A DNA stretch of 64,000 bases from assembly GCA_017520545.1 (NCBI GenBank), contig JAFXFM010000004.1:182291-246290 (forward strand). The letters run 5' to 3'. Shown in pieces: positions 1 to 64,000 of this stretch. Both the position numbers and the translations under genes were made by a program. Source of the DNA: Alistipes sp. GTDB taxonomy: Bacteria; Bacteroidota; Bacteroidia; Bacteroidales; Rikenellaceae. Below the pieces are notes generated by a model. It was given only the letters and a program-made list of their open reading frames with translations, ran no database searches and was not told the DNA's origin. Within the stretch, counting starts at the first letter, position 1, and the number at the start of each line of letters is the position of its first letter.

Positions 1-707
1 ATGATACCTGTCTCGATACGACCGGTAACTACAGTACCACGACCTGTGATCGAGAATACGTCCTCAACAGGCATCAAGAATGGCTTCTCATTCTCACGCT
101 GTGGGATTGGCACGTACTCATCAACAGCAGCCATCAACTCCATAATCTTCTCCTCCCAAGTTGGCTCGCCATTGAGACCACCGAGAGCAGAACCGCGGAT
201 GATTGGGCACTCCTCATCGAAGTCGTACTTCGCCAAGAGGTCACGAACCTCCATCTCAACGAGGTCGAGCATCTCTGGATCGTCAACCATATCGCACTTG
301 TTCAAGAATACAACGATACGAGGAACGTTAACCTGCTTTGCGAGGAGAACGTGCTCGTTAGTCTGAGGCATAGGACCATCGGTAGCAGCAACTACGAGGA
401 TCGCACCGTCCATCTGCGCAGCACCGGTAACCATATTCTTCACATAGTCGGCGTGTCCTGGACAGTCAACGTGAGCATAGTGACGGTTTGCAGTCTGGTA
501 CTCAACGTGTGCAGTGTTGATGGTGATACCACGCTCCTTCTCCTCTGGTGCGTTGTCGATCGAATCGAAAGAACGCAACTCCGAAAGACCTGCCTTTGCA
601 AGTACGGTGGTGATAGCAGCAGTAAGAGTAGTCTTACCGTGGTCTACGTGTCCGATAGTACCGATGTTTACGTGCGGTTTCGAACGCTCAAATTTTTCTT
701 TTGCCAT
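1..707 (-). CDS. tuf: Elongation factor Tu (partial, C-terminus outside window)
   Basis: Translation GTPase that brings aminoacyl-tRNA to the ribosome. The first 235 residues are present, about 60% of the usual 395; the rest lies beyond base 1. The G-domain motifs are all readable: the P-loop GHVDHGKTT, the switch [11 protein letters not shown] and the NKCD guanine-specificity motif, followed by the start of domain 2 ([13 protein letters not shown]). The start at 707 gives the family-typical [20 protein letters not shown]. It lies downstream of three tRNA genes on the same strand, an arrangement that recalls the E. coli thrU-tyrU-glyT-thrT-tufB operon. Identification is essentially certain. 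Confidence 0.98.
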
Positions 708-779
708 AGCTTTTTTCTATTAATAGTTTATTAAAAAGTTTTACCTTTATATCGTTAAGTTTTTAAGGTTCTTATGCAG

Positions 780-823
780 ACGTAAGCAATGCCCCTTTGC
801 GTGAAAGGTGCATTGCATTACGT
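780..823 (-). other. Long hairpin between tRNA-Gly and tuf
   Basis: An imperfect inverted repeat: ACGTAAGCAATGC (780-792) pairs with GCATTGC-ATTACGT (810-823, one bulged base), and an inner CCTTT/AAAGG stem closes on a five-base loop. It lies in the transcribed spacer between tRNA-Gly and tuf. There is no U-run after it, so it is more likely an RNA processing site or leader structure than a simple terminator. That role is inferred. Confidence 0.5.
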
Positions 824-832
824 TAAAACGAG

Positions 833-905
833 AGCGGAAGACGAGGCTCAAACTCGCGACCCTTAGCTTGGAAGGCTAATGCTCTATCAACTGAGCTACT
901 TCCGC
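833..905 (-). tRNA. tRNA-Gly (TCC anticodon)
   Basis: The reverse strand folds as a complete cloverleaf. The acceptor GCGGAAG (905-899) pairs with CTTCCGC (840-834), the D arm contains AGCTCAGTTGATAGAGC, the anticodon loop reads CTTCCAA (anticodon TCC) and the T arm contains GAGTTTGAGCCTC. The CCA tail is not encoded. It is the third tRNA of the operon leading into tuf. Confidence 0.95.
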
Positions 906-944
906 ATTTTTGCTGTTGCGACATCTTTTCGCTCGGCTTATTTG

Positions 945-1027
945 TGGGAAGAGATGGATTCGAACCACCGAAGGTAAAAACCAGCAGATTTACAGTCTGC
1001 CCCATTTGGCCACTCTGGTATCTTCCC
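945..1027 (-). tRNA. tRNA-Tyr (GTA anticodon)
   Basis: Reverse strand, 83 nt, with the long variable arm expected of a class II bacterial tRNA-Tyr. The acceptor GGGAAGA begins at 1027 and pairs with TCTTCCC at the 3' end. The anticodon loop CTGTAAA contains GTA, and the T loop GGTTCGAATCC is canonical. It is the second gene of the tRNA-tuf operon. Confidence 0.96.
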
Positions 1028-1050
1028 GATGGATTGGTAATGAAAATTTG

Positions 1051-1124
1051 AGCCGATGGAGGGATTCGAACCCCCGACCAGCTGATTACAAATCAGCTGC
1101 TCTGGCCAACTGAGCTACATCGGC
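1051..1124 (-). tRNA. tRNA-Thr (TGT anticodon)
   Basis: Reverse strand, 74 nt. The acceptor GCCGATG at 1124 pairs with CATCGGC at the 3' end. The anticodon stem GCTGA/TCAGC holds loop TTTGTAA (anticodon TGT), and the T arm is GGGGGTTCGAATCCC. It is the first gene of the Thr-Tyr-Gly-tuf operon, directly behind the promoter at 1145-1175. Confidence 0.96.
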
Positions 1125-1144
1125 ATTATTTACCAACCGCGGTG

Positions 1145-1175
1145 CAAAGTAAGCGAAAAAAAATGAAACCGCAAA
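1145..1175 (-). promoter_or_regulatory. Promoter of the tRNA-tuf operon
   Basis: On the reverse strand a TTTG -33 box (1175-1172) is followed after exactly 19 bases by TTACTTTG (1152-1145), one mismatch from the Bacteroidetes -7 consensus TAnnTTTG. Transcription would begin about 15 bases before tRNA-Thr. Confidence 0.7.
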
Positions 1176-1306
1176 ATTTTAGCGAAAATTTTTCTCGTTT
1201 CTCAAAGAACGCTCGATTTTCCACACCCCCACCGACCGCCTTGTTGCAGCCACCTTGCGCCTACCCACAAACTGATGCGCCAACGGGTAAATCTCGAAAA
1301 TCGGTG

Positions 1307-1314
1307 CAAAGATA
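1307..1314 (-). promoter_or_regulatory. Possible second -7 element upstream of the tRNA operon
   Basis: TATCTTTG on the reverse strand, a perfect TAnnTTTG inside the context CGGTGCAAAG that is shared with the nearer promoter at 1145. No -33 TTTG sits at the right distance, so this is a weak call. It is about 180 bases upstream of tRNA-Thr with no other leftward gene between. The rest of 1125-1429 holds no gene I can support. Confidence 0.35.
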
Positions 1315-1429
1315 GAATAGTTTTATGAAAAATAAAACACTCGGGGCAAAAAATCTGCAAAAAGTTGGTGTTTTTTTTATTATTCGACCATACCTATTAT
1401 ATATAATAAGAAAAAAACATCGAAAACGC

Positions 1430-1459
1430 TTGCTATTTAAAATATAATGACTACCTTTG
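1430..1459 (+). promoter_or_regulatory. Promoter of the giant lipoprotein gene
   Basis: TTGC at 1430-1433 lies 18 bases before a perfect -7 element TACCTTTG (1452-1459). Transcription should begin near 1465, giving a 5' leader of about 118 nt. The leader opens with the 8-bp palindrome TGTGCACA (1476-1483) and then has three U-rich TTTTTACACA-type repeats (1507-1542). Confidence 0.7.
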
Positions 1460-1582
1460 CACACCTATAAATATATGTGCACACACGTAAGCACGCGTAG
1501 GACAGATTTTTACACATTTTTTACACACTTATTTTTACACACTTTTATTAACTTTAATTTTAACCAAAAACCAAAAAAAACG

Positions 1583-4500
1583 ATGAAAAATTTGACAAAA
1601 ATTTTCACGGCGGTTGTGGCGGGAATGTTCGCATTCTCTTGCGTTACAGACACAACCGAGGACCTCGGCATTCAGGTCGGAGGTCAAGGTGGTGTAACGG
1701 AACTCACCGTTTCGTTGGAGGCGAGTAGAACTCACCTCGGCGAGAAGGCGGGCGAACTTTACCCACTCTATTGGAGCGAGGGCGATGCTATTGCAGCAAA
1801 TGGCGTAGCTTCGTACGCGCTCGAGGGTGTTGAGGAGAGCGCAAGCGCTTACTTCAAGTTCCCGCAGGAGGTTACTTATCCTCTCTGCGTTGTTTATCCT
1901 GCTTCGGCAGCAGCAACCGTTGAGGAGGGTGAGGGCGAAGGCGAGGTTACCGAGCCTGCTCCTGTTACCGCTTATCCGGTAAACTTCTTGGCTGAGCAGC
2001 CTTACACTGTTGGCACATTTGCTCCACAGGCAGCGCCAATGTACGGCTACGCAACCGAGGGCCTCAATGTTCAGCTTCAGCACCTCACCGGTGTTCTTCG
2101 CTTGGCTATCGCTGGTAATGGCGAGAAGGTAACCAGCATCGCAGTTCGTGCTCAGAAGGGCAAGATTGCTGGTGCTTACACCGTTGATTGCACTACTGGC
2201 GAGGTAACTCCAAACGCAGAGGCAGTAAGCACCTTGACCGTAACCTTTGCAGAGCCATTGGTACTCGGTGCAGAGGCTACTCCTGTTTATGTAGCTGTTC
2301 CTGCTGGACAGTACGGAACTTTCGTTATCACCGTAAACACCGAGGCTCACGAGAAGATGACCGTTAAGTTCGATAGCGACAAGAAGCCTATCAACGCAGG
2401 TACTGTTCGCGAGTTCTCCGCATTCACTTACGAGGCTAACACCAACGACTCGGAGGATACATTCATCATCGACAGCGAGGAGGCTCTTTTCGAGTTCGCA
2501 AAGATTGCTTCGGTATTCTACCCACGCACTAAGGCTGTCGTTACAGCAGACATCACCATCACCAAGCCTTGGACTCCAATCAAGGATTTCGGTGCATATG
2601 AGTTCGATGGTGGTCGCGAGGAAGGCTTCTCAATCAGTGGTTTGAACGCTCCTTTGTTCGAAACTACTGCTGCTTACATCCACAACTTGGAGTTGAAGGA
2701 TGTAAACATCACTATTACCGATCGTCTTCACTCGGGAGCTATTGCTTGCGACCTCTATGGAGACATCGACAACTGTAAGGCTACAGGTACTATCAACATC
2801 AACAACACCACTTTCAACGGTACAGCTAGCAACAACTACGACGGTATTACTCACGGTGGTTTGGTAGGTTCACTCTACGATGCAGAAGCAACTAACTGTA
2901 CTAACGACATCGATATCACCGTTACCTCGTTGGTTGCCCCTGAGAAGTCTTTGAAGGGTACTGTCGGTGGTGTAATCGGTAGTGTTAACGGTACAGAGGG
3001 TTCGACTATCTCTGGCCTCATAAACGATGGTCATATTACCTACGTAGGTAAAACTCAGATAGCAAACGTTTATATTTCGGGTATTGTTGGTAAGAATGCT
3101 GATACCAATGGTCAGACTGACATCAAGTCTATCAACAGCTGTACAAACAACGGTAACCTCTCTACCTCTGAGGATAGTGAGAGTACAGCAAGCATTCTCC
3201 TTTGCGGTATTACAGGTCGTTTGGATATTGGTGCAGATGTTGTTTGCGACAAGTTGGTAAACAATGGTGATTTGACCCACAACGGAACAGTTAAGGGTCT
3301 GTCTCTTGGTGGTCTTTTTGGCTATTCTAACAAAGTTTCGTTAACCAACAGTCAGAACACTGGTGATCTTACTGTTGCCGATGGAGCAACGGTTAGCGGT
3401 GATATTCTCCAAATCGCAGGTCTTTGTACACAAAAATTGACTGCCAACAAGTTGGAGACCTGCTCGAACAGCGGTAAGATCTATGTCGGTTCGAAGGCTA
3501 CTGCAGGTAAAAGGTCTACTATCGCAGGTCTTGTTACAGATCAGACCACTATCGGTACTGTTAGCGATTGCCACAACACTGCTGCTATCGAGGTTAAGGA
3601 TGCTACATTCGAGTCTTGGGTTATCATTGGTGGTTTGTTCGCAGGTAGTGATAATGCAACTACTATTGACACTTATAAGAACTGCTCGAACTCGGGTAAC
3701 ATCTCTGTTGCAAGCAACACTACAATTCCTAATTCGCTCCATATTGCGGGTTGTGGTGGTTACAGCTTGATTCTCAACACGTTGATGGATAATGTTGATA
3801 ACACAGGTAATATCACTGTTGGCGACAATATCGCACTCAATGGTTATCTTGCCATTGGTGGTATTGCTCGTTCTATCACCAACCACGGCGATGTTAAGAA
3901 CTGTAACAACAGCGGTGCAATTACAATTGGTAAGTGTAGCAACACTGCTACCGGTACCGGTGGTCGTTTGTATTTGGGTGGTCTGTTCTATCAGGCTTTG
4001 GGTGGTACTTTCACCAACTGCGTAAACGAGGCGACTGGCGATATCACCATTCATAGCGGCGATTGGGCATCACGCCACATTGTCGGTGGTTGGGCTTCAT
4101 ATTTCTCGTACACCGCAACTAAGCTCACCACTCTCACAAACTGCGAGAACAAGGGTGATGTAATCGATGTTCCTGCTGAGGGTTGCACTATTGAGTCTTG
4201 CGAGATTGGTGGTTTCACCGGCGAGCCTTACTCAAACCTGGCTGCTGACGAGAATGGTGCTCAGCCTACTATTGTATTCAACACCTGTAAGAACTCGGGT
4301 AATGTAACCATCGGTGGTAAGTGGACTACAAACCACAACCCAATGGTTGGTGGTTTCATTGGTGTAAACAACTACGATTGCATCGAGATGAACACTTGCG
4401 AGAACTCGGGTAATGTAACTGTTACTACTGTCGATACAGTTGCTCCTCGTGTTGGTGGTTTCGCAGGTCACGATACAAACAACGGTTGGTGGAATTTGAA

Positions 4501-6139
4501 CAACTGTACAAACAGTGGTGAGATTAAGATTGACGGCGTTGCAACCGGTCTTGCTGACGGCTACACTATTAAGTTGGGCGGTTTCGTAGGTATTAAGGAT
4601 AGTAACACTAATCTTGTCTTCTCAAATTGCAAAAATACAGGTAAGGTAACTTTGGGTGGTGAGCAGACTGCTCAGAGCACAAAGGGTTACAACTACTGCG
4701 TTGGTGGCTTCGTAGGTTATACAAGTATCGCTAAGATTACTTTCCCGGGCAGCGTAAACGGTTCGGATACTGACGCTACTAAGGGTGCTGTTACTATCGG
4801 TACTGCTAAATCGGGCGTAGGTCTTGGTGGTTTCATCGGTGTCTCTACCGTAGCAATCACTCTCGACGGCTTGAAGAACTATGGTCCTGTTCAGATAACT
4901 GGTGCTTGTGGTCAGAGCAATACTTACCGTGTTAATATCGGTGGTATCGTTGGTGTTTGCCCAGGTGTAAAACCTACAATTCAGAACTGCGAGAACTATG
5001 GTCACATAAAGTACGGTCCTACAGCATCTCTCTCTCGTGCTGACCTTGGTGGTATCATCGGTGGTACTCCTGCAGGTGCAACTATCAGCAACTGTAAGAA
5101 CGGTGGTAAGGTTGAGCATACATCAGCAACTGCTTCGGGTGAGCAGACTGTTGCAGGTATCTGCGGTTGCCCTCAGGTAGGCACAATCTTCAACGACTGT
5201 GTGAACCTCGCTTCGGCTGAGATTATCGGTGGTGGTAAGACTGGTTCGGGTTACGATGTTGCAGGTATCGGTGGTGGTCCTTCGGGCGCAGATATCGAGT
5301 TCAACCGTTGTAAGAACTACGGAACTGTTAAGCACACCGTACAGCACAGTAACTCTACCTATGTTGGTGGTATCTGTGGTTATGGCTACTCGTTTGCTAA
5401 GTTCGTTGATTGCGAGAACCACGGTCCCGTAACTACTGTAGGTTCGACTGGTACAACCTATATCGGTGGTATCGTAGGTTGGGGTCGTATTGCAGTTGAT
5501 GGAAACACGACTGCATCAACTCGTATTATGAAAGATTGCGTGAACTATGCAAGCTTTGACTTCGGTGGTAATGCAGGTGCCGGCACAATGCACGCCGGTG
5601 GTGTTGCTGGTCGTATCAACGATGAGGATGCTGAGCGTCATTGGGAGGAGATTAGCGGAAATAAGAACTATGGTAACCTCACATTCAGCAGCAATCCAAC
5701 GACTTGCTACTATGGTGGTATCTTTGGTAGCGTAAGTCTATCGGCAACTGATAACAATAACACTAAGAAGGATACAACTGACGACAAACCTAACTCGACA
5801 CCTTACGCTTTCGCTGAGATGACCGATTGCGTATGCTATGGTGATTTGACGGCTATCGGCAAGAAGGCTTCTATGTTCACAGGTGTTGCTCGTAGCGCAT
5901 CGATTAAGTTTATCAACAGTGAGGCTGGTGGTAGACTCATCTTCTCACAGACTACAACAGAGGAGGAGGATGCTAACGGTGGCGATCCAATTCAGGTTAC
6001 TACCCCTACCTACACTACGCTCACTGCGGATAACTTGAAGGATTACCTCTACTCAACTGCTATCACAGCTGAGGATATAACTGCTGATGTTATCACATTC
6101 TTGGAGAATAAACCAGCAGAGGCAACTCCTGCACAATAA
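1583..6139 (+). CDS. Giant surface lipoprotein: fimbrillin-like N-terminus plus GLUG-like repeat solenoid
   Basis: 1518 residues. I chose ATG 1583 because it starts a lipoprotein signal (MKNLTKIFTAVVAGMFAFSC, Cys20 the lipidation site); the open frame further upstream lies in the leader. Residues about 35-285 form a fimbrillin/Mfa-like module with the signature SRTHLG...YPLYWSEGD...NGVAS, an acidic EEGEGEGEV insert, and the ending GTVREF. From about residue 300 to 1480 come some 25 degenerate repeats of roughly 40-50 residues combining NCxNxGxI/V with (V/L/I)GG(F/I)xG, resembling GLUG motifs and suggesting a beta-solenoid. No T9SS C-terminal domain is seen. Likely outer-membrane anchored and surface exposed. 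An adhesin or pilus-associated role is inference; the ligand is unknown. Confidence 0.85.
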   Translation: MKNLTKIFTAVVAGMFAFSCVTDTTEDLGIQVGGQGGVTELTVSLEASRTHLGEKAGELYPLYWSEGDAIAANGVASYALEGVEESASAYFKFPQEVTYPLCVVYPASAAATVEEGEGEGEVTEPAPVTAYPVNFLAEQPYTVGTFAPQAAPMYGYATEGLNVQLQHLTGVLRLAIAGNGEKVTSIAVRAQKGKIAGAYTVDCTTGEVTPNAEAVSTLTVTFAEPLVLGAEATPVYVAVPAGQYGTFVITVNTEAHEKMTVKFDSDKKPINAGTVREFSAFTYEANTNDSEDTFIIDSEEALFEFAKIASVFYPRTKAVVTADITITKPWTPIKDFGAYEFDGGREEGFSISGLNAPLFETTAAYIHNLELKDVNITITDRLHSGAIACDLYGDIDNCKATGTININNTTFNGTASNNYDGITHGGLVGSLYDAEATNCTNDIDITVTSLVAPEKSLKGTVGGVIGSVNGTEGSTISGLINDGHITYVGKTQIANVYISGIVGKNADTNGQTDIKSINSCTNNGNLSTSEDSESTASILLCGITGRLDIGADVVCDKLVNNGDLTHNGTVKGLSLGGLFGYSNKVSLTNSQNTGDLTVADGATVSGDILQIAGLCTQKLTANKLETCSNSGKIYVGSKATAGKRSTIAGLVTDQTTIGTVSDCHNTAAIEVKDATFESWVIIGGLFAGSDNATTIDTYKNCSNSGNISVASNTTIPNSLHIAGCGGYSLILNTLMDNVDNTGNITVGDNIALNGYLAIGGIARSITNHGDVKNCNNSGAITIGKCSNTATGTGGRLYLGGLFYQALGGTFTNCVNEATGDITIHSGDWASRHIVGGWASYFSYTATKLTTLTNCENKGDVIDVPAEGCTIESCEIGGFTGEPYSNLAADENGAQPTIVFNTCKNSGNVTIGGKWTTNHNPMVGGFIGVNNYDCIEMNTCENSGNVTVTTVDTVAPRVGGFAGHDTNNGWWNLNNCTNSGEIKIDGVATGLADGYTIKLGGFVGIKDSNTNLVFSNCKNTGKVTLGGEQTAQSTKGYNYCVGGFVGYTSIAKITFPGSVNGSDTDATKGAVTIGTAKSGVGLGGFIGVSTVAITLDGLKNYGPVQITGACGQSNTYRVNIGGIVGVCPGVKPTIQNCENYGHIKYGPTASLSRADLGGIIGGTPAGATISNCKNGGKVEHTSATASGEQTVAGICGCPQVGTIFNDCVNLASAEIIGGGKTGSGYDVAGIGGGPSGADIEFNRCKNYGTVKHTVQHSNSTYVGGICGYGYSFAKFVDCENHGPVTTVGSTGTTYIGGIVGWGRIAVDGNTTASTRIMKDCVNYASFDFGGNAGAGTMHAGGVAGRINDEDAERHWEEISGNKNYGNLTFSSNPTTCYYGGIFGSVSLSATDNNNTKKDTTDDKPNSTPYAFAEMTDCVCYGDLTAIGKKASMFTGVARSASIKFINSEAGGRLIFSQTTTEEEDANGGDPIQVTTPTYTTLTADNLKDYLYSTAITAEDITADVITFLENKPAEATPAQ

Positions 6140-6166
6140 TCAAACAGAATAGTTTAACGATAAAAA

Positions 6167-6313
6167 ATGTTGAAGACTATGAAAAAGACAGTTTTGAGCT
6201 ATTCTGCTCCACAGATTGATATTTTTGAGGTTGTAGCCGAAAGAGGCTACATCGTAAGCACAGGAACGTCGCTCCCAGGTTTCACCGGCGAGGAAGACGA
6301 TTTGATTTACTAA
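6167..6313 (+). CDS. 48-residue peptide gene behind the giant lipoprotein
   Basis: A 49-codon frame starting 27 bases after the lipoprotein stop and ending just before a strong terminator, so it should be on the same transcript. The ATG at 6179 (MKKTVLSYSAPQIDIFEV) is an equally good start and gives 44 residues. The middle YSAPQIDIFEVVAERGYIVS and the acidic end TGEEDDLIY resemble short, unnamed Bacteroidales proteins (Y-x-A/P-P-x-I-x-[hydrophobic] pattern) that I recall beside fimbrillin-like genes. There is no signal peptide or membrane segment. No maturation enzyme is nearby. Function unknown. Confidence 0.7.
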   Translation: MLKTMKKTVLSYSAPQIDIFEVVAERGYIVSTGTSLPGFTGEEDDLIY

Positions 6314-6318
6314 AAACC

Positions 6319-6355
6319 AAGAGGCTCGGAGATTTCCGAGCCTCTTTGATTTTTA
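6319..6355 (+). terminator. Rho-independent terminator after the peptide gene
   Basis: A perfect 12-bp stem, AAGAGGCTCGGA (6319-6330) with TCCGAGCCTCTT (6335-6346), a GATT loop, then a T-rich tail. Confidence 0.9.
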
Positions 6356-6357
6356 GC

Positions 6358-6383
6358 AAAACGGAAAACGGAAAACGGAAAAC
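6358..6383. repeat. GGAAAAC short tandem repeat
   Basis: Tandem AACGGAAA units. The same A-rich unit recurs at 19639-19668, 53874-53920 and 54073-54120, always in spacers. Confidence 0.75.
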
Positions 6384-6385
6384 TT

Positions 6386-6414
6386 TTAGCCGAGCGATAA
6401 TATCGCTCGGCTAA
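6386..6414 (-). terminator. Palindromic hairpin downstream of the antiporter gene
   Basis: TTAGCCGAGCGATA (6386-6399) and TATCGCTCGGCTAA (6401-6414) form a 14-bp near-perfect palindrome. In the leftward direction it is followed by AAAAGTTTTCC, a partial U-tract, which fits the end of the leftward transcript. Between hairpin and stop codon lies a TTTTGCATTCTGCATT motif like the array at 54.1 kb. Confidence 0.6.
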
Positions 6415-6445
6415 TAATTTTGCATTCTGCATTTCTCTCTGTACC

Positions 6446-7897
6446 CTATTTCTCCCACTCGAATGGGGCAAAGATTGCCGTCTTGTTGCGCCACTCCGGT
6501 TTACGCATAGCATAGATGATAAATGGCAGCACTATCACTATAAACGCTCCGCCAAACAGCACCGAATACCACACCGTAGTGCTACCCGTAGCGATTTGTG
6601 CCGGTGGAATAAAGCTCAACACAAAGGCGAGCAGTGAGCCAAGAAAACCTACACCCGCAATAATCCACATCGTGAAGTTGCCGCCCAAGCGGAACGGACG
6701 CTCCTTCGACGAGCGACGATAGCGCAGGATGATAGCTGAGGCGAACATCAGCATATACATAATAAGATATAGGAGAGCGGTGAGTTGCGAGAGAATCTGA
6801 TAGAACGACTGCACCGACGGCATAACCACAAAGAGAAGTGCCAACAGGGTAACAACAACGCCCTGAATAAGGAGGATATTGCGCTGCACACCATTGCTAT
6901 TCTCCTTCTGGAAGAATGGCGGAAGGTAGCCCGCCTTACCAACGGCAAAGATACCCTTCGACGGACCCGAAACCCACGTAAGTACGCCCGCCAACACGCC
7001 AAACATCAGCGCAATAGCGATGATAGGCGATGCCCACGACATCTTGAAGTAGTCGAGGTAGTTGTCGAAGCCCACCAACAGCGATTGGGTGAGATTTACC
7101 TCCTTGGCAGGAATGATAAAGCCCAACGAGAAGGTGCCGAAGATGAAAATAAGCACGGTGATAAGGGCGCCGAGGATAATAGCCTTCGGGTAGTTCTTGC
7201 GAGGATTATCAACCTCCATAACGTGAACACCCATCATCTCCATACCGGCATAAAAGAGGAAGATACCACTTGCCAAGACCAAATTATCGAACTTCGAGAG
7301 GTCGGGGAAGAAGCCCTCCTTCATATCCATATGGTTGGTGCCACCCGTCGCGAGGTAAGCTATGCCCATAATGATAAGTAACGCTGCCGGAATGATAGTT
7401 CCGATAAGACCACCCCACTTGCTGATTTTACCCACCCAGCTCAAACCTTTGAGGGCGATAAACGTAGCTACCCAGTAGATTGCAAGCACCACGATAAGGG
7501 TAAAAACCTTGTTCGAGGCAAGCGCCATATCGTGCGCCTGATCCATACCGATAAAAGCGATAGACACCGCACCAAAAGTGAGCACCGTAGGGTACCAGAT
7601 GGTCGATTGAATCCACTGTATCCAAATCGCCAAAAAGCCCATTTTCGCTCCCATAGCCTCGCCTACCCAGCGGAACACGCCACCCTGCTTGTCGGAGTAC
7701 ATTGCTGCCAACTCGGCAGCCACCAACGCTGTAGGGACAAGGAAAACTATGGCGGCAAAAAGGTAATAAAATGCCGACGAAAGCCCATAAACCGACTCCG
7801 CAGCCAAACCACGCAGACTAACCACTGCGGTAACATTCATAATTGCAAGGGTTGCAACCGAAAGGCGAAACCCCGTCGTAGTCTTTTTTGTTTCCAT
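6446..7897 (-). CDS. APC-superfamily amino-acid transporter, GadC-like antiporter
   Basis: 483 residues with about 12 hydrophobic segments, in the inner membrane. I chose ATG 7897 (METKKTTTGFRLSVATLAIM) because the 25 upstream residues of the open frame are charged and unlike the family. The first helix region, followed by AAELAAMYSDKQGGVFRWVGEAMG, and IQSTIWYPTVL match the glutamate:GABA-antiporter (AGT/GadC) branch of the APC superfamily. It stands alone between two convergent or divergent neighbours; no decarboxylase gene (gadB or similar) is adjacent, so the exchanged substrates cannot be named. Superfamily certain, GadC-like function moderately supported. Confidence 0.85.
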   Translation of the reverse strand: METKKTTTGFRLSVATLAIMNVTAVVSLRGLAAESVYGLSSAFYYLFAAIVFLVPTALVAAELAAMYSDKQGGVFRWVGEAMGAKMGFLAIWIQWIQSTIWYPTVLTFGAVSIAFIGMDQAHDMALASNKVFTLIVVLAIYWVATFIALKGLSWVGKISKWGGLIGTIIPAALLIIMGIAYLATGGTNHMDMKEGFFPDLSKFDNLVLASGIFLFYAGMEMMGVHVMEVDNPRKNYPKAIILGALITVLIFIFGTFSLGFIIPAKEVNLTQSLLVGFDNYLDYFKMSWASPIIAIALMFGVLAGVLTWVSGPSKGIFAVGKAGYLPPFFQKENSNGVQRNILLIQGVVVTLLALLFVVMPSVQSFYQILSQLTALLYLIMYMLMFASAIILRYRRSSKERPFRLGGNFTMWIIAGVGFLGSLLAFVLSFIPPAQIATGSTTVWYSVLFGGAFIVIVLPFIIYAMRKPEWRNKTAIFAPFEWEK

Positions 7898-7976
7898 TTT
7901 TACGCTATTTTTTGTTGTCGAAAAGGTGTATCGCAATAATTGAGCCACTTTTATTTTCACTTTATTGCGCATATTC

Positions 7977-8008
7977 TTTCATTTTTTCCAAAAAAGTTAG
8001 TACCTTTG
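7977..8008 (+). promoter_or_regulatory. Promoter of the phosphoesterase lipoprotein
   Basis: TTTC (7977-7980), then 20 bases, then a perfect TACCTTTG -7 element (8001-8008), 21 bases before the ATG at 8030. Confidence 0.65.
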
Positions 8009-8029
8009 TGCGGATAAACCTGTTAAACT

Positions 8030-10495
8030 ATGAAGCGATTTATTTACACCATTGCAACTATCGTTGTAGCAACTGTTATGTTGGGTTGCCAAACTGACCC
8101 TACAACAACGCCTATTGCAGGCGAAAATGTAACTACTCTTTCGATTTCGTTGGAGCCTTCGCGTACTTCGCTCGGCGTAAAAGAGGGCGACACCTACCCC
8201 GTATTTTGGAGCGAGAACGATCGCATCGTAATGAATGGCGTAGCATCGCAAGTGGCGACAATCGACGCAACAAATAAAAGCGTAGCTACATTCACCGTTC
8301 CTGCCGTATTGAACCCACCGTACAGCATCACCTATCCTTACACCGAGGGACTTGCTGAGTCAAAGGTGCTCTTCCTGAGCGAGCAGCCATACACAGCGGG
8401 TACTTTTGCGCAGAACTCTACGCCGATGTGTGGTTACACCAACGACTCTGATCCGAATGTGCAGATGAAGCACCTCACCGGTATTTTGCGATTACCTGTT
8501 AAGGCGGCAAACAGTGGCGCAGTTCTCGAAAAAATCGTTATCACTTCGCTCGATGGCGTAAAGCTCGCAGGTGAGTTCGACGTAAACTGCACAAACGCAA
8601 CAATCACAGCGAGTGCGAATGCCGTAGAGAGTATAACCTACACCTTGCCGGCAAACTTCACACTCTCGACAACTACCGAGAGCGTATTCCACATCGCAGT
8701 TCCTGCTGTCGAGATTGGCGCGTGTCAAATCGACTTCATAGAGGCTTCGGGCGACAAGATGACTCGCACTTTGAGCAACCGCACAATTAAGCCGGGTGTC
8801 GTTCGCGAGTTTAAGACCATCACACACCAGCCTGGTGTAGGTGGCGAATTGGAGGCATTGGATTCGTACGAGGACGAGTTCGAAATCTACTACGACAAGG
8901 TTTATGGTTATGTGAAGGACACAAACGGAAACCCTATCGCGGGTGTAGCCGTAAGCAACGGATTCCAAGTTGTAGCAACCAACGCAAATGGTTACTACGA
9001 GATGAGCGTTACACCAGACACTTGGTACATCTACATCTCAACACCTGCCGAGTATAAAATTGATACCAACGAGTATGGACAGCCTTGCTTCTACAAGCCT
9101 TATCCAACCAACACTCCACAGTACGACTTTACACTCACTCCGCTCGAGGGTGGTAAGGAGGAGAAGTTTGCTCTCTTTGCTATTGGCGACCCACAGGTGC
9201 GCAACTCTACACAGTTGAGCCGTTTCAATGCCGAGGCTGTACCTGCACTTCTCAACCACAGCACAGAGGTTAAGGCGCAGGGCATACCTTGCTACGGTAT
9301 CACCTTGGGCGACATCATTGCCAACAGCAACGGTACCAACACCGAGTCGTTGCGCGACGATATGCGTGATGGTTTCCACCCTGATAAGGCGGGTATGATT
9401 GTCTACCAGACCTACGGCAACCACGACAACACCTACTATGGCGACGGTGTAGTAATCACGACCGACAAGCGTAGTTCTACTATTGAGTTGGCGGCGCAGC
9501 GTGGCCACGAGGCGATTTTTGGCCCTGTGGACTACTCGTTCAATCGTGGCGACATCCACATCGTAAGTATGCGTAACATCATCTATCGTTACAGCACCAC
9601 CAGCGGCAGTTACTTGGAGGGTTTCCTCCCTGCGCAGTACGAGTGGTTGAAGCAGGATTTGGCTCTCGTGCCGAAGGATAAGATGGTTATTTTGTGCGTT
9701 CACGCACCTCTATTCCGTAACACCGGAAACTATGTTGAGGAGGTTTTGACAGAGATTAACAAGTTTAAGGAGGCTCACGTCATATCGGGACATACCCACA
9801 TCTCGCATTACTATGACTTTATTACCGAGGATCCATCGACCCCTTATCCAAATGTATTCGAGCATAATGTTGGTGCATTGTGTGGTGTATGGTGGAGAGG
9901 TAATATCGCCGCTGACGGAGCTCCTACCGGATACAACGTATTCGTATGCGAGGGCAACGAGTTCACCGAATCGTACTTTATGGGTATAAACGAAGGCTTG
10001 AACAACAAGGAGATTCAGATGCGCCTACATCGCGGAAATGCTATTACAGGTAGAGCGAAGTTGGATACCGACACTTACGAGAATGTTGGCTACTACGCCT
10101 TCAACTTCGGCGAGGATGTATTGATTGCCAATGTATACTATGTGGATAGAATAGTAAACATCAGCGTTTATGAGGACGATGTATATAGTGGCGAAATGGT
10201 ACAGATAGGATATGGCACAAAACCAACCTCGGCAGATCTCGTAGGCGATCGTTCGCTCGAAAATCCTCGCCGAATGAAAGATGGTCTTGAATATGCTATC
10301 GATATGTACACCGCAGCATTCTACTACAACTATTACAGCGGTCGTTCGGCTTGGAGCGATTGTACCCACCTCTACAAGTATCAGTTGAAGAATAAGGATG
10401 CCAATATCAAGGTTGTATTGACCGACCGCTACGGCAAAACCTATACCCAAACGAAGATCACCGAGGGTACCGACTACTCGTTGGTTGCACGATAA
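8030..10495 (+). CDS. Lipoprotein with fimbrillin-like N-terminus and calcineurin-like phosphoesterase
   Basis: 821 residues. The lipoprotein signal MKRFIYTIATIVVATVMLGC puts the lipidated Cys at 20. Residues about 35-275 are a fimbrillin/Mfa-like module (SLEPSRTSLG...YPVFWSENDRIVMNGVAS, ending PGVVREF) homologous to the N-terminus of the 1583 gene. Residues about 290-345 form a CarboxypepD-reg-like beta-sandwich (GYVKDTNGNPIAGVAVSNG). Then comes a metallophosphoesterase with its metal ligands visible: GDPQ (Asp387), GDII, GNHD (His465) and GHTH (587-590). The C-terminal 200 residues fit the domain that follows these enzymes in Bacteroidetes. Expected to hydrolyse phosphoesters at the cell surface or in the periplasm; the substrate is unknown. 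Confidence 0.88.
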   Translation: MKRFIYTIATIVVATVMLGCQTDPTTTPIAGENVTTLSISLEPSRTSLGVKEGDTYPVFWSENDRIVMNGVASQVATIDATNKSVATFTVPAVLNPPYSITYPYTEGLAESKVLFLSEQPYTAGTFAQNSTPMCGYTNDSDPNVQMKHLTGILRLPVKAANSGAVLEKIVITSLDGVKLAGEFDVNCTNATITASANAVESITYTLPANFTLSTTTESVFHIAVPAVEIGACQIDFIEASGDKMTRTLSNRTIKPGVVREFKTITHQPGVGGELEALDSYEDEFEIYYDKVYGYVKDTNGNPIAGVAVSNGFQVVATNANGYYEMSVTPDTWYIYISTPAEYKIDTNEYGQPCFYKPYPTNTPQYDFTLTPLEGGKEEKFALFAIGDPQVRNSTQLSRFNAEAVPALLNHSTEVKAQGIPCYGITLGDIIANSNGTNTESLRDDMRDGFHPDKAGMIVYQTYGNHDNTYYGDGVVITTDKRSSTIELAAQRGHEAIFGPVDYSFNRGDIHIVSMRNIIYRYSTTSGSYLEGFLPAQYEWLKQDLALVPKDKMVILCVHAPLFRNTGNYVEEVLTEINKFKEAHVISGHTHISHYYDFITEDPSTPYPNVFEHNVGALCGVWWRGNIAADGAPTGYNVFVCEGNEFTESYFMGINEGLNNKEIQMRLHRGNAITGRAKLDTDTYENVGYYAFNFGEDVLIANVYYVDRIVNISVYEDDVYSGEMVQIGYGTKPTSADLVGDRSLENPRRMKDGLEYAIDMYTAAFYYNYYSGRSAWSDCTHLYKYQLKNKDANIKVVLTDRYGKTYTQTKITEGTDYSLVAR

Positions 10496-10533
10496 TCTAT
10501 TCGGGAGAGGCAATTGGCTTCCGAATATAAGGT

Positions 10534-11457
10534 ATGAAAAAACTTGCAATTGCAATACTTTTGGTAACTCTCTGCTTGAGTTGCTCTCCTAAACAGGAGA
10601 AGGCAGACTCAGCAAAGAGTTACCATTTTTGCTACGTGCAACCACCCATCAATATCGCGGCAGAGCACCACGTAGACTACATTCGCGACCACTACTGGGA
10701 CAACTTCGACTTTGCCGACACGCTCTACACGACCAAGGCGGACACGGTGGAGATGTTGAAAGCTTATGCTACATTTGTTTCGAAATTCGTTGGTCCGACC
10801 AACCAAGAGCCTATACGCAAGTTAATGGAGCGAGCTTCGGTATCCAAAAAGATGTTCGACTACTTCGCGATGCTTGCCGAGAAAATTCTGCACGATCCAA
10901 ACTCGCCACTGCGAAGCGACGAGTTGTATATTGCTGTTTTGGAGGCTCAAATTGCATCACCCCACTACGACAAGTACGAGAAAATGGCGCCAGAATACGA
11001 CCTTCGCATAGTGTCGCAAAATCGTATCGGACACAAGGCTAACGACTTCGACTACACAACTAAATCGGGTGCGACAAAGAGTCTGTATGCGTTGAAAAAC
11101 GACTTCGTAATTGTCTATATCAACAACCCTGGTTGTGCGATGTGCCGAGATATTACTGAGGCGTTGAAACGTTCGCAAATAATCTCCGATTTGCAGCGCA
11201 ATGGGAGGTTGAAAATTCTCGCCATATACCCCGATGAAAACCTCGACGAGTGGCATAAGCACTACGCCGATATCCCCTCTGCGTGGATAAACGGCTACGA
11301 CAAGTGGCGTCGCATAGAGCGAGATAACCTATACAACACAAATGCCATTCCGGCACTCTATCTGCTCGACAAAAACAAGATGGTATTGGTCAAAGACTCG
11401 ACCAATGTTGCGGAGTTGGAGTATGTGTTGTCGCAGCAAGCAGCACCCAAGCGTTAG
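10534..11457 (+). CDS. DUF5106/thioredoxin-fold lipoprotein
   Basis: 307 residues with a lipoprotein signal (MKKLAIAILLVTLCLSC, Cys17). The first half (about residues 30-165) is an alpha-helical DUF5106-like region; the second half is a thioredoxin-like fold with a CAMC active-site pair (Cys201/Cys204) in NNPGCAMCRDI, and a cis-proline-like AIPALYLLD near residue 275. Such Bacteroidetes proteins are taken to be envelope thiol-disulfide oxidoreductases. It starts 38 bases after the phosphoesterase lipoprotein on the same strand and 21 bases before a membrane-protein gene, so they are probably cotranscribed. Physiological partners unknown. Confidence 0.8.
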   Translation: MKKLAIAILLVTLCLSCSPKQEKADSAKSYHFCYVQPPINIAAEHHVDYIRDHYWDNFDFADTLYTTKADTVEMLKAYATFVSKFVGPTNQEPIRKLMERASVSKKMFDYFAMLAEKILHDPNSPLRSDELYIAVLEAQIASPHYDKYEKMAPEYDLRIVSQNRIGHKANDFDYTTKSGATKSLYALKNDFVIVYINNPGCAMCRDITEALKRSQIISDLQRNGRLKILAIYPDENLDEWHKHYADIPSAWINGYDKWRRIERDNLYNTNAIPALYLLDKNKMVLVKDSTNVAELEYVLSQQAAPKR

Positions 11458-11478
11458 GCAATCGAAAACCCAAACAAT

Positions 11479-11895
11479 ATGTTAGTAGCCCTTGTTTCAT
11501 ACATCCTTCTCAACATATTCCTCGCCCGAGTGAAGGCGCAGGAGGGCGAAGGTATGGACGAAGGCCGTCGCAAAGAGGCGGTAGAGAAGGTGGCAAAAAT
11601 TGTCGATACCATAAACCGCGTGGTTGCCATCTGGTTTCAGGTGCTGTTGAGCATAGCACTCATCGTCATATCGGCACTCTTTATCACCTCACTCGTCGCT
11701 GTTATAGGCGTATCGTTCGAGGTGTCGTGGGTGGTTACACTCGAACTTTGGCAGTGGGGCACCATTGCAGAGGTTGTCAGCAAGATGGGGTTGCCGGCGG
11801 TTGTATCGTCGCTTACGCTATCACTCACACTCTTTGGAGGACTACTCTACCTCTGCGTGTGGCTGTTCAAAAAGATAAAGCGCAAAAATCGATAG
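11479..11895 (+). CDS. Small membrane protein of unknown function
   Basis: 138 residues. I do not recognise a family. There is a hydrophobic N-terminus (MLVALVSYILLNIFLARV), a charged stretch (about 20-45), then two strong membrane segments near 55-80 and 108-128, and a basic end (KKIKRKNR) expected in the cytoplasm. It begins 21 bases after the thioredoxin-like lipoprotein gene, probably in the same operon. After it, 11896-12141 contains no gene, only the promoter of the next operon. Confidence 0.65.
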   Translation: MLVALVSYILLNIFLARVKAQEGEGMDEGRRKEAVEKVAKIVDTINRVVAIWFQVLLSIALIVISALFITSLVAVIGVSFEVSWVVTLELWQWGTIAEVVSKMGLPAVVSSLTLSLTLFGGLLYLCVWLFKKIKRKNR

Positions 11896-12075
11896 TTACA
11901 ACCATCCGTCGGCTCTCAATTCTCAAAAAGCCAATAGTCGGTGCAATATATAACGGAATTTGCACTTTGCCGTGCGAAATCAAAGCAGCATTTATATAAA
12001 TGATAGGTATATTTATCGTTTTTCGATGAATATATCTTTTTTTACACTTTCTTATAAAATTTTCAGTACCTTTTA

Positions 12076-12106
12076 TTGCATAGTACCGAATAATACATTA
12101 TATTTG
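12076..12106 (+). promoter_or_regulatory. Promoter of the PspC-PadR operon
   Basis: TTG at 12076-12078, 20 bases, then a perfect -7 TATATTTG (12099-12106), 35 bases before the first ATG. It is the only good promoter in the 246-base gap, and PadR made in the operon may act here. Confidence 0.65.
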
Positions 12107-12141
12107 CAATAACAAATGAGCATAAAAGAGTTGAATGCAAT

Positions 12142-12627
12142 ATGAAAGAGGCAATCAATGCAAACATCGGGCAGCAGTTTTTTACGCTTGACCGTGATGC
12201 ATACGACCGACTAACCATCTACCTCAACGATGTGCGCCGTCATATCACGAGCGACACCGAGGAGGTTATGAACGACATCGAGATTCGCATCGCCGAGATA
12301 TTTCGCGAGGAGTTGCCGTCGACGATGATGGTTGTAACACTTGCGATGGTTGAGCGAACAATTACCCGCATCGGCACGCCCGAGGATTTCGGCCCCGACA
12401 ACAATCACAGGGCAACAAAGGGCGAGAGCGATAAGAATAGAGGCGTTTTGCGCCGTTCACGCACCAATTACTCGATAGCGGGAGTGTGTGGAGGTTTAGC
12501 AGAGTATTTCGGAGTGGATGCAGCAGCAGTTCGCATTGTGATGCTTCTGCTTATTATATTCGGCGGAATGTCATTGTGGTTATACCTTATTATGTGGTTG
12601 CTGATTCCGGAAGAGTCGGCGAAATAG
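12142..12627 (+). CDS. PspC-domain membrane protein (short form)
   Basis: 161 residues. Residues about 1-65 form a helical module (DRDAYDRLTIYLNDVRRH...EEVMNDIEIRIAEIF) that is also at the start of the fourth gene of this operon. Residues about 103-161 are a PspC domain: SIAGVCGGLAEYFGVDAAAVRIVMLLLIIF, one membrane segment, then MWLLIPEE. PspC proteins are inner-membrane components linked to envelope stress in other bacteria. The gene is 12 bases before the PadR regulator. A direct stress role in this organism is inference. Confidence 0.85.
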   Translation: MKEAINANIGQQFFTLDRDAYDRLTIYLNDVRRHITSDTEEVMNDIEIRIAEIFREELPSTMMVVTLAMVERTITRIGTPEDFGPDNNHRATKGESDKNRGVLRRSRTNYSIAGVCGGLAEYFGVDAAAVRIVMLLLIIFGGMSLWLYLIMWLLIPEESAK

Positions 12628-12639
12628 ACGAAAAACATT

Positions 12640-12969
12640 ATGGAGAAGGATAATATAAAAGTTCAGATGCGCAAGGGCATAATGGAGTATTGTGTACTTG
12701 CTATATTGGCAAATGGCGACTCGTATGCACCCGCCATTATTACCGAATTGAAGAGGGCAGAGATGATTGTGGTCGAGGGTACGCTCTACCCTCTGCTTAC
12801 ACGATTGAAGAATGCCGGCTATCTGACCTATCGCTGGGAGGAATCACTGCAAGGGCCACCACGAAAGTACTACACGCTGACTGCCGAGGGGCGTACATAC
12901 CTCGCCTCGTTAGATGAGGCGTGGGATAGCCTTGTAGAGCAGATAAACAATATACGAAACAAACGATAA
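12640..12969 (+). CDS. PadR-family transcriptional regulator
   Basis: 109 residues, the size of a minimal PadR winged-helix protein. The family pattern is clear: KGIMEYCVLAILANGDSYAPAI, then VVEGTLYPLLTRLKNAGYLT (recognition helix and wing) and GPPRKYYTLTAEGRTYLASL. It probably controls its own operon (PspC-PadR-GIN-PspC), the usual habit of PadR repressors; the ligand is unknown. Spacing to neighbours is 12 and 11 bases. Confidence 0.93.
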   Translation: MEKDNIKVQMRKGIMEYCVLAILANGDSYAPAIITELKRAEMIVVEGTLYPLLTRLKNAGYLTYRWEESLQGPPRKYYTLTAEGRTYLASLDEAWDSLVEQINNIRNKR

Positions 12970-12980
12970 AACTTTTGAAC

Positions 12981-14009
12981 ATGAAACAGAGAATTTTGGC
13001 AATTGTAATATCTGCATTGCTGGTAGTGGGTGGTGCCTCCGCCTTTACCATCAAAGACGGAGAGGGTAACAAGGTAAAAATATCGCCTCTTGGAATTAAG
13101 GTTGAGGCAAGCAGTGGTGAAAAGGTGGATATATCACCTTTGGGCGTAGAGGCCAATGATGGCAATGGGACAAAAGTTAGCGTAAATGCGGCAGGCGTTG
13201 ATGTTGCCACCACCGGCGAAGCAGACACCAAGAGCGACTCTCCACTTAACAACGAGCATAAGATTGTATTGGAGGCTCGCCGTTCCGCAATGAATTTCAA
13301 CGAGATAGAGGTTTCGAATGCAATACGTCTTATTGTCGAGGAGCGCACCACGGGCAATATAATTATTCGTGCACCACAGTCCGTTATGCCGTATGTGTCG
13401 CTCAAAGTCAATAACGGGACACTCCACGCTACCCTACTCGCGGGAACGCCCGTATCGCGTCGCTCGAATGTTTTGGCAGAGGTGTATGTGCCTTACAACG
13501 GCAAAATTAACGAGATTACAACCTCGGCGGCGGCTCGTGTGATTGTCAAGCCGACAATCTCGTGCAGCGAGTTGGATTTGGAGGCTTCGTCCGCATCGGT
13601 GATAGAGATCACAACGGCTGCAAAGGAGGTTTCGATAGATGCTTCGGGTGCATCGACCATAAAGGCTGTATTGACGACCAATGACCTCGACATCGAACTC
13701 TCGGGTGCTTCGGTGGCAACTATCTCGGGACAAGTTGCAGATGCCGACATTGAACTTTCGGGGGCTTCGACTCTGCGTGCCGAGAAGATGCGCACTTCGA
13801 TACTCGAACTCGAATGTTCGGGGGCATCGAAGGCATCGGCAATAGGCGTGCAATGCACCGCAAACGCAAGCGGGGCATCGGCAATAAATGTGGAGTGTTT
13901 GCAACATCTGAACGCCTCTGCTTCGGGTGCATCGTCAATCACTTATTGCGGAGATTGTAAGGTCGATATAATTTCCAAGACAGGTGCAAGTTCAATTCGT
14001 AAAAAGTAG
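12981..14009 (+). CDS. Exported GIN-domain (DUF2807) beta-helix protein
   Basis: 342 residues from ATG 12981; a TTG two codons earlier is less likely. The signal peptide is MKQRILAIVISALLVVGGASA. Two short repeats follow (NKVKISPLGIKVE and EKVDISPLGVEA, about 30-60), then a head-GIN/DUF2807 domain from about residue 95. The C-terminal half contains seven near-regular (S/T)GAS turns (ASGASTIK, LSGASVAT, LSGASTLR, CSGASKAS, ASGASAIN, ASGASSIT, TGASSIRK), which would stack as a beta-helix ladder. Likely periplasmic or surface located. In Bacteroidetes this family is repeatedly found with PspC and PadR genes, as here. No enzymatic residues are recognised. Confidence 0.82.
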   Translation: MKQRILAIVISALLVVGGASAFTIKDGEGNKVKISPLGIKVEASSGEKVDISPLGVEANDGNGTKVSVNAAGVDVATTGEADTKSDSPLNNEHKIVLEARRSAMNFNEIEVSNAIRLIVEERTTGNIIIRAPQSVMPYVSLKVNNGTLHATLLAGTPVSRRSNVLAEVYVPYNGKINEITTSAAARVIVKPTISCSELDLEASSASVIEITTAAKEVSIDASGASTIKAVLTTNDLDIELSGASVATISGQVADADIELSGASTLRAEKMRTSILELECSGASKASAIGVQCTANASGASAINVECLQHLNASASGASSITYCGDCKVDIISKTGASSIRKK

Positions 14010-14021
14010 GAGGAACGATAT

Positions 14022-15215
14022 ATGAATGAGATAAAGAAGTGCAGTATTTCGGGTGTGGGTTTTACCTTTGAAAAGGTTGCATACGAGCGACTTAACAACT
14101 ACCTCGCATCGCTCAAAGAGGCGTATAAAAACAACCCCGATAGCGAGGAAATTTTGGCAGACATCGAGGCACGCATTGCCGAGTTGATACTCTCGGCACA
14201 GAGCGATGCGCAGTGCGTTGTAACGCTGCCAATCATCGAGAATATCATCGAGCAACTCGGCTCACCGGAGGCTATTTCGGGCGAGGAGGAGAAGGCGGGC
14301 AATGGCACCGACAGCCGTATTCCGCGCCGCCTCTACCGCGACCTCGAAAATGCGAAGTTGGGCGGAGTATGCGCAGGTTTGGCAAAGCATTTCGGCGTGG
14401 AGGCAGTATGGCTTCGCTTGGCTATGGCCTCACCACTTATTCTTGTAGCGATAGGCGCACCGTTCCTTCATTGGTTATCGACAATCGGCTGCAATATATT
14501 CGCCGTATTTGTGATGACCTACCTCATCTTATGGTTTGCAATCCCGGGGGCAAAGACGGCTCGACAGAAACTCGAAGCGGAGGGTAAGCCTATCTCTGCC
14601 AGCACCATCGCCAACCGCCAAGGAGCAACGCAGGAGGAGCAAGCAAAATCGAGCGTGGCTTCGGTTGTAACAACCTTCGGCCGCTTTATGGTGATTGTGA
14701 TGAAAGTGCTGCTCGGAGTCCTGCTATTTCCTGTCGCCTTTCTACTATTTTTCCTATTGCTTTCGCTGTTTGTTATTACGGCAGGTGTAGGCGACTTATT
14801 CATAGTTGACATAGGTAACTTCGCAGGTTTGGTAGATGCAGCAAATGAAGTTGGAGTGCCGTTGGTAACCTTCTCGCTACTTTTGATTTTAGTACCGACA
14901 ATCTACATCGGCTACCTATTTATCACTCTGCTGATAAACAAAAAACCTCGTTGGTGGGTGCTTCTCGCAACAATTTTGGCGTGGATACTCGTACTTGTAG
15001 GAACAATCTTTGCAGGTATCGACTATGCCGAAAATTGTTCGACTGCAGCATTCTCGTCGGGTAGCGGGGTGGAGCGCAGAGCGAGGAGTGTTGATAGAGA
15101 GAACAAACTATCCCGAAAAATTATGGAGGAGTTGGACGACGAGTTGGATGATGAGGAGAAAGCACTAATCGAGCAACTTTTGAACGACAAAAACGCAAAA
15201 TCTATCGATAAATAG
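14022..15215 (+). CDS. PspC-domain multi-pass membrane protein (long form)
   Basis: 397 residues. ATG 14022 is preceded by AGGAGG, an unusually good Shine-Dalgarno for this phylum. The N-terminal 60 residues (KVAYERLNNYLASLKEAY...EEILADIEARIAELI) are homologous to the start of the first gene. A PspC domain follows near 105-165 (LGGVCAGLAKHFGVEAVWLRLA), then three or more membrane segments (about 225-330) and a highly charged C-terminal tail rich in D/E (LDDELDDEEKALIEQLL). It is the last gene of the operon, before the terminator at 15242. It probably senses or buffers envelope stress; that is inference from PspC. Confidence 0.83.
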   Translation: MNEIKKCSISGVGFTFEKVAYERLNNYLASLKEAYKNNPDSEEILADIEARIAELILSAQSDAQCVVTLPIIENIIEQLGSPEAISGEEEKAGNGTDSRIPRRLYRDLENAKLGGVCAGLAKHFGVEAVWLRLAMASPLILVAIGAPFLHWLSTIGCNIFAVFVMTYLILWFAIPGAKTARQKLEAEGKPISASTIANRQGATQEEQAKSSVASVVTTFGRFMVIVMKVLLGVLLFPVAFLLFFLLLSLFVITAGVGDLFIVDIGNFAGLVDAANEVGVPLVTFSLLLILVPTIYIGYLFITLLINKKPRWWVLLATILAWILVLVGTIFAGIDYAENCSTAAFSSGSGVERRARSVDRENKLSRKIMEELDDELDDEEKALIEQLLNDKNAKSIDK

Positions 15216-15241
15216 ACAACCATAAGCATTTTTCGATGGAA

Positions 15242-15270
15242 GACCACCTCTTTGAGGTGGTTTTTCTTTT
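15242..15270 (+). terminator. Terminator of the PspC-PadR operon
   Basis: ACCACCTC-TTT-GAGGTGGT stem-loop (15243-15261) followed by TTTTTCTTTTTTT. Confidence 0.9.
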
Positions 15271-15278
15271 TTTATTAC

Positions 15279-15286
15279 TATCTTTG
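15279..15286 (+). promoter_or_regulatory. -7 element of the pfkA operon
   Basis: A perfect TATCTTTG, 28 bases before the pfkA ATG. No TTTG -33 box at 19-21 bases; the terminator T-run occupies that place. Confidence 0.5.
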
Positions 15287-15314
15287 GGAGGTATTTTCAA
15301 ATTGAGCATTTTTT

Positions 15315-16295
15315 ATGGCAACAATTAAGTGTATTGGAATTTTGACCTCGGGTGGTGATGCACCTGGTATGAACGCAGCAATTCGTGCCGTAACACGTAC
15401 CGCAATATACAATGGTTTGAAGGTTAAGGGCATTATGCGTGGATATAAGGGTTTGATTACGGGCGAAATCGTCGATTTTACCTCGTCGAGTGTCAGCAAT
15501 ATCATACAGAAAGGCGGAACAATTCTCAAAACGGCTCGTTGTCCGGAGTTCCGCGAGGCTGAGGGCAGAAAACAGGCGTACGAGAATATGCGTGAGGCAG
15601 GTATCGATGCATTGGTCGTAATTGGTGGCGACGGCACAATTACGGGTGCGCAGACTCTTGCAAAGGAGTTTGATGTGCCTATCGTGGCGCTACCCGGCAC
15701 TATCGACAACGACCTCTCGGGTACAGACTCAACCATAGGTTACGACACCGCCCTGAATACCATTATGGAGGCAGTGGATAAGTTGCGTGATACTGCCACC
15801 TCGCACGAAAGATTGTTCTTTATGGAGGTTATGGGAAATACGGCTGGTTACCTCGCCCTGAATGGTGCACTCGCTTCGGGTGCCGAGGCGGCAATTATCC
15901 CCGAGATGGAGACCGAGACCGACCAACTGAAAAATCTTATCGACAACGGCTTCCGTAAGAGCAAAAATTCGGCTATCGTACTTGTTGCCGAGAATCCGAA
16001 GACCGGCGGAGCAATGGGCTTGGCAGAGCGTGTAAAGCGCGAGTTCCCGCAGTACGATGCTCGTGTAACCATTCTCGGACACTTGCAGCGTGGAGGTTCG
16101 CCTACGGCAGCTGACCGCATCTTGGCCTCACGCCTCGGTGCTGCGGCAATTTCGGCACTCAAAGATGGTCAGCGCAACGTAATGATAGGTATCCGCGATA
16201 TGGAGATGGTCTACGTACCATTCTCAAAGGCTCTGGGACGTACAAAACAGGTAAATAAAGAGAACATAGAGTTGGTAAAAATTCTCTCGATATAA
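15315..16295 (+). CDS. pfkA: ATP-dependent 6-phosphofructokinase
   Basis: 326 residues, typical for bacterial PfkA. It phosphorylates fructose-6-phosphate to fructose-1,6-bisphosphate in glycolysis. Visible motifs: [14 protein letters not shown] (ATP site, residues 11-24), GGDGTITGA, the catalytic [12 protein letters not shown] near residue 130, [12 protein letters not shown], and [15 protein letters not shown] near residue 255. The start is supported by full alignment with the family N-terminus. A PfkB-family kinase follows after 22 bases, suggesting one transcript. Confidence 0.97.
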
Positions 16296-16317
16296 ACCAC
16301 AAACCCAAACAGAAAAG

Positions 16318-17319
16318 ATGAAGAGAGTAATAGGCATTGGAAATGCACTGACAGATGTATTGGTAAATCTTCGCAACGAAGATGTTTTGCATAAGCACAA
16401 CATAGCTCGTGGCTCGATGTCGCTCGTAGATAGCGAATTGCAGTCCGACGTTTCGAAGGAGGTGGCGGGCCTACCCCACTCGCTTTCGCTCGGAGGCTCG
16501 GCGGATAACACCATTCGCGCAATGGCACGCCTCGGCAGCGATGTAGGTTTCATCGGCAAGGTTGGACACGACAATACGGGCGACAGATTTGAGCAGGCGC
16601 TACGTAACCTCGGCATTGAAGGTAAAATTTTCCGTGGCAACAAGCCTTCGGGCAAGTGTATCTCGTTGGTATCGCCCGATGGCGAGCGCACGATGCTCAC
16701 CCACCTTGGAGCCGCAGCCGAGATGCACGCAGAGGATATCTCGAAGGAACTTTTTGAGGGTTATGACTGCCTCTATATCGAAGGCTACTTGGTGCAGGAG
16801 CACTCGCTAATCGAAACGGCTATCCGCACCGCCAAGGAGCAGGGTTTGCAAGTGGCGATAGACTTGGCAAGCTTCAACGTTGTGGAGGAGAATCTCGAAT
16901 TTTTGCGCTCTATCGTGGCTAAATATATCGACATAGTCTTTGCAAACGAGGACGAGGCACGAGTATTCTCGGGCGAAGCAGAGCCTATTAACGCTTTGCA
17001 GTATATCTCGGAGATGTGCGACCTTGTAGTGGTAAAAATCGGTACAAAGGGGGCGCTCATCAAACATAAGGGCGAGGTTATCCACATCGGCATTATGGCT
17101 GCAGCCAAGCGAGTGGACACCACAGGTGCGGGCGACTTCTACGCCGCCGGCTTTATGTACGGCTTGTGCGAAGGGTTGTCGCTGCGTCAATGTGGCACTA
17201 TCGGAGCAATCACAGCAGGTAAGGTTATCGAGGTGGTAGGACCTACACTCGGCGAGGAGGCTTGGAACGATATCGAGGTGCTGGTAAATAGAGTGAAAAC
17301 CGAAAAATATCTCTTCTAA
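16318..17319 (+). CDS. PfkB-family carbohydrate/nucleoside kinase (adenosine-kinase-like)
   Basis: 333 residues of the ribokinase/PfkB fold: an N-terminal MKRVIGIGNALTDVLV, the GGSADNTIRAMARLG substrate region, and the C-terminal signature DTTGAGDFYAAGF with catalytic Asp in GAGD near residue 264. The overall layout resembles the adenosine-kinase branch common in Bacteroidetes, but the sugar or nucleoside cannot be fixed from motifs. Its stop codon is immediately followed by the ATG of the peptidase gene (zero spacing), so translation may be coupled. Cytosolic. Confidence 0.88.
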   Translation: MKRVIGIGNALTDVLVNLRNEDVLHKHNIARGSMSLVDSELQSDVSKEVAGLPHSLSLGGSADNTIRAMARLGSDVGFIGKVGHDNTGDRFEQALRNLGIEGKIFRGNKPSGKCISLVSPDGERTMLTHLGAAAEMHAEDISKELFEGYDCLYIEGYLVQEHSLIETAIRTAKEQGLQVAIDLASFNVVEENLEFLRSIVAKYIDIVFANEDEARVFSGEAEPINALQYISEMCDLVVVKIGTKGALIKHKGEVIHIGIMAAAKRVDTTGAGDFYAAGFMYGLCEGLSLRQCGTIGAITAGKVIEVVGPTLGEEAWNDIEVLVNRVKTEKYLF

Positions 17320-19278
17320 ATGAGGAAATTACTGCTTTTTGCTGCGCTCTGCGTAGCGTCGGTAGCGTGGGGTGAGGGGCGCAAACTCCTCACAATGGAG
17401 GACGCCATTCTCAACCGCGATCTCATACCGCAGAACTACGAAATTCGCTTCAACAAGGATAACCCTGCAATATACGAACACGCCAACGGCAAGGAGATTG
17501 AGCAGTATGATATTCGCACCGGAAAATTGCTGTCGAGCAAACCAATCCTAATTGGTATGCCAAATCCATTCTACAACAAAGCAAGCGTGTGGAACAACAA
17601 TGTAGTATGGTACGATGGCGAAGGTAAAAAACACAATATAACCGACTTTGCCGACAAGAATATCGTCTGCGGTCAGTCGGTATCACGCAACGAGTTCGGC
17701 ATTAGTGGTGGACTCTTCCCATCGCCCGACAATTCGCGCGTAGCATTCTATCAGAAAGATGAGTCGATGGTTGCAACCTATCCACTGACGGATATCACCT
17801 CGATTAAAGGAAACTATCTGTTGGAGATTAAATATCCGATGAATGGTCAGCCTTCGGAGCGTGTTAAGGTGGGTGTTTATGATGTTACAACACAAAAGGT
17901 TGTATATTTGAGCGTAACAGACTTCGATGAGGAGCGATATCTCACGAACGTATCGTGGTCGCCCGACTCGAAGGTTCTCTATGTGCAGGTGCTAAATCGC
18001 CAACAGAAGGAGATGCACCTGAACGCCTACTGCGCTGCAACGGGGGCATTTATTAAGACCATTTTAACCGAAAAGAACGAGCGTTGGGTAGAGCCTCAAA
18101 ATCCACTGTATTTCATTGATGATGACCGTTTTATCTACACCACTGACAATCGCGATGGCTATAAAAACCTCTACATACATTCGCTGTCGAAGGGCACGAC
18201 CAAGCGACTCACTACGGCTGATGCCGATGTTGCGTATGTGGCGCACAACAGCCACTCTGTATTCTACTACTCGGCAGAGGTTTCGCCCGTAGAGCGACAC
18301 CTATTCAGTGTTTCGTTGCGCAATGGCAAAGTGCGCCGCCTCACACACAACGAGGGTTGGCACAACTGCACCATATCACCCGACGGAAAACATTTCATCG
18401 ACAACTACTCCTCGTTGAATGTTCCTCGAGTTGTAGCTATTGGCTCGACCGACGGCAAATTATACCGCGAGTTATTCCGCGCAGACGACCCATCGAAGAG
18501 TTATAACTACGCAACCATAGAACTCGGCTCGGTGAAGTCGGCAGATGGAAAATACAACAACCACTACCGCCTTATCAAGCCTCTCGACTTCGATGAGAAC
18601 AAGAAGTATCCCGTACTGCTCTACGTCTATGGCGGTCCACACTCGCAGATGGTAACCAACTCATTCCAAGCGCAGTTGCGTCGTTGGGAGATGTATATGG
18701 CGCAGCGAGGTTACATCGTTTTTGTAATGGATAATCGTGGAACGCTTAACCAGGGTGCCGAGTACGAAAAGGCAATACATCGCCAATGCGGAAAGTGCGA
18801 AATGGAGGACCAAATGGTGGGTTTGCAGTGGTTGCTCTCGCACAAGTGGGCAGATAGGGAGCGCGTGGGCGTTCACGGCTGGTCGTATGGCGGATTTATG
18901 ACGATATCGCTTATGACGCACTACCCCGAGGTGTTCAAAGTAGGCGTTGCGGGTGGTCCTGTAATAGATTGGAAATGGTACGAGGTGATGTATGGCGAAC
19001 GATATATGGAGACAGAAAAGACAAACCCTGAGGGATTTGCTGCAACGTCGCTAATTCCGCAGGCGAAGAAGCTCAAAGGCAAGTTGCTGATTTGTCAGGG
19101 TGCAATAGATGATGTGGTGGTATGGCAGCACTCGCTCTCGTTCGTAGATGCCTGCATCGACAATGGCGTGGCGGTAGATTACTTCCCTTACCCTCGCTCG
19201 CAGCACAATGTACGTGGCAAGTGGCGCGTGCATCTGATGCAGAAAGTAACCGACTATTTCGAGGATTATCTGCGATAG
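17320..19278 (+). CDS. Exported S9 family (DPP IV-like) serine peptidase
   Basis: 652 residues with signal peptide MRKLLLFAALCVASVAWGEG. Residues about 25-400 form a DPP4-type beta-propeller (FPSPDNSRVAFYQKDES, SWSPDSKVLYV). Residues about 420-652 are the alpha/beta-hydrolase peptidase domain, with the catalytic triad readable: Ser522 in GWSYGGF, Asp597 in GAIDDVV and His629 in SQHNVRG. It is likely a periplasmic or outer-membrane dipeptidyl/oligopeptidyl peptidase. It directly abuts the preceding kinase stop. The functional link to the sugar kinases is unclear. Confidence 0.93.
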   Translation: MRKLLLFAALCVASVAWGEGRKLLTMEDAILNRDLIPQNYEIRFNKDNPAIYEHANGKEIEQYDIRTGKLLSSKPILIGMPNPFYNKASVWNNNVVWYDGEGKKHNITDFADKNIVCGQSVSRNEFGISGGLFPSPDNSRVAFYQKDESMVATYPLTDITSIKGNYLLEIKYPMNGQPSERVKVGVYDVTTQKVVYLSVTDFDEERYLTNVSWSPDSKVLYVQVLNRQQKEMHLNAYCAATGAFIKTILTEKNERWVEPQNPLYFIDDDRFIYTTDNRDGYKNLYIHSLSKGTTKRLTTADADVAYVAHNSHSVFYYSAEVSPVERHLFSVSLRNGKVRRLTHNEGWHNCTISPDGKHFIDNYSSLNVPRVVAIGSTDGKLYRELFRADDPSKSYNYATIELGSVKSADGKYNNHYRLIKPLDFDENKKYPVLLYVYGGPHSQMVTNSFQAQLRRWEMYMAQRGYIVFVMDNRGTLNQGAEYEKAIHRQCGKCEMEDQMVGLQWLLSHKWADRERVGVHGWSYGGFMTISLMTHYPEVFKVGVAGGPVIDWKWYEVMYGERYMETEKTNPEGFAATSLIPQAKKLKGKLLICQGAIDDVVVWQHSLSFVDACIDNGVAVDYFPYPRSQHNVRGKWRVHLMQKVTDYFEDYLR

Positions 19279-19280
19279 TA

Positions 19281-19321
19281 TGCCAAAATGGCAGAGTGCA
19301 ACGCTTGGCACGCAGATTGAT
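19281..19321 (+). promoter_or_regulatory. Putative groESL control region: palindrome and sigma-54-like element
   Basis: Right after the peptidase stop is the palindrome TGCCAAAATGGCA (19281-19293). Downstream is TTGGCACG-N4-TTGAT (19305-19321), whose GG and GA lie 12 bases apart as in a sigma-54 -24/-12 promoter, with GA in place of the canonical GC. No TAnnTTTG box is seen before groES. No CIRCE element is present. Both roles are inferred. Confidence 0.4.
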
Positions 19322-19362
19322 AAACAGTTTAGCAAACAGAAAAACAATAAAAACATACGATT

Positions 19363-19638
19363 ATGACAGTAAAACCACTTTCAGACAGAGTACTTGTACT
19401 CCCAAACCCTGCCGAGACAACAACGGCGAGCGGTTTGATTATTCCTGACTCGGCAAAGGAGAAGCCGGCAGCAGGCAAGGTTATCGCAGTAGGCCCAGGC
19501 ACGGCCGAGGTTAAGATGGAGGTAAAGGTTGGCGACGAAGTGTTGTATGGCAAGTATGCCGGCACCGAGTTGAATATCGACGGCGAAACCTACCTTATGA
19601 TGGCTCAACGCGATATTCTCGCAGTAGTTGAGAAGTAA
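19363..19638 (+). CDS. groES: Co-chaperonin GroES
   Basis: 91 residues, the family's usual length. It caps the GroEL cavity during protein folding. MTVKPLSDRVLVLPNPAETTTASG matches the conserved start; the mobile-loop region SGLIIPDSAKEKPAAGKVIAVGPG and the end YLMMAQRDILAVVE are clear. groEL follows on the same strand, but only after an unusually long 327-base spacer full of repeats. Confidence 0.97.
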   Translation: MTVKPLSDRVLVLPNPAETTTASGLIIPDSAKEKPAAGKVIAVGPGTAEVKMEVKVGDEVLYGKYAGTELNIDGETYLMMAQRDILAVVEK

Positions 19639-19668
19639 ACGGAAAACGGAAAACGGAAAACGGAAAAC
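19639..19668. repeat. GGAAAAC short tandem repeat after groES
   Basis: Four tandem copies of an ACGGAAA unit immediately after the groES stop. Same family as 6358-6383 and 53.9-54.1 kb. Confidence 0.8.
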
Positions 19669-19690
19669 TAATTTATTTTTCGAAATATTC

Positions 19691-21594
<1,904 letters not shown>

Positions 21595-21612
21595 GATAGA
21601 CCAATTACCAAT

Positions 21613-21648
21613 AAAAAGGAGTGTTCGACGTGAACACTCCTTTTTTGT
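21613..21648. terminator. Bidirectional terminator between groEL and the GH42 gene
   Basis: A 13-bp stem AAAAGGAGTGTTC (21614-21626) / GAACACTCCTTTT (21632-21644) with T-tracts readable on both strands, between two convergent genes. Confidence 0.93.
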
Positions 21649-21673
21649 TATTGGCTATTAACTTCGCACCACC

Positions 21674-23773
21674 CTATTTCCAGCGGAGTACCAATGTTTC
21701 GCGACAGCCGAGTTTAACCCTGCCCGACTTGCCAAATTTCGCTGTGCCGAAAATTGGTGTTGCAGTCATTCCCTCAGGTGCAATAAGTTTCAACGAGCAC
21801 TCTGTCGGGAGGTTATTGGTAATAATAGTAACGTATTCGTTGCCACTGCGCAATACTCGCAACAATGCACCGTTGGCGTGTCCTGCGAAGCGGAATGGCT
21901 GCTTGGCGAGTTGCTCCGAAAGGAGCGCATCTGCCAAGTGCGACAACTCGCCCGACTCGCCTTTTTTGAGTTGCGACATCGACACCGAAGGAGCAATCCA
22001 ATATACCTCGCCCTTGCCGAGTTTATTGTGCAAAGCCACCGCACCCTCTGCTCCTTCGCCGATAACGCGTGCCGTAGGGGCAGTTGCGCGAAGTATTGGG
22101 TGCCAAGCGTGTCCGAGAACCTTGCCTACACCCTCGATATTGAAGTACTGCGGAGTCTCTCGGTAGCGGATATCCTCATATACACCTCCTACGAGTGGCT
22201 CCAAGTCGAACTGCGACAACGAGGTGCAGACCTCATTCTCGTTGTAGAAGCCTACAAGACCCTCCAACACAACCTTACCACCTCTCTTTACAAACTCGAC
22301 CATTCGAGGCACTACGCTGCTCGGAACGGCAAATGCGTTGGCAACTACAACCACGTCGCCCTCGCCACGCTTCTCCCACTCGTAGTCGGTGAAGTAGCGC
22401 ATCTGCGGCTGGTAGCCTCGCTCCGACAACGCTTCGAACCAATGGAAAGTAGTATATACCTGCGAGTTAGGCTCGGTTTCGCGAACGCCGACATAATCCT
22501 TGCGGATATGACGTAACATACGTTGTGTCTCCGGGCTCAAAATCAGAGTTATGTTCGACAACTCAGGCTTCGACGCCTTGAAGAAGTCGTTGTTCTGCTC
22601 TATTACCTCGTTTATCTCCTTCGTTAAGAGTGAGCGGTCGGTATCCTCGCCCTTAAAGCCAAAGACACCCCACTCGCCTGCCTCGCCACTCTGACGACGG
22701 TAGTTTGCACTCCAATATATAACCTTGCGTGCACCTGTACCGATGCCGGTCCAAACCCACTGCGCCAAATCGTCGCGTGTAGGGCATATAGGCGTGCGGC
22801 CCGAGAAGATATTGTTTCCCGCCTGCATCTCGCCTACCCAGAAACGATTGTTAGGTGCGTGAGCTCGCAAAATCTCGCATATACCTGCTGTCGAATAGGC
22901 ATACTTCTCGCGTGGCATCATCTGCAACTGCCAAGCAGCGTGCATCGAAGCACCAAAGATATCGAACACACCTCGCAAGGTTGTGAGGTCGTAGCGGTCG
23001 AGCGAGCCGAAGAAGTCGGCAGGATTCGATGTAACAGGGGTCTTTTGGTCGTACTTACGGATAGTCTTCGTTATTTCGGCAAAGGTATGAGCGAGTATAT
23101 CGCGCGAGATATCTATCCAATCGTTATGGGGAACATTCCAAGCAAAGCCACCACTTCCTGTCCACGCTTTCTCGTACTTAACCTCGTCGAACGACTTATA
23201 ATCGGCAATCCACGCCTTGTTGAGAGCCTCGACTGTGCCATACTTCTGGCGCAACCAATTCTGTGTAAACTCAATTGTGTAAGGGTCTTCTGCCTTGAAG
23301 CTACGAGCCTCGTTGAGTACCCACCACGCACCGAGTGCCTTGCTATCACGGTAGCGCACTACACACTCACGAATAAAGTCATCGGACAACGCCTTAATCT
23401 CCTTAGAGTAGTATAGAACGTGGCGCTGCGTGTGGAAACCGTACTTCTTGCAGTAGAACGTAGGGGCGTGAGTACAGAAGAGGGTTGCCTCAATCTCTAC
23501 ACCATATCGCTCGGCAGCACGGAACAATACATCGTAGAGGTGGAAGTCATAGACTTTTGGAGCCGTCTCGATGTAGTTCCACATCAGGAAGACACGAGCC
23601 GAACGCATCTTGCTGTCAGCCATAGTCTTAATCCAGCCCTCGACCTCTGCCTCGGTCTGCGATGGCTCAACCCACAACTCGGCACCGACATCAATGCGCT
23701 CCTGTGCCGACGAAGTCGCTACGCCACCCACAACGAGGAGCAACGCTAATAACGAAAGAAAATAGTGTTTCAT
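21674..23773 (-). CDS. Exported GH42-type beta-galactosidase family protein
   Basis: 699 residues with a signal peptide (MKHYFLSLLALLLVVGGVAT, cut near SSAQ-E). The TIM-barrel (about 30-400) has the GH42 acid/base Glu155 in WWVLNEAR and the likely nucleophile Glu315 in FWVGEMQAGNN. A trimerisation-like, Rossmann-type second domain follows (about 400-610; VVVVANAFAVPSSVVPRMVEF), then a C-terminal beta domain. It probably acts on galactosides or related glycans in the periplasm. It stands alone with its own consensus promoter. No SusC/SusD pair is nearby. The substrate is not determinable from sequence. Confidence 0.85.
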   Translation of the reverse strand: MKHYFLSLLALLLVVGGVATSSAQERIDVGAELWVEPSQTEAEVEGWIKTMADSKMRSARVFLMWNYIETAPKVYDFHLYDVLFRAAERYGVEIEATLFCTHAPTFYCKKYGFHTQRHVLYYSKEIKALSDDFIRECVVRYRDSKALGAWWVLNEARSFKAEDPYTIEFTQNWLRQKYGTVEALNKAWIADYKSFDEVKYEKAWTGSGGFAWNVPHNDWIDISRDILAHTFAEITKTIRKYDQKTPVTSNPADFFGSLDRYDLTTLRGVFDIFGASMHAAWQLQMMPREKYAYSTAGICEILRAHAPNNRFWVGEMQAGNNIFSGRTPICPTRDDLAQWVWTGIGTGARKVIYWSANYRRQSGEAGEWGVFGFKGEDTDRSLLTKEINEVIEQNNDFFKASKPELSNITLILSPETQRMLRHIRKDYVGVRETEPNSQVYTTFHWFEALSERGYQPQMRYFTDYEWEKRGEGDVVVVANAFAVPSSVVPRMVEFVKRGGKVVLEGLVGFYNENEVCTSLSQFDLEPLVGGVYEDIRYRETPQYFNIEGVGKVLGHAWHPILRATAPTARVIGEGAEGAVALHNKLGKGEVYWIAPSVSMSQLKKGESGELSHLADALLSEQLAKQPFRFAGHANGALLRVLRSGNEYVTIITNNLPTECSLKLIAPEGMTATPIFGTAKFGKSGRVKLGCRETLVLRWK

Positions 23774-23805
23774 ATTGGTTTAGGTATTTATTAAGTCATT
23801 TGGTA

Positions 23806-23836
23806 CAAAGTTACTCTTTTCTAGGAATTTTACAAA
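23806..23836 (-). promoter_or_regulatory. Promoter of the GH42 gene
   Basis: TTTG (23836-23833), exactly 19 bases, TAACTTTG (23813-23806) on the reverse strand: a textbook Bacteroidetes promoter, 33 bases upstream of the ATG. Confidence 0.85.
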
Positions 23837-23851
23837 ATTTTAGTGGAGGGG

Positions 23852-23881
23852 TTGCGGTGATTGAAATTTTGCGTAACTTTG
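23852..23881 (+). promoter_or_regulatory. Promoter of the repeat-protein pair
   Basis: TTG (23852-23854), 19 bases, TAACTTTG (23874-23881), 22 bases before ATG 23904. It is divergent from the GH42 promoter; the two -33 boxes are only 15 bases apart. Confidence 0.8.
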
Positions 23882-23903
23882 TAGAAGCAAAATTCCAGAA
23901 ACT

Positions 23904-24839
23904 ATGAAGAGAACAATTTTATTTGCAGTATTGCTATCGTTATTGACAGTTAGCGTATCTGCCCAAAAAGCCAAAGCACCCGAAAGACAAGGTTGGAGCA
24001 ACTGGAGCGACGATTCTCTCTATGGCAATGTGGAGAGTGTTACCATTACCAAATATATACTTACCGATAAATTTGGCGAGATCATAAAAGATGGTACAAT
24101 AGACAAAAAGGTCTATAAATTTAACCAACAGGGCGATGTTATTGAGGAGGCTTATTACTACGGCGACGGCTCGCTGTGGTGGAAAGACCTTTACAAATAC
24201 GACTCGAAAGGGAATATTATTGAGAAGGCCGTTTACAACGGCGACGGCTCGCTGGATTATAAAGTTCTTTACAAATACGACTCGAAAGGCAACAAGATTG
24301 AGGAGGCTGTTTGCAACAGCGACGGTTCGCTGAATTATAAAGAACTTTACAAATACGACTCGCAAGGCAACAAGATTGAGTTCGCCAGCTACAACAGCGA
24401 CGGTTCGTTACGTGAGAAAAATTCATATAAATACGACTCGAAAGGCAATATGATTGAGTCGGCTTATTACGACAGCGACGGCTCGCTAAGGTGGAAAGAT
24501 CTTGTCAAATACGATTCGCAAGGCAATCTGATTGAGGTGGCTCATTACATAAGCGACGACTCGCTGAGTTGGAAACTCCTCTACAAATACGACTCGCAAG
24601 GCAACGAGATTGAGACAGCTTATTACAACAGCGACGGCTCGCTGGGTTGGAAAGATCTCTACAAATACGACTCGAAAGGGAATATGATTGAGTGGGCTCG
24701 TTACAACAGCGACGGCTCGCTAAGGTGGAAAGATCTCTACAAATACGACTCGCAAGGCAATTGGACAGAGAAAACTAGTTATGACGGTGAGATAATGAAA
24801 CCTGCTAGTATGGTAGTGCGAGAGATTGTCTATCGCTAA
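23904..24839 (+). CDS. Secreted 26-residue-repeat protein, paralogue 1 (signal peptidase I type)
   Basis: 311 residues. The signal peptide MKRTILFAVLLSLLTVSVSA ends in a normal SPI site (VSA-Q), so the mature protein should be soluble in the periplasm or outside. After about 75 residues come eight tandem 26-residue units of the form YKYDSKGNxIExAxYNSDGS, followed by (L)xWKDL, and a ninth partial unit. The DNA therefore carries 78-bp tandem repeats. The YD-like units recall RHS/MORN-style beta-sheet repeats; I know no named function. A same-length paralogue starts 44 bases after its stop. Confidence 0.8.
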   Translation: MKRTILFAVLLSLLTVSVSAQKAKAPERQGWSNWSDDSLYGNVESVTITKYILTDKFGEIIKDGTIDKKVYKFNQQGDVIEEAYYYGDGSLWWKDLYKYDSKGNIIEKAVYNGDGSLDYKVLYKYDSKGNKIEEAVCNSDGSLNYKELYKYDSQGNKIEFASYNSDGSLREKNSYKYDSKGNMIESAYYDSDGSLRWKDLVKYDSQGNLIEVAHYISDDSLSWKLLYKYDSQGNEIETAYYNSDGSLGWKDLYKYDSKGNMIEWARYNSDGSLRWKDLYKYDSQGNWTEKTSYDGEIMKPASMVVREIVYR

Positions 24840-24883
24840 TAGAGTTACACAAAACATATAAAACTTTAAAAATCAAAGCAACT

Positions 24884-25819
24884 ATGAAGAGAACGATTTT
24901 ATTTGCAGTATTGCTGTCGTTATTGACAGTTAGTGCGTGTACCTCAAACAAGGCACCCGAAAGACAAGGTTGGTACAACGGGAGCGACGGTCCTCTCTAT
25001 GGCGATGTGAAGAGTGTTACCTTTATCGAATATAAACTTACCGATAAATTCGGCGAGATCATAAAAGATGGTATAGAAGACAAAAAGGTCTATAAATTTA
25101 ACCAACAAGGCAATGTTATTGAGCGGGCTTATTACAACAGCGACGGCTCGCTAAGTTTGAAAGATCTCTACAAATACAACTCGAAAGGCAACAAGATTGA
25201 GGAGGCTAAATACAACAGCGACGGCTCGCTGTGGTGGAAATATCTCTACAAATACGACTCGCAAGGAAATCAGATTGAGAGGGTTTGGTACACCAGCGAC
25301 GGCTCGCTGAATCATAAATATCTTTACAAATACGACTCGAAAGGCAACAAGATTGAGGAGGCTAGCTACAACAGCTACGGCTCGCTGTGGGAAAAATATC
25401 TCTACAAATACGACTCGAAAGGCAATCTGATTGAGGTGGCTCGTTACAACAGCGACGGCTCGATGGGGTGGAAATATCTCTACAAATACGACTCGAAAGG
25501 CAACAAGATTGAGGAGGCTTATTACAACAGCGACAGCTCGCTGGATAGGAAAGATCTTTACAAATACGATTCGAAAGGCAATTTGATTGAGGAGGCTAAT
25601 TACAACATCTACAGCTCGCTGGATAGGAAATATCTTTACAAATACGACTCGAAAGGCAATCTGATTGAGAGGGCTGGTTACAAAAGCGACGGCTCGCTAA
25701 GGTGGAAAGATCTCTACAAATACGACTCGCAAGGCAATTGGACAGAGCAAACTCGTTATGAAGGCGAGATAATGAAACCGACTAGTATGGAAGTGCGAGA
25801 GATTGTCTATCGCAAGTAG
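24884..25819 (+). CDS. 26-residue-repeat lipoprotein, paralogue 2
   Basis: 311 residues, a tandem duplicate of the preceding gene with the same N-terminus and the same number of 26-residue YKYDSKGN-type units (eight plus a partial one). The key difference is at the signal: VSAQKAKAPERQ in copy 1 is replaced by TVSACTSNKAPERQ, a lipobox with Cys19, so this copy should be membrane anchored. Repeat 6 and 7 carry SSLDRK instead of GSL. Function unknown. The pair may supply a released and a tethered form of one protein. Confidence 0.8.
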   Translation: MKRTILFAVLLSLLTVSACTSNKAPERQGWYNGSDGPLYGDVKSVTFIEYKLTDKFGEIIKDGIEDKKVYKFNQQGNVIERAYYNSDGSLSLKDLYKYNSKGNKIEEAKYNSDGSLWWKYLYKYDSQGNQIERVWYTSDGSLNHKYLYKYDSKGNKIEEASYNSYGSLWEKYLYKYDSKGNLIEVARYNSDGSMGWKYLYKYDSKGNKIEEAYYNSDSSLDRKDLYKYDSKGNLIEEANYNIYSSLDRKYLYKYDSKGNLIERAGYKSDGSLRWKDLYKYDSQGNWTEQTRYEGEIMKPTSMEVREIVYRK

Positions 25820-25833
25820 AGTTTTACAAAACA

Positions 25834-25859
25834 CCTCCCCATTCGGGGGCTGTTTTTTT
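25834..25859 (+). terminator. Terminator after the repeat-protein pair
   Basis: CCTCCCCATTCGGGGGCTG: a short GC stem (CCCC/GGGG) followed by TTTTTTT. Confidence 0.7.
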
Positions 25860-26001
25860 GTAGGGGCGTTAGAGGTGCGCCAAATTGATGGCAAGAGTGG
25901 CGCAAAAGATAGAGAATTTAAAGCGTTTAGAGAATATAGGGAGTTTGGCGATGCGCCAATACTTAATCCCTAAATTCACTAATCTCCCTAAAAAGCACAA
26001 T

Positions 26002-26043
26002 GACCCCACCACAACCGCAGGTATTGAAAACGATACCCAGCAG
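26002..26043. repeat. Intergenic repeat, copy 1 (partial)
   Basis: A fragment ending in CCGCAGGTATTGAAAACGATACCCAGCAG, as 26241-26272, with the hairpin GTATTGAAAACGATAC. The bases around it (25870-26120) hold degenerate heptad tracts such as TTTAGAGAATATAGGGAGTT and nothing coding. Confidence 0.7.
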
Positions 26044-26123
26044 TAAGGAGTTTAGGGAATTTAATGAGATTAGCGGGGGTGCTTGTTGCTAAACTCCCTA
26101 ATTTCTCTAATTTCCCTAAAAAA

Positions 26124-26155
26124 GCCAATGGCTAATGGCTAATAGCTAATAGCCC
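26124..26155. repeat. GGCTAATGGCTAATA short tandem repeat
   Basis: GCCAATGGCTAATGGCTAATAGCTAATAGCCC in about 8-base steps; the same array (inverted) is at 40611-40637, and related units are at 60430-60490. Confidence 0.75.
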
Positions 26156-26164
26156 AAAGAGGGA

Positions 26165-26275
26165 GATTGCCACGTCGCTTCGCTCCTCGCAATGACGATA
26201 TAAATAAAAGCTAACGTCCAATGACTAAAAGCCCTCCACGCAACCGCAGGTATCGAAAACGATACCCAGCAGGGA
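26165..26275. repeat. Intergenic repeat, copy 2 (with REP-like palindrome)
   Basis: Starts with GATTGCCACGTCGCTTCGCT...CGCAATGACGAT (26165-26199), a GC-rich REP-like palindrome of a type I recall from many bacterial genomes, then ATAAAAGCTAACGTCCAATG...AAAGCCCTCCACGC and the hairpin GTATCGAAAACGATAC (26250-26265). Confidence 0.8.
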
Positions 26276-26316
26276 GAAACTTAGAGATATTAGTGCGTCG
26301 CTAAATTAAAAATGGG

Positions 26317-26434
26317 GATTGCCACGTCGCTTCGCTCCTCGCAATGACGATATGAATAAAATGCTAACGTCCAATGGCTAAAAGCCCTCCACGCCACCAC
26401 AGGTATCGAAAACGATACTTCTGCCTCCGATTTT
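26317..26434. repeat. Intergenic repeat, copy 3
   Basis: Repeats copy 2 almost base for base: the same REP-like palindrome (26317-26351), the same linker and the hairpin GTATCGAAAACGATAC (26403-26418). It ends in GCCTCCGATTTT (26423-26434), the inverted form of the motif that opens the groES-groEL repeats. Confidence 0.8.
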
Positions 26435-26464
26435 TGTTATTTTCCTAAAAATTTCTCTGCACAA

Positions 26465-26495
26465 TTGCATATCCAAAATATAATTCTTATATTTG
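26465..26495 (+). promoter_or_regulatory. Promoter of rpmB-rpmG-DUF4295
   Basis: TTG (26465-26467), 20 bases, TATATTTG (26488-26495), 38 bases before ATG 26534. Confidence 0.75.
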
Positions 26496-26533
26496 CAACC
26501 CCAAATGGGATTTAATTAAAAATTTTAGTAACA

Positions 26534-26767
26534 ATGAAAGTTTGCGAAATTACCGGAAAAGTGGCCATTGTGGGAAACAATGTTTCGCACTCTAACGTAA
26601 AGACCAAGCGCAAGTTCTCTCCAAACTTGAAGACAAAGCGTTTCTGGTCTGAGGAGGAAGGCCGATGGATTACCTTGAAGGTTTCGACTTCGGGAATCAA
26701 AACAATTAACAAGAAGGGACTCGCTGCCGCTCTTAAAGATGCTGCTGCTCCCAAGAAAATCTATTAA
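26534..26767 (+). CDS. rpmB: 50S ribosomal protein L28
   Basis: 77 residues, normal for bL28. MKVCEITGKVAIVGNNVSHS is the conserved start, followed by TKRKFSPNLKTKRFW and a basic body. First gene of the rpmB-rpmG-DUF4295 operon, 13 bases before rpmG. The cysteine of a zinc-binding form is limited to Cys4, so it looks like a zinc-independent L28. Confidence 0.96.
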   Translation: MKVCEITGKVAIVGNNVSHSNVKTKRKFSPNLKTKRFWSEEEGRWITLKVSTSGIKTINKKGLAAALKDAAAPKKIY

Positions 26768-26780
26768 ACAGTAACAAGCT

Positions 26781-26963
26781 ATGGCAAAGAAAGGTAACAG
26801 AGTTCAGGTCATCTTGGAGTGCACCGAGCAGAAGGAGAGTGGCGTACCAGGAATGTCGCGCTACATCACCACAAAGAACAAGAAGAATACCCCTGACCGT
26901 TTGGAGCGTAAGAAGTACAATCCATACTTGAAGAGGGTAACTTTACATCGTGAAATTAAGTAA
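26781..26963 (+). CDS. rpmG: 50S ribosomal protein L33
   Basis: 60 residues, as in Bacteroidetes bL33. [18 protein letters not shown], then [21 protein letters not shown], a classic L33 signature. Only one Cys is present (Cys14), so the zinc ribbon is absent. Middle gene of the operon, 16 bases before the DUF4295 gene. Confidence 0.96.
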
Positions 26964-26979
26964 TAGGAGGTAAAGAGTT

Positions 26980-27129
26980 ATGGCAAAGAAAGCAGTCGCA
27001 ACCCTTAGAACAGGTGTAGGTAAGCAGTTTACCAAGTGCATCAAGATGGTTAAGTCGGAGAAGACCGGTGCTTACATTTTCAAGGAGGCAATCGTTCCTA
27101 ACGACCAGATAGCAGAGTTTATGAAATAA
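26980..27129 (+). CDS. DUF4295 family protein
   Basis: 49 residues (MAKKAVATLRTGVGKQFTKC...), very basic, starting behind a good GGAGG. The family is a Bacteroidetes-specific small protein normally encoded after rpmB and rpmG, exactly as here, which makes a ribosome-associated role likely, though that is not shown by the sequence. Too short for most ORF filters, but the position, start signal and downstream terminator support it. Confidence 0.9.
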   Translation: MAKKAVATLRTGVGKQFTKCIKMVKSEKTGAYIFKEAIVPNDQIAEFMK

Positions 27130-27163
27130 GACTCGCTAATGTATTCGGGCTCGACCCGAAATA

Positions 27164-27203
27164 CAAAAGGCTGACCCAATCGGGACAGCCTTTTGTGTTT
27201 TTA
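27164..27203 (+). terminator. Terminator of the rpmB operon
   Basis: CAAAAGGCTG (27164-27173) pairs with CAGCCTTTTG (27186-27195), then TGTTTTT. A second hairpin, GTATTCGGG/CCCGAAATAC, stands just upstream (27141-27164). Confidence 0.88.
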
Positions 27204-27243
27204 GTGAGCAAATGTTTTATTCGCTGAAATAACCCTTTTTTCG

Positions 27244-27861
27244 TTATTCTTTCACTCGATTGGGATTCTCGCGTAGGAACTGCTCCCACGACTGCGTACC
27301 ACGCTTGCGAGCCTTCTTATCGCCGCCCAAACCCTTAACCTTCGTACCTCCAAGTGCCTGATTTATAGGCGAAGATATAGAGTAGTAGTGGCACAGCGCC
27401 ACCGCCATACCATCGGTTGCGTCCATCTTCTTCGGTTTGGCCTCAATGTGCAACGTACGCATAACTACGCCTGCAATCTGCTCCTTCGATGCCGAGCCAA
27501 GGCCGACAACCGACTGTTTGATACGCGACGGAGCGTACTCAAAGACATCGACCGCCTGACTCAATGCTGCCGCCATAGCGACACCTTGCGCACGACCAAG
27601 TTTGAGCATACTCTGTACGTTCTGACCAAAAAATGGCGACTCTAATGCCACTTCGCGAGGTCTATACTCCTTGACCAAACGACTTACGCTGTCGAAAATA
27701 TATCGCAGTTTCTCGTATGGGTCGGATATTTTGTGCAGGTCAATCTCCCCCATCACAACGGCACGTACAGTACGTCCCTCGACCTCCAATACACCATAAC
27801 CCGTATAGTTGGTGCCCGGGTCAATGCCGAGAATACGATATATCTCCGCAGGTTGCGCCAT
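27244..27861 (-). CDS. ruvC: Holliday junction endodeoxyribonuclease RuvC
   Basis: 205 residues. It resolves four-way junctions in recombination together with RuvAB. The catalytic acidic residues are in place: Asp14 in GIDPGT, Glu74 in ALESPFFG, Asp147 and Asp150 in MDATDGMAVALCHY. The C-terminus has an extra basic tail of about 35 residues (KVKGLGGDKKARKRG), longer than in E. coli. It starts 3 bases after the stop of the thioredoxin-like gene. Confidence 0.96.
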   Translation of the reverse strand: MAQPAEIYRILGIDPGTNYTGYGVLEVEGRTVRAVVMGEIDLHKISDPYEKLRYIFDSVSRLVKEYRPREVALESPFFGQNVQSMLKLGRAQGVAMAAALSQAVDVFEYAPSRIKQSVVGLGSASKEQIAGVVMRTLHIEAKPKKMDATDGMAVALCHYYSISSPINQALGGTKVKGLGGDKKARKRGTQSWEQFLRENPNRVKE

Positions 27862-27864
27862 AGA

Positions 27865-28959
27865 CTATTTGAACAACTCCTCCAATTTTTCGATTACAGC
27901 CTTGCCACGAAGATTCTTCGCCACGATAACTCCATTCGAGCAGTCGATAAGGAAGTTCGTAGGGATAGCCTCAACAGCATACTCCTCGACTGCCGGATTT
28001 TTAAACTCTTGCAGCGTGCTTACATTAACCCACCGCATATTCTGCTTTTTGACGGCATCTTTCCACGACTCTTCGCGCGAATCGAGCGACACACCATAAA
28101 TCTCGAAACCCTGGTTGTGAAAGCGTTTGTAAGCCTCGCGCAACACAGGAATCTCTCCCATACAAGGTCCGCACCACGAAGCCCAAAAATCCAGCAACAC
28201 GTAGCGGTTTTTTCTATTTTCGACAACCGACTTGAGCGATACCTCTTTACCGTCGATATCTGGTTGCACGATGTCGATGTAGTGTGGTACGTAGTCGCTA
28301 CCCTCCACCTGTGGCTCGGTCTTAAACTTACGCTCGGCAAGCACTCTCAGACGCTTCGCCATAGGTACTTGCTGCAAACTCTGCGGGAGTGAATCCATAT
28401 AGGCAATTATCTCAACGGACGGCTTCGCAGTGGAGAGCTTTTGCAACATATAAAGACCAAATACATTGCCCTTGTTCTGCTCCAAATAGCGCTCCATCAT
28501 CGCAGAATTCTCCTTGATAATAGCATCAACAGCAGCCTCATTCTTCGTACCCACAGCCTCGCGATATCGTCCTACAAGCTCAACACTCTTGACCATCATA
28601 TCCGTAAAAGCATCGTTAGCGGGTGTTCCGCTAGGTGCGATTGTACCCTTTTTATAGTCGCCTGATACCAAAATTTTACCATCTTCGAGCATCAACGTCG
28701 ATACGGGGCGACCACTTTCGAGCATAATCTGTGCGTATGTTGGTCGATACTTCACTCTCTTGAAGTGGAATGTATTATTGTGCAACTCCGCCGAGTCGAT
28801 AATGTGGCGAGCATCCCACTCGTCGGCGAGATAGACCATACCCAAAGCATCGAAATAATCTACGCGACCAACTATTTCGCACTCAATCGCATTAGGATCT
28901 TTGGTTGTACAGCCAACAATGGTAGCCACAACCACTAATAGTGAAAAAAGCCTTTTCAT
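27865..28959 (-). CDS. TlpA-like thiol-disulfide lipoprotein with DUF4369
   Basis: 364 residues. Lipoprotein signal MKRLFSLLVVVATIVGC with Cys17. The N-terminal half (about 25-120) matches the beta-rich DUF4369 that precedes thioredoxins in Bacteroidetes; the C-terminal domain is TlpA/AhpC-type with the active site WCGPC (Trp262 to Cys266) and a cis-Pro in AIPTNFLID. Predicted periplasmic thiol-disulfide oxidoreductase facing the envelope. It lies 5 bases after the lpxD stop, which fits cotranscription with envelope genes. Confidence 0.9.
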   Translation of the reverse strand: MKRLFSLLVVVATIVGCTTKDPNAIECEIVGRVDYFDALGMVYLADEWDARHIIDSAELHNNTFHFKRVKYRPTYAQIMLESGRPVSTLMLEDGKILVSGDYKKGTIAPSGTPANDAFTDMMVKSVELVGRYREAVGTKNEAAVDAIIKENSAMMERYLEQNKGNVFGLYMLQKLSTAKPSVEIIAYMDSLPQSLQQVPMAKRLRVLAERKFKTEPQVEGSDYVPHYIDIVQPDIDGKEVSLKSVVENRKNRYVLLDFWASWCGPCMGEIPVLREAYKRFHNQGFEIYGVSLDSREESWKDAVKKQNMRWVNVSTLQEFKNPAVEEYAVEAIPTNFLIDCSNGVIVAKNLRGKAVIEKLEELFK

Positions 28960-28964
28960 ACCCT

Positions 28965-29999
28965 CTATTTACTCTCTTTTGCTGCCAACTCGGCCTCCAA
29001 CTTCATCACGCGACGACGCAACTCGGGCAACTCCTTAAATACTGCAAACGAGCGGTGGTAATTGATACCGGCAAGCGCAGGGTTTCCAAAACGAATCTCG
29101 CCATCGGGCACATCTTTGTCGATGCCGCTCTTTGCACCAATTTTAGCACGGTCGCCAATGGTGATATGGTCGGCAATACCCACCTGACCGGCAATAAAGC
29201 AGTTTGCTCCAACCTTCGTTGTGCCGGCAATACCCGTCTGCGACGACGATACGGTATTTTCGCCAATCTGAACATTGTGTCCAATCTGAATAAGGTTATC
29301 CAACTTAACTCCCTTGCGAATAATTGTCGAATCGGTCTTGGCACGGTCGATACAGGTGTTGGCACCAATCTCCACATTATCCTCGATAATAACATTTCCG
29401 AGTTGCGGGATTTTGTCGAAGCCACCCTCGGCATTTGGCGCAAAGCCAAAGCCATCAGCTCCAATTACTGCACCTGCGTGGAGGATACAAGAGGCGCCTA
29501 TTGAGCAACCCTCGTAAACTTTAACACCGGCATAGAGCGTAGTCTTGGCACCAATCTTCACATTATCGCCCACGTAGCACTGCGGATATATCTTTGCACC
29601 ATCGCCAATGACTGCACCCGCCTCGACAACAGCAAAGTCGCCAATGTAGCAATCCTTACCGATGGTCGCCCTCTCCGAAATCGAAGCCAACTTCGACACT
29701 CCTCGCTTTTGCGGTTTCATAGCGTTGTACATATCGAGCAAACGCAATACGCAAGCATTTACATTATCAACCTTAACGAGTGTAGCTGTTACCTTCTCCT
29801 TCGGCTCGAAATCGCGCTCCACAAGCACTACCGAACACTTTGTGGTGTACAAATATGGCTCGAAACGTGGATTTGACAAATACGCCAAACCGCCCTCTTT
29901 GCCCCCCTCGATGGAGGACACAGTCGAAACCGAAGCATTTGCATCTCCAACTACCTCACCGGACAACAGACCGGCAATCATCTCTGCTGAAAATTCCAT
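28965..29999 (-). CDS. lpxD: UDP-3-O-acylglucosamine N-acyltransferase
   Basis: 344 residues. Third step of lipid A synthesis: transfer of a hydroxyacyl chain from ACP to UDP-3-O-acyl-GlcN. It has an N-terminal uridine-binding domain (about 1-100) and then a left-handed beta-helix of hexapeptide repeats; the catalytic His sits in [12 protein letters not shown], near the family's expected position. The downstream [19 protein letters not shown] is typical of LpxD. It belongs with coaD and the polysaccharide genes on the same strand. Confidence 0.95.
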
Positions 30000-30026
30000 A
30001 GTAAGTTCAAATTTGGGCTTTAAATC

Positions 30027-30500
30027 CTATTTTATATAATTTTCAATCTTTATATTCTGTGGCATCAACTCCTCGACGCTACGTCCGAATGCCAGCAACT
30101 CGCGAACCAAGCTCGATGAGATGTGCAGATACTCGGCAGGCGTAGGCAACAAAACGGTTGTCAAGTCGGGAAAGAGTTGGCGGTTTGTCGCCTCGATAGT
30201 GCGTTCGAATTCGAAATCCACCGTATTGCGAACACCTCGCACCAACACCGTAGCACCCACTTTGCGAGCAAAGTCGCCCGTCAGGATGTTGTAAGACTCA
30301 ATGCGTACCCGCCTATCCCCCTTATATAAGTCGGCAATGAGACAACAGCGCTGCTCTACCGACAATAGATTATTTTTCGATATATTCTCGCCCACACCAA
30401 TAACCACCTCGTCGAAGAGGCGCAACGCCTCAGCAACTACCGCTTCGTGTCCGCGAGTAAATGGGTCGAACGACCCTGCAAATAGCGCAATTTTTGCCAT
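30027..30500 (-). CDS. coaD: Phosphopantetheine adenylyltransferase
   Basis: 157 residues, the family length. It makes dephospho-CoA from 4'-phosphopantetheine and ATP. AGSFDPFTRGHEAVV holds the (T/H)xGH nucleotidyltransferase motif, and the ISSSLVRELL motif near residue 127 closes the ATP site. Cytosolic. The gene starts 3 bases after the rfbB stop, so it can be read through from the polysaccharide locus. Confidence 0.95.
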   Translation of the reverse strand: MAKIALFAGSFDPFTRGHEAVVAEALRLFDEVVIGVGENISKNNLLSVEQRCCLIADLYKGDRRVRIESYNILTGDFARKVGATVLVRGVRNTVDFEFERTIEATNRQLFPDLTTVLLPTPAEYLHISSSLVRELLAFGRSVEELMPQNIKIENYIK

Positions 30501-30503
30501 TAT

Positions 30504-31568
30504 CTATCTATTTGAGTATTGCTCCTCGTAATAACGCTCGTAGGCTCCACTGGTGATATTGTCCAGCCACGCCTCATTCTCCAAGTACCACCGTACGGTC
30601 TTTTCGATACCCTCCTCAAATTGCAGGCTTGGCTCCCAGCCCAACTCCGACTTCAGCTTCGATGAGTCGATAGCGTAACGAGCATCGTGGCCAAGGCGAT
30701 CCGAAACATAGGTGATAAGAGGGAGCGAATATCCCTCTTCGTTGCCAAGCTGACGGTCTACGGTGCGAACCAACACCTTTACAAGGTCGATATTGCGCCA
30801 CTCGTTAAAGCCACCGATGTTGTAGGTCTCGGCAACCTTACCTTTATGAAAAATCGTATCTATCGCCCTTGCGTGGTCCTCGACATAGAGCCAATCTCGT
30901 ACGTTCTCGCCCTTGCCATACACCGGCAGAGGTCGTCCCTTGCGGATATTGTTTATAAAGAGCGGTATCAACTTCTCGGGAAATTGATATGGACCGTAAT
31001 TGTTCGAGCAGTTGGTAACGATAGTCGGCACGCCATAGGTATCGTGATATGCACGCACAAAGTGGTCGCTCGACGCCTTCGATGCCGAATATGGCGAGTG
31101 AGGCGCATACTTGGTCTGCTCGGTAAAAAGTTCCTCGTTAAAGTCGAGTGCACCATATACCTCATCGGTCGAGATATGGTAGAATAGCTTACCCTCATAG
31201 TCGCCTGCCCAACACTCCTTTGCCGCCTGCAACAGCGACAGAGTACCCATAACATTGGTACGAGCAAAGGTAAATGGCTCTTTAATGCTTCTATCAACGT
31301 GGCTCTCGGCAGCGAGGTGAATAACTCCATCTATCTCGTACTCCCTGAAAACGGCAATCATACGCTCGTAGTCGCATATGTCGGCTCTTATGAATGTGTA
31401 GTTGGGTGCCGACTCAACATCTTTGAGATTTTCGAGGTTGCCGGCATAGGTCAATTTATCAAGATTGACGATGCGGTAGTCGGGATAGTTGTTCACGAAT
31501 AGGCGAACCACGTGCGAACCGATAAAGCCAGCACCACCCGTAATCAATATATTTCGCTTTGCAGCCAT
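30504..31568 (-). CDS. rfbB: dTDP-glucose 4,6-dehydratase
   Basis: 354 residues from ATG 31568; an upstream TTG two codons earlier overlaps the rfbA stop region less well. It converts dTDP-glucose to dTDP-4-keto-6-deoxyglucose. Rossmann motif GGAGFIGSHVVR, the active-site STDEVYGAL and YSASKASSDH (YxxxK) are clear. It follows rfbA after 6 bases. No rfbC or rfbD gene is in the window, so the keto intermediate may not go to L-rhamnose here. Confidence 0.96.
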   Translation of the reverse strand: MAAKRNILITGGAGFIGSHVVRLFVNNYPDYRIVNLDKLTYAGNLENLKDVESAPNYTFIRADICDYERMIAVFREYEIDGVIHLAAESHVDRSIKEPFTFARTNVMGTLSLLQAAKECWAGDYEGKLFYHISTDEVYGALDFNEELFTEQTKYAPHSPYSASKASSDHFVRAYHDTYGVPTIVTNCSNNYGPYQFPEKLIPLFINNIRKGRPLPVYGKGENVRDWLYVEDHARAIDTIFHKGKVAETYNIGGFNEWRNIDLVKVLVRTVDRQLGNEEGYSLPLITYVSDRLGHDARYAIDSSKLKSELGWEPSLQFEEGIEKTVRWYLENEAWLDNITSGAYERYYEEQYSNR

Positions 31569-31574
31569 CTCCAA

Positions 31575-32459
31575 TTAGCGATTTACACCCTTCACAAGGT
31601 TTATCATATACTTGCCGTAGGCACTCTGTTTCATAGGCTCGGCAAGGCGCAGTAACTCCTCGTTAGTAAGCCAGCCCTTGCGCCACGCGATCTCCTCCAA
31701 GCAGGCAATCTGCACACCCTGACGACTCTCGACCACCTCCACAAAGCGCGATGCGTCGAATAGACTCTCGTGCGTTCCCGTATCCAACCACGCAAAGCCT
31801 CGTCCCATAATCTGCAACTTTAATGCCCCCTCGCAACGGAAGTATTCGTTCACATCGGTTATCTCCAACTCACCACGAGCCGAAGGTTTCACCTCCTTAG
31901 CAACCCCCACTACCCTATTCGGATAGAAATAGAGTCCGGCAACGGCGTAGTTCGACTTCGGATTTTTCGGTTTCTCCTCGATGCTCAACACATTACCCTC
32001 GGCATCTATCTCAGCAACGCCAAAGCGCTCAGGATGGGCAACTTCGTGTCCGAAAATTGTCGCTTTACCCTCCTGCTCGGCAGTAATTAAGGCCTGCTGC
32101 AACATTCCGGTAAAACCCTGACCATAGAAGATATTGTCGCCCAAGACCAAACATACCGAATCCTCGCCAATAAACTTCTCGCCAATGATAAATGCTTGCG
32201 CCAAACCATCGGGCGACGGCTGCTCGGCATACTCAAAGCAGACTCCATAGTTCGCTCCATCGCCCAAGAGTCGCTGGAAATAGGGCAAATCGTGTGGCGT
32301 GGAGATAATCAAAATATCACGAATGCCAGCCAACATCAAAGCCGATATCGGATAATATATCATCGGCTTATCGTAGACAGGTAGCAACTGCTTGCTCACC
32401 CCCTTTGTAATCGGGTATAGACGTGTACCACTACCCCCCGCCAAGACTATGCCTTTCAT
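31575..32459 (-). CDS. rfbA: Glucose-1-phosphate thymidylyltransferase
   Basis: 294 residues. It makes dTDP-glucose. [20 protein letters not shown] with the nucleotidyl-binding GGSGTRL and [15 protein letters not shown]; then [12 protein letters not shown] with the metal-binding Asp and [10 protein letters not shown] near residue 224. Normal length. Second-last of the polysaccharide genes in the leftward order, followed by rfbB. Confidence 0.97.
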
Positions 32460-32476
32460 ATTGCTCTATTTTAACT

Positions 32477-33568
32477 CTAATCCTCTTCTGGGTGCGTCAA
32501 ATACCCCCAAACGAGTGTTATAAACTTCGATAAAATACCCTGATTCGAGAATGACTCATACTTCCAACGTGAAGCGAATAGATTCTTTATCAACATCTTA
32601 CGCTTGGTCCACGCACCTACATTCTGCGAAAAGACGCTATTATTGTCATTGAGCACGGACGATAGTACTCGCTCCGTATATGGACTATGTGCCACAACCA
32701 TCGGACTCTTTATCTCGATGCCGAAAATCTCTACCGCCAAAGCTGTTGAACAATCTACAAACGCACGCATCTCGTACTTCTCGCAGAGGGCGTAGAAACG
32801 CTCCCAATCGAGGTTCTCTTGCTCCGCTTTAAGGAACAATGCCCAGTCGAGAATATGGCGTAGGTGAATACCCTCCGAGAGGAAATGTATCAACGAGTGA
32901 TGGTTCAAAAACAGCGCATTGAACATTGCCGACGGCATCTCGATTTTAGTATCAAAAAGCGGCGTTCGAGGTTCGGTGCGGGCTATTTCGTCCAGCAGAT
33001 TGTGCAGCAAGCGATACATCTTACCATTGCGAATGGCAACGATAAATTGATGATTTTCAATCATCACCTTGCGATAGCATATTTCGGAGTGCTTGTACCA
33101 ACCATCATCGACCTTTGCTCCCAATGCGCGGGCGATGTCGTTGCCTTTTTTGTAATCATCGTAGAGATAGCAATCGAAATCGCCACACTCGCGATGGTTT
33201 GGTACCGGATAGTAGGTACTAAATGCCAAACCTTTAAGGCACAATGTTTTAACACCCTGCTCCACCCACTTCTCGACGATATCGGCACACACGTTGCGTG
33301 AGTAATCGTAGCGAGATTCGATATTGAACACCGCATTTATCCACTGTAATTTGAGCGACAGCGGAAAGGACTGTGCAAACTCCTTATCCGCCTCGAACAG
33401 CTGCGAAAGCCCGTCGAACGCAACGGCAAGCACGCCCTGCTTCCGTGCGAGCGCATATACGCTCTGCCACACCACTCCCTCAACCTTCTTCGGCACCTCC
33501 ACTCTCTCCGTACCAATCGCAACACGAAGGAGGTAAAAAAGGGTTGAATTATTTGTATCTATCTGCAC
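32477..33568 (-). CDS. NTP_transf_5 family putative nucleotidyltransferase
   Basis: 363 residues. The GTG at 33568 is the best start; no ATG lies nearby. The region KGLAFSTYYPVPNHRECGDFD (about 112-136) has the GDFD metal-binding motif of the NTP_transf_5 nucleotidyltransferase-fold family, often encoded in polysaccharide loci. A cytosolic protein; the reaction is unknown. It sits 7 bases before the deacetylase stop and 17 bases upstream of rfbA. Confidence 0.75.
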   Translation of the reverse strand: MQIDTNNSTLFYLLRVAIGTERVEVPKKVEGVVWQSVYALARKQGVLAVAFDGLSQLFEADKEFAQSFPLSLKLQWINAVFNIESRYDYSRNVCADIVEKWVEQGVKTLCLKGLAFSTYYPVPNHRECGDFDCYLYDDYKKGNDIARALGAKVDDGWYKHSEICYRKVMIENHQFIVAIRNGKMYRLLHNLLDEIARTEPRTPLFDTKIEMPSAMFNALFLNHHSLIHFLSEGIHLRHILDWALFLKAEQENLDWERFYALCEKYEMRAFVDCSTALAVEIFGIEIKSPMVVAHSPYTERVLSSVLNDNNSVFSQNVGAWTKRKMLIKNLFASRWKYESFSNQGILSKFITLVWGYLTHPEED

Positions 33569-33575
33569 TTTTATT

Positions 33576-34415
33576 TTACAATTTTACCTCTGTCAATGCT
33601 CTCCAATCTATCATCTTATCGGCCTGCTCCAAATTGACAAACTCGAAATCAGAGAGATACTTTTCATACTTTGCAAATGCCCCTTTCAGGCCTACGCTAT
33701 TCTTCCAACGACGCAACAACGGAAGATGCTTCATATCAGGTTGCTCCGGATCGAAGTCGCTCGGATGGAAATAGGTCATCGTATAGTTCTGCTTCTCGGT
33801 GAGATTTTTAATCAACCAATATGGGAACAATCGGAAATATCCGCCACCCGAAAAGACAATCTTTCTACCTAAAATATCGGCAGGATTGATCGGAAACTCC
33901 TTGAAAAGGTAGCCGTTGTGGTTAATAAGTCGTGGCTCTCCAATTCCATAACTCGGCATACCGCCATAATCACGGTGTGCAGGGAACAACGAACAATCGT
34001 ATTTAAAACCCAACTCTGCCAAGACATCAAAGGCATAGAGATTCTGCTCCGTAATTGAAAATGCCGGCGCACGAAAAGCATTCACTTCTCTACCAATAAC
34101 ATTCTCAATCTCCGATTTTGCCTTAATGGTATCTTCGAGCATCTGCTGCTTGTCGAAACGGGTCAGTAATTCGTGCTGATATGTGTGGCAACCAATTTGG
34201 TGTCCTGCATCAGCAATTTTACGGATAGCCTGCGGGTGATTCTCTGCCAACCAACCCAACACAAAGAAAGTAGCCTTTTGGTTGCGTTTTTCGAGGGAAT
34301 CAAGAATCTTATCAACACCCTCGTATATACGCACCTCCTTACTTACCCAATCCTTATCGCCCGACTCACAATCGTGGCAATACCAATCCTCAATATCGAA
34401 TGTTAGAATACGCAT
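33576..34415 (-). CDS. Polysaccharide deacetylase family protein
   Basis: 279 residues. NodB-type deacetylase fold: FDIEDWYCHD (catalytic Asp and metal ligand area near residues 6-12), KATFFVLGWLAE, GHQIGCHTYQHELL with both metal His residues (GCHTYQH), FRAPAFSIT and TYFHPSDFD. It is close to the subgroup that acts with exopolysaccharide biosynthesis (DUF3473-type ending). No signal peptide, so it would work on lipid-linked intermediates or a cytosolic-side precursor. It is between an acetyltransferase gene and the nucleotidyltransferase gene. Confidence 0.88.
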   Translation of the reverse strand: MRILTFDIEDWYCHDCESGDKDWVSKEVRIYEGVDKILDSLEKRNQKATFFVLGWLAENHPQAIRKIADAGHQIGCHTYQHELLTRFDKQQMLEDTIKAKSEIENVIGREVNAFRAPAFSITEQNLYAFDVLAELGFKYDCSLFPAHRDYGGMPSYGIGEPRLINHNGYLFKEFPINPADILGRKIVFSGGGYFRLFPYWLIKNLTEKQNYTMTYFHPSDFDPEQPDMKHLPLLRRWKNSVGLKGAFAKYEKYLSDFEFVNLEQADKMIDWRALTEVKL

Positions 34416-34417
34416 AA

Positions 34418-35002
34418 TTACTTCTCCTTGCGATGCGGTATTTCTTTAACAACCTTTGCCGGACGACCCATAGCAACTGTCCAGGCCGGAACATCTTTCG
34501 TAACCAACGAGCCCGCACCCACAATAGCTCCCTCGCCAACTGTAACACCCGGCATTACAAAAGACTCCATACCAACTAGACTTCCTTTGCAAAGATGAAT
34601 AGGTTTGATAATATATCCGAGTTTTGCATAATCGTCGCCAACGCAATAATTACTCATATTTCGTTGATGACACAACAATCTAACCCCTGATGCTATATGT
34701 GCATGGTCATCTATTGTTATCATATCTGAGTGGCTTAAATCTATTCTGACATTATCGCCAACAAACACATTTTCGCCTACCTTGCAACCCATCTTACGCA
34801 ATAATGCAGGTCTCAGTTTTCGAGGATTAAATGGTTCGAGAATCGCCCAATCCATCATATTTTGTAATCTTTTACGTCGTATGTTACCAAAAAACTGTTT
34901 AACCACCCGCCAAATACTAACCTGACCATACTCCTCCTCGGAGTAGTTAAACCCCATCTTACGTAACAACTTATATGTTGTGCTCAATTTCTTATCAGAC
35001 AT
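34418..35002 (-). CDS. Left-handed beta-helix O-acetyltransferase
   Basis: 194 residues. The C-terminal two-thirds carry hexapeptide repeats (CKVGENVFVGDNVRID, KGSLVGMESFVMPGVTVGEG, IVGAGSLVTKDV) typical of sugar O-acetyltransferases; the family ending VPAWTVAMGRPAKVVKEI is complete. A helical extension of about 65 residues precedes the helix. It probably adds acetyl groups to the glycan; the acceptor is unknown. Spacing to the deacetylase is 2 bases, suggesting coupled translation of opposing acetyl-modifying enzymes. Confidence 0.82.
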   Translation of the reverse strand: MSDKKLSTTYKLLRKMGFNYSEEEYGQVSIWRVVKQFFGNIRRKRLQNMMDWAILEPFNPRKLRPALLRKMGCKVGENVFVGDNVRIDLSHSDMITIDDHAHIASGVRLLCHQRNMSNYCVGDDYAKLGYIIKPIHLCKGSLVGMESFVMPGVTVGEGAIVGAGSLVTKDVPAWTVAMGRPAKVVKEIPHRKEK

Positions 35003-35007
35003 ATATG

Positions 35008-36216
35008 TTACCTATTTATTATTTCACACAAATTATCAATACAATGCTCCTTCGTAAAGTGTTGAAGGAAGTATTCTCGTCCCTTCGCACCTTTCTTCTC
35101 GAAATCCTCTTTATTCGGAAGTACCACATCGCGTATCAACTTCGCAAACGCCTCTGCATCATCTGCCGGAACCGAATAGCCACAATCTGCCTCTGCAATT
35201 ATATCTGCTCCACCTTGACCAATCATTGCCAATACAGGACGACCAGATGACATATAAGATTGTAGGCGTGCCGGTACAACTGCCTCCAAGTGAGGGAAAC
35301 CACCTCGTAGCGTAACCAACATCGCGCTCGCTTGTTTGTAAAAGTCGAGCATATACGATGCAGGATATCTACCTACACATACAGCTTTATTATGTAAGCC
35401 ATTATCTTTGATAAACGATTCGAGCCACTCTTTGCGACTACCATCACCCACAAATACCCAATTTACATCTTCATCTTTTAGGAGGGACATTGCTTGTGCT
35501 ACACAATCAAGATTCTGTGCCGTACCGAGATTTCCCGCTATCATTATCTTAAAACCTTCAGGCAAATCAGGAAGTGCAGCATTTACCGAAGGCAGCTGCA
35601 TAACATCGTCACTCCAATTTGGGAAATATAGCAATTTCTCGGCAAAATCGCCTTTCGGTAGAATCAAGTCTGCAAATCGCTTGCTACTGATAAGTATCTT
35701 ATCCGAATTTTTATATACCCAAATTACAACCTTATCCACAATCGACAATAGTCGTTTATTCTTAATTCCGCCGCCCGATTTCATTGCATCTGGCCATATA
35801 TCCAGCACCCAGGTATATACAGGTGTTTGACGTAACTTTTTCAATATGATAGCGGGTATTGCTTGGAAAATCGGAGAGGTCTGATGAACTATTATTGCAT
35901 CGTATCTCTTCTTCCAAGCAAAAAAGAATAATACCCAAAAGATAGATGTAACAAGATAACTCAAATAGGTAAGCATCAAACGTAGACCTCCCTTTCCTCT
36001 CGGTATTTGGAATGCTCTATACACATTAACGCCGTTTATCGTTTCACAACGTTTTTTGAAACACCCATAACCTGGATAAAACTTACCCTCCGGATAGTTC
36101 GGTATACTTACCAACGCATCAACCTCGTAGCCACGTTTTGCCAATTCAAAAGCGATATCATTGCTCTTGAAGTTCTCGGGATAGAAGTACTGCGTTACAA
36201 GTAAAAACCTCTTCAT
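35008..36216 (-). CDS. Glycosyltransferase family 4, WbuB-like
   Basis: 402 residues of GT-B fold. The N-terminus LLVTQYFYPENFKSNDIAFELAKRG and NYPEGKFYPGYG are typical of WbuB-like L-fucosamine transferases; the C-terminal donor site includes LQSYMSSGRPVLAMIGQGGA. The ATG overlaps the preceding stop by one base (TAATG). In E. coli O26 WbuB transfers FucNAc and is encoded next to fnlABC, the same pathway as capE-capF-capG here, so FucNAc is the best guess as donor. The assignment is inference from family and neighbours. Confidence 0.8.
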   Translation of the reverse strand: MKRFLLVTQYFYPENFKSNDIAFELAKRGYEVDALVSIPNYPEGKFYPGYGCFKKRCETINGVNVYRAFQIPRGKGGLRLMLTYLSYLVTSIFWVLFFFAWKKRYDAIIVHQTSPIFQAIPAIILKKLRQTPVYTWVLDIWPDAMKSGGGIKNKRLLSIVDKVVIWVYKNSDKILISSKRFADLILPKGDFAEKLLYFPNWSDDVMQLPSVNAALPDLPEGFKIMIAGNLGTAQNLDCVAQAMSLLKDEDVNWVFVGDGSRKEWLESFIKDNGLHNKAVCVGRYPASYMLDFYKQASAMLVTLRGGFPHLEAVVPARLQSYMSSGRPVLAMIGQGGADIIAEADCGYSVPADDAEAFAKLIRDVVLPNKEDFEKKGAKGREYFLQHFTKEHCIDNLCEIINR

Positions 36217-37232
36217 TACAACATCTTTGTAATTGTTACACCGTCATCATTTTTTACGGCTCGACCTGAAAATAACAACATTTTAGGCTTCTCTGCATAA
36301 TAGTTAGGAAACTCAAATAGAGCAAACTGAAATATAGATGGTAGACAATCTTTTGTTCCGTGATATATCTGTTGCCATTCGAGGCCATTATCCGAAGTCC
36401 ATACGTAACTTTCGCGACTAAGATTCACCTCGCTCGGCTCGACTGCCGTCGATATCATCACCCTGTCTCCACACTGTGTTCCCTTAATTACCGAACCCTG
36501 AACCTGCTGAATAGTACGAATCTCTCGAGTTGTGCGATCAAAACATTTTATCTCATTCTGTATATATTGAGAATCGGTTGCATAAACCACATATTCGGGA
36601 TAGAAAAACAGCACACAACTACGATACTCCTGACCTCCCCTAAACACTATATTCAGTGTTTTAAAACCATCATTCGTGTAACCAATAATACACTCTTGCT
36701 CCCTATCGCCCGTAACAACCCACATCGATTCGGTATATTTATCCCAATACAAACCGTGGATATGGTTGATATTGCCCTCGGCAAAGGCATAAGCGATACT
36801 CCAACTCCTACCACCATCTTTTGAGGTGTATATATTTACAGCCGACTTGCCCATATTCGCAAAATACTCGCCAAAAAATATCTCACCTGAAGGTGTTACG
36901 CACAAGTTCATTGGACGAGAACCTCGTTTTATGCTAAAACATTTGTAAAACTTTTTTGCGCCGCTTTCGCAACGGAAAATACCTTTACGAGCAATAGCCA
37001 ACGAACTGCCGTCTGCAAGGTGATATAGAGCCGTGATCTCCGCACGCATAAAACGACGTGTAAGGCTAAATCGAGAGAACGGTACATATTTACAATCTGC
37101 AATGCGACCGACATATTCCTTCGACCGTTTGCCATCGAAATAGTACTTATACAAACGATATCCAACCGCACCGATGAAGTAGTCGTCGAATACGGTCAAA
37201 GCCTTTACACCTCTATATTTATGCTCGGTCAT
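36216..37232 (-). CDS. Asp-box (BNR-like) beta-propeller protein within the polysaccharide operon
   Basis: 338 residues from ATG 37232, which overlaps the capG stop as TAATG; the next gene is coupled the same way, so the position is integral to the operon. There is no signal peptide. Three Asp-box-like turns are readable, SKDGGRSW, TNDGFKTL and TSDNGLEW, plus GHGLY-like HIHGLYWDKY, the pattern of sialidase-like propellers. The sialidase catalytic arginine triad and FRIP motif are not apparent, so enzyme activity is not claimed. Possible roles: carbohydrate binding, a glycan-sensing or assembly factor. No named family recognised. Confidence 0.7.
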   Translation of the reverse strand: MTEHKYRGVKALTVFDDYFIGAVGYRLYKYYFDGKRSKEYVGRIADCKYVPFSRFSLTRRFMRAEITALYHLADGSSLAIARKGIFRCESGAKKFYKCFSIKRGSRPMNLCVTPSGEIFFGEYFANMGKSAVNIYTSKDGGRSWSIAYAFAEGNINHIHGLYWDKYTESMWVVTGDREQECIIGYTNDGFKTLNIVFRGGQEYRSCVLFFYPEYVVYATDSQYIQNEIKCFDRTTREIRTIQQVQGSVIKGTQCGDRVMISTAVEPSEVNLSRESYVWTSDNGLEWQQIYHGTKDCLPSIFQFALFEFPNYYAEKPKMLLFSGRAVKNDDGVTITKML

Positions 37233-38413
37233 TATTTCCTCCAAACCATTTTGTTTACGACACCGGTGTAGGACTGTATAAGCTTTACAACCTTGGTTGA
37301 AACGTTTTCGTCGGTGTAGTTAGGTACCGGAATACCGTTATCGCCATTCTTAACCATCTCAACCGCTGTATCTACCGCCTGCAACAGCGATCGCTCGTCG
37401 ATACCCGCCAAGATAAAGCAACCCTTATCCAATGCCTCGGGACGCTCGGTCGAGGTTCGAATACATACCGCCGGAAACGAATGTCCAACGCTTGTAAAGA
37501 ACGAGCTCTCCTCCGGCAGTGTGCCACTATCCGACACCACCGCAAAGGCATTCATCTGCAAGCAGTTATAGTCGTGAAAACCGAGTGGCTCGTGCTGAAT
37601 AACGCGTTTATCCAACTCGAATCCGCTCGACACCAAACGATTGCGACTGCGCGGGTGGCACGAGTACAAAATCGGCATATCGTACTTCTCCGCCATCTTA
37701 TTTATCGCCGTAAAGAGAGATGTAAAGTTCTTCTCGGTATCGATATTCTCCTCACGGTGCGCCGACAAAAGGATATATCTACCCTTCTCCAAGCCCAATC
37801 GCTTATGGATATCGCTCGCCTCAATCTCTGCCAAATTCTCGTGCAGCACCTCCGCCATTGGCGAGCCACTAACGTATGTGCGCTCCTGCGACACGCTCGA
37901 TGCGTTGAGGTAGCGACGTGCATGCTCCGAGTAGCAGATATTCACGTCCGATATAATATCCACGATACGGCGATTTGTCTCCTCCGGCAGACACTCGTCG
38001 AAACAGCGATTTCCGGCCTCCATATGGAAAATTGGGATATGCAGACGCTTTGCACCAATTACCGAGAGGCACGAATTGGTATCGCCAAGCACCAACACCG
38101 CATCGGGCTTAATCTCCACCATCAACTTGTACGATGCGTTGATGATATTGCCCATCGTTGCGCCCAAGTCGTCTCCTACGGCGTCGAGATATACCTCCGG
38201 CTCCGCCAACTTCAAGTCGCGAAAGAAGATACCGTTAAGGTTATAGTCGTAGTTCTGTCCCGTATGTGCAAGAATACAATCGAAGTACTTTCGGCACTTG
38301 TTAATTACCGCCGCCAAGCGGATAATCTCGGGGCGAGTGCCCACGATAATCAAGAGTTTGAGTTTGCCATTATCGGCAAATTTTACATTTGAAAAGTCTG
38401 TTTTTATATTCAT
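37232..38413 (-). CDS. UDP-N-acetyl-L-fucosamine synthase / UDP-GlcNAc 2-epimerase family (CapG/FnlC)
   Basis: 393 residues. Family start IIVGTRPEIIRLAAVINKC, with active-site HTGQNYD, HMEAGNRCFDECLPEETNR and SAHREENID, SDSGTLPEES. The general family is WecB-type UDP-GlcNAc 2-epimerases; together with the CapE- and CapF-like genes on the same strand this member is best read as CapG/FnlC, which makes UDP-L-FucNAc from UDP-2-acetamido-2,6-dideoxy-L-talose. The exact substrate is inference. Confidence 0.85.
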   Translation of the reverse strand: MNIKTDFSNVKFADNGKLKLLIIVGTRPEIIRLAAVINKCRKYFDCILAHTGQNYDYNLNGIFFRDLKLAEPEVYLDAVGDDLGATMGNIINASYKLMVEIKPDAVLVLGDTNSCLSVIGAKRLHIPIFHMEAGNRCFDECLPEETNRRIVDIISDVNICYSEHARRYLNASSVSQERTYVSGSPMAEVLHENLAEIEASDIHKRLGLEKGRYILLSAHREENIDTEKNFTSLFTAINKMAEKYDMPILYSCHPRSRNRLVSSGFELDKRVIQHEPLGFHDYNCLQMNAFAVVSDSGTLPEESSFFTSVGHSFPAVCIRTSTERPEALDKGCFILAGIDERSLLQAVDTAVEMVKNGDNGIPVPNYTDENVSTKVVKLIQSYTGVVNKMVWRK

Positions 38414-38422
38414 ATCACAAAC

Positions 38423-38941
38423 CTATTTTTTTATAAATTTATCTTCTGGAAGTTCCAACAACAACTTTTTCTTCGCACTCGCAGACATGCCCTTAGAACC
38501 TATATCCCATTTCTTGTTGCGTTCGTAATATTCATCGATTGTACATATTATCCTAGCCGGATTGCCAGCTACCATCATTCCGTTTGGAATTGATTTCGTA
38601 ACAACACTACCAGCGCCTACAAGCACATTACTACCAATTGTTACGCCAGGCATTATAAGTACTCCTCTCCCAATATACACATAGTCTCCTATTACAACTT
38701 TACCAAAACAATCGAAATTAGGATATTTGCTTCTGATAGAGCGTGCTCCACCATGTGTGAATATCCTACAATCAGATAGATTACAATGTGAACCTATACT
38801 AATCAAATACGGCTCAGAACTCCAATGATTCTTACCAATTAAATTATCGTGTCCAATCGTAACCCCGATATAACGAGCCCACTTCTCCGGAGTATAAATA
38901 AGTTTTCTGAATCTTTGGATAATGTTACTAAAAGTTTTCAT
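38423..38941 (-). CDS. Acyltransferase, left-handed beta-helix family
   Basis: 172 residues. Hexapeptide repeats (VVIGDYVYIGRGVLIMPGVTIG, SNVLVGAGSVVTKSI) and the ending NGMMVAGNPARIICTIDEYYERN are characteristic of WbbJ/VatD-like sugar O-acyltransferases. The catalytic His is probably the one in IFTHGGARSI. No membrane segment; a cytosolic enzyme. It lies between the CapF-like and CapG-like genes, so it may decorate the glycan or its FucNAc precursor. Confidence 0.8.
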   Translation of the reverse strand: MKTFSNIIQRFRKLIYTPEKWARYIGVTIGHDNLIGKNHWSSEPYLISIGSHCNLSDCRIFTHGGARSIRSKYPNFDCFGKVVIGDYVYIGRGVLIMPGVTIGSNVLVGAGSVVTKSIPNGMMVAGNPARIICTIDEYYERNKKWDIGSKGMSASAKKKLLLELPEDKFIKK

Positions 38942-38953
38942 ATTAATAGACTT

Positions 38954-40159
38954 TTATTTCTCCACCTTCTCAAAATAGGTGTCGGGCTTACTCGGATCGA
39001 ACGCCTCGTTTGCCCACATCACCGTTATCAAATCTTCTGTATCCGAAAGGTTGATGATATTGTGGGTATAGCCAGGCAGCATATGTACTGCCTCAATCTT
39101 CTCGCCGCTAACCTCAAAGTTCAACACCTCGTCCGAGCCTACACGTCGTTGCTGAATCAAGCCGTGTCCCGACACTACAATAAAGAACTCCCACTTGGTG
39201 TTGTGCCAATGTTCGCCCTTGGTAATGCCCGGTTTCGAGATATTTACGCTCACCTGTCCGCACTTCTCGCTACGCAGCAACTCGGTAAACGAGCCTCGTG
39301 CATCGCAGTTCATCTTCAACTCGAACGACACCTTCTCCTTCGGCAGGTAACTCAAATATGTTGAGTACAACTTCTTCGCAAAGGAGTTGTCAGGAATCTC
39401 CGGCACCACAAGTGTCTGCGGTTGCGCCTTGAACGCCTCCAACAAATCTACAATCTCGCCAAGCGTAATCTTGTGCGTCGTAGGCACTGCGCAATATCTG
39501 CCCTCATCGCACAAAACAGTCTCTACACCCTCGAACTCGCAGTGATGCTCCTCGCCTTTCAGCGCACCTATCATCTCGTCCACCAAGTCGTCGATATAGA
39601 GTAACTCCAACTCTGTCGAGCGATCGTTCACCGTAATTGGCAAATCGTTGGCTATATTGTTGCAGAAGGTCGCCACTGCCGAGTTGTAGTTCGGACGACA
39701 CCACTTACCAAACAGGTTCGGGAAGCGATAGACCAATACGCGTGCGCCCGTGCGCGTACTATAATTGAAGAATAGCTCCTCACCGGCACGTTTGCTACGT
39801 CCATACTCGCTATCGCCAAAGCGGCCAGCCAAAGTCGCCTGAATAGACGACGACAACATCACGGGAGCAGTGTTGTGGTACTTTTCGAGCGTTTCAAGCA
39901 GCGTCGAAGCAAAGCCGAAGTTGCCAGCCATAAACTCCTCGTTGTTCTGCGGACGATTTACGCCTGCAAGGTTAAAGACAAAGTCTGCCTCCTTGCAGTA
40001 TCGCTCCAACTCCTCTGCCGTGGAGTCGATATCGTACTCGAAAACCTCCTCTACTACGACATCGCCATAGCACTTCGCCTTGCCGTCGCGTATATTTTTG
40101 AGCTGCGCACAGAGGTTCTGACCAACAAAACCCTTTGCGCCTGTAACTAAAATTCTCAT
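38954..40159 (-). CDS. CapF/FnlB-like reductase with C-terminal cupin
   Basis: 401 residues, the two-domain layout of CapF. Residues about 1-270 are an SDR with GAKGFVGQNLC, MLSSSIQATL and YGRSKRAGE (YxxxK). Residues about 280-395 form a cupin with GEHWHNTKWEFFIV and GYTHNIINL. CapF reduces and epimerises UDP-2-acetamido-2,6-dideoxy-arabino-hexos-4-ulose in the UDP-L-FucNAc route. The gene is 3 bases after the small cupin gene and two genes from the CapE-like dehydratase. Confidence 0.92.
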   Translation of the reverse strand: MRILVTGAKGFVGQNLCAQLKNIRDGKAKCYGDVVVEEVFEYDIDSTAEELERYCKEADFVFNLAGVNRPQNNEEFMAGNFGFASTLLETLEKYHNTAPVMLSSSIQATLAGRFGDSEYGRSKRAGEELFFNYSTRTGARVLVYRFPNLFGKWCRPNYNSAVATFCNNIANDLPITVNDRSTELELLYIDDLVDEMIGALKGEEHHCEFEGVETVLCDEGRYCAVPTTHKITLGEIVDLLEAFKAQPQTLVVPEIPDNSFAKKLYSTYLSYLPKEKVSFELKMNCDARGSFTELLRSEKCGQVSVNISKPGITKGEHWHNTKWEFFIVVSGHGLIQQRRVGSDEVLNFEVSGEKIEAVHMLPGYTHNIINLSDTEDLITVMWANEAFDPSKPDTYFEKVEK

Positions 40160-40162
40160 ACT

Positions 40163-40597
40163 CTAATAGTTATCCCAATCTACCCACATATTCTTATCGT
40201 AGCGCCAACTATCTTTCAACGCCTCCTCCAATATCTTACCCGAAAATACGAGCAGAATGGAGTCCTTCTCGTGCGCTTTGATGCAGTTGGCGTAACCCTC
40301 TGGTACGCAGATTATCTTGCTGTCCTTATCGGTCAATTCATAAATCTCTGCCTCCAAATCGGGCGATGGATTCTCCCAATTATCGACCTCGACAAGAGCC
40401 ACCGTGAAGGAGCCCTTAACGCAGTAGAACCACTTCTTCTCGAATTGGTGTCCGTGCCAACCGCGAATTACCGAAACGTCGGGATGGTGGATAAAGTAGC
40501 AACGCTCCACGCCCGGAAAGCGAAAAGCATTCAACGAAGAGATTTGTCCACGAGCATCGCGGAAAATCTCACCTTCAACAACTGTTACCTTTGCCAT
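40163..40597 (-). CDS. RmlC-like cupin, WxcM/sugar-epimerase family
   Basis: 144 residues from ATG 40597 (MAKVTVVEGEIFRDARGQIS). An in-frame ATG seven codons upstream lies against the GGCTAATGG repeat, so the inner start is preferred. Cupin motifs GWHGHQFEKKWFYCVKGSF and VPEGYANCIKAHEKDS are clear. The family covers dTDP-sugar isomerases and epimerases (FdtA/WxcM-like). The two candidates for substrate are the RmlB product dTDP-4-keto-6-deoxyglucose or a FucNAc pathway intermediate. Confidence 0.8.
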   Translation of the reverse strand: MAKVTVVEGEIFRDARGQISSLNAFRFPGVERCYFIHHPDVSVIRGWHGHQFEKKWFYCVKGSFTVALVEVDNWENPSPDLEAEIYELTDKDSKIICVPEGYANCIKAHEKDSILLVFSGKILEEALKDSWRYDKNMWVDWDNY

Positions 40598-40610
40598 TGT
40601 TTTTATGCTT

Positions 40611-40637
40611 TTAGCCATTAGCCATTGGCCATTGGCT
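40611..40637. repeat. TTAGCCATTAGCCATTGGCC short repeat
   Basis: Inverted form of the array at 26124-26155, here in the 119-base gap before the cupin gene and adjoining its upstream in-frame ATG. Confidence 0.75.
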
Positions 40638-40716
40638 TTTTTTGATTGACGATTACAATTTGTTTTGAAAAGTTGCGAAACAAGCGCAACGACAAATTAA
40701 CATTGTTAGACGACTT

Positions 40717-41790
40717 TTACTCCGAGCGAATCTCCTTTGCCTTCGAACGTGGCTGCAAGCCCAAATCCTCGCGGATAAAGCGCAACTTCAACAGCAACTC
40801 CTTCATACCCTCAACATCGAGACGACGGGTGTTGTGCGAGTGATAATCCTCAATTTTTGAAACCTTCTCGTTGCCCTCAACAAAGAACTTGTCGTAGTTC
40901 AAATCACGGGTGTCGCAAGGGATACGGTAGTAGTCGCCCATATCGATAGCCTTCGCCATCTCCTCACGTGTTACGAGGGTTTCGTACAACTTCTCGCCGT
41001 GACGGGTACCGATAACCTTAACCTCGGTCTCGCCATACGCCGGATTAACCTTTGCATAGGTCTGCTTCAACGCCTCTGCCAATACAGAGAGAGTGGCCGC
41101 CGGAGCCTTCTGCACGAACAAATCGCCATTCTCGCCGTGAGTGAAGGCGTAGATTACCAAATCGACAGCGTCGTCCAAGGTCATCATAAAACGAGTCATC
41201 TCGGGATCGGTGATGGTGATAGGCTTACCCTGCTCCATCTGCTCAACCCACAACGGAATAACCGAACCACGCGACGCCATAACGTTGCCGTAGCGAGTGC
41301 AGCAGATTGTTGTTGCGGCGTTCTGACCGAGCTCACGACCCTTGGCGATAGCGACCTTCTCCATCAACGCCTTCGAGATACCCATAGCGTTGATTGGGTA
41401 GGCGGCCTTGTCGGTCGAGAGGACAACGACATTCTTCACTCCGTGCTCGATGGCAGAGAGGAGAACATTGTTGGTGCCGATGACGTTGGTCATAGTAGCC
41501 TCCATAGGGAAAAACTCGCACGAAGGCACCTGCTTGAGAGCTGCTGCTGCGAAGACGTAATCCACACCACGCATTGCAACATCAACGGACTGCTTGTCGC
41601 GGACATTACCGATGTAGAATTTGACTTTTGGGTTTTGTAATGCGTGACGCATATCATCTTGCTTCTTCTCATCGCGCGAGAAGATACGAATCTCCTTGAT
41701 ATCGGAATCAAGGAATCTACGAAGCACGGCGTTTCCGAAACTGCCCGTACCGCCCGTAATCAACAGGACTTTGTCTTTAAAAATTGACAT
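40717..41790 (-). CDS. CapE/FnlA-like UDP-GlcNAc 4,6-dehydratase (5-epimerase)
   Basis: 357 residues. Rossmann motif LLITGGTGSFGNAVLRRF, active-site region STDKAAYPINAMGISKALMEK (the Met-x3-Lys variant of Tyr-x3-Lys seen in CapE/FlaA1). First committed step from UDP-GlcNAc towards UDP-L-FucNAc, in which dehydration and inversion give the 4-keto-6-deoxy sugar. Its partners capF-like and capG-like lie just downstream. Cytosolic. Confidence 0.92.
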   Translation of the reverse strand: MSIFKDKVLLITGGTGSFGNAVLRRFLDSDIKEIRIFSRDEKKQDDMRHALQNPKVKFYIGNVRDKQSVDVAMRGVDYVFAAAALKQVPSCEFFPMEATMTNVIGTNNVLLSAIEHGVKNVVVLSTDKAAYPINAMGISKALMEKVAIAKGRELGQNAATTICCTRYGNVMASRGSVIPLWVEQMEQGKPITITDPEMTRFMMTLDDAVDLVIYAFTHGENGDLFVQKAPAATLSVLAEALKQTYAKVNPAYGETEVKVIGTRHGEKLYETLVTREEMAKAIDMGDYYRIPCDTRDLNYDKFFVEGNEKVSKIEDYHSHNTRRLDVEGMKELLLKLRFIREDLGLQPRSKAKEIRSE

Positions 41791-41798
41791 TTGGGGTG

Positions 41799-42977
41799 TT
41801 ATTTATTATTTTCAATTATTTTACTTTTTAATGCTGCAAACATATTGACACGGCGACTTGACAATACAGACGATGAGAATCTTCTAGCTTTCTCAAAATT
41901 GGTTTTACTCAATGCTTCATAGACATTACCATCTGAAACAAGTTCGATTATTCTTTGTACGAAACCATCTACATCTTTCGGACAAAACATATCTTTCTCC
42001 GATAATAACTCTGGAATACCACCAACTGGCGTGGATAAACACGGCAAGCCTGTAGCCATCGCCTCAATAACCACTCTTGGCAAACCCTCTGTTAGCGTAG
42101 GAAACAACATTATATTCGATTCTATATACAATTGGTGAAGTTGTTGGGCATTAAGAAATCCCATAAAATCAACATATTCCTCTATTCCTAAAGATGCGGC
42201 ATACTCCTTATAATACGTTGAGAATGTTCCTTCTCCAACAATCTTTCCTATAACATTATATCCAGAATCTCTTAATTTCTTGATCGCCTCAATAAATACG
42301 TCGTGCCCCTTTGACATATTATTTATTGGATGAGCAACATGACAAAGAATAATTGAGCCATTTTTAAGGCCGCTGCGATATGAAGTGAAATATTCCAAAG
42401 GCAACTCAACACTTGAATAATGAGTCGTATAACTATCTGCTTTCTTTGCAGGATATATTTTTTGCAGTGTATACTCCGTTACATACGACACAACATCAGC
42501 AGTTGCACAAGCGCTTTTCAACTTATAGTGTAAATACTTCCAACAAAGTCGAGAAAGGAGACTTCCACTTTGCGATAGTTCCTTCGGATTTGCTACGACC
42601 TCAATACCGATTGGCATATTACGTTTTTTAGCTATTTGATGAACCATAAAAGCAAGGCTAGATGGCAATCTAACTATACACGCATCACAACCATCTGTGA
42701 CGCGACTTAATTGCTCCTTAATAGTCCTTATTGATTGGAGTAACTGCATTGGTCCTTGAAAAAAGCATATAGGCACAATCTCAATATTAGGATCAATCGG
42801 TTCGCAATATGCGCCTAATTCTTCTTCACTACTCACATATTTGGTTCTTACAACTACTCTAACCTTATCAAATACTGATAAATATCTCCTAAACAGAGTG
42901 CTGCCAAATGGTCGCAGATAGTATTTGCCATTTACGCTGTAACAGTAATCATCACAAGACGCCAACAATTTATACAT
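41799..42977 (-). CDS. Glycosyltransferase family 4 (serotype cassette, third)
   Basis: 392 residues, GT-B fold. The donor site is LFPTLTEGLPRVVIEAMATG, with the E-x7-E pair, then PCLSTPVGGIPELL. N-terminus MYKLLASCDDYCYSVNGKYYLRPFG is unusual for GT4 and may set acceptor specificity. The DNA is AT-rich compared with the flanks. It starts 2 bases from the next transferase and 8 bases upstream of the capE-like gene. Sugar donor unknown. Confidence 0.85.
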   Translation of the reverse strand: MYKLLASCDDYCYSVNGKYYLRPFGSTLFRRYLSVFDKVRVVVRTKYVSSEEELGAYCEPIDPNIEIVPICFFQGPMQLLQSIRTIKEQLSRVTDGCDACIVRLPSSLAFMVHQIAKKRNMPIGIEVVANPKELSQSGSLLSRLCWKYLHYKLKSACATADVVSYVTEYTLQKIYPAKKADSYTTHYSSVELPLEYFTSYRSGLKNGSIILCHVAHPINNMSKGHDVFIEAIKKLRDSGYNVIGKIVGEGTFSTYYKEYAASLGIEEYVDFMGFLNAQQLHQLYIESNIMLFPTLTEGLPRVVIEAMATGLPCLSTPVGGIPELLSEKDMFCPKDVDGFVQRIIELVSDGNVYEALSKTNFEKARRFSSSVLSSRRVNMFAALKSKIIENNK

Positions 42978-42979
42978 AG

Positions 42980-44080
42980 CTAATATTCAATTAATTGAAT
43001 GTATTTATCAACAAATTCACCCTCATTAAATAACTGCTCTGCAATTTCTCTACTTTTTCGCCCCATAGTTACTCGTTGCACAGCATTTAGTTGGAAAAAT
43101 TTGTTGAAAACACAAACAATGTCATCTATAGATTCAGGATTAAACAAAAAACCATTCTCGCCATCGTGAACCATATACTTATTATCGCTAACATCACTAA
43201 CAAGCATTGGTTTGCCACAACATATCGCCTCGGATATTGAGTTGGACCACCCTTCGTACAACGAAGGTAAACATATCGCATCAAACATTGGCATCAGTTC
43301 CGCCACATTCTGCACGTGATCATTAAGATGTATTACATCGCCTACTCTTAATTCATCAACCATTCTCTGATACTCCAAATAGTTTTCATTCATCAGATCT
43401 CCTTTGAAATGATGATTACCATAACAATCTATTTGAAATTCATATTGCCTCTGCTGCTTGAGAATATAAACAGCTCGTATTAGTCTTTGATAATTTTTGG
43501 CTTCATTATACCTTCCAAAAACACCTATTCTCAAAACATCATTGCATGGAGGCGCTACATATGCAAAGTGTTCTAAATCGGTATAATTAGTTACAACTAC
43601 AACTCTGTTGGCTAAATGTGGTGAACATTGTTTGATATAGACACCTTGAGAATGGCTATTTGGCACTATTACATCTGCTCTTCTGTACAACAGTTTATGT
43701 AACAATCGTTCTTTGATATTCTGTTTTTTAATACTTAATGATCTTTCACTCGCAATAAAACGAACCTTTCTAAAACATAGAGGCAGTAGTGCAAAAAAAT
43801 TCTCTCTTTGGCCATAACTGATAATAACATCTGTTTTAATACTTAAAAAATACCAAAATATAGCCAAAAATTTCACACATTTCGACCTTTTTTCAGCAAG
43901 GCGAACTCTCTTAATACTACTGTTTATCGAATAATGATCATCGTTGTCACCAAATGTGGTAATGGTAATATTATAGCCTCTCGCTACAAGCAGATTTGAT
44001 AGTATAGACAACTGATGTTCTGCCCCGCCACTACTCATTGAGCAGATAAAAAATGTAATATTCTTAGATGTCCATTTCAT
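42980..44080 (-). CDS. Glycosyltransferase family 4 (serotype cassette, second)
   Basis: 366 residues. The signature MSSGGAEHQLSILSNLLVARGY opens the acceptor domain and the donor site LPSLYEGWSNSISEAICCGKP closes the C-terminal one (E-x7-E). Low-GC region. It sits between two other GT4 genes with spacings of 2 and 12 bases, so one transferase per linkage in the repeat unit is likely. Donor unknown. Confidence 0.86.
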   Translation of the reverse strand: MKWTSKNITFFICSMSSGGAEHQLSILSNLLVARGYNITITTFGDNDDHYSINSSIKRVRLAEKRSKCVKFLAIFWYFLSIKTDVIISYGQRENFFALLPLCFRKVRFIASERSLSIKKQNIKERLLHKLLYRRADVIVPNSHSQGVYIKQCSPHLANRVVVVTNYTDLEHFAYVAPPCNDVLRIGVFGRYNEAKNYQRLIRAVYILKQQRQYEFQIDCYGNHHFKGDLMNENYLEYQRMVDELRVGDVIHLNDHVQNVAELMPMFDAICLPSLYEGWSNSISEAICCGKPMLVSDVSDNKYMVHDGENGFLFNPESIDDIVCVFNKFFQLNAVQRVTMGRKSREIAEQLFNEGEFVDKYIQLIEY

Positions 44081-44092
44081 ACTTAGCGACTC

Positions 44093-45214
44093 TTAAGATC
44101 GATAAATCTCTCTCAAATGCTCCGCTACATTTCGCATATCGAATTTTGATATATCCCCTTGATATACTCCCTTAATATTCGTGTCCAATACTACATCTGC
44201 CCATTGTTGAGGAGTATTAGAAAGGCTCAGGGGTACGACATCTGGCGAGAAAAAACATTCAGAGGTAATTGTATCCGATACCACACATCTCTTATTAGCA
44301 AATTGCGCTTCTACCAATGTTACCGGTAGGCCTTCATACACAGACGGGAATAAAAAAACATCCATTGCTTTAAGCAATTCAGGAATATCTGTACGGTGCT
44401 CTAAAATTTTACATCTATTTTGTATGCCCAATTCCAATATCTTCTGCTCAACCTGCTCTTTTAATGGTCCGCTACCAACCATCAACAGAAAAGCATTGCG
44501 TTGTTTATCTTTTAACGCATCAAAGATATCTAATAGAAACATATGATTTTTCGGAGCACTAAACCTTCCTATATGCCCTACAACAAAGGCATCGTCTGGA
44601 ATATTTAACTGATGTAGAATATCTTTTCGACAATCCGATACATTTGCGAGCCTATCAACATCAACACCATTGTGAACCACTATTGTATTGTCAACAGAAA
44701 ACATAGCATTTAACTCCATGCGCATCTTGTCATGTAGCGCAATCAATTTCAAGCCATTATTTTTCATCAAAAACATTGCAGCGTCAAATTCTTCAGCCCT
44801 ATTGTTTGTGTTAAAAAGACGAGAAGACTCACTATGACATGTATAAAACAGTTTGACCCCATTTATCCTGCTTGCAATAGGTTTTAGATGTTTCAATATG
44901 GGCAAATGAACATGAATGGTCTTGGCTTTTAATTCTTGTATAATTTTCAACAATCTTTCTTGAATATAATGATTGCGAGTCATTTTATTCCATATTCTAT
45001 GGACAATATTAAACCTATGATCTGGGAAAATAGAAATAATTTCAGCCCCATTCTGTTTTAGAATCTTATAATTCGCAGACGTTTTCAAAGGTGGATATAT
45101 GGTAACAACAACAACTTTAAACTCGTTATTACTCACTAATGTAGCATAATCTCTAACTAATGATTCTGCTCCACCATCTGCTATTGTCTCTATAAATTCT
45201 ATAACTACATTCAT
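44093..45214 (-). CDS. Glycosyltransferase family 4 (serotype cassette, first)
   Basis: 373 residues from ATG 45214; a GTG three codons upstream (45223) overlaps the wzy stop and is an alternative. Acceptor-domain motif IADGGAESLVRDYA, mid-protein VGHIGRFSAPKNH and donor site FPSVYEGLPVTLVEAQFANK are GT4 hallmarks. Low GC. Directly behind the polymerase gene. Donor and acceptor unknown. Confidence 0.86.
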   Translation of the reverse strand: MNVVIEFIETIADGGAESLVRDYATLVSNNEFKVVVVTIYPPLKTSANYKILKQNGAEIISIFPDHRFNIVHRIWNKMTRNHYIQERLLKIIQELKAKTIHVHLPILKHLKPIASRINGVKLFYTCHSESSRLFNTNNRAEEFDAAMFLMKNNGLKLIALHDKMRMELNAMFSVDNTIVVHNGVDVDRLANVSDCRKDILHQLNIPDDAFVVGHIGRFSAPKNHMFLLDIFDALKDKQRNAFLLMVGSGPLKEQVEQKILELGIQNRCKILEHRTDIPELLKAMDVFLFPSVYEGLPVTLVEAQFANKRCVVSDTITSECFFSPDVVPLSLSNTPQQWADVVLDTNIKGVYQGDISKFDMRNVAEHLREIYRS

Positions 45215-45222
45215 ATCATTCA

Positions 45223-46641
45223 CTATCTTTTAATTGTTTTATATAATAGTGTTATAATCAAGATATATATAGACATTCTAACATGACCTATAAGTAATGC
45301 GAGCTCTCCACGCACAGAAAACACGTTTTTTGATAATAGAAGCAGTAATATAACCGGTATCAAATACTCTCCAGTTCGATATTTTTTGTAGGCAAATATC
45401 TCTGCATATGCTAAAATAAAGCCATATATAATCATAAATATCCAACCGTATCGCCCATAATTCATATAAGCCTCCGCTATGATAGAGTAGCCAAGTCCCG
45501 AAAATAGAGAATTTGCATAATCGGTAACCCAACCTGATAACTGCAGATACTCGTTTGCTAATACTCCCGTATAGTTAAATCCAGGGATAATCGCATTTAA
45601 TGTGCTATATAGTATCGTTTGATGATGAGGAAAACCTGCATCAACAGCCTCCATTGTCAATACTACGGTTTTTGCAGATGCACCCATCTCCAACATCGTA
45701 CTAACAACTGGGCTCACATCTTCAAAAGTGTCCATTGATACACTTGTGTCAGAACCCAACTGACTACTTCTACTACTTGTGATGAAACTTAAAGCACCAA
45801 AAAACAACACTGCTGCACCGAGCCAGCCGATTATATATTTCTTCTTAAACCATTGCGGCTTTACAATAGGCAAAGTCACTATCATTATTGAAATTAGCAC
45901 AATGCTTCGGCTACGAGTTCCGACAAGCAGAAATATTATTGCGGTCAATAATAAACACGCATACACCAATTTTACATTTTTCTTCTGCAGAATATTTATT
46001 AATGCGAGGAATAGAGCTATGTATGATATATATGATCCCAATGAGCCACCAACCTCTGACGCATTCTCATAAACCTCGGAATATGTCATAGTTTGACGCA
46101 TTAGCAATAATCTAGCTGCAAACAATATTTCATATAGCCAAGCTACCACAGTAAGGATTGTCAAAAAGGCGCTCTCGACAGAGCTATCATTGACAGAGCT
46201 TCGAGAGTTATAAGATTGCACCAATGACTCTACTGTTACGCAATTGCTTCTTTTGTACACTACTAGGGCTGTGCCCATATTAAAAGCTGCTATGCAAGTC
46301 AAATTAAAGCATAGATATTGGTTCATTTGTTGCAATGTGCACTCATAATACAACTGCGCAATCTCCCATGAGAAGCCTACTGCATACAATACAGACTGGG
46401 CTATAGTTGAAAAGAAAAGATACACAACAAAAAACACATATATTGATATTGCCTTGTTTCCGGATTTTATCCACCCATAAAGGCACAAAACATATGATAC
46501 AACATTTGCCACTACGAGAATATTGTGATTCTCTATTGTTGTTGCATCCTCAAATATTTTTGCCAATATCAACGAGGCAAAGAGCCAACAGAATGACACT
46601 AATAGCCAAATTGTATTATTATGTGATTTATTATTATACAT
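45223..46641 (-). CDS. Oligosaccharide repeat-unit polymerase (Wzy-like)
   Basis: 472 residues with about 11 hydrophobic segments and a large outside loop near 255-335, the topology of Wzy. The EpsG/O-antigen-polymerase-type hints are VGTRSRSIVLISIMI and the aromatic-rich loop containing YLQLSGWVTDYANSLFSGLG. Sequence similarity within Wzy is always low, so the call rests on topology and position between the flippase and the GT4 genes. It would polymerise the lipid-linked repeat in the periplasmic leaflet. AT-rich. Confidence 0.78.
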   Translation of the reverse strand: MYNNKSHNNTIWLLVSFCWLFASLILAKIFEDATTIENHNILVVANVVSYVLCLYGWIKSGNKAISIYVFFVVYLFFSTIAQSVLYAVGFSWEIAQLYYECTLQQMNQYLCFNLTCIAAFNMGTALVVYKRSNCVTVESLVQSYNSRSSVNDSSVESAFLTILTVVAWLYEILFAARLLLMRQTMTYSEVYENASEVGGSLGSYISYIALFLALINILQKKNVKLVYACLLLTAIIFLLVGTRSRSIVLISIMIVTLPIVKPQWFKKKYIIGWLGAAVLFFGALSFITSSRSSQLGSDTSVSMDTFEDVSPVVSTMLEMGASAKTVVLTMEAVDAGFPHHQTILYSTLNAIIPGFNYTGVLANEYLQLSGWVTDYANSLFSGLGYSIIAEAYMNYGRYGWIFMIIYGFILAYAEIFAYKKYRTGEYLIPVILLLLLSKNVFSVRGELALLIGHVRMSIYILIITLLYKTIKR

Positions 46642-46642
46642 A

Positions 46643-48154
46643 CTATTTCACTATTCTCAGTAATTTATATATATGATATCTTTCATTTTTTGACATCCCC
46701 ATAAAAAACATCAATAATAGGATAGTGCATATGCAAACCATCGCACATATAGCCGAATACCAAAATTCTGACTTTAGTCCTTCATTCAACACATAAAACA
46801 AAGAGGCAACACCAAAACATATCAAACTTGGCAATATCACATTTATAAAGTATTTAGTAATGGAAATGCTCGTAACTTTATGCACCAACGCAACTATTAA
46901 ACAGAGGTTTACAAGTTCAAAAAATATCATAGAAACAAATGCAAAAGAGTATGGTGCGCCACTCTTTAATCCTATATAAGTTGCCAATAAAGGCATTGCA
47001 AGCACAATACCCTCAGTTATTTGATAAGTTCTCATTTTACCACTTGCCAAAAATAATGTATTGATTGGCGAATGGAATGCTCTTACCAACGAGTGATACA
47101 TAACTAAATGAACAAACAACACCGTATATTCCGGTACTTCTCCCAACCACAATTGTAACAGCGGTTGCGTTAAAAACACAACAATTACGACCAACACTAG
47201 TTGTATTATAAAGAAAACCTTCGATGAGAAAAAGAATACATCAGAAACCCTCTTCATATCACCAGCAGCATACGATTTAACGCTATGAGGATTTATAACG
47301 ACCGCAATATTTGAAACGAAATGGGAAAGAACAGCAGACACCTGATATGCTATATTTCTTGCTGCATTTACAACTGGACCGCCAAATACATTAAGCAGCA
47401 TATTTAACCCATTGTTTGTTATTGCAAACGATGTATTTCCAAAGAAGTTCCATCCTGCAATACTAAACATCTCTTTCATAAGGGATTTATCCCAACAAAG
47501 AGCGAAATGGCTCTCTTCAAATTTATGTTTACAGTACACTCCATTTGCTATTCGCATTATTACCGCAATAAGTAATTGAAGTACTCCATAGAGGATTAAT
47601 TTATCTGTTTTGACGATAATTAGCATGTAAGCAGATAGCAACTTCAACAACGCCTCGGCTATTGACATATACGCATACACCCCCATTTTTTCTCTTGAAA
47701 TAATCACGGCATCATACGGAATCGTCATAATCGTTATGACCGCTGATACTATCGAGAATTGTAACACATAATGTGCTGCCACCATGCGCTCAGGCGCGAT
47801 ATTGGCTTTATATTCAAGAAACCATATTCCTATTGCTTCCGAAAGAATACAAAATAAAATTGCGACACATAGATGTATTATAACGCTAGTGGAAAATACA
47901 TCTCTCATTTTTGATGTATTTCCTCTGCCAGACTCATAATTCAAGAAACGCTGCGTTGCGCTGGAAAACATCCCGCGCAACGAGCTAAAAAAAGCAACTA
48001 CACTACCAACAACGCTATATACACCATAGTCTTCAACACCTAGTTGTTGCAAAACAACTCTGGAAGTATATAAGGTCACAACCATCAATACCGCCATACG
48101 TAAATACATATATACGGTATTTTTGGCAAGTCGGGAAAATGTAGATAGTGCCAC
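46643..48154 (-). CDS. Polysaccharide flippase (Wzx, PST family)
   Basis: 503 residues, about 12-14 membrane segments. RLAKNTVYMYLRMAVLMVVTLYTSRVVLQQLG and the GVEDYGVYSVVGSVV region are typical of the MATE/PST-type Wzx. It moves undecaprenyl-PP-linked repeat units to the outer leaflet. One base separates it from the polymerase start (TAGTATG). AT-rich DNA. Specificity is expected for the repeat unit encoded by the neighbouring genes. Confidence 0.88.
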   Translation of the reverse strand: MALSTFSRLAKNTVYMYLRMAVLMVVTLYTSRVVLQQLGVEDYGVYSVVGSVVAFFSSLRGMFSSATQRFLNYESGRGNTSKMRDVFSTSVIIHLCVAILFCILSEAIGIWFLEYKANIAPERMVAAHYVLQFSIVSAVITIMTIPYDAVIISREKMGVYAYMSIAEALLKLLSAYMLIIVKTDKLILYGVLQLLIAVIMRIANGVYCKHKFEESHFALCWDKSLMKEMFSIAGWNFFGNTSFAITNNGLNMLLNVFGGPVVNAARNIAYQVSAVLSHFVSNIAVVINPHSVKSYAAGDMKRVSDVFFFSSKVFFIIQLVLVVIVVFLTQPLLQLWLGEVPEYTVLFVHLVMYHSLVRAFHSPINTLFLASGKMRTYQITEGIVLAMPLLATYIGLKSGAPYSFAFVSMIFFELVNLCLIVALVHKVTSISITKYFINVILPSLICFGVASLFYVLNEGLKSEFWYSAICAMVCICTILLLMFFMGMSKNERYHIYKLLRIVK

Positions 48155-48169
48155 GGATTAGTCTAACTT

Positions 48170-49441
48170 TTACAACCTTCCATCAACGATCTCGCGTGGC
48201 AATACGCCCTTAACATCGTAGATTATCGAGTTCCCCTTCACGAGCGATGAAACATTCAATGCCTTAAATTCATTGTGGGCTACAGCCATTATCGCTGCGT
48301 CAAACTTATCTGTTGGCAACTCGTTTGTTACAACAAGTCCATACTCATGTTCTGCAATTGCAGGGTTTGCCCAAGGATCATAAATAGTGATATTCAAGTT
48401 ATACTCTTTCAGGGCATTTACAATATCTACAACCTTCGTATTACGAACATCCGGACAGTTCTCCTTAAATGTAAAGCCAAGTATCACGATATTTGAATGC
48501 AACACCTGAATACCCTTTTTCAGCATCAGTTTAATAACCTGATTAGCAACATACTCGCCCATACCGTCATTCATACGGCGACCTGCCAAAATGATCTCTG
48601 GATTATAACCATATCGTTGAGCGCACTGTGCCAAGTAGTATGGGTCAACGCCAATGCAATGACCACCGACCAGACCCGGCTTAAATGGCAAGAAGTTCCA
48701 TTTTGTAGAGGCTGCCTCCAAAACATCAAGAGTATCAATACCCATCTTTGTAAATATTCTAGACAACTCGTTTACGAAGGCGATATTGATATCGCGCTGC
48801 GAATTCTCAATAACCTTCGCTGCTTCTGCAACTTTGATTGTTGGAGCGAGATGTGTTCCAGCCGTAATAACCGATGAATAAACTTCATTTACATACACTC
48901 CAATCTCCGGAGTCGAGCCCGATGTAACCTTCTTAATCTTCTCTACGGTATGCAACTTATCTCCCGGGTTTATACGCTCTGGTGAATATCCAGCAAAGAA
49001 GTCCTCGTTAAATTTCAATCCACTAACCTTCTCCACAACAGGGAGGCACTCGTCCTCGGTAACGCCTGGGTAAACAGTAGATTCGTACACCACAACATCT
49101 CCCTTCGAAATAACTTTACCAACAGTAGTACTTGCGCCATACAATGGTGTTAAATCGGGATTATTGTTCTCATCAACAGGAGTTGGTACTGCAACAACAT
49201 AAAAGTTACAATCCTTGATATCCTCCAACTTGGTAGTGCATACAAATCCGTGGTTGTTTATTGCATCCTGCAACAGTTCATCACTAACCTCAAGTGTAGA
49301 ATCGTGTCCAGCCATCAACGCATCAACTCTACGCTGACTCATATCAAAACCAATTGTGGGATATTTTGTTGAGAACAATCGAGCCAGAGGCAATCCTACA
49401 TAGCCAAGTCCGATAACACAAATTTTAGTCTCTTTTTTCAT
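48170..49441 (-). CDS. UDP-GlcNAc C6 dehydrogenase, TviB-like
   Basis: 423 residues. NAD-dependent nucleotide-sugar dehydrogenase: [21 protein letters not shown]-like [12 protein letters not shown], and the catalytic Cys in [16 protein letters not shown]. The sequence is nearer the TviB/WbpO branch (UDP-GlcNAc or UDP-GalNAc to the uronic acid) than to UDP-glucose dehydrogenase, which is present separately at 50450. The TviC-like epimerase lies 12 bases upstream, matching the tviB-tviC pair of Vi antigen. Confidence 0.9.
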
Positions 49442-49453
49442 ATTTTCTAAAGT

Positions 49454-50428
49454 TTACAAATTATTCTTATACCACTCTATTGCCTCATTAAGGCCTTGCT
49501 CAAAATCATATTCGGGGTCATAACTCAGCATCTTTTGAGCCTTCGATATGTCTGCATTAGAATGCTTAATATCCCCCTTTCTATCAGGACCAAAAATGGG
49601 CTCAATATCCTTTCCAAGAGCCTTTGTCAAAGCATAGTAAATATCTATCAAATATTCGCGACCGCCATATGCGATATTGAACGCCTCGCCTGCATACTCA
49701 CTCGATGCCAAGCAGGCCTTCAAATTCGCTTCAATAACATTCTCTATGTAGGTAAAATCGCGGCTTTGTTTACCATCACCATTTATGGTTGGCTGCTCAT
49801 CGTTGAGTAACTGCTTGATAAACTTTGGTATTACGGCTGCATATGCTCCGTATGGATCTTGACGACGACCAAATACATTGAAATAACGCATCCCGTACGT
49901 ATCCAGGCCATAATGCTTTGTATATTGTTTTGCCCACTCCTCGTCGCAACGTTTTGTTAGAGCGTATGGAGAAAGCAAGTTTCCTTCAACACCTTCCTTC
50001 TTTGGCAAATGAGCCTCATCTCCATAAACCGAAGAACTCGAAGCATACACAAACTTCTTGACACCGCACTGACGGGCTGCCTCCAACATATTGAGAGTAC
50101 CTTGAATGTTGTTGGCACAATAAAATAAAGGCATTTCGATGGAACGAGGCACACTACCCCAAGCTGCTTGATTAAGAACAAAATCTACACCTTCGCACGC
50201 TTTAAGGCATACATCTAGCTCCTTAATATCTCCCTTAATAAATTCATAGTTTGGGTTGTCGATAAACATATCAACATTAGCCTGTTTACCCGTACTTAAA
50301 TCGTCCAAACAGCGAACACGATAACCCATATTGAGTATCGCTTCGCATAGATTAGAACCAATAAAACCTGCTCCGCCTGTCACCAAAAAAAGTGAATCCT
50401 TCGGAAAAACTAAATGTTTGTAAGCCAT
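49454..50428 (-). CDS. UDP-GlcNAc/GlcNAcA 4-epimerase, TviC/WbpP-like
   Basis: 324 residues. Extended SDR: LFLVTGGAGFIGSNLCEAI, YASSSSVYGDEAHLPK and SPYALTKRCDEEW (YxxxK). The pair with the TviB-like dehydrogenase suggests UDP-GlcNAcA to UDP-GalNAcA conversion or a UDP-GlcNAc/GalNAc epimerase supplying it. Cytosolic. Placed between ugd and the dehydrogenase gene. Confidence 0.9.
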   Translation of the reverse strand: MAYKHLVFPKDSLFLVTGGAGFIGSNLCEAILNMGYRVRCLDDLSTGKQANVDMFIDNPNYEFIKGDIKELDVCLKACEGVDFVLNQAAWGSVPRSIEMPLFYCANNIQGTLNMLEAARQCGVKKFVYASSSSVYGDEAHLPKKEGVEGNLLSPYALTKRCDEEWAKQYTKHYGLDTYGMRYFNVFGRRQDPYGAYAAVIPKFIKQLLNDEQPTINGDGKQSRDFTYIENVIEANLKACLASSEYAGEAFNIAYGGREYLIDIYYALTKALGKDIEPIFGPDRKGDIKHSNADISKAQKMLSYDPEYDFEQGLNEAIEWYKNNL

Positions 50429-50449
50429 ATACTTATTGTGTTAATTTGA

Positions 50450-51658
50450 TTAATCCCGTCCAAAGACATCTCGTGTGTAGACCTTCTCGGCGACATCGGA
50501 GAGAAGGTCGTCGGTACGATTGGCTAAAATTACGCCCGAGATGCTTTTAAATCTTTCTATATCATTCACTACCTCGCAATCGAAAAACTTCTCTCCATCT
50601 TGCAATGTCGGTTCGTAAATCACTACCTCGGCACCCTTCGCCCGCAATCGGCGCATTATGCCTTGTATCGCGCTATGGCGAAAGTTATCCGAGTCGGTCT
50701 TCATCGTCAAACGGTATATTCCTACCACCGTTGCCTCCGCTGCGCACATCTGCTCCGCCTTTCGCAACACCTGCTCCGCAATAAAATCTTTTCGAGTTCT
50801 GTTGCTTTCAACTATCGCCGACATCATATTCTGCGGCACATCGTCATAGTTCGCCAGCAACTGCTTTGTATCCTTCGGCAAGCAATATCCCCCATATCCA
50901 AACGAAGGGTTATTGTAGTGCGTACCAATGCGAGGATCCAACCCCACCCCCTCGATTATCGCCTTCGTGTCAAGCCCCTTAATCTCGGCATAGGTATCCA
51001 GCTCATTGAAATAACTCACTCGCAGTGCCAGATAGGTGTTTGCAAATAGTTTTACCGCCTCCGCCTCGGTCAATCCCATAAAGAGCGTTGGAACATTATC
51101 CTTCAAGGCTCCCTCTTGTAGCAGCTTGGCAAAAGAGTGTGCCGCATCATTAAGCTGCGCATCATTTTCGGGGCGTCCCACGATAATACGGCTCGGATAG
51201 AGATTGTCGTACAGAGCCTTATTCTCTCGCAGAAACTCGGGCGAAAAAAGCAGATTATTGGTATTGTATTTCTGTCGTGCTGCCTCAGTAAATCCAACCG
51301 ATACAGTCGATTTAATGACCATTATCGCCTTGGGATTTGCCTCCAACACCGTTTTTATCACCGCCTCCACAGCCGAGGTATCGAAGAAGTTCTTTTGCGG
51401 GTCGTAGTTTGTAGGAGCGGCAATCACAACAAAATCGGCATCGCGATATGCCGACTTTGCATCGAGCGTTGCTCGAAGATTTAAATCCTTTTCCGAGAGG
51501 TATCTCTCGATATACTCATCCTGAATAGGCGAGATTCGACGATTTATCTTCTCGACCTTTTCGGGTACTACGTCCACCGCAACAACTTCGTTATGCTGGG
51601 CAAGCAATGTCGCCATCGACATCCCCACATAACCCGTACCTGCTACTGCGATTTTCAT
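50450..51658 (-). CDS. ugd: UDP-glucose 6-dehydrogenase
   Basis: 402 residues from ATG 51658 ([20 protein letters not shown]); the frame extends 8 residues upstream without a credible start. Catalytic Cys in [19 protein letters not shown]. It makes UDP-glucuronic acid. This is the short 390-410 residue bacterial form. It follows the WecA-type gene by 10 bases and probably feeds GlcA to the polysaccharide or to another glycan. Confidence 0.93.
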
Positions 51659-51668
51659 TTTGTGAAAT

Positions 51669-52892
51669 TTATTTAAAATCAACGATTTTCTGCAATGAGA
51701 GCCAACCCTTATTCTCCTCGAAATGAGAGAACTTTCCGATACGTTTTAAGAGGCGGAAAAGAGCGGTATTACGCTTCTGACTTACCCTCACTAACTTATA
51801 AAATCCCGCCGTAAGTGCAATTCCTACACCCATTACGACATAGAACTGAACATCTATTGACGCTCCCATTTTATAGGTTGCATACCAAGCAAGAACAACC
51901 AGTATATTCAAGAGCAACTCGCTAACCGTAGTTCCAAAGTGCGAATATCCAAGTTCGATAAACAGATGGTGAAGATGCGTTTTATCCGGATGAAATGGCG
52001 ATGTTCCTCGGAGTATTCGCACAACCATAACCCTCACCGTATCGAAAACCGGCACACACATTACCGCGAGGGTAAATGGTACAACACCGAAGCCTTCCGA
52101 CACAAATTTCTCACAACCGCTACCCGATGTAACAGCCACTACAACATACGTAGACATCACCACGCCCATCATCAGCGAGCCACCATCTCCAATAAACATT
52201 TTTGATGTTTTGCCAAAAACATTGTGGAAGAAGAAAGGCAACAAAGAGCCTACCGCCAACGAACACAACATAAGCATCAGATAATCTCCGGTGCGATAGA
52301 ACAACACCCCGAAAGCGGCACTTGCCATAATGCAATAACCCGAAGATAGTCCATCTACCCCGTCCACCAGATTTATTGCATTGATTATACCGACAACAGC
52401 AACTATGGTCAATGGAATTGAAACCCACAAAGAAACTTCATCTACCCCCCATAGTCCCTGAAAATCATTCAACGACACCTTTGTCCAGAATATCAGCATA
52501 ACCGTGATCGCTATTTCAACCAAGAAACGCAATTTCGGAGAGAGTTCCGACACATCATCGGCAATGCCCACACCAAGCATAATCGACATAGCCAGAAACA
52601 TCGGAAGAATACCCACGACATTGAGCGGAGTATACTGCACATCACAAGCGCACTCCCTGATAATCAGCGGAGCAAACGCCTCGTAAAGTCCAGCCGTAAA
52701 GAGTCCCACGACCAAACCAAAAAACACCGCAACACCGCCCAAAACTGGAACGGGATTTCGCTGCAACTTTCTAGCATCCGGATTATCCACGATTTGTCGC
52801 TTCACTGCAAAGTCCACCACTCGCGGATAGACCAATGTTACCGCAACCAATGCAGCAACAAACGCGACCAACACTCCGACCAAGCCCATCAT
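51669..52892 (-). CDS. WecA/TagO-type polyprenyl-phosphate GlcNAc-1-phosphate transferase
   Basis: 407 residues, about 11 membrane segments. MraY/WecA family motifs: [44 protein letters not shown] and [10 protein letters not shown] (HIHH-type). It initiates glycan synthesis by moving a HexNAc-1-P to undecaprenyl phosphate. Start codons at 52892 and 52889 are adjacent, and the first is kept. First gene of the 22-kb leftward locus, with a TAnnTTTG element 37 bases upstream. Confidence 0.92.
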
Positions 52893-52928
52893 AGCTATTT
52901 TTGTTTAAAGGGGGTTATTTGTTTTTAC

Positions 52929-52936
52929 CAAAGGTA
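52929..52936 (-). promoter_or_regulatory. -7 element of the polysaccharide operon
   Basis: A perfect TACCTTTG on the reverse strand, 37 bases before the WecA-type start; the -33 position has only TATG (18-base spacer). The remaining 52937-53370 is AT-rich and gene-free except for the two homopolymers listed below. Confidence 0.5.
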
Positions 52937-53182
52937 AATGCTTTTTTCGATTTACATATTTGCGTAACAGAATTTCACAACAGGGCACACCTCTGGGGCT
53001 TTGGCAATAATATAACACACTGATTTACAGCGTTTTATCGCCAACAACACGGATTTAACCAACAACTAAAACTGAAAATAAAACTTTTAGAGCGTCCAAT
53101 CCCGTTACACTAATACGTCGCAAATGTAAGCAATTATTCTTAGAATAACAAATTTGCAGATACTTTTTTGGTAGAAAAAATC

Positions 53183-53316
53183 GGGGGGGGGTAATTTGTT
53201 GATTTACAAACGGTTACACAACGATAATTTTCCACAACATAAATAACCGTCGCAAAAACCCTCAAACAACCTCAATATCAAAACTTTTCAGATACAGAAA
53301 TTCGGCACCCCCCCCC
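53183..53316. repeat. Facing G9 (53183-53191) and C9 (53308-53316) homopolymers
   Basis: Nine consecutive G then, 116 bases later, nine consecutive C, so the pair is an inverted repeat of 9 bp without further flanking complementarity. It lies in the 478-base gap upstream of the polysaccharide operon and 55 bases or more before the TspO stop. Such tracts are prone to slipped-strand change. No coding frame crosses them. Confidence 0.75.
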
Positions 53317-53370
53317 ATAAAATCGCATATCAGAGAGGCGTTATTTCAAGAAGATATGCAAACCACATTC

Positions 53371-53826
53371 TCAATTATTTATGCACACATACGCATTGAG
53401 ATAGGTTGCAAAAAGCAGCCACAAAAAGTATGGCACGAAAAGCCACGCCGCCGCCATTCTTCTGTTTGCCGAATAGATAATATAAGCAAGCACCGTAACA
53501 TCGAGCGCGAGTATCATCAAAAGTCCCATAAACGGGCTACGGAGTGCAAAGAAGCAGACACTCCAAAGAAAGTTTAAAAGCAACTGCAACAGCCACAGAC
53601 GCATAACGCTCATATCTCCACGCACCAGCATTGTACCGGCCGAGATACCAATCAGCAGATAGAGAATACTCCACGCAATAGGAAAAATTATTGCAGGGGG
53701 TGTGGCAGGCGATTTGACTATATAAGGATACCACTCTTGGAGCGCATCACCCTGAATATACGAACCGAGCGCACCTATGGCAAAGGCGAGCACTATGGGG
53801 ACAAAATAGGCAAAAAACTTTTTCAT
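53371..53826 (-). CDS. TspO/MBR family protein
   Basis: 151 residues with five membrane helices, the size of bacterial TspO. Conserved positions: GALGSYIQGD near the first loop, WYPYIVKSPATPPAIIFPIAWSILY (the W-x-P-x-P-P and WSILY core) and LNFLWSVCFFALRSP. It binds porphyrins or cholesterol-like ligands in other organisms and may function in tetrapyrrole or stress signalling. Stands alone; no adjacent partner. Confidence 0.9.
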   Translation of the reverse strand: MKKFFAYFVPIVLAFAIGALGSYIQGDALQEWYPYIVKSPATPPAIIFPIAWSILYLLIGISAGTMLVRGDMSVMRLWLLQLLLNFLWSVCFFALRSPFMGLLMILALDVTVLAYIIYSANRRMAAAWLFVPYFLWLLFATYLNAYVCINN

Positions 53827-53873
53827 AATCGCATTGATTTTGTACCAACTCCTGCAAAGAGCAGACCAAACAA

Positions 53874-53920
53874 ACTGAAAACGGAAAACTGAAAACGGAA
53901 AACTAAAAACTGAAAACGGA
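53874..53920. repeat. GGAAAACTGAAAAC repeat, left block
   Basis: Alternating ACTGAAA / ACGGAAA units, the family described at 6358, between the TspO start and the dimer repeat below. Confidence 0.8.
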
Positions 53921-53938
53921 CCGCCGCGATTAAGTCGA

Positions 53939-54069
53939 GAGCAGAGACTGCTTGCAGGCTATGCCAAGACGGAGCGGTGAAGCCCGAAGGGCAACCGACG
54001 CACGAAGCAAGAGCAGAGGGTGCTTGCACACTATGCCTTGCAAGAAGGAGGAAAAGCCTGCGAAGCAGG
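53939..54069. repeat. Tandem pair of 55-60 bp GAGCAGAG repeats
   Basis: Two copies (53939-53992 and 54011-54069) offset by 72 bases share GAGCAGAG-NN-TGCTTGCA-NN-CTATGCC, then GGAG and AAGCC. Each can fold (CTGCTTGCAG-like stems). No coding frame is convincing. With the flanking repeat blocks it fills 53827-54184. Confidence 0.7.
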
Positions 54070-54072
54070 ATT

Positions 54073-54120
54073 AAAACGGAAAAGTGAAAACTGAAAACGG
54101 AAAACTGAAAACGGAAAACT
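54073..54120. repeat. GGAAAACTGAAAAC repeat, right block
   Basis: AACGGAAA/AACTGAAA units as in the left block. Confidence 0.8.
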
Positions 54121-54121
54121 G

Positions 54122-54160
54122 ATTTTGCATTCTGCATTCTGCATTTTGCATTTTGCATTC
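54122..54160. repeat. TTTTGCATTCTGCATT array
   Basis: Five or so 7-9 base units of (T)TTTGCAT/TCTGCAT. The last TTTG units can serve as -33 boxes for the adjoining promoter. A related TTTTGCATTCTGCATT is at 6418-6433, and ATTTTGCATT occurs inverted at the right window edge. Confidence 0.8.
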
Positions 54161-54176
54161 CAAATTCCTATCTTTG
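54145..54176 (+). promoter_or_regulatory. Promoter of the VTT/DedA-like gene, built on the TTTTGCATT array
   Basis: The array unit TTTG (54145-54148), 20 bases, TATCTTTG (54169-54176). With start about 5-7 bases after the -7 box, the mRNA would begin within a few bases of ATG 54185, nearly leaderless. Confidence 0.65.
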
Positions 54177-54184
54177 TCCCCGCT

Positions 54185-54631
54185 ATGGAGTGGTTGTTGG
54201 ATTTAGGATATGCCGGACTATTTATCGGGTCGTTTTTGGCAGCGACGATATTCCCATTCAGCGCAGATGTATTGTTGGTGGGTATGCTCGTTGCGGGAGG
54301 CTCGCCGTGGGTGGTTATCGGTACAGCCACAGCCGGCAATTTCATAGGCGGTCTGACCTCCTATGGCATTGGTCGCATCGGCAAGTGGGAGTGGATCGAA
54401 AAACTCGGCGTTAAGCCCGAGACTCTCGAAAAGCAGAAGGCGAAGGTCGATAAGTATGGTGCGTGGGTGGCACTGCTCTCGTGGGTGCCATTTATTGGCG
54501 ACGTCCTCGCCGTAGCACTCGGCTTCTACCGCACAAAATTCCTCCCATCGGCATTTTTTATGTTTATCGGCAAATTCGGTCGCTTTGTAGCGTGGTACTA
54601 CATCTGGCTACTCACCGCAAACAACTTATAA
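54185..54631 (+). CDS. VTT-domain (DedA/YqaA-like) membrane protein
   Basis: 148 residues. I chose ATG 54185 because the upstream 20 codons of the frame run through the TTTTGCATT array and the promoter. Membrane segments at about 5-40, 44-66, 96-118 and 128-146; FIGSFLAATIFPFSADVLLVGML and TATAGNFIGGLTSYGIGRIG match the YqaA/DedA group. The family includes lipid-carrier translocases; the function here is undetermined. Inner membrane. Confidence 0.83.
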   Translation: MEWLLDLGYAGLFIGSFLAATIFPFSADVLLVGMLVAGGSPWVVIGTATAGNFIGGLTSYGIGRIGKWEWIEKLGVKPETLEKQKAKVDKYGAWVALLSWVPFIGDVLAVALGFYRTKFLPSAFFMFIGKFGRFVAWYYIWLLTANNL

Positions 54632-54704
54632 TCAACAAAAAAGAGCGTATTTCTACGCCCTCAATTGCAATCAGCAAAGTATCATTGTTGGGCAACTTCT
54701 GCCG

Positions 54705-56372
54705 TTATTCCAGTCTGATAATCGAATATACCGGATAGTGATCCGAACAATAGGTCGTATTGTTGTACTGCTCGTTTATGGTGTGATACTCCACAACCTT
54801 CAAATAGTTACTACAATAGATGTGGTCAATAATGCTATGCTTGCTATCCGTGTAGCCGTTATACGTGGTATTATAGTCGGTCAATGCCACAGGTGCAACC
54901 TCACGAGTATTATACAGATACGACTCTACTACATCCATTGCCTCGTGGTCGGAGGTCATATTAAAGTCGGCAGTGAGAAACAATAAGTGATCCTTTCTAT
55001 ACTTCTGAAAGAAGCGTGACACGACCTTCATACCCTCAATTTTCGCCGCCTCTACTTGATGGTCGATATGGGTATTTATGTAGCAGAATTTCTTGCCCGT
55101 AGCCTTATGCTTAAAGATACCCCACGTCGCACATCTGCAATAGTTTGCGCCAAAGCCCTTCGAAGGTTCATCGGGGGTTTCAGAGAGCCAGAAAGTTCCG
55201 CCGTCCAACTTCTCGACCACTCTCTTATTATACAATATGCCCATTGTTTCACCATTGCCGCTCTCCTTGCCGTCATCGCGATTTACACCAAAACCCGAGT
55301 ACTCTTCGGCGAGTTGCTCTTTCAGATAGGTCCAATGGTATGCATACTTCGCCTCCTGAACGCCAATTAGAGTCGGCATATGGTCTTTGAGAAGTGCCAC
55401 ACAGGCCTCCTTGCGACTATCCCAAGTAATTCCCGGATGATTCGACTCGGTGAGCGCCGTGCGCACATTGAAACTGATAATTTTCACCTCGTCTGCACTC
55501 GCATACTTCTTGAATGTCGGCACCGACACATCGCGCAACTCCAACTCGCACGGCAACCCCTTGTCGTAGAAAATAGTCTTAAACTCCTGCACCACGCCCC
55601 TTGGCAGTGCCTCGCTCGGACTCCAAGTAGCGGTCATTTTCTCGCCTGAAGCCTCTACAAACTCAATCGTACAATCGCCAATCTCACCCGCAGGAACAAC
55701 CATATACAGGTCGCTTATTTCGGCAGCCAACAAAGTGTAATTTGTCGGGAAAGTACAGGTTGTCTTACTCTTACAACTATTTGTTGCAGAGATTGTTGCA
55801 TTTCGGCAATCAACCGCGAACACACCCGACAGCATCGCGCCCGAAGTAGAGGTTACAACAACCTCTTTCAGATTGACGCTCCTACCCTTCGCCTTGACAG
55901 GAAAATGCAAAATTGCCGATAGGTGTTGAAGGGTAATTTTTTTGCCATTCTCGGCATAACCGCACATTGGCGCACTATTTGGCGATATAGTTCCATCGAC
56001 GAACTCCTGCGTCGCAGGGAACTCCACATAGGTCTTTTCTGCCGAGGTAAACGAGCAGAATGGATATGTCACGCTATATGGGGCAGCAATGTCGCTCTCG
56101 GGAAATTCAAACTCGGCAGTCGGCTTGTTATGCTCGTCTGCTGAAACCTCGTCGGACAACTCGCCATTTACGACAACTTGGTCGCCTATGCTCCAATGGG
56201 TTGGGTAGATATGGTTGTCGTCGCCTGCACCTAACAAGGTACGAGTGGTTTGCGGGAGCGAGATGGTCAGCGTACGATCGTCCTGAACATCAACGCTTTC
56301 ACCGCCATTATCGGGCTGACAACCCACAACGATGATGGATATAGCCGCCAATATAGGCAGAACTCTATTCAT
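54705..56372 (-). CDS. Lipoprotein with fimbrillin-like N-terminus and endonuclease/exonuclease/phosphatase domain
   Basis: 555 residues from ATG 56372; 10 upstream codons are discarded because the lipoprotein signal MNRVLPILAAISIIVVGC (Cys18) starts there. Residues about 35-275 are the fimbrillin-like module (TRTLLGAGDDNHIYPTHWSIGDQVVVNG, ending RGVVQEFKTI), third occurrence in this window. Residues about 295-555 are an EEP-fold metallohydrolase: SFNVRT, QEAKYAYHW, NTHIDH, TADFNM and the C-terminal SDHYPV. Probably an exposed phosphodiesterase or nuclease; substrate unknown. Confidence 0.87.
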   Translation of the reverse strand: MNRVLPILAAISIIVVGCQPDNGGESVDVQDDRTLTISLPQTTRTLLGAGDDNHIYPTHWSIGDQVVVNGELSDEVSADEHNKPTAEFEFPESDIAAPYSVTYPFCSFTSAEKTYVEFPATQEFVDGTISPNSAPMCGYAENGKKITLQHLSAILHFPVKAKGRSVNLKEVVVTSTSGAMLSGVFAVDCRNATISATNSCKSKTTCTFPTNYTLLAAEISDLYMVVPAGEIGDCTIEFVEASGEKMTATWSPSEALPRGVVQEFKTIFYDKGLPCELELRDVSVPTFKKYASADEVKIISFNVRTALTESNHPGITWDSRKEACVALLKDHMPTLIGVQEAKYAYHWTYLKEQLAEEYSGFGVNRDDGKESGNGETMGILYNKRVVEKLDGGTFWLSETPDEPSKGFGANYCRCATWGIFKHKATGKKFCYINTHIDHQVEAAKIEGMKVVSRFFQKYRKDHLLFLTADFNMTSDHEAMDVVESYLYNTREVAPVALTDYNTTYNGYTDSKHSIIDHIYCSNYLKVVEYHTINEQYNNTTYCSDHYPVYSIIRLE

Positions 56373-56399
56373 TTTTAGAAATTTGTTGGTTTTAGTAGA

Positions 56400-56431
56400 C
56401 AAATGTAGTGTTTTTTCTCGTAACGACGCAA
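56400..56431 (-). promoter_or_regulatory. Promoter of the EEP lipoprotein gene
   Basis: TACATTTG -7 (56407-56400) with TTG 21 bases further up (56431-56429), 27 bases from the start codon. Confidence 0.6.
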
Positions 56432-56499
56432 TAAATCACAATAAATCAACTTTTTCGGAAATTTTTTAATTTTTAATTTTTAATTCTAAATTTTTATCG

Positions 56500-56507
56500 T
56501 ACCTTTG
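56500..56507 (+). promoter_or_regulatory. -7 element of the rpsF operon
   Basis: A perfect TACCTTTG, 41 bases before ATG 56549. Upstream is a run of AATTTTTAATTTTTAATT repeats and no TTTG. Confidence 0.6.
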
Positions 56508-56548
56508 CACCCGCTAAATAGCACAAAACATTTAATAATTAAACAATT

Positions 56549-56896
56549 ATGAACAATTACGAAACCGTTTTCATTGTCACTCCGGTGCTTTCTGAGGCTC
56601 AGGTAGCAGAGGTTGCTGACAAATTCCAGGGAATCATTACCGAGAACGGCGGTCAGATTGTGAATGTAGAGAATTGGGGCTTGAAGAAGCTTGCATACTC
56701 GATTCAGAAGAAGACAACCGGTTTCTATTTCTTGGTAGAGTTCACCGGTGAGGGCTCGTTGATCAACACCCTCGAAACACAGTATCGCCGTGATGAGCGA
56801 GTTATCCGTTTCTTAACTTTCAAGCAGGACAAGTACGCAGTAGAGTACTCTGAGAAGCGTCGTGCCAAGCTTGCTAACAAAAACAAGGAGGAGTAA
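56549..56896 (+). CDS. rpsF: 30S ribosomal protein S6
   Basis: 115 residues. [22 protein letters not shown] is the bS6 start, with [23 protein letters not shown] and [12 protein letters not shown] further on. First of rpsF-rpsR-rplI. It binds S18 in the 30S platform. Spacing to rpsR is 3 bases. Confidence 0.97.
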
Positions 56897-56899
56897 ACT

Positions 56900-57175
56900 A
56901 TGGCAGAGATGAATCAGGGTGGCGAGTTGCGCTACCTCAACCCAGTTACGGTTGATGTTAAGAAGAAGAAGTATTGCCGTTTCAAGAAGCTCGGCATTAA
57001 GTATGTAGATTACAAGGATGGCGAATTTTTGAAGAAGTTCCTCAACGAGCAGGGAAAAATCCTTCCACGTCGCTTGACCGGTACTTCGCAGAAGTTCCAG
57101 AAGAAGGTAGCACAGGCTGTTAAGCGTGCGCGTCACCTTGCAATTTTGCCATTCGTAACCGATTGTATGAAATAA
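56900..57175 (+). CDS. rpsR: 30S ribosomal protein S18
   Basis: 91 residues. Core [23 protein letters not shown] then [31 protein letters not shown], the bS18 signature. A short N-terminal extension ([17 protein letters not shown]) is typical for Bacteroidetes. rplI starts 14 bases after its stop. Confidence 0.97.
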
Positions 57176-57189
57176 AGGAGGGCGAGACT

Positions 57190-57630
57190 ATGGAGATTAT
57201 TTTGATTAAGGATGTAGAGAACCTCGGCTACGCAAACGACATCGTTGATGTAAAGCCTGGTTATGCGAACAACTACCTCATTCCACAGGGTTTCGCAAAG
57301 AGTGCTACAGCTTCGGCAAAGAAGATTTTGGCAGAGAACCTCAAGCAGCGTGCTCACAAGGACGCTAAAATTTTGGCTGACGCTCAGGCTCTTGCCGAGA
57401 AGATCGCCAACCTCCCACTCACCTTTGCTGTAAAGGCAGAGGAGGGTCGCATCTTCGGTACTATCACTTCGGCCGACATCGCTGCTGCACTTGCAGAGAA
57501 GGGCGTTGAGGTTGAGAAGAAGAACGTAACCGTTGAGGCTATCAACACCGTAGGTGAGTACAAGGCTGCTGTTAAGCTCCACCGCGAGGTTAAGGCAGAG
57601 ATCACTCTCTCGGTTGTTGCTGCTGAGTAA
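57190..57630 (+). CDS. rplI: 50S ribosomal protein L9
   Basis: 146 residues from ATG 57190 (MEIILIKDVENLGYANDIVDV); nine upstream in-frame codons belong to the spacer. The conserved GYANNYLIPQGFAKSAT and the C-terminal domain with FGTITSADIAAAL are clear. It stabilises the L1 region of the 50S subunit. Followed by the operon's terminator. Confidence 0.97.
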   Translation: MEIILIKDVENLGYANDIVDVKPGYANNYLIPQGFAKSATASAKKILAENLKQRAHKDAKILADAQALAEKIANLPLTFAVKAEEGRIFGTITSADIAAALAEKGVEVEKKNVTVEAINTVGEYKAAVKLHREVKAEITLSVVAAE

Positions 57631-57651
57631 TCGGACAGACAACCCAATAAG

Positions 57652-57688
57652 AAACGGACTCGAAAATTTCGGGGTCCGTTTTTTTTGT
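57652..57688 (+). terminator. Terminator of the rpsF operon
   Basis: AACGGAC (57653-57659) pairs with GTCCGTT (57674-57680), plus an inner CGAAA/TTTCG stem, then TTTTTTT. Confidence 0.92.
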
Positions 57689-57717
57689 AATGTTCAACAA
57701 GTATAAATTTCACAATT

Positions 57718-57751
57718 TCACCCCTGTCAGAAGCTTATCTGACAGGGGTGA
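57718..57751 (-). terminator. Strong hairpin between rplI and the M20 peptidase
   Basis: A perfect 13-bp stem TCACCCCTGTCAG / CTGACAGGGGTGA (57718-57730, 57739-57751) with an 8-base AAGCTTAT loop. On the leftward strand it is followed by AATTGTGAAATTT. It probably ends the leftward peptidase transcript; no good U-run, so moderate. Confidence 0.6.
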
Positions 57752-57803
57752 TTTCTATTCGAGGAGTTAATATACCGCCTCTTTAATTTTGAGAGTAACC
57801 GTT

Positions 57804-59153
57804 CTACTTATTCTGCAAGACAACTTGATTTACAACCTCCATCATCAATCGATAAGCATCGTACATATCTTCGAGCACCGAATACTCATTTGTCGAATGA
57901 GTTACATATTGTCCCGTAAAGACATTCATACCACCCTTCAAACCTCTTGTGCAGAACATCGAAGCGGTAGAACCTCCTCGACCATCAACAAAATTCAACT
58001 TTACACCACACTTAGCAGCAGCAACCGCGATTATATCCTTTGATTTGGGGTGCATCGTATACTCAACATTCTCATACTGAACATCATCGTATATCACTTC
58101 GGTCTTCACATTCGGGAAATCGCGTTTGATTTGTGCAACAGCGGCATTCATAATACTCTTGAACTTCTCGCCATCGGCCTTATCGAAGTAGCGAATACGG
58201 GTTGATACTTCGTATACAACACTATCATCCGCTGTATTGTTTTGCGCATTTCTCTTTGCCTCTACCTTTTCCATCTGGAAAGGATGGATATAACCTTGTC
58301 TGCCTTCGCTATTCTCCGGACGATACTCCACAGGCACAGAAGCGACAAATGTTGCAGCCGCAGCCATAGCATCACCAAACTTCATCTTCTTGGCTTCACC
58401 GGGATGTGCCAAAGTGCCCGTAAATCGAACATTGTAGCCGTATGCCGTAAAATTCGACACAGTAACATCCTGACCGCCCTCGCCATCCATATCAAAGAGT
58501 ATATCAGGGTTAAAATGCTTTATGTCAATTTTTTCAGCCGAGCGACCGACATCTTCATTCGGACAGAAAACAAATTGAACTTTGCCGTGCTCGACCTTAT
58601 CTCCACCCTTAATCAAGGACTCCAATACCGACATTGTAATAGCGCATCCATTTTTGTCATCACCGCCAAGCAGCGTTGAGCCATCGGTATGAATAAGCGT
58701 CTTGCCGATATGATTTTTAAGGTCTTGACCAATAATAGCATCCGGGCTTATAACTCGCCCTTTACTCTGCACAACGACACCACCCTGATACTTTGTAACA
58801 ATAGGCTTTACTTTTCCGCCCACAGCCTCGGGGCTTACATCATAGTGGCAGCTGATTCCGAGTGTCGGCAAGTCAAACTTCACGTTCGAAGGCAACTCCA
58901 CATAGACATAACTATCTGGGCAAACATATACCTTTGCTCCAAGCGACGCTGCCTCGGCTGCGAGAAATTGCGCCATCTTCTCTTGTCCCTTGGTTATTGG
59001 AAGATTGTAATCCGATTGGCTATCAATCTTCACATAGCTCAACAATCGGTCGAGCATCTTATCCTGCGACACCACATACTTTTGCGCTGATGCAGACATA
59101 GACAGGGCCAGCATAGATACCGCCACAGCAAAACTTTTCAGAATACTTTTCAT
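57804..59153 (-). CDS. Exported M20 family peptidase, peptidase T-like
   Basis: 449 residues, of which the first 23 are a signal peptide (MKSILKSFAVAVSMLALSMSASA, then Q). The zinc and catalytic residues match peptidase T: HYDVSPE (His-x-Asp), LGGDDKNG (bridging Asp), FCPNEDVG (Glu pair), DMDGEGG and the ligand His in YVTHSTNEY. Typical PepT is a cytosolic tripeptidase of about 410 residues, so this is an exported relative. It lies 62 bases after the queA stop on the same strand. Confidence 0.9.
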   Translation of the reverse strand: MKSILKSFAVAVSMLALSMSASAQKYVVSQDKMLDRLLSYVKIDSQSDYNLPITKGQEKMAQFLAAEAASLGAKVYVCPDSYVYVELPSNVKFDLPTLGISCHYDVSPEAVGGKVKPIVTKYQGGVVVQSKGRVISPDAIIGQDLKNHIGKTLIHTDGSTLLGGDDKNGCAITMSVLESLIKGGDKVEHGKVQFVFCPNEDVGRSAEKIDIKHFNPDILFDMDGEGGQDVTVSNFTAYGYNVRFTGTLAHPGEAKKMKFGDAMAAAATFVASVPVEYRPENSEGRQGYIHPFQMEKVEAKRNAQNNTADDSVVYEVSTRIRYFDKADGEKFKSIMNAAVAQIKRDFPNVKTEVIYDDVQYENVEYTMHPKSKDIIAVAAAKCGVKLNFVDGRGGSTASMFCTRGLKGGMNVFTGQYVTHSTNEYSVLEDMYDAYRLMMEVVNQVVLQNK

Positions 59154-59215
59154 AGCGATTAGTTTTTGGGGTTAGACAATTTACTTCTATTCTAAGAGGG
59201 TCTATTGTTTGAATT

Positions 59216-60424
59216 TTATCGTATCAGCAGCGACGAATCGCCATACGACAAAAATCGGAAATCGTGCGAGAGTGCATAATCGTAAATCTTGTGCCAATCA
59301 TTACCTACATAGGCCGACACCAGCAACAGCAAGGTCGATTTTGGCTGATGGAAGTTGGTTACGATATTGCGGACAATGCGGTAGTTGTAACCCAACGGAG
59401 TAATCATAATCTCGGTAGCAGCACGAAGCCGTTCAATGCCCGACTGCTCCATATATAATATAAGTATATCGAGGACCTCCTCGCCTGAGAAGTCGACAGG
59501 TATATCGTAGAGTTCCCATTGCCCCACTACCCCATCATCGTAGGCTCTGCCACTCTTAATACGCCACGCCAATGCCGTCAATGACTCCAAAGTACGCACC
59601 GAAGTTGTACCTACGGCGACAATTTTGCCGTAGTTCTCTCGCAACTTACGCAGTGTTGTAAGCGTAATATCGAAATGCTCGGTGTGCATTGCGTGTTTTG
59701 TGGCATCCTCGTCCTTTACGGGGAGGAAAGTACCTGCACCCACGTGCAGTGTTACCTCGGCGAAGTCGAAACCCTTCGCCTTCATTCGCTCGATTAGCGG
59801 CTCGGTAAAGTGTAAGCCTGCGGTAGGTGCAGCCACTGAGCCTTCAAAACGCGAATAGACCGTCTGGTAGCGAGTATTATCAATCTCCTCGCTCTCGCGG
59901 TTGAGATATGGCGGAATAGGGATACGACCGAGATACTCCAACAACTCGCCGAAGGTCATCGGTGCCTGCCACTCGAAGCGCACAATATGTTCGCGAGTAC
60001 CTCGCTCGGCAATGTAGGCTTGGAGGGTGTACTCCGCGCCCTCATACACGAAAGGTATCTCAACAGCCCCCTCTTTCCACTTTTTGAGGTTGCCCACAAT
60101 GCACGACCACTCGCACTCGCCCTTCACCGAGAAAGCGTGTTCGTAGTCGGCAGGAGTGTGAGGTTCGAGGCAGAAGACCTCGACACGCGCACCCGAAGGT
60201 TTATGCATAACGAGTCGCGCTCGCACTACCTTCGTATTGTTAAATACGAGCAGAGAGCCTTCGGGCAACTCCTCACCAATATCCGAGAAGTGTCGCTCCG
60301 CAATCTCACCACCACGATACACGAGCAACTTCGACGAATCACGCTCCGAGAGTGGAAATTTCGCAATTCGCTCGTCGGGCAATGGATAGTCGTAGTCGTT
60401 GATGTTGATGTATCTCTCTTTCAT
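59216..60424 (-). CDS. queA: S-adenosylmethionine:tRNA ribosyltransferase-isomerase
   Basis: 402 residues. It builds epoxyqueuosine on tRNA wobble G. Family motifs: DYDYPLPDERIAKFPLSERDSSKLL, LLVFNNTKVVRARL, VAAPTAGLHFTEPLIERM, VTLHVGAGTFLPV and NYRIVRNIVTNFHQPKSTLLLLV. It is about 50 residues longer than the usual 340-360 residue QueA, mainly in the middle (about 90-150 and 260-300), like a long branch I associate with Bacteroidetes. No other queuosine gene is nearby. Confidence 0.93.
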   Translation of the reverse strand: MKERYININDYDYPLPDERIAKFPLSERDSSKLLVYRGGEIAERHFSDIGEELPEGSLLVFNNTKVVRARLVMHKPSGARVEVFCLEPHTPADYEHAFSVKGECEWSCIVGNLKKWKEGAVEIPFVYEGAEYTLQAYIAERGTREHIVRFEWQAPMTFGELLEYLGRIPIPPYLNRESEEIDNTRYQTVYSRFEGSVAAPTAGLHFTEPLIERMKAKGFDFAEVTLHVGAGTFLPVKDEDATKHAMHTEHFDITLTTLRKLRENYGKIVAVGTTSVRTLESLTALAWRIKSGRAYDDGVVGQWELYDIPVDFSGEEVLDILILYMEQSGIERLRAATEIMITPLGYNYRIVRNIVTNFHQPKSTLLLLVSAYVGNDWHKIYDYALSHDFRFLSYGDSSLLIR

Positions 60425-60429
60425 ATTAT

Positions 60430-60490
60430 AACGGCTAGTAAGGGCGAGTAAAGGCTAATAAGGGCTAGTAAGGTAAAACCCTAATAGCCC
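60430..60490. repeat. GGCTAGTAAGG short degenerate repeats
   Basis: Units GGCTAGTAAGG, GCGAGTAAA, GGCTAATAAGG and GCTAGTAAGG follow one another between queA and tpiA; related to the GGCTAATGG arrays at 26124 and 40611. The rest of 60425-60576 shows nothing. Confidence 0.7.
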
Positions 60491-60576
60491 AAATTAGCAA
60501 TTTGTTGATTCAATCGTAAAAATTGCTTTATAACGAAACAATTTTGAAAAAGTGCTTTTGAGGTAGATTTCTCTAA

Positions 60577-61332
60577 TTAAAAGCCCTTGCCAATTGCGAG
60601 GAAGTCGCCTGCAACCAAAGCTGCTCCACCAATAAGACCGCCATCAACATCAGCCTTTGCAAAAATCTCGGCAGCATTCGATGGCTTGCACGAACCACCG
60701 TAGAGAATTGGGCACTCCTCAGCAGCAGCACCGAACTTCGAGCGCAACACCTCACGGATATATGCGTGAATCTCCTGTGCCTGATCAGCAGTAGCGGTCT
60801 TACCTGTACCGATAGCCCAAACCGGCTCGTATGCGATAACGAGGTTAGCGAACTGCTCCTCGGTGAGGTTGAATACTACCTCCTCGATCTGTGCCTTGCA
60901 AACTGCAAAGTGGTTACCAGCCTCACGCTCCTCCAAGTTCTCACCTACACAGTAGATAGGAGTCAAGCCATTAGCATAAGCCTGAGCCATCTTCTTGTTC
61001 AAAGTCTCCGAAGTCTCGCCGTAGTACTGACGACGCTCCGAGTGGCCGAGGATAACATACTTGCAACCGAGAGCTGCAATCATCTGCGCTGCAATCTCGC
61101 CTGTGTAAGCACCCTTTGCCTCGGTAGCGCAATCCTGCGCACCAACTGCGATATCCGAGCCCTTAACAGCCTCAACAACCTGCGAAAGGTGGGTAAATGG
61201 AGGGCAAACTATAAAGTTTACACACTCGCAAACCTCGCCACGACCGGCAACAACATTTTTTGCCAACTCAACACCCTCTGCAGGAAGGGTATTCATCTTC
61301 CAGTTACCTGCAACAATCTTTTTTCTTGCCAT
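60577..61332 (-). CDS. tpiA: Triosephosphate isomerase
   Basis: 251 residues. Glycolytic interconversion of DHAP and GAP. Start MARKKIVAGNWKMNTLPAEGV (the Asn-Trp-Lys substrate site), catalytic His in GHSERRQYYGE, catalytic Glu in VIAYEPVWAIGTGKTA and the phosphate loop GGSCKPSNA. Downstream of lysS on the same strand, 291 bases apart. Confidence 0.98.
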   Translation of the reverse strand: MARKKIVAGNWKMNTLPAEGVELAKNVVAGRGEVCECVNFIVCPPFTHLSQVVEAVKGSDIAVGAQDCATEAKGAYTGEIAAQMIAALGCKYVILGHSERRQYYGETSETLNKKMAQAYANGLTPIYCVGENLEEREAGNHFAVCKAQIEEVVFNLTEEQFANLVIAYEPVWAIGTGKTATADQAQEIHAYIREVLRSKFGAAAEECPILYGGSCKPSNAAEIFAKADVDGGLIGGAALVAGDFLAIGKGF

Positions 61333-61345
61333 AATTTTCTGTATT

Positions 61346-61438
61346 TAATTTAAGTTTAATAATGCTTTCAAATTTCGCTTATCAGACAACTCCAAATCTT
61401 ACATCTTTAACAATGCTTGCATTATTAAACTTAAATTA
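61346..61438. repeat. 20-bp perfect inverted repeat upstream of tpiA
   Basis: TAATTTAAGTTTAATAATGC (61346-61365) and its exact complement (61419-61438) enclose 53 bases. A degenerate direct copy TTTAATTTAAGTTAAACT is at 61589-61606 just before the lysS stop region, and a GCATCGGAACGATGC palindrome (61440-61454) and a CCCCTTTT/AAAAGGGG hairpin (61512-61532) follow. No TAnnTTTG box is found for tpiA in this gap, so it may be transcribed from upstream. Nothing coding is visible in 61333-61623. Confidence 0.75.
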
Positions 61439-61623
61439 TGCATCGGAACGATGCAATAAGTAAGTCGCAAGCAAAAAACTGTCAGATGAACATTTTTACA
61501 TTTCCCCTAAATCCCCTTTTGGAAAAAGGGGACTTGTCGCTGCACTCCATTAAATAGCCATTCGACAAGGTGGTAGGAGTTTCTGATATTTAATTTAAGT
61601 TAAACTTTTTGTTTTCGTTTTAA

Positions 61624-63354
61624 TTACTCTTCCTTCTGCGACTCAATCCACGCCTTAATCTCGGCAGTAGGCAAGCCCAACTTATTCTTCTTGTTGAAGC
61701 CGCAGAGGTCGTTAAAGAGCTTCATACCGCCACTCTTTGCGGTGTTGGCGAAGGCTTCGAGGGTGATGTAACCCATCTTCTGAATAGCCTCAACCCACTC
61801 GGCAGGAATGCCCGCCTCGGTATATACCTCCTCGCCATCGGCTACAACCTTCTTCTCCGGACGCATTGTAGGGAAGAAGAGAACGTCCTGAATAGAGGTC
61901 TGACCCGTCATAAACATTGTAAGACGGTCAATACCCATACCCATACCCGAGCAGTTCGGCATACCATACTCCAACGCACGCACAAAGTCCATATCAATAA
62001 ACATCGCCTCGTCGTCGCCACGCTCCGACAATCGCATCTGCTCCTGGAAACGCTCCAACTGATCGATTGGGTCGTTCAACTCCGAGTAGGCGTTACACAA
62101 CTCCTTACCCGCAACGAACAACTCGAAACGCTCGGTCAAATCTTGGTTATCGCGATGACGTTTGCAGAGTGGCGACATCTCGATTGGGTAGTCGCAGATG
62201 AATGTTGGCTGCACCAAATCCTCCTCGCAGTACTGTCCGAAGATGGCATCAATCAACTTACCCTTACCCATCGTGTCGTCAATCTCCACGTTCAAACGCT
62301 TGCAAGCCTCGCGCAATTGCGCCTCGCTCTGACCTGTAATGTCGTAGCCCGTCTTCTCGCGGATAGCATCGGTCATAGTCAAACGGCGGAATGGAGCTTT
62401 GAACGAAATCTGCTTGCCATCAATCTCCACCTCAGTGGTACCATTAACAGCCAAAGCGATACGCTCCAACATATTCTCGGTAAACTCCATCATCCAGCGG
62501 TAGTCCTTGTAGGCGATGTAGATCTCCATACAAGTAAACTCCGGATTGTGGGTTCTATCCATACCCTCGTTACGGAAGTTCTTGCCGAACTCATATACGC
62601 CGTCGAAACCGCCTACAATAAGGCGCTTCAAGTACAACTCGGTTGCTATTCGCATATAGAAGTCGATATCGAGCGCATTGTGGTGAGTGATAAACGGACG
62701 AGCCGAAGCACCTCCCGGAATCGGTTGCAAAATCGGAGTCTCAACCTCCAAACAACCGTGCTCGTTGAAGTACTCGCGCATAGTGGCAATAATCTTCGCA
62801 CGCTTTGCAAATACATCACGCACTTTCGGATTAACCACCAAATCGACATAACGCTGACGGTAGCGTACCTCAGGGTCGGTCAAAGCGTCGAACTGCTGGC
62901 CGTCCTTCTCCTTAACAATAGGGAGCGGACGAATAGACTTCGACAAAACGGTGAACTTACGGCAGTGTACCGACAGCTCGCCTGTGTTGGTGCGGAACGC
63001 AAAACCCTCAATGCCGACGAAGTCGCCAATATCGAGCAACTTCTTAAATACAGTATTGTAGAGTGTTGGGTCGCCCTCGGGGCAGACGTCATCACGACGA
63101 ATATATACCTGAATACGACCTGTGTGGTCCTGCAACTCGAAGAACGATGCACTACCCATAATACGACGGCTCATAATACGACCCGCGATGGTTACAGCCT
63201 CGAACTTTGCAGGCTCGGCATCGAACTCTGCCGCAATCTGCGCTGCGGTAGCCGACACGTCGAAACGCTCTGCCGGATATGGGTTGATACCGAGATCGCG
63301 CAACGCTTGAAGCGACTGACGACGCAACTGTTCTTGTTCACTCAAATGTTCCAT
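61624..63354 (-). CDS. lysS: Lysyl-tRNA synthetase (class II)
   Basis: 576 residues, longer than the ~505 of E. coli mainly through a C-terminal extension of about 75 residues (from [19 protein letters not shown]). OB-fold anticodon domain first (about 55-150; [14 protein letters not shown]), then class II motif 1 ([17 protein letters not shown]), motif 2 ([20 protein letters not shown]) and motif 3 ([16 protein letters not shown]). Charges tRNA-Lys. Its promoter lies inside the end of the upstream PAP2 gene. Confidence 0.97.
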
Positions 63355-63369
63355 AATTGTATCTTGTTT

Positions 63370-63984
63370 TTATTCTACTCTTTTTTTTGCGCTGCAAAGG
63401 TAGTTTTTTTCGATAACTTTGTCAAATTTTTTCCATAGGAAAAACATCGAAAGACCGCAAACTGTACCGACTATCGCTCCGAGGAGGATATCCATAGGGA
63501 AATGACAAGCGAGATAGATGCGCGAATAGCATATCAAAACTACCGCTACTGCAATCACCCAGTTATACCACTTTTTGCGAATTGCAAGCGCCGAGAACCA
63601 CGCCAACGACACCACTGTCGCAGCGTGCGCCGATACGGTACCATAAAGACCGTGATCGTACGACGGAACGTGCGCCAACGCCCGCACCGCTGCATCGAAC
63701 ATCGGACGATGGCGTCCCGGGAATGAAGCCCAAAGATTTTTGAGTGGTCCCGAGTGTTTGAAAATTCCACATAGAATATCGGATAGACCTATCGCCAATG
63801 CCAAGCAGACAACAAAGCCAAGGGCACGTTGCCAACCAAATTTATACCACACAAAGGCGAGTATAAAGAAGTAGAGCGGCAACCACATCAGCGTTCCCGA
63901 TATGGTCTCCATAATAAAATCCATCGCCTTACCTCCATCGAAGTTCAGCCAAAGAAAAAGATCGTGATCAAACGTGTAGTTCAT
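63370..63984 (-). CDS. PAP2 family membrane phosphatase
   Basis: 204 residues, about six membrane segments. PAP2 catalytic motifs are recognisable: K-x(6)-RP variant PGRHRP near residue 91, SAH in GTVSAHAATV near 118 and the S-R-x5-H-x3-D motif SRIYLACHFPMDILLG near 154. The last matches the family exactly. Candidate lipid or undecaprenyl-pyrophosphate phosphatase. Complete; the ATG lies 16 bases from the window edge. Confidence 0.88.
   Translation of the reverse strand: MNYTFDHDLFLWLNFDGGKAMDFIMETISGTLMWLPLYFFILAFVWYKFGWQRALGFVVCLALAIGLSDILCGIFKHSGPLKNLWASFPGRHRPMFDAAVRALAHVPSYDHGLYGTVSAHAATVVSLAWFSALAIRKKWYNWVIAVAVVLICYSRIYLACHFPMDILLGAIVGTVCGLSMFFLWKKFDKVIEKNYLCSAKKRVE
63395..63426 (-). 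promoter_or_regulatory. Promoter of lysS, inside the PAP2 coding end
   Basis: TTTG (63426-63423), 20 bases, TACCTTTG (63402-63395): a full consensus, 41 bases before the lysS ATG, overlapping the last 19 codons of the PAP2 gene. Confidence 0.75.
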
Positions 63985-64000
63985 AATGCAAAATTCAAAA

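Follow-up and report, generated by a model that had tools for sequence, protein, structure and literature searches.

Three Lipoproteins with a Common N-Terminal Module

Why should three lipoproteins of one bacterium begin with the same module and end in unrelated domains, two of which resemble phosphoesterases? This question is raised by the window, the 64,000-nucleotide stretch of Alistipes sp. DNA analyzed here, in which an initial annotation had noted a "fimbrillin-like" module on the products of three open reading frames. The frames are found as claimed, at 1583-6139 (+), 8030-10495 (+), and 56372-54705 (-), and carry the following features.

1452..1459, + strand: TANNTTTG element upstream of A (Bacteroides -7 consensus, from excerpts of PMC12632263)
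1583..6139, + strand: protein A, lipoprotein of 1518 aa, predicted pilin-fold module plus GLUG-type repeat half
1640..2434, + strand: module of A, from Cys20 to roughly residue 284
1727..1729, + strand: Arg49 codon of A, at the R/K position conserved after strand 1 and a candidate for maturation cleavage (putative role drawn from excerpts of PMC4789730 and PMC5789003)
8001..8008, + strand: TANNTTTG element upstream of B
8030..10495, + strand: protein B, lipoprotein of 821 aa, predicted pilin-fold module plus calcineurin-type phosphoesterase
8087..8857, + strand: module of B, from Cys20 to roughly residue 276
8162..8164, + strand: Arg45 codon of B, in a low-confidence loop after strand 1 of the model
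8906..9136, + strand: MetallophosN domain of B (Pfam)
9137..9802, + strand: calcineurin-like catalytic domain of B, with GDPQ, GD, GNHD, and GHTH motifs (Pfam match 9305-9802)
9860..10444, + strand: MetallophosC domain of B (Pfam)
54705..56372, - strand: protein C, lipoprotein of 555 aa, predicted pilin-fold module plus EEP hydrolase
54738..55478, - strand: EEP catalytic domain of C (structures solved for relatives 3mpr, 4c1r, 3g6s, 3l1w)
55563..56321, - strand: module of C, from Cys18 to roughly residue 270
56241..56243, - strand: Arg44 codon of C, conserved R/K after strand 1
56400..56407, - strand: TANNTTTG element upstream of C

BLASTP comparison of the first 290-300 residues confirms that A, B, and C carry the same module (35% identity, E 4e-47 for A versus B; 31%, E 1e-31 for A versus C; 39%, E 8e-62 for B versus C), and this similarity contradicts the possibility that the modules are unrelated folds. 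As described, all three proteins begin with a lipobox, whose Cys is residue 20 in A, 20 in B, and 18 in C, and their C-terminal parts are unrelated, with no real similarity by BLASTP (best E 0.006 over 33 residues). Two details required correction. The module, first put at about 240 residues, spans about 255 residues after the Cys, and although the landmark motifs are common to the modules, the second is variable, with B carrying WSEND rather than WSxGD. A scan of the C region for sigma-70-type promoters gave matches no commoner than chance.

Phosphoesterase and Repeat Domains Follow the Module

In protein B, the MetallophosN, Metallophos, and MetallophosC domains each exceed their Pfam cut-offs and both GNHD and GHxH are present, which identifies a calcineurin-like phosphoesterase alike in domain order and fold to the PF16371/PF00149/PF16370 phosphoesterases. 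Likewise, the C-terminal half of C exceeds the Exo_endo_phos cut-off and carries the catalytic motifs of EEP hydrolases. These two annotated domain types therefore stand, but the GLUG-like solenoid reported for A scores below cut-off (12.4 bits versus 20.5), as does a match to M26_N (21.7 bits versus 27.7). The GLUG cut-off is reached, with 77.5 bits, by a paralogue bearing the same module (L113, 10512-13877).

The standard first motif of calcineurin-type enzymes is DxH; among 26 calcineurin halves of more than 520 residues, this motif reads DPQ in 20. GNHD and GHxH both occur somewhere in all 26 halves, by a pattern that let S stand for G in GHxH. Sequence searches of the PDB with the calcineurin half found no solved relative at E<=0.001, and its folds resemble those of Rv0805, purple acid phosphatase, and GpdQ. 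The EEP half of C, in contrast, is similar to solved 4c1r (E 5e-30) and 3mpr (E 3e-30), with motifs in common. The former was deposited as a mannosyl-6-phosphatase, which we take to be part of yeast-mannan use by Bacteroides.

At least 16 strong copies of the module are present in the genome. Their C-terminal halves comprise six of calcineurin type, one EEP, and eight of GLUG type (two inferred across contig breaks and one assigned by eye), and one copy stands alone; phosphoesterases thus follow the module in 7 of the 16. A search for the module on further proteins, as the initial annotation had suggested, found GLUG, LRR, DUF5074, and NAGPA halves. Other module proteins consist of the module alone (L119, L105, and L106), and loci L104-L106 contain several module proteins, with no anchor or stalk pilin shown among them.

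This distribution bears on whether the module is an ordinary homologous part of these enzymes that is required for catalysis. On the module tree, the modules linked to calcineurin halves mostly group together, as might be expected of such a domain. However, the solved EEP chains (257-298 residues, possibly trimmed constructs) do not include the module, and seven calcineurin-type frames in the genome align to B no earlier than residue 277, none of them being matched by the module profile. These relatives disfavor an internal function in the enzymes, which the initial annotation had raised as a competing possibility, and the occurrence of the module on the four other kinds of C-terminal half also speaks against it. 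We consider this reading extremely improbable.

The Module Is Predicted to Adopt a Type V Pilin Fold

The term "fimbrillin-like" is borne out by structure prediction. Modeled with AlphaFold2 (pLDDT 89), the module is a two-domain beta-sandwich of the type V pilin kind. Fold searches with this model match 24 PDB chains at E<=1e-3; every one comes from Bacteroidales, and nearly every title names a fimbrial or adhesion protein. The best fold matches are Bacteroidales pilins and pilin-like proteins.

Two further features are shared with the type V pilin superfamily. The lipobox Cys is aligned in 68/68 full modules, in keeping with an SPII Cys near residue 19-21, and an Arg or Lys follows strand 1 in the same 68/68. 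FimA/Mfa pilins are cut at an R/K after strand 1 during maturation (excerpts of PMC4789730 and PMC5789003), and the correspondence with the module is one of position. The design of the module makes a directly testable prediction, namely that the protein is either cut or uncut at one residue.

Existing profiles capture little of this likeness. The module of B reaches no Pfam cut-off, its score against Mfa_like_1 (PF13149) being 18.4 bits (best E 0.0023; gathering cut-off 27 bits), and only 2 of 15 modules scanned from this genome match that model at E<=5. A relative recognized by the module profile, L061, does exceed the cut-off (43.3 bits versus 27), and its Mfa_like_1 region (residues 110-295) falls inside the module profile match (16-295). 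NCBIfam models gave no match to the module in A, B, or C, and a sequence search of the PDB with the module profile produced three matches that we discarded as meaningless (best E 0.58). Neither the Mfa2 nor the FimA Pfam model matched the genome, with one control matching for each; the C25 model also gave no match, but no control matched either, so absence of this family is not established.

We favor, with a probability of roughly 0.6, the explanation that the module has the type V pilin fold of the FimA/Mfa superfamily and forms the front half of tip-pilin-like paralogous lipoproteins that are probably exported to the surface. This estimate covers the core shared by two more specific readings and hence overlaps with the weight given below to an uncut spacer.

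A Possible Tip Subunit, Spacer, or Releasable Domain

Type V pili have been described as adhesive fibers whose tips carry binding domains. The module proteins resemble type V tip pilins in having a lipobox, two beta-sandwich domains, an R/K that ends strand 1 or lies in the following loop, and an extra C-terminal domain (excerpts of PMC12632263, PMC5789003, and PMC4789730). They differ in that this extra domain is an enzyme or repeat rather than a shown ligand-binding domain, and is a phosphoesterase in nearly half of the genome's own copies. Moreover, none of the 16 strong copies lies on contig C8, which carries the pilus-like operon. Because no copy is shown to be encoded with anchor and stalk pilins, we do not classify the family as tip pilins. 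We found no report of a fusion between a pilin module and an enzyme among the titles and abstract openings listed from open-licence papers; tip pilins whose C-terminal domain serves in binding have been described. Phosphoesterases behind a front end of this kind would add displayed catalysis to the repertoire of type V pili, or at least of their fold.

According to the favored explanation, the protein would be lipidated and reach the cell surface. There the module would keep the C-terminal half clear of the membrane, whether it stays intact as a spacer or is cleaved at the R/K and becomes a fiber or tip subunit. A candidate for making this cut is a surface protease specific for Arg/Lys, for example the C11 (clostripain-family) lipoprotein, for which the genome has one gene. 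The calcineurin and EEP halves would hydrolyze extracellular phosphate esters, those of phosphorylated glycans being the most likely targets, and GLUG halves would bind or extend. For calcineurin and EEP lipoproteins named only by fold, this offers a functional hypothesis, surface phosphoglycan processing.

It is a real possibility, short of an even bet, that the module stays uncut and does no more than raise its C-terminal half off the membrane. The N-terminal domains DUF1735, BACON, and SusE/F have been proposed as spacers of this sort, and DUF1735 shows the same layout of a lipoprotein N terminus, many copies per genome, and interchangeable C-terminal halves that include GLUG (excerpts of PMC11216935). 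A computed flexible link between the module and an independently folded C-terminal half, and the location of the copies away from the pilus-like operon, are likewise consistent with a spacer. However, DUF1735 and BACON are Ig-like sandwiches rather than pilin folds, and DUF1735 is found in polysaccharide utilization loci in 97.8% of cases (same excerpts). A spacer alone also leaves unexplained the column restricted to R/K at the pilin maturation position and the proteins that consist of the module alone.

If the residue is cut, a surface clostripain might instead shed the enzyme from its lipid anchor. Fragipain frees surface lipoproteins in B. fragilis (excerpts of PMC12632263), and the single C11 gene could supply the protease. 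Nevertheless, we judge release unlikely, because cutting there would take strand 1 out of the pilin fold and leave a groove open, an arrangement that looks better suited to assembly than to clean release. A bolder form of the favored explanation, which we hold only tentatively and consider rather doubtful, is that clostripain cuts the R/K, strand 1 leaves, and phosphoesterase-bearing modules join fibers by donor-strand exchange. The resulting surface organelle would strip phosphate from glycans, and module exchange would keep the modules of one genome compatible while their enzymes diverge.

Recombination Between Modules and C-Terminal Halves

The module and enzyme trees are discordant. On the module tree, copies with the same type of C-terminal half fall largely together, so most copies look duplicated and some swapped. 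In the L074 tandem pair, about 600 module bases are 96-100% identical while the enzymes share 61%, a core in which a metagenome assembly error is possible. The L076 and L082/L083 pairs, with module identities of 58% and 69%, are independent of this core. AU test P values are optimistic, since the groups were named once the trees had been seen.

Recombination accounts for these trees and identity profiles, and our computations show that the module has been exchanged between paralogues in relatives of this bacterium. The "mobile" character originally ascribed to the cassette is upheld only in this sense, as recombination or gene conversion between paralogues, which may occasionally re-pair modules with C-terminal halves. 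This shows how a Bacteroidota lineage can re-pair a display module with other C-terminal halves without an obvious mobile element.

Such recombination could have been selected mainly because it alters an exposed surface that phages or host immunity recognize, with the enzymes as passengers. Besides the discordant trees, some pairs differ far more in the module than in the enzyme, including B and L074 (51% versus 82%) and L113 and L087 (46% versus 77%). However, C and the EEP protein L089 have diverged equally in both halves (module 79%, enzyme 81%), and the observed exchange makes paralogues alike rather than different. We regard this selection as quite improbable, more so than release by a protease.

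A shufflon had also been considered from a 118-bp exact identity of contig ends. An overlap of this size is what the assembly graph leaves at a repeat, and it therefore represents a repeat common to two GLUG-type genes and not an inversion. Finally, the eight residues after the lipobox Cys contain a mean of 2.1 D/E in the 54 of 68 modules that could be parsed, a simple count of acidic residues rather than a match to the published exact pattern of the LES, the acidic signal for export of Bacteroidota surface lipoproteins.

A Common Module on Three Different Lipoproteins

The window, which comes from the end of contig C3 in a genome of 1.93 Mb (92% complete), carries three lipoprotein genes.

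1583-6139, plus strand: lipoprotein gene A
8030-10495, plus strand: lipoprotein gene B
56372-54705, minus strand: lipoprotein gene C

The N-terminal 250-290 residues of the three products can be aligned (A-B, E = 4e-47; A-C, 1e-31; B-C, 8e-62), whereas alignment reveals no real similarity among the remainders beyond this region. Thus, the proposal in the initial annotation that three differing lipoproteins share a real N-terminal module is borne out. The module is followed in B by MetallophosN, Metallophos and MetallophosC, in C by Exo_endo_phos, and in A by an extended stretch of repeats that matches GLUG and M26_N under the cut-off. The full model of B (pLDDT 87, pTM 0.68) consists of the module, a link at residues 260-266 with pLDDT under 50, and the calcineurin part. 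Foldseek matches one half to Rv0805, purple acid phosphatases and GpdQ, and the other to pilins; the name "fimbrillin-like" was therefore well chosen.

An TANNTTTG element, the -7 consensus reported in PMC12632263, occurs once per gene within 400 bases upstream of each of A, B and C (expected, 0.2). Separately, the minus-strand genes at 46643-52892 look by eye as if they belong to a surface polysaccharide cluster, with one flippase-like, one epimerase-like, one glycosyl-phosphate transferase-like and two UDP-sugar dehydrogenase-like members; minus-strand genes continue from there down to about 27 kb.

Copies and C-Terminal Halves

Searched with a profile built from 15 modules (A1), this genome yields 16 strong copies (E <= 2e-60). 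There are also six weak matches, and two of these are the ends of modules lying at the starts of contigs. Calcineurin halves are present in six strong copies (B and five others), an EEP metallohydrolase half in one (C), and GLUG-type halves in six (A, L113, L114, L115, L117 and L118). The GLUG-type assignment was made by Pfam or BLAST for L113, L114, L115 and L118 and by eye only for L117, whose C-terminal half has no Pfam or BLAST match. One copy, L119, is a module without any C-terminal half. The remaining two are cut at contig ends, with 118 identical bases in common with contigs entering GLUG-type frames. Contigs C15, C8 and C9 (the end of L111 and the starts of L112, L123 and L124) break at the module/GLUG junction and have these 118 bases in common, which shows a repeat present in two GLUG-type genes.

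Two neighboring arrangements were also seen. At L006 (C13:73309-74916 of this genome), a calcineurin part lies in an 888-residue frame that has no module match and adjoins a module-calcineurin gene. At L121 (158-4736), two adjoining lipoproteins have weak Mfa-like fronts and propeller-like C-terminal halves (PQQ_2 and Beta-prop matches under the cut-off).

All 26 calcineurin halves with more than 520 residues contain GNHD and GHxH. By our own pattern, 20 of these 26 have DPQ as their first motif, in contrast to the DxH of standard calcineurin enzymes. The EEP motifs are kept in C, whose relatives include 3mpr (E = 3e-30), 4c1r (5e-30; deposited as a mannosyl-6-phosphatase), 3g6s and 3l1w. By Pfam, other module proteins carry an NAGPA phosphodiester glycosidase (L091, 5881-7599), BspA-type LRR (L054, L063), DUF5074 (L055) or GLUG (L058), and several of the scanned proteins have no Pfam match.

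Relation to Type V Pilins

We place the module proteins as predicted surface lipoproteins with the architecture of type V tip pilins, from which they differ in that the C-terminal place holds enzymes in 7 of the 16 copies. The genome also encodes a pilus-like operon.

L125, 1646-10999: type V pilus-like operon (DUF3575/OmpA, DUF5119, three Mfa_like_1 proteins scoring over the cut-off, and a 1122-residue protein)

As all 16 strong copies are encoded apart from this operon, we do not file the module proteins as tip pilins, and their role in fibres is putative. The module could be read as an uncut spacer, a fibre subunit or part of a released enzyme; all three are candidates.

These readings touch on a conserved basic residue. 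Every one of the 68 full modules compared (67 distinct; E < 1e-35, both profile ends present, partial or weaker modules left out) has the lipobox Cys. Strand 1 is followed by Arg in 60 of them and by Lys in 8; this is Arg49 of A, Arg45 of B and Arg44 of C. According to PMC4789730, FimA, Mfa1, Mfa3 and Mfa4 mature by a cut on the C-terminal side of an arginine in the range 43-53, and related structures carry Arg or Lys in the loop joining strands 1 and 2. In PMC5789003, Arg43 ends strand 1 of Mfa3, the anchor Mfa2 is uncut, and the tip protein Mfa5 has no reported trimming. The loop after strand 1 is the sole inner low-confidence stretch in the model of the B module, and MAFFT also aligns R/K to this column for six Mfa-type proteins (five from this genome plus L061). 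However, the Thr, Leu and Gly beside the module Arg are conserved too, so the turn may be structural rather than cleaved, and we regard the Arg as a candidate maturation site.

The genome has one clostripain-family C11 frame (687 residues, lipobox-like start). This lipoprotein-like gene (L128, 3231-5291) and a module-calcineurin gene are some 3 kb apart.

Module Exchange Between Paralogues

A tree of the 68 modules, from a quick search with a single support value, nests four EEP modules (C among them) within a 27-row calcineurin set (support 96). Either an EEP half has thus replaced a calcineurin half at this place, or the replacement went the other way. Two remoter EEP modules (L103, L105) fall elsewhere.

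For 26 calcineurin proteins, the module and enzyme trees are discordant. Seven genomes have two or more of these calcineurin copies, and in three of them two paralogues combine sister modules with enzymes from separate groups (the L074 pair, the L076 pair and L082/L083). With test groups picked after the trees were seen, enzyme data reject these pairings (AU p = 4e-29, 2e-7 and 1.5e-79, respectively), and module data reject the three tested enzyme groupings (1.5e-73, 8e-4 and 7e-4). About 600 module bases of the L074 tandem pair are 96-100% identical in 75-base steps, while the enzymes are 61% identical overall (36-84% by steps). The reverse is seen between B and an L074 gene, with enzymes 82% identical but modules just 51%.

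L071, L072 and L074 show synteny with the B locus, with the transporter upstream and the lipoprotein downstream in common; they have two calcineurin genes where this genome has a single one. The L071 and L072 pairs lack the homogenization seen at L074 (modules 49% and 52%), and both halves of C and L089 are evenly diverged. Exchange between paralogues therefore does take place, though only now and then, and resembles gene conversion.

Distant Gene Runs and Distribution

Gene runs in which module proteins alternate with EEP enzymes occur in distant Bacteroidales records, whose isolate names (in brackets) are those of rumen sets.

L104, 1049-7197 (RUG14078)
L105, 234-12366 (RUI276)
L106, 148-9569 (RUG12551)

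The three have common genes in order: the first encodes a weakly matching module (domain E, 6e-8 to 3e-4) joined to a repeat half, and the next a protein that contains two EEP stretches. L105 and L106 continue with an EEP-like protein (BLAST only), a lone module, a module+EEP protein and a module+GLUG-like protein (GLUG under the cut-off or by BLAST), after which L105 has an EEP+GH97 protein. L104 has the first two genes and a fragment of a module+EEP gene, separated by an interval of about 1 kb. This order indicates that modules and EEPs associate beyond fusion. GH97 nearby points to glycans as a theme, and a phosphorylated glycan would be a plausible substrate.

Within the genus, A1 has matches at E <= 1e-3 in 34 of 37 searched genomes, counting this one; among genomes of the order that belong to other families, it matches 1 of 24. 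With a wider profile and a limit of E <= 1e-15, 43 of 120 genomes across the family give a match, and these represent 6 of 22 genera. Scanning named genomes gives 37 loci, five titled Bacteroidia or Bacteroidales and 32 titled Alistipes sp. or Rikenellaceae bacterium; hosts in the latter titles, where stated, are yak, sheep, water deer and water buffalo.
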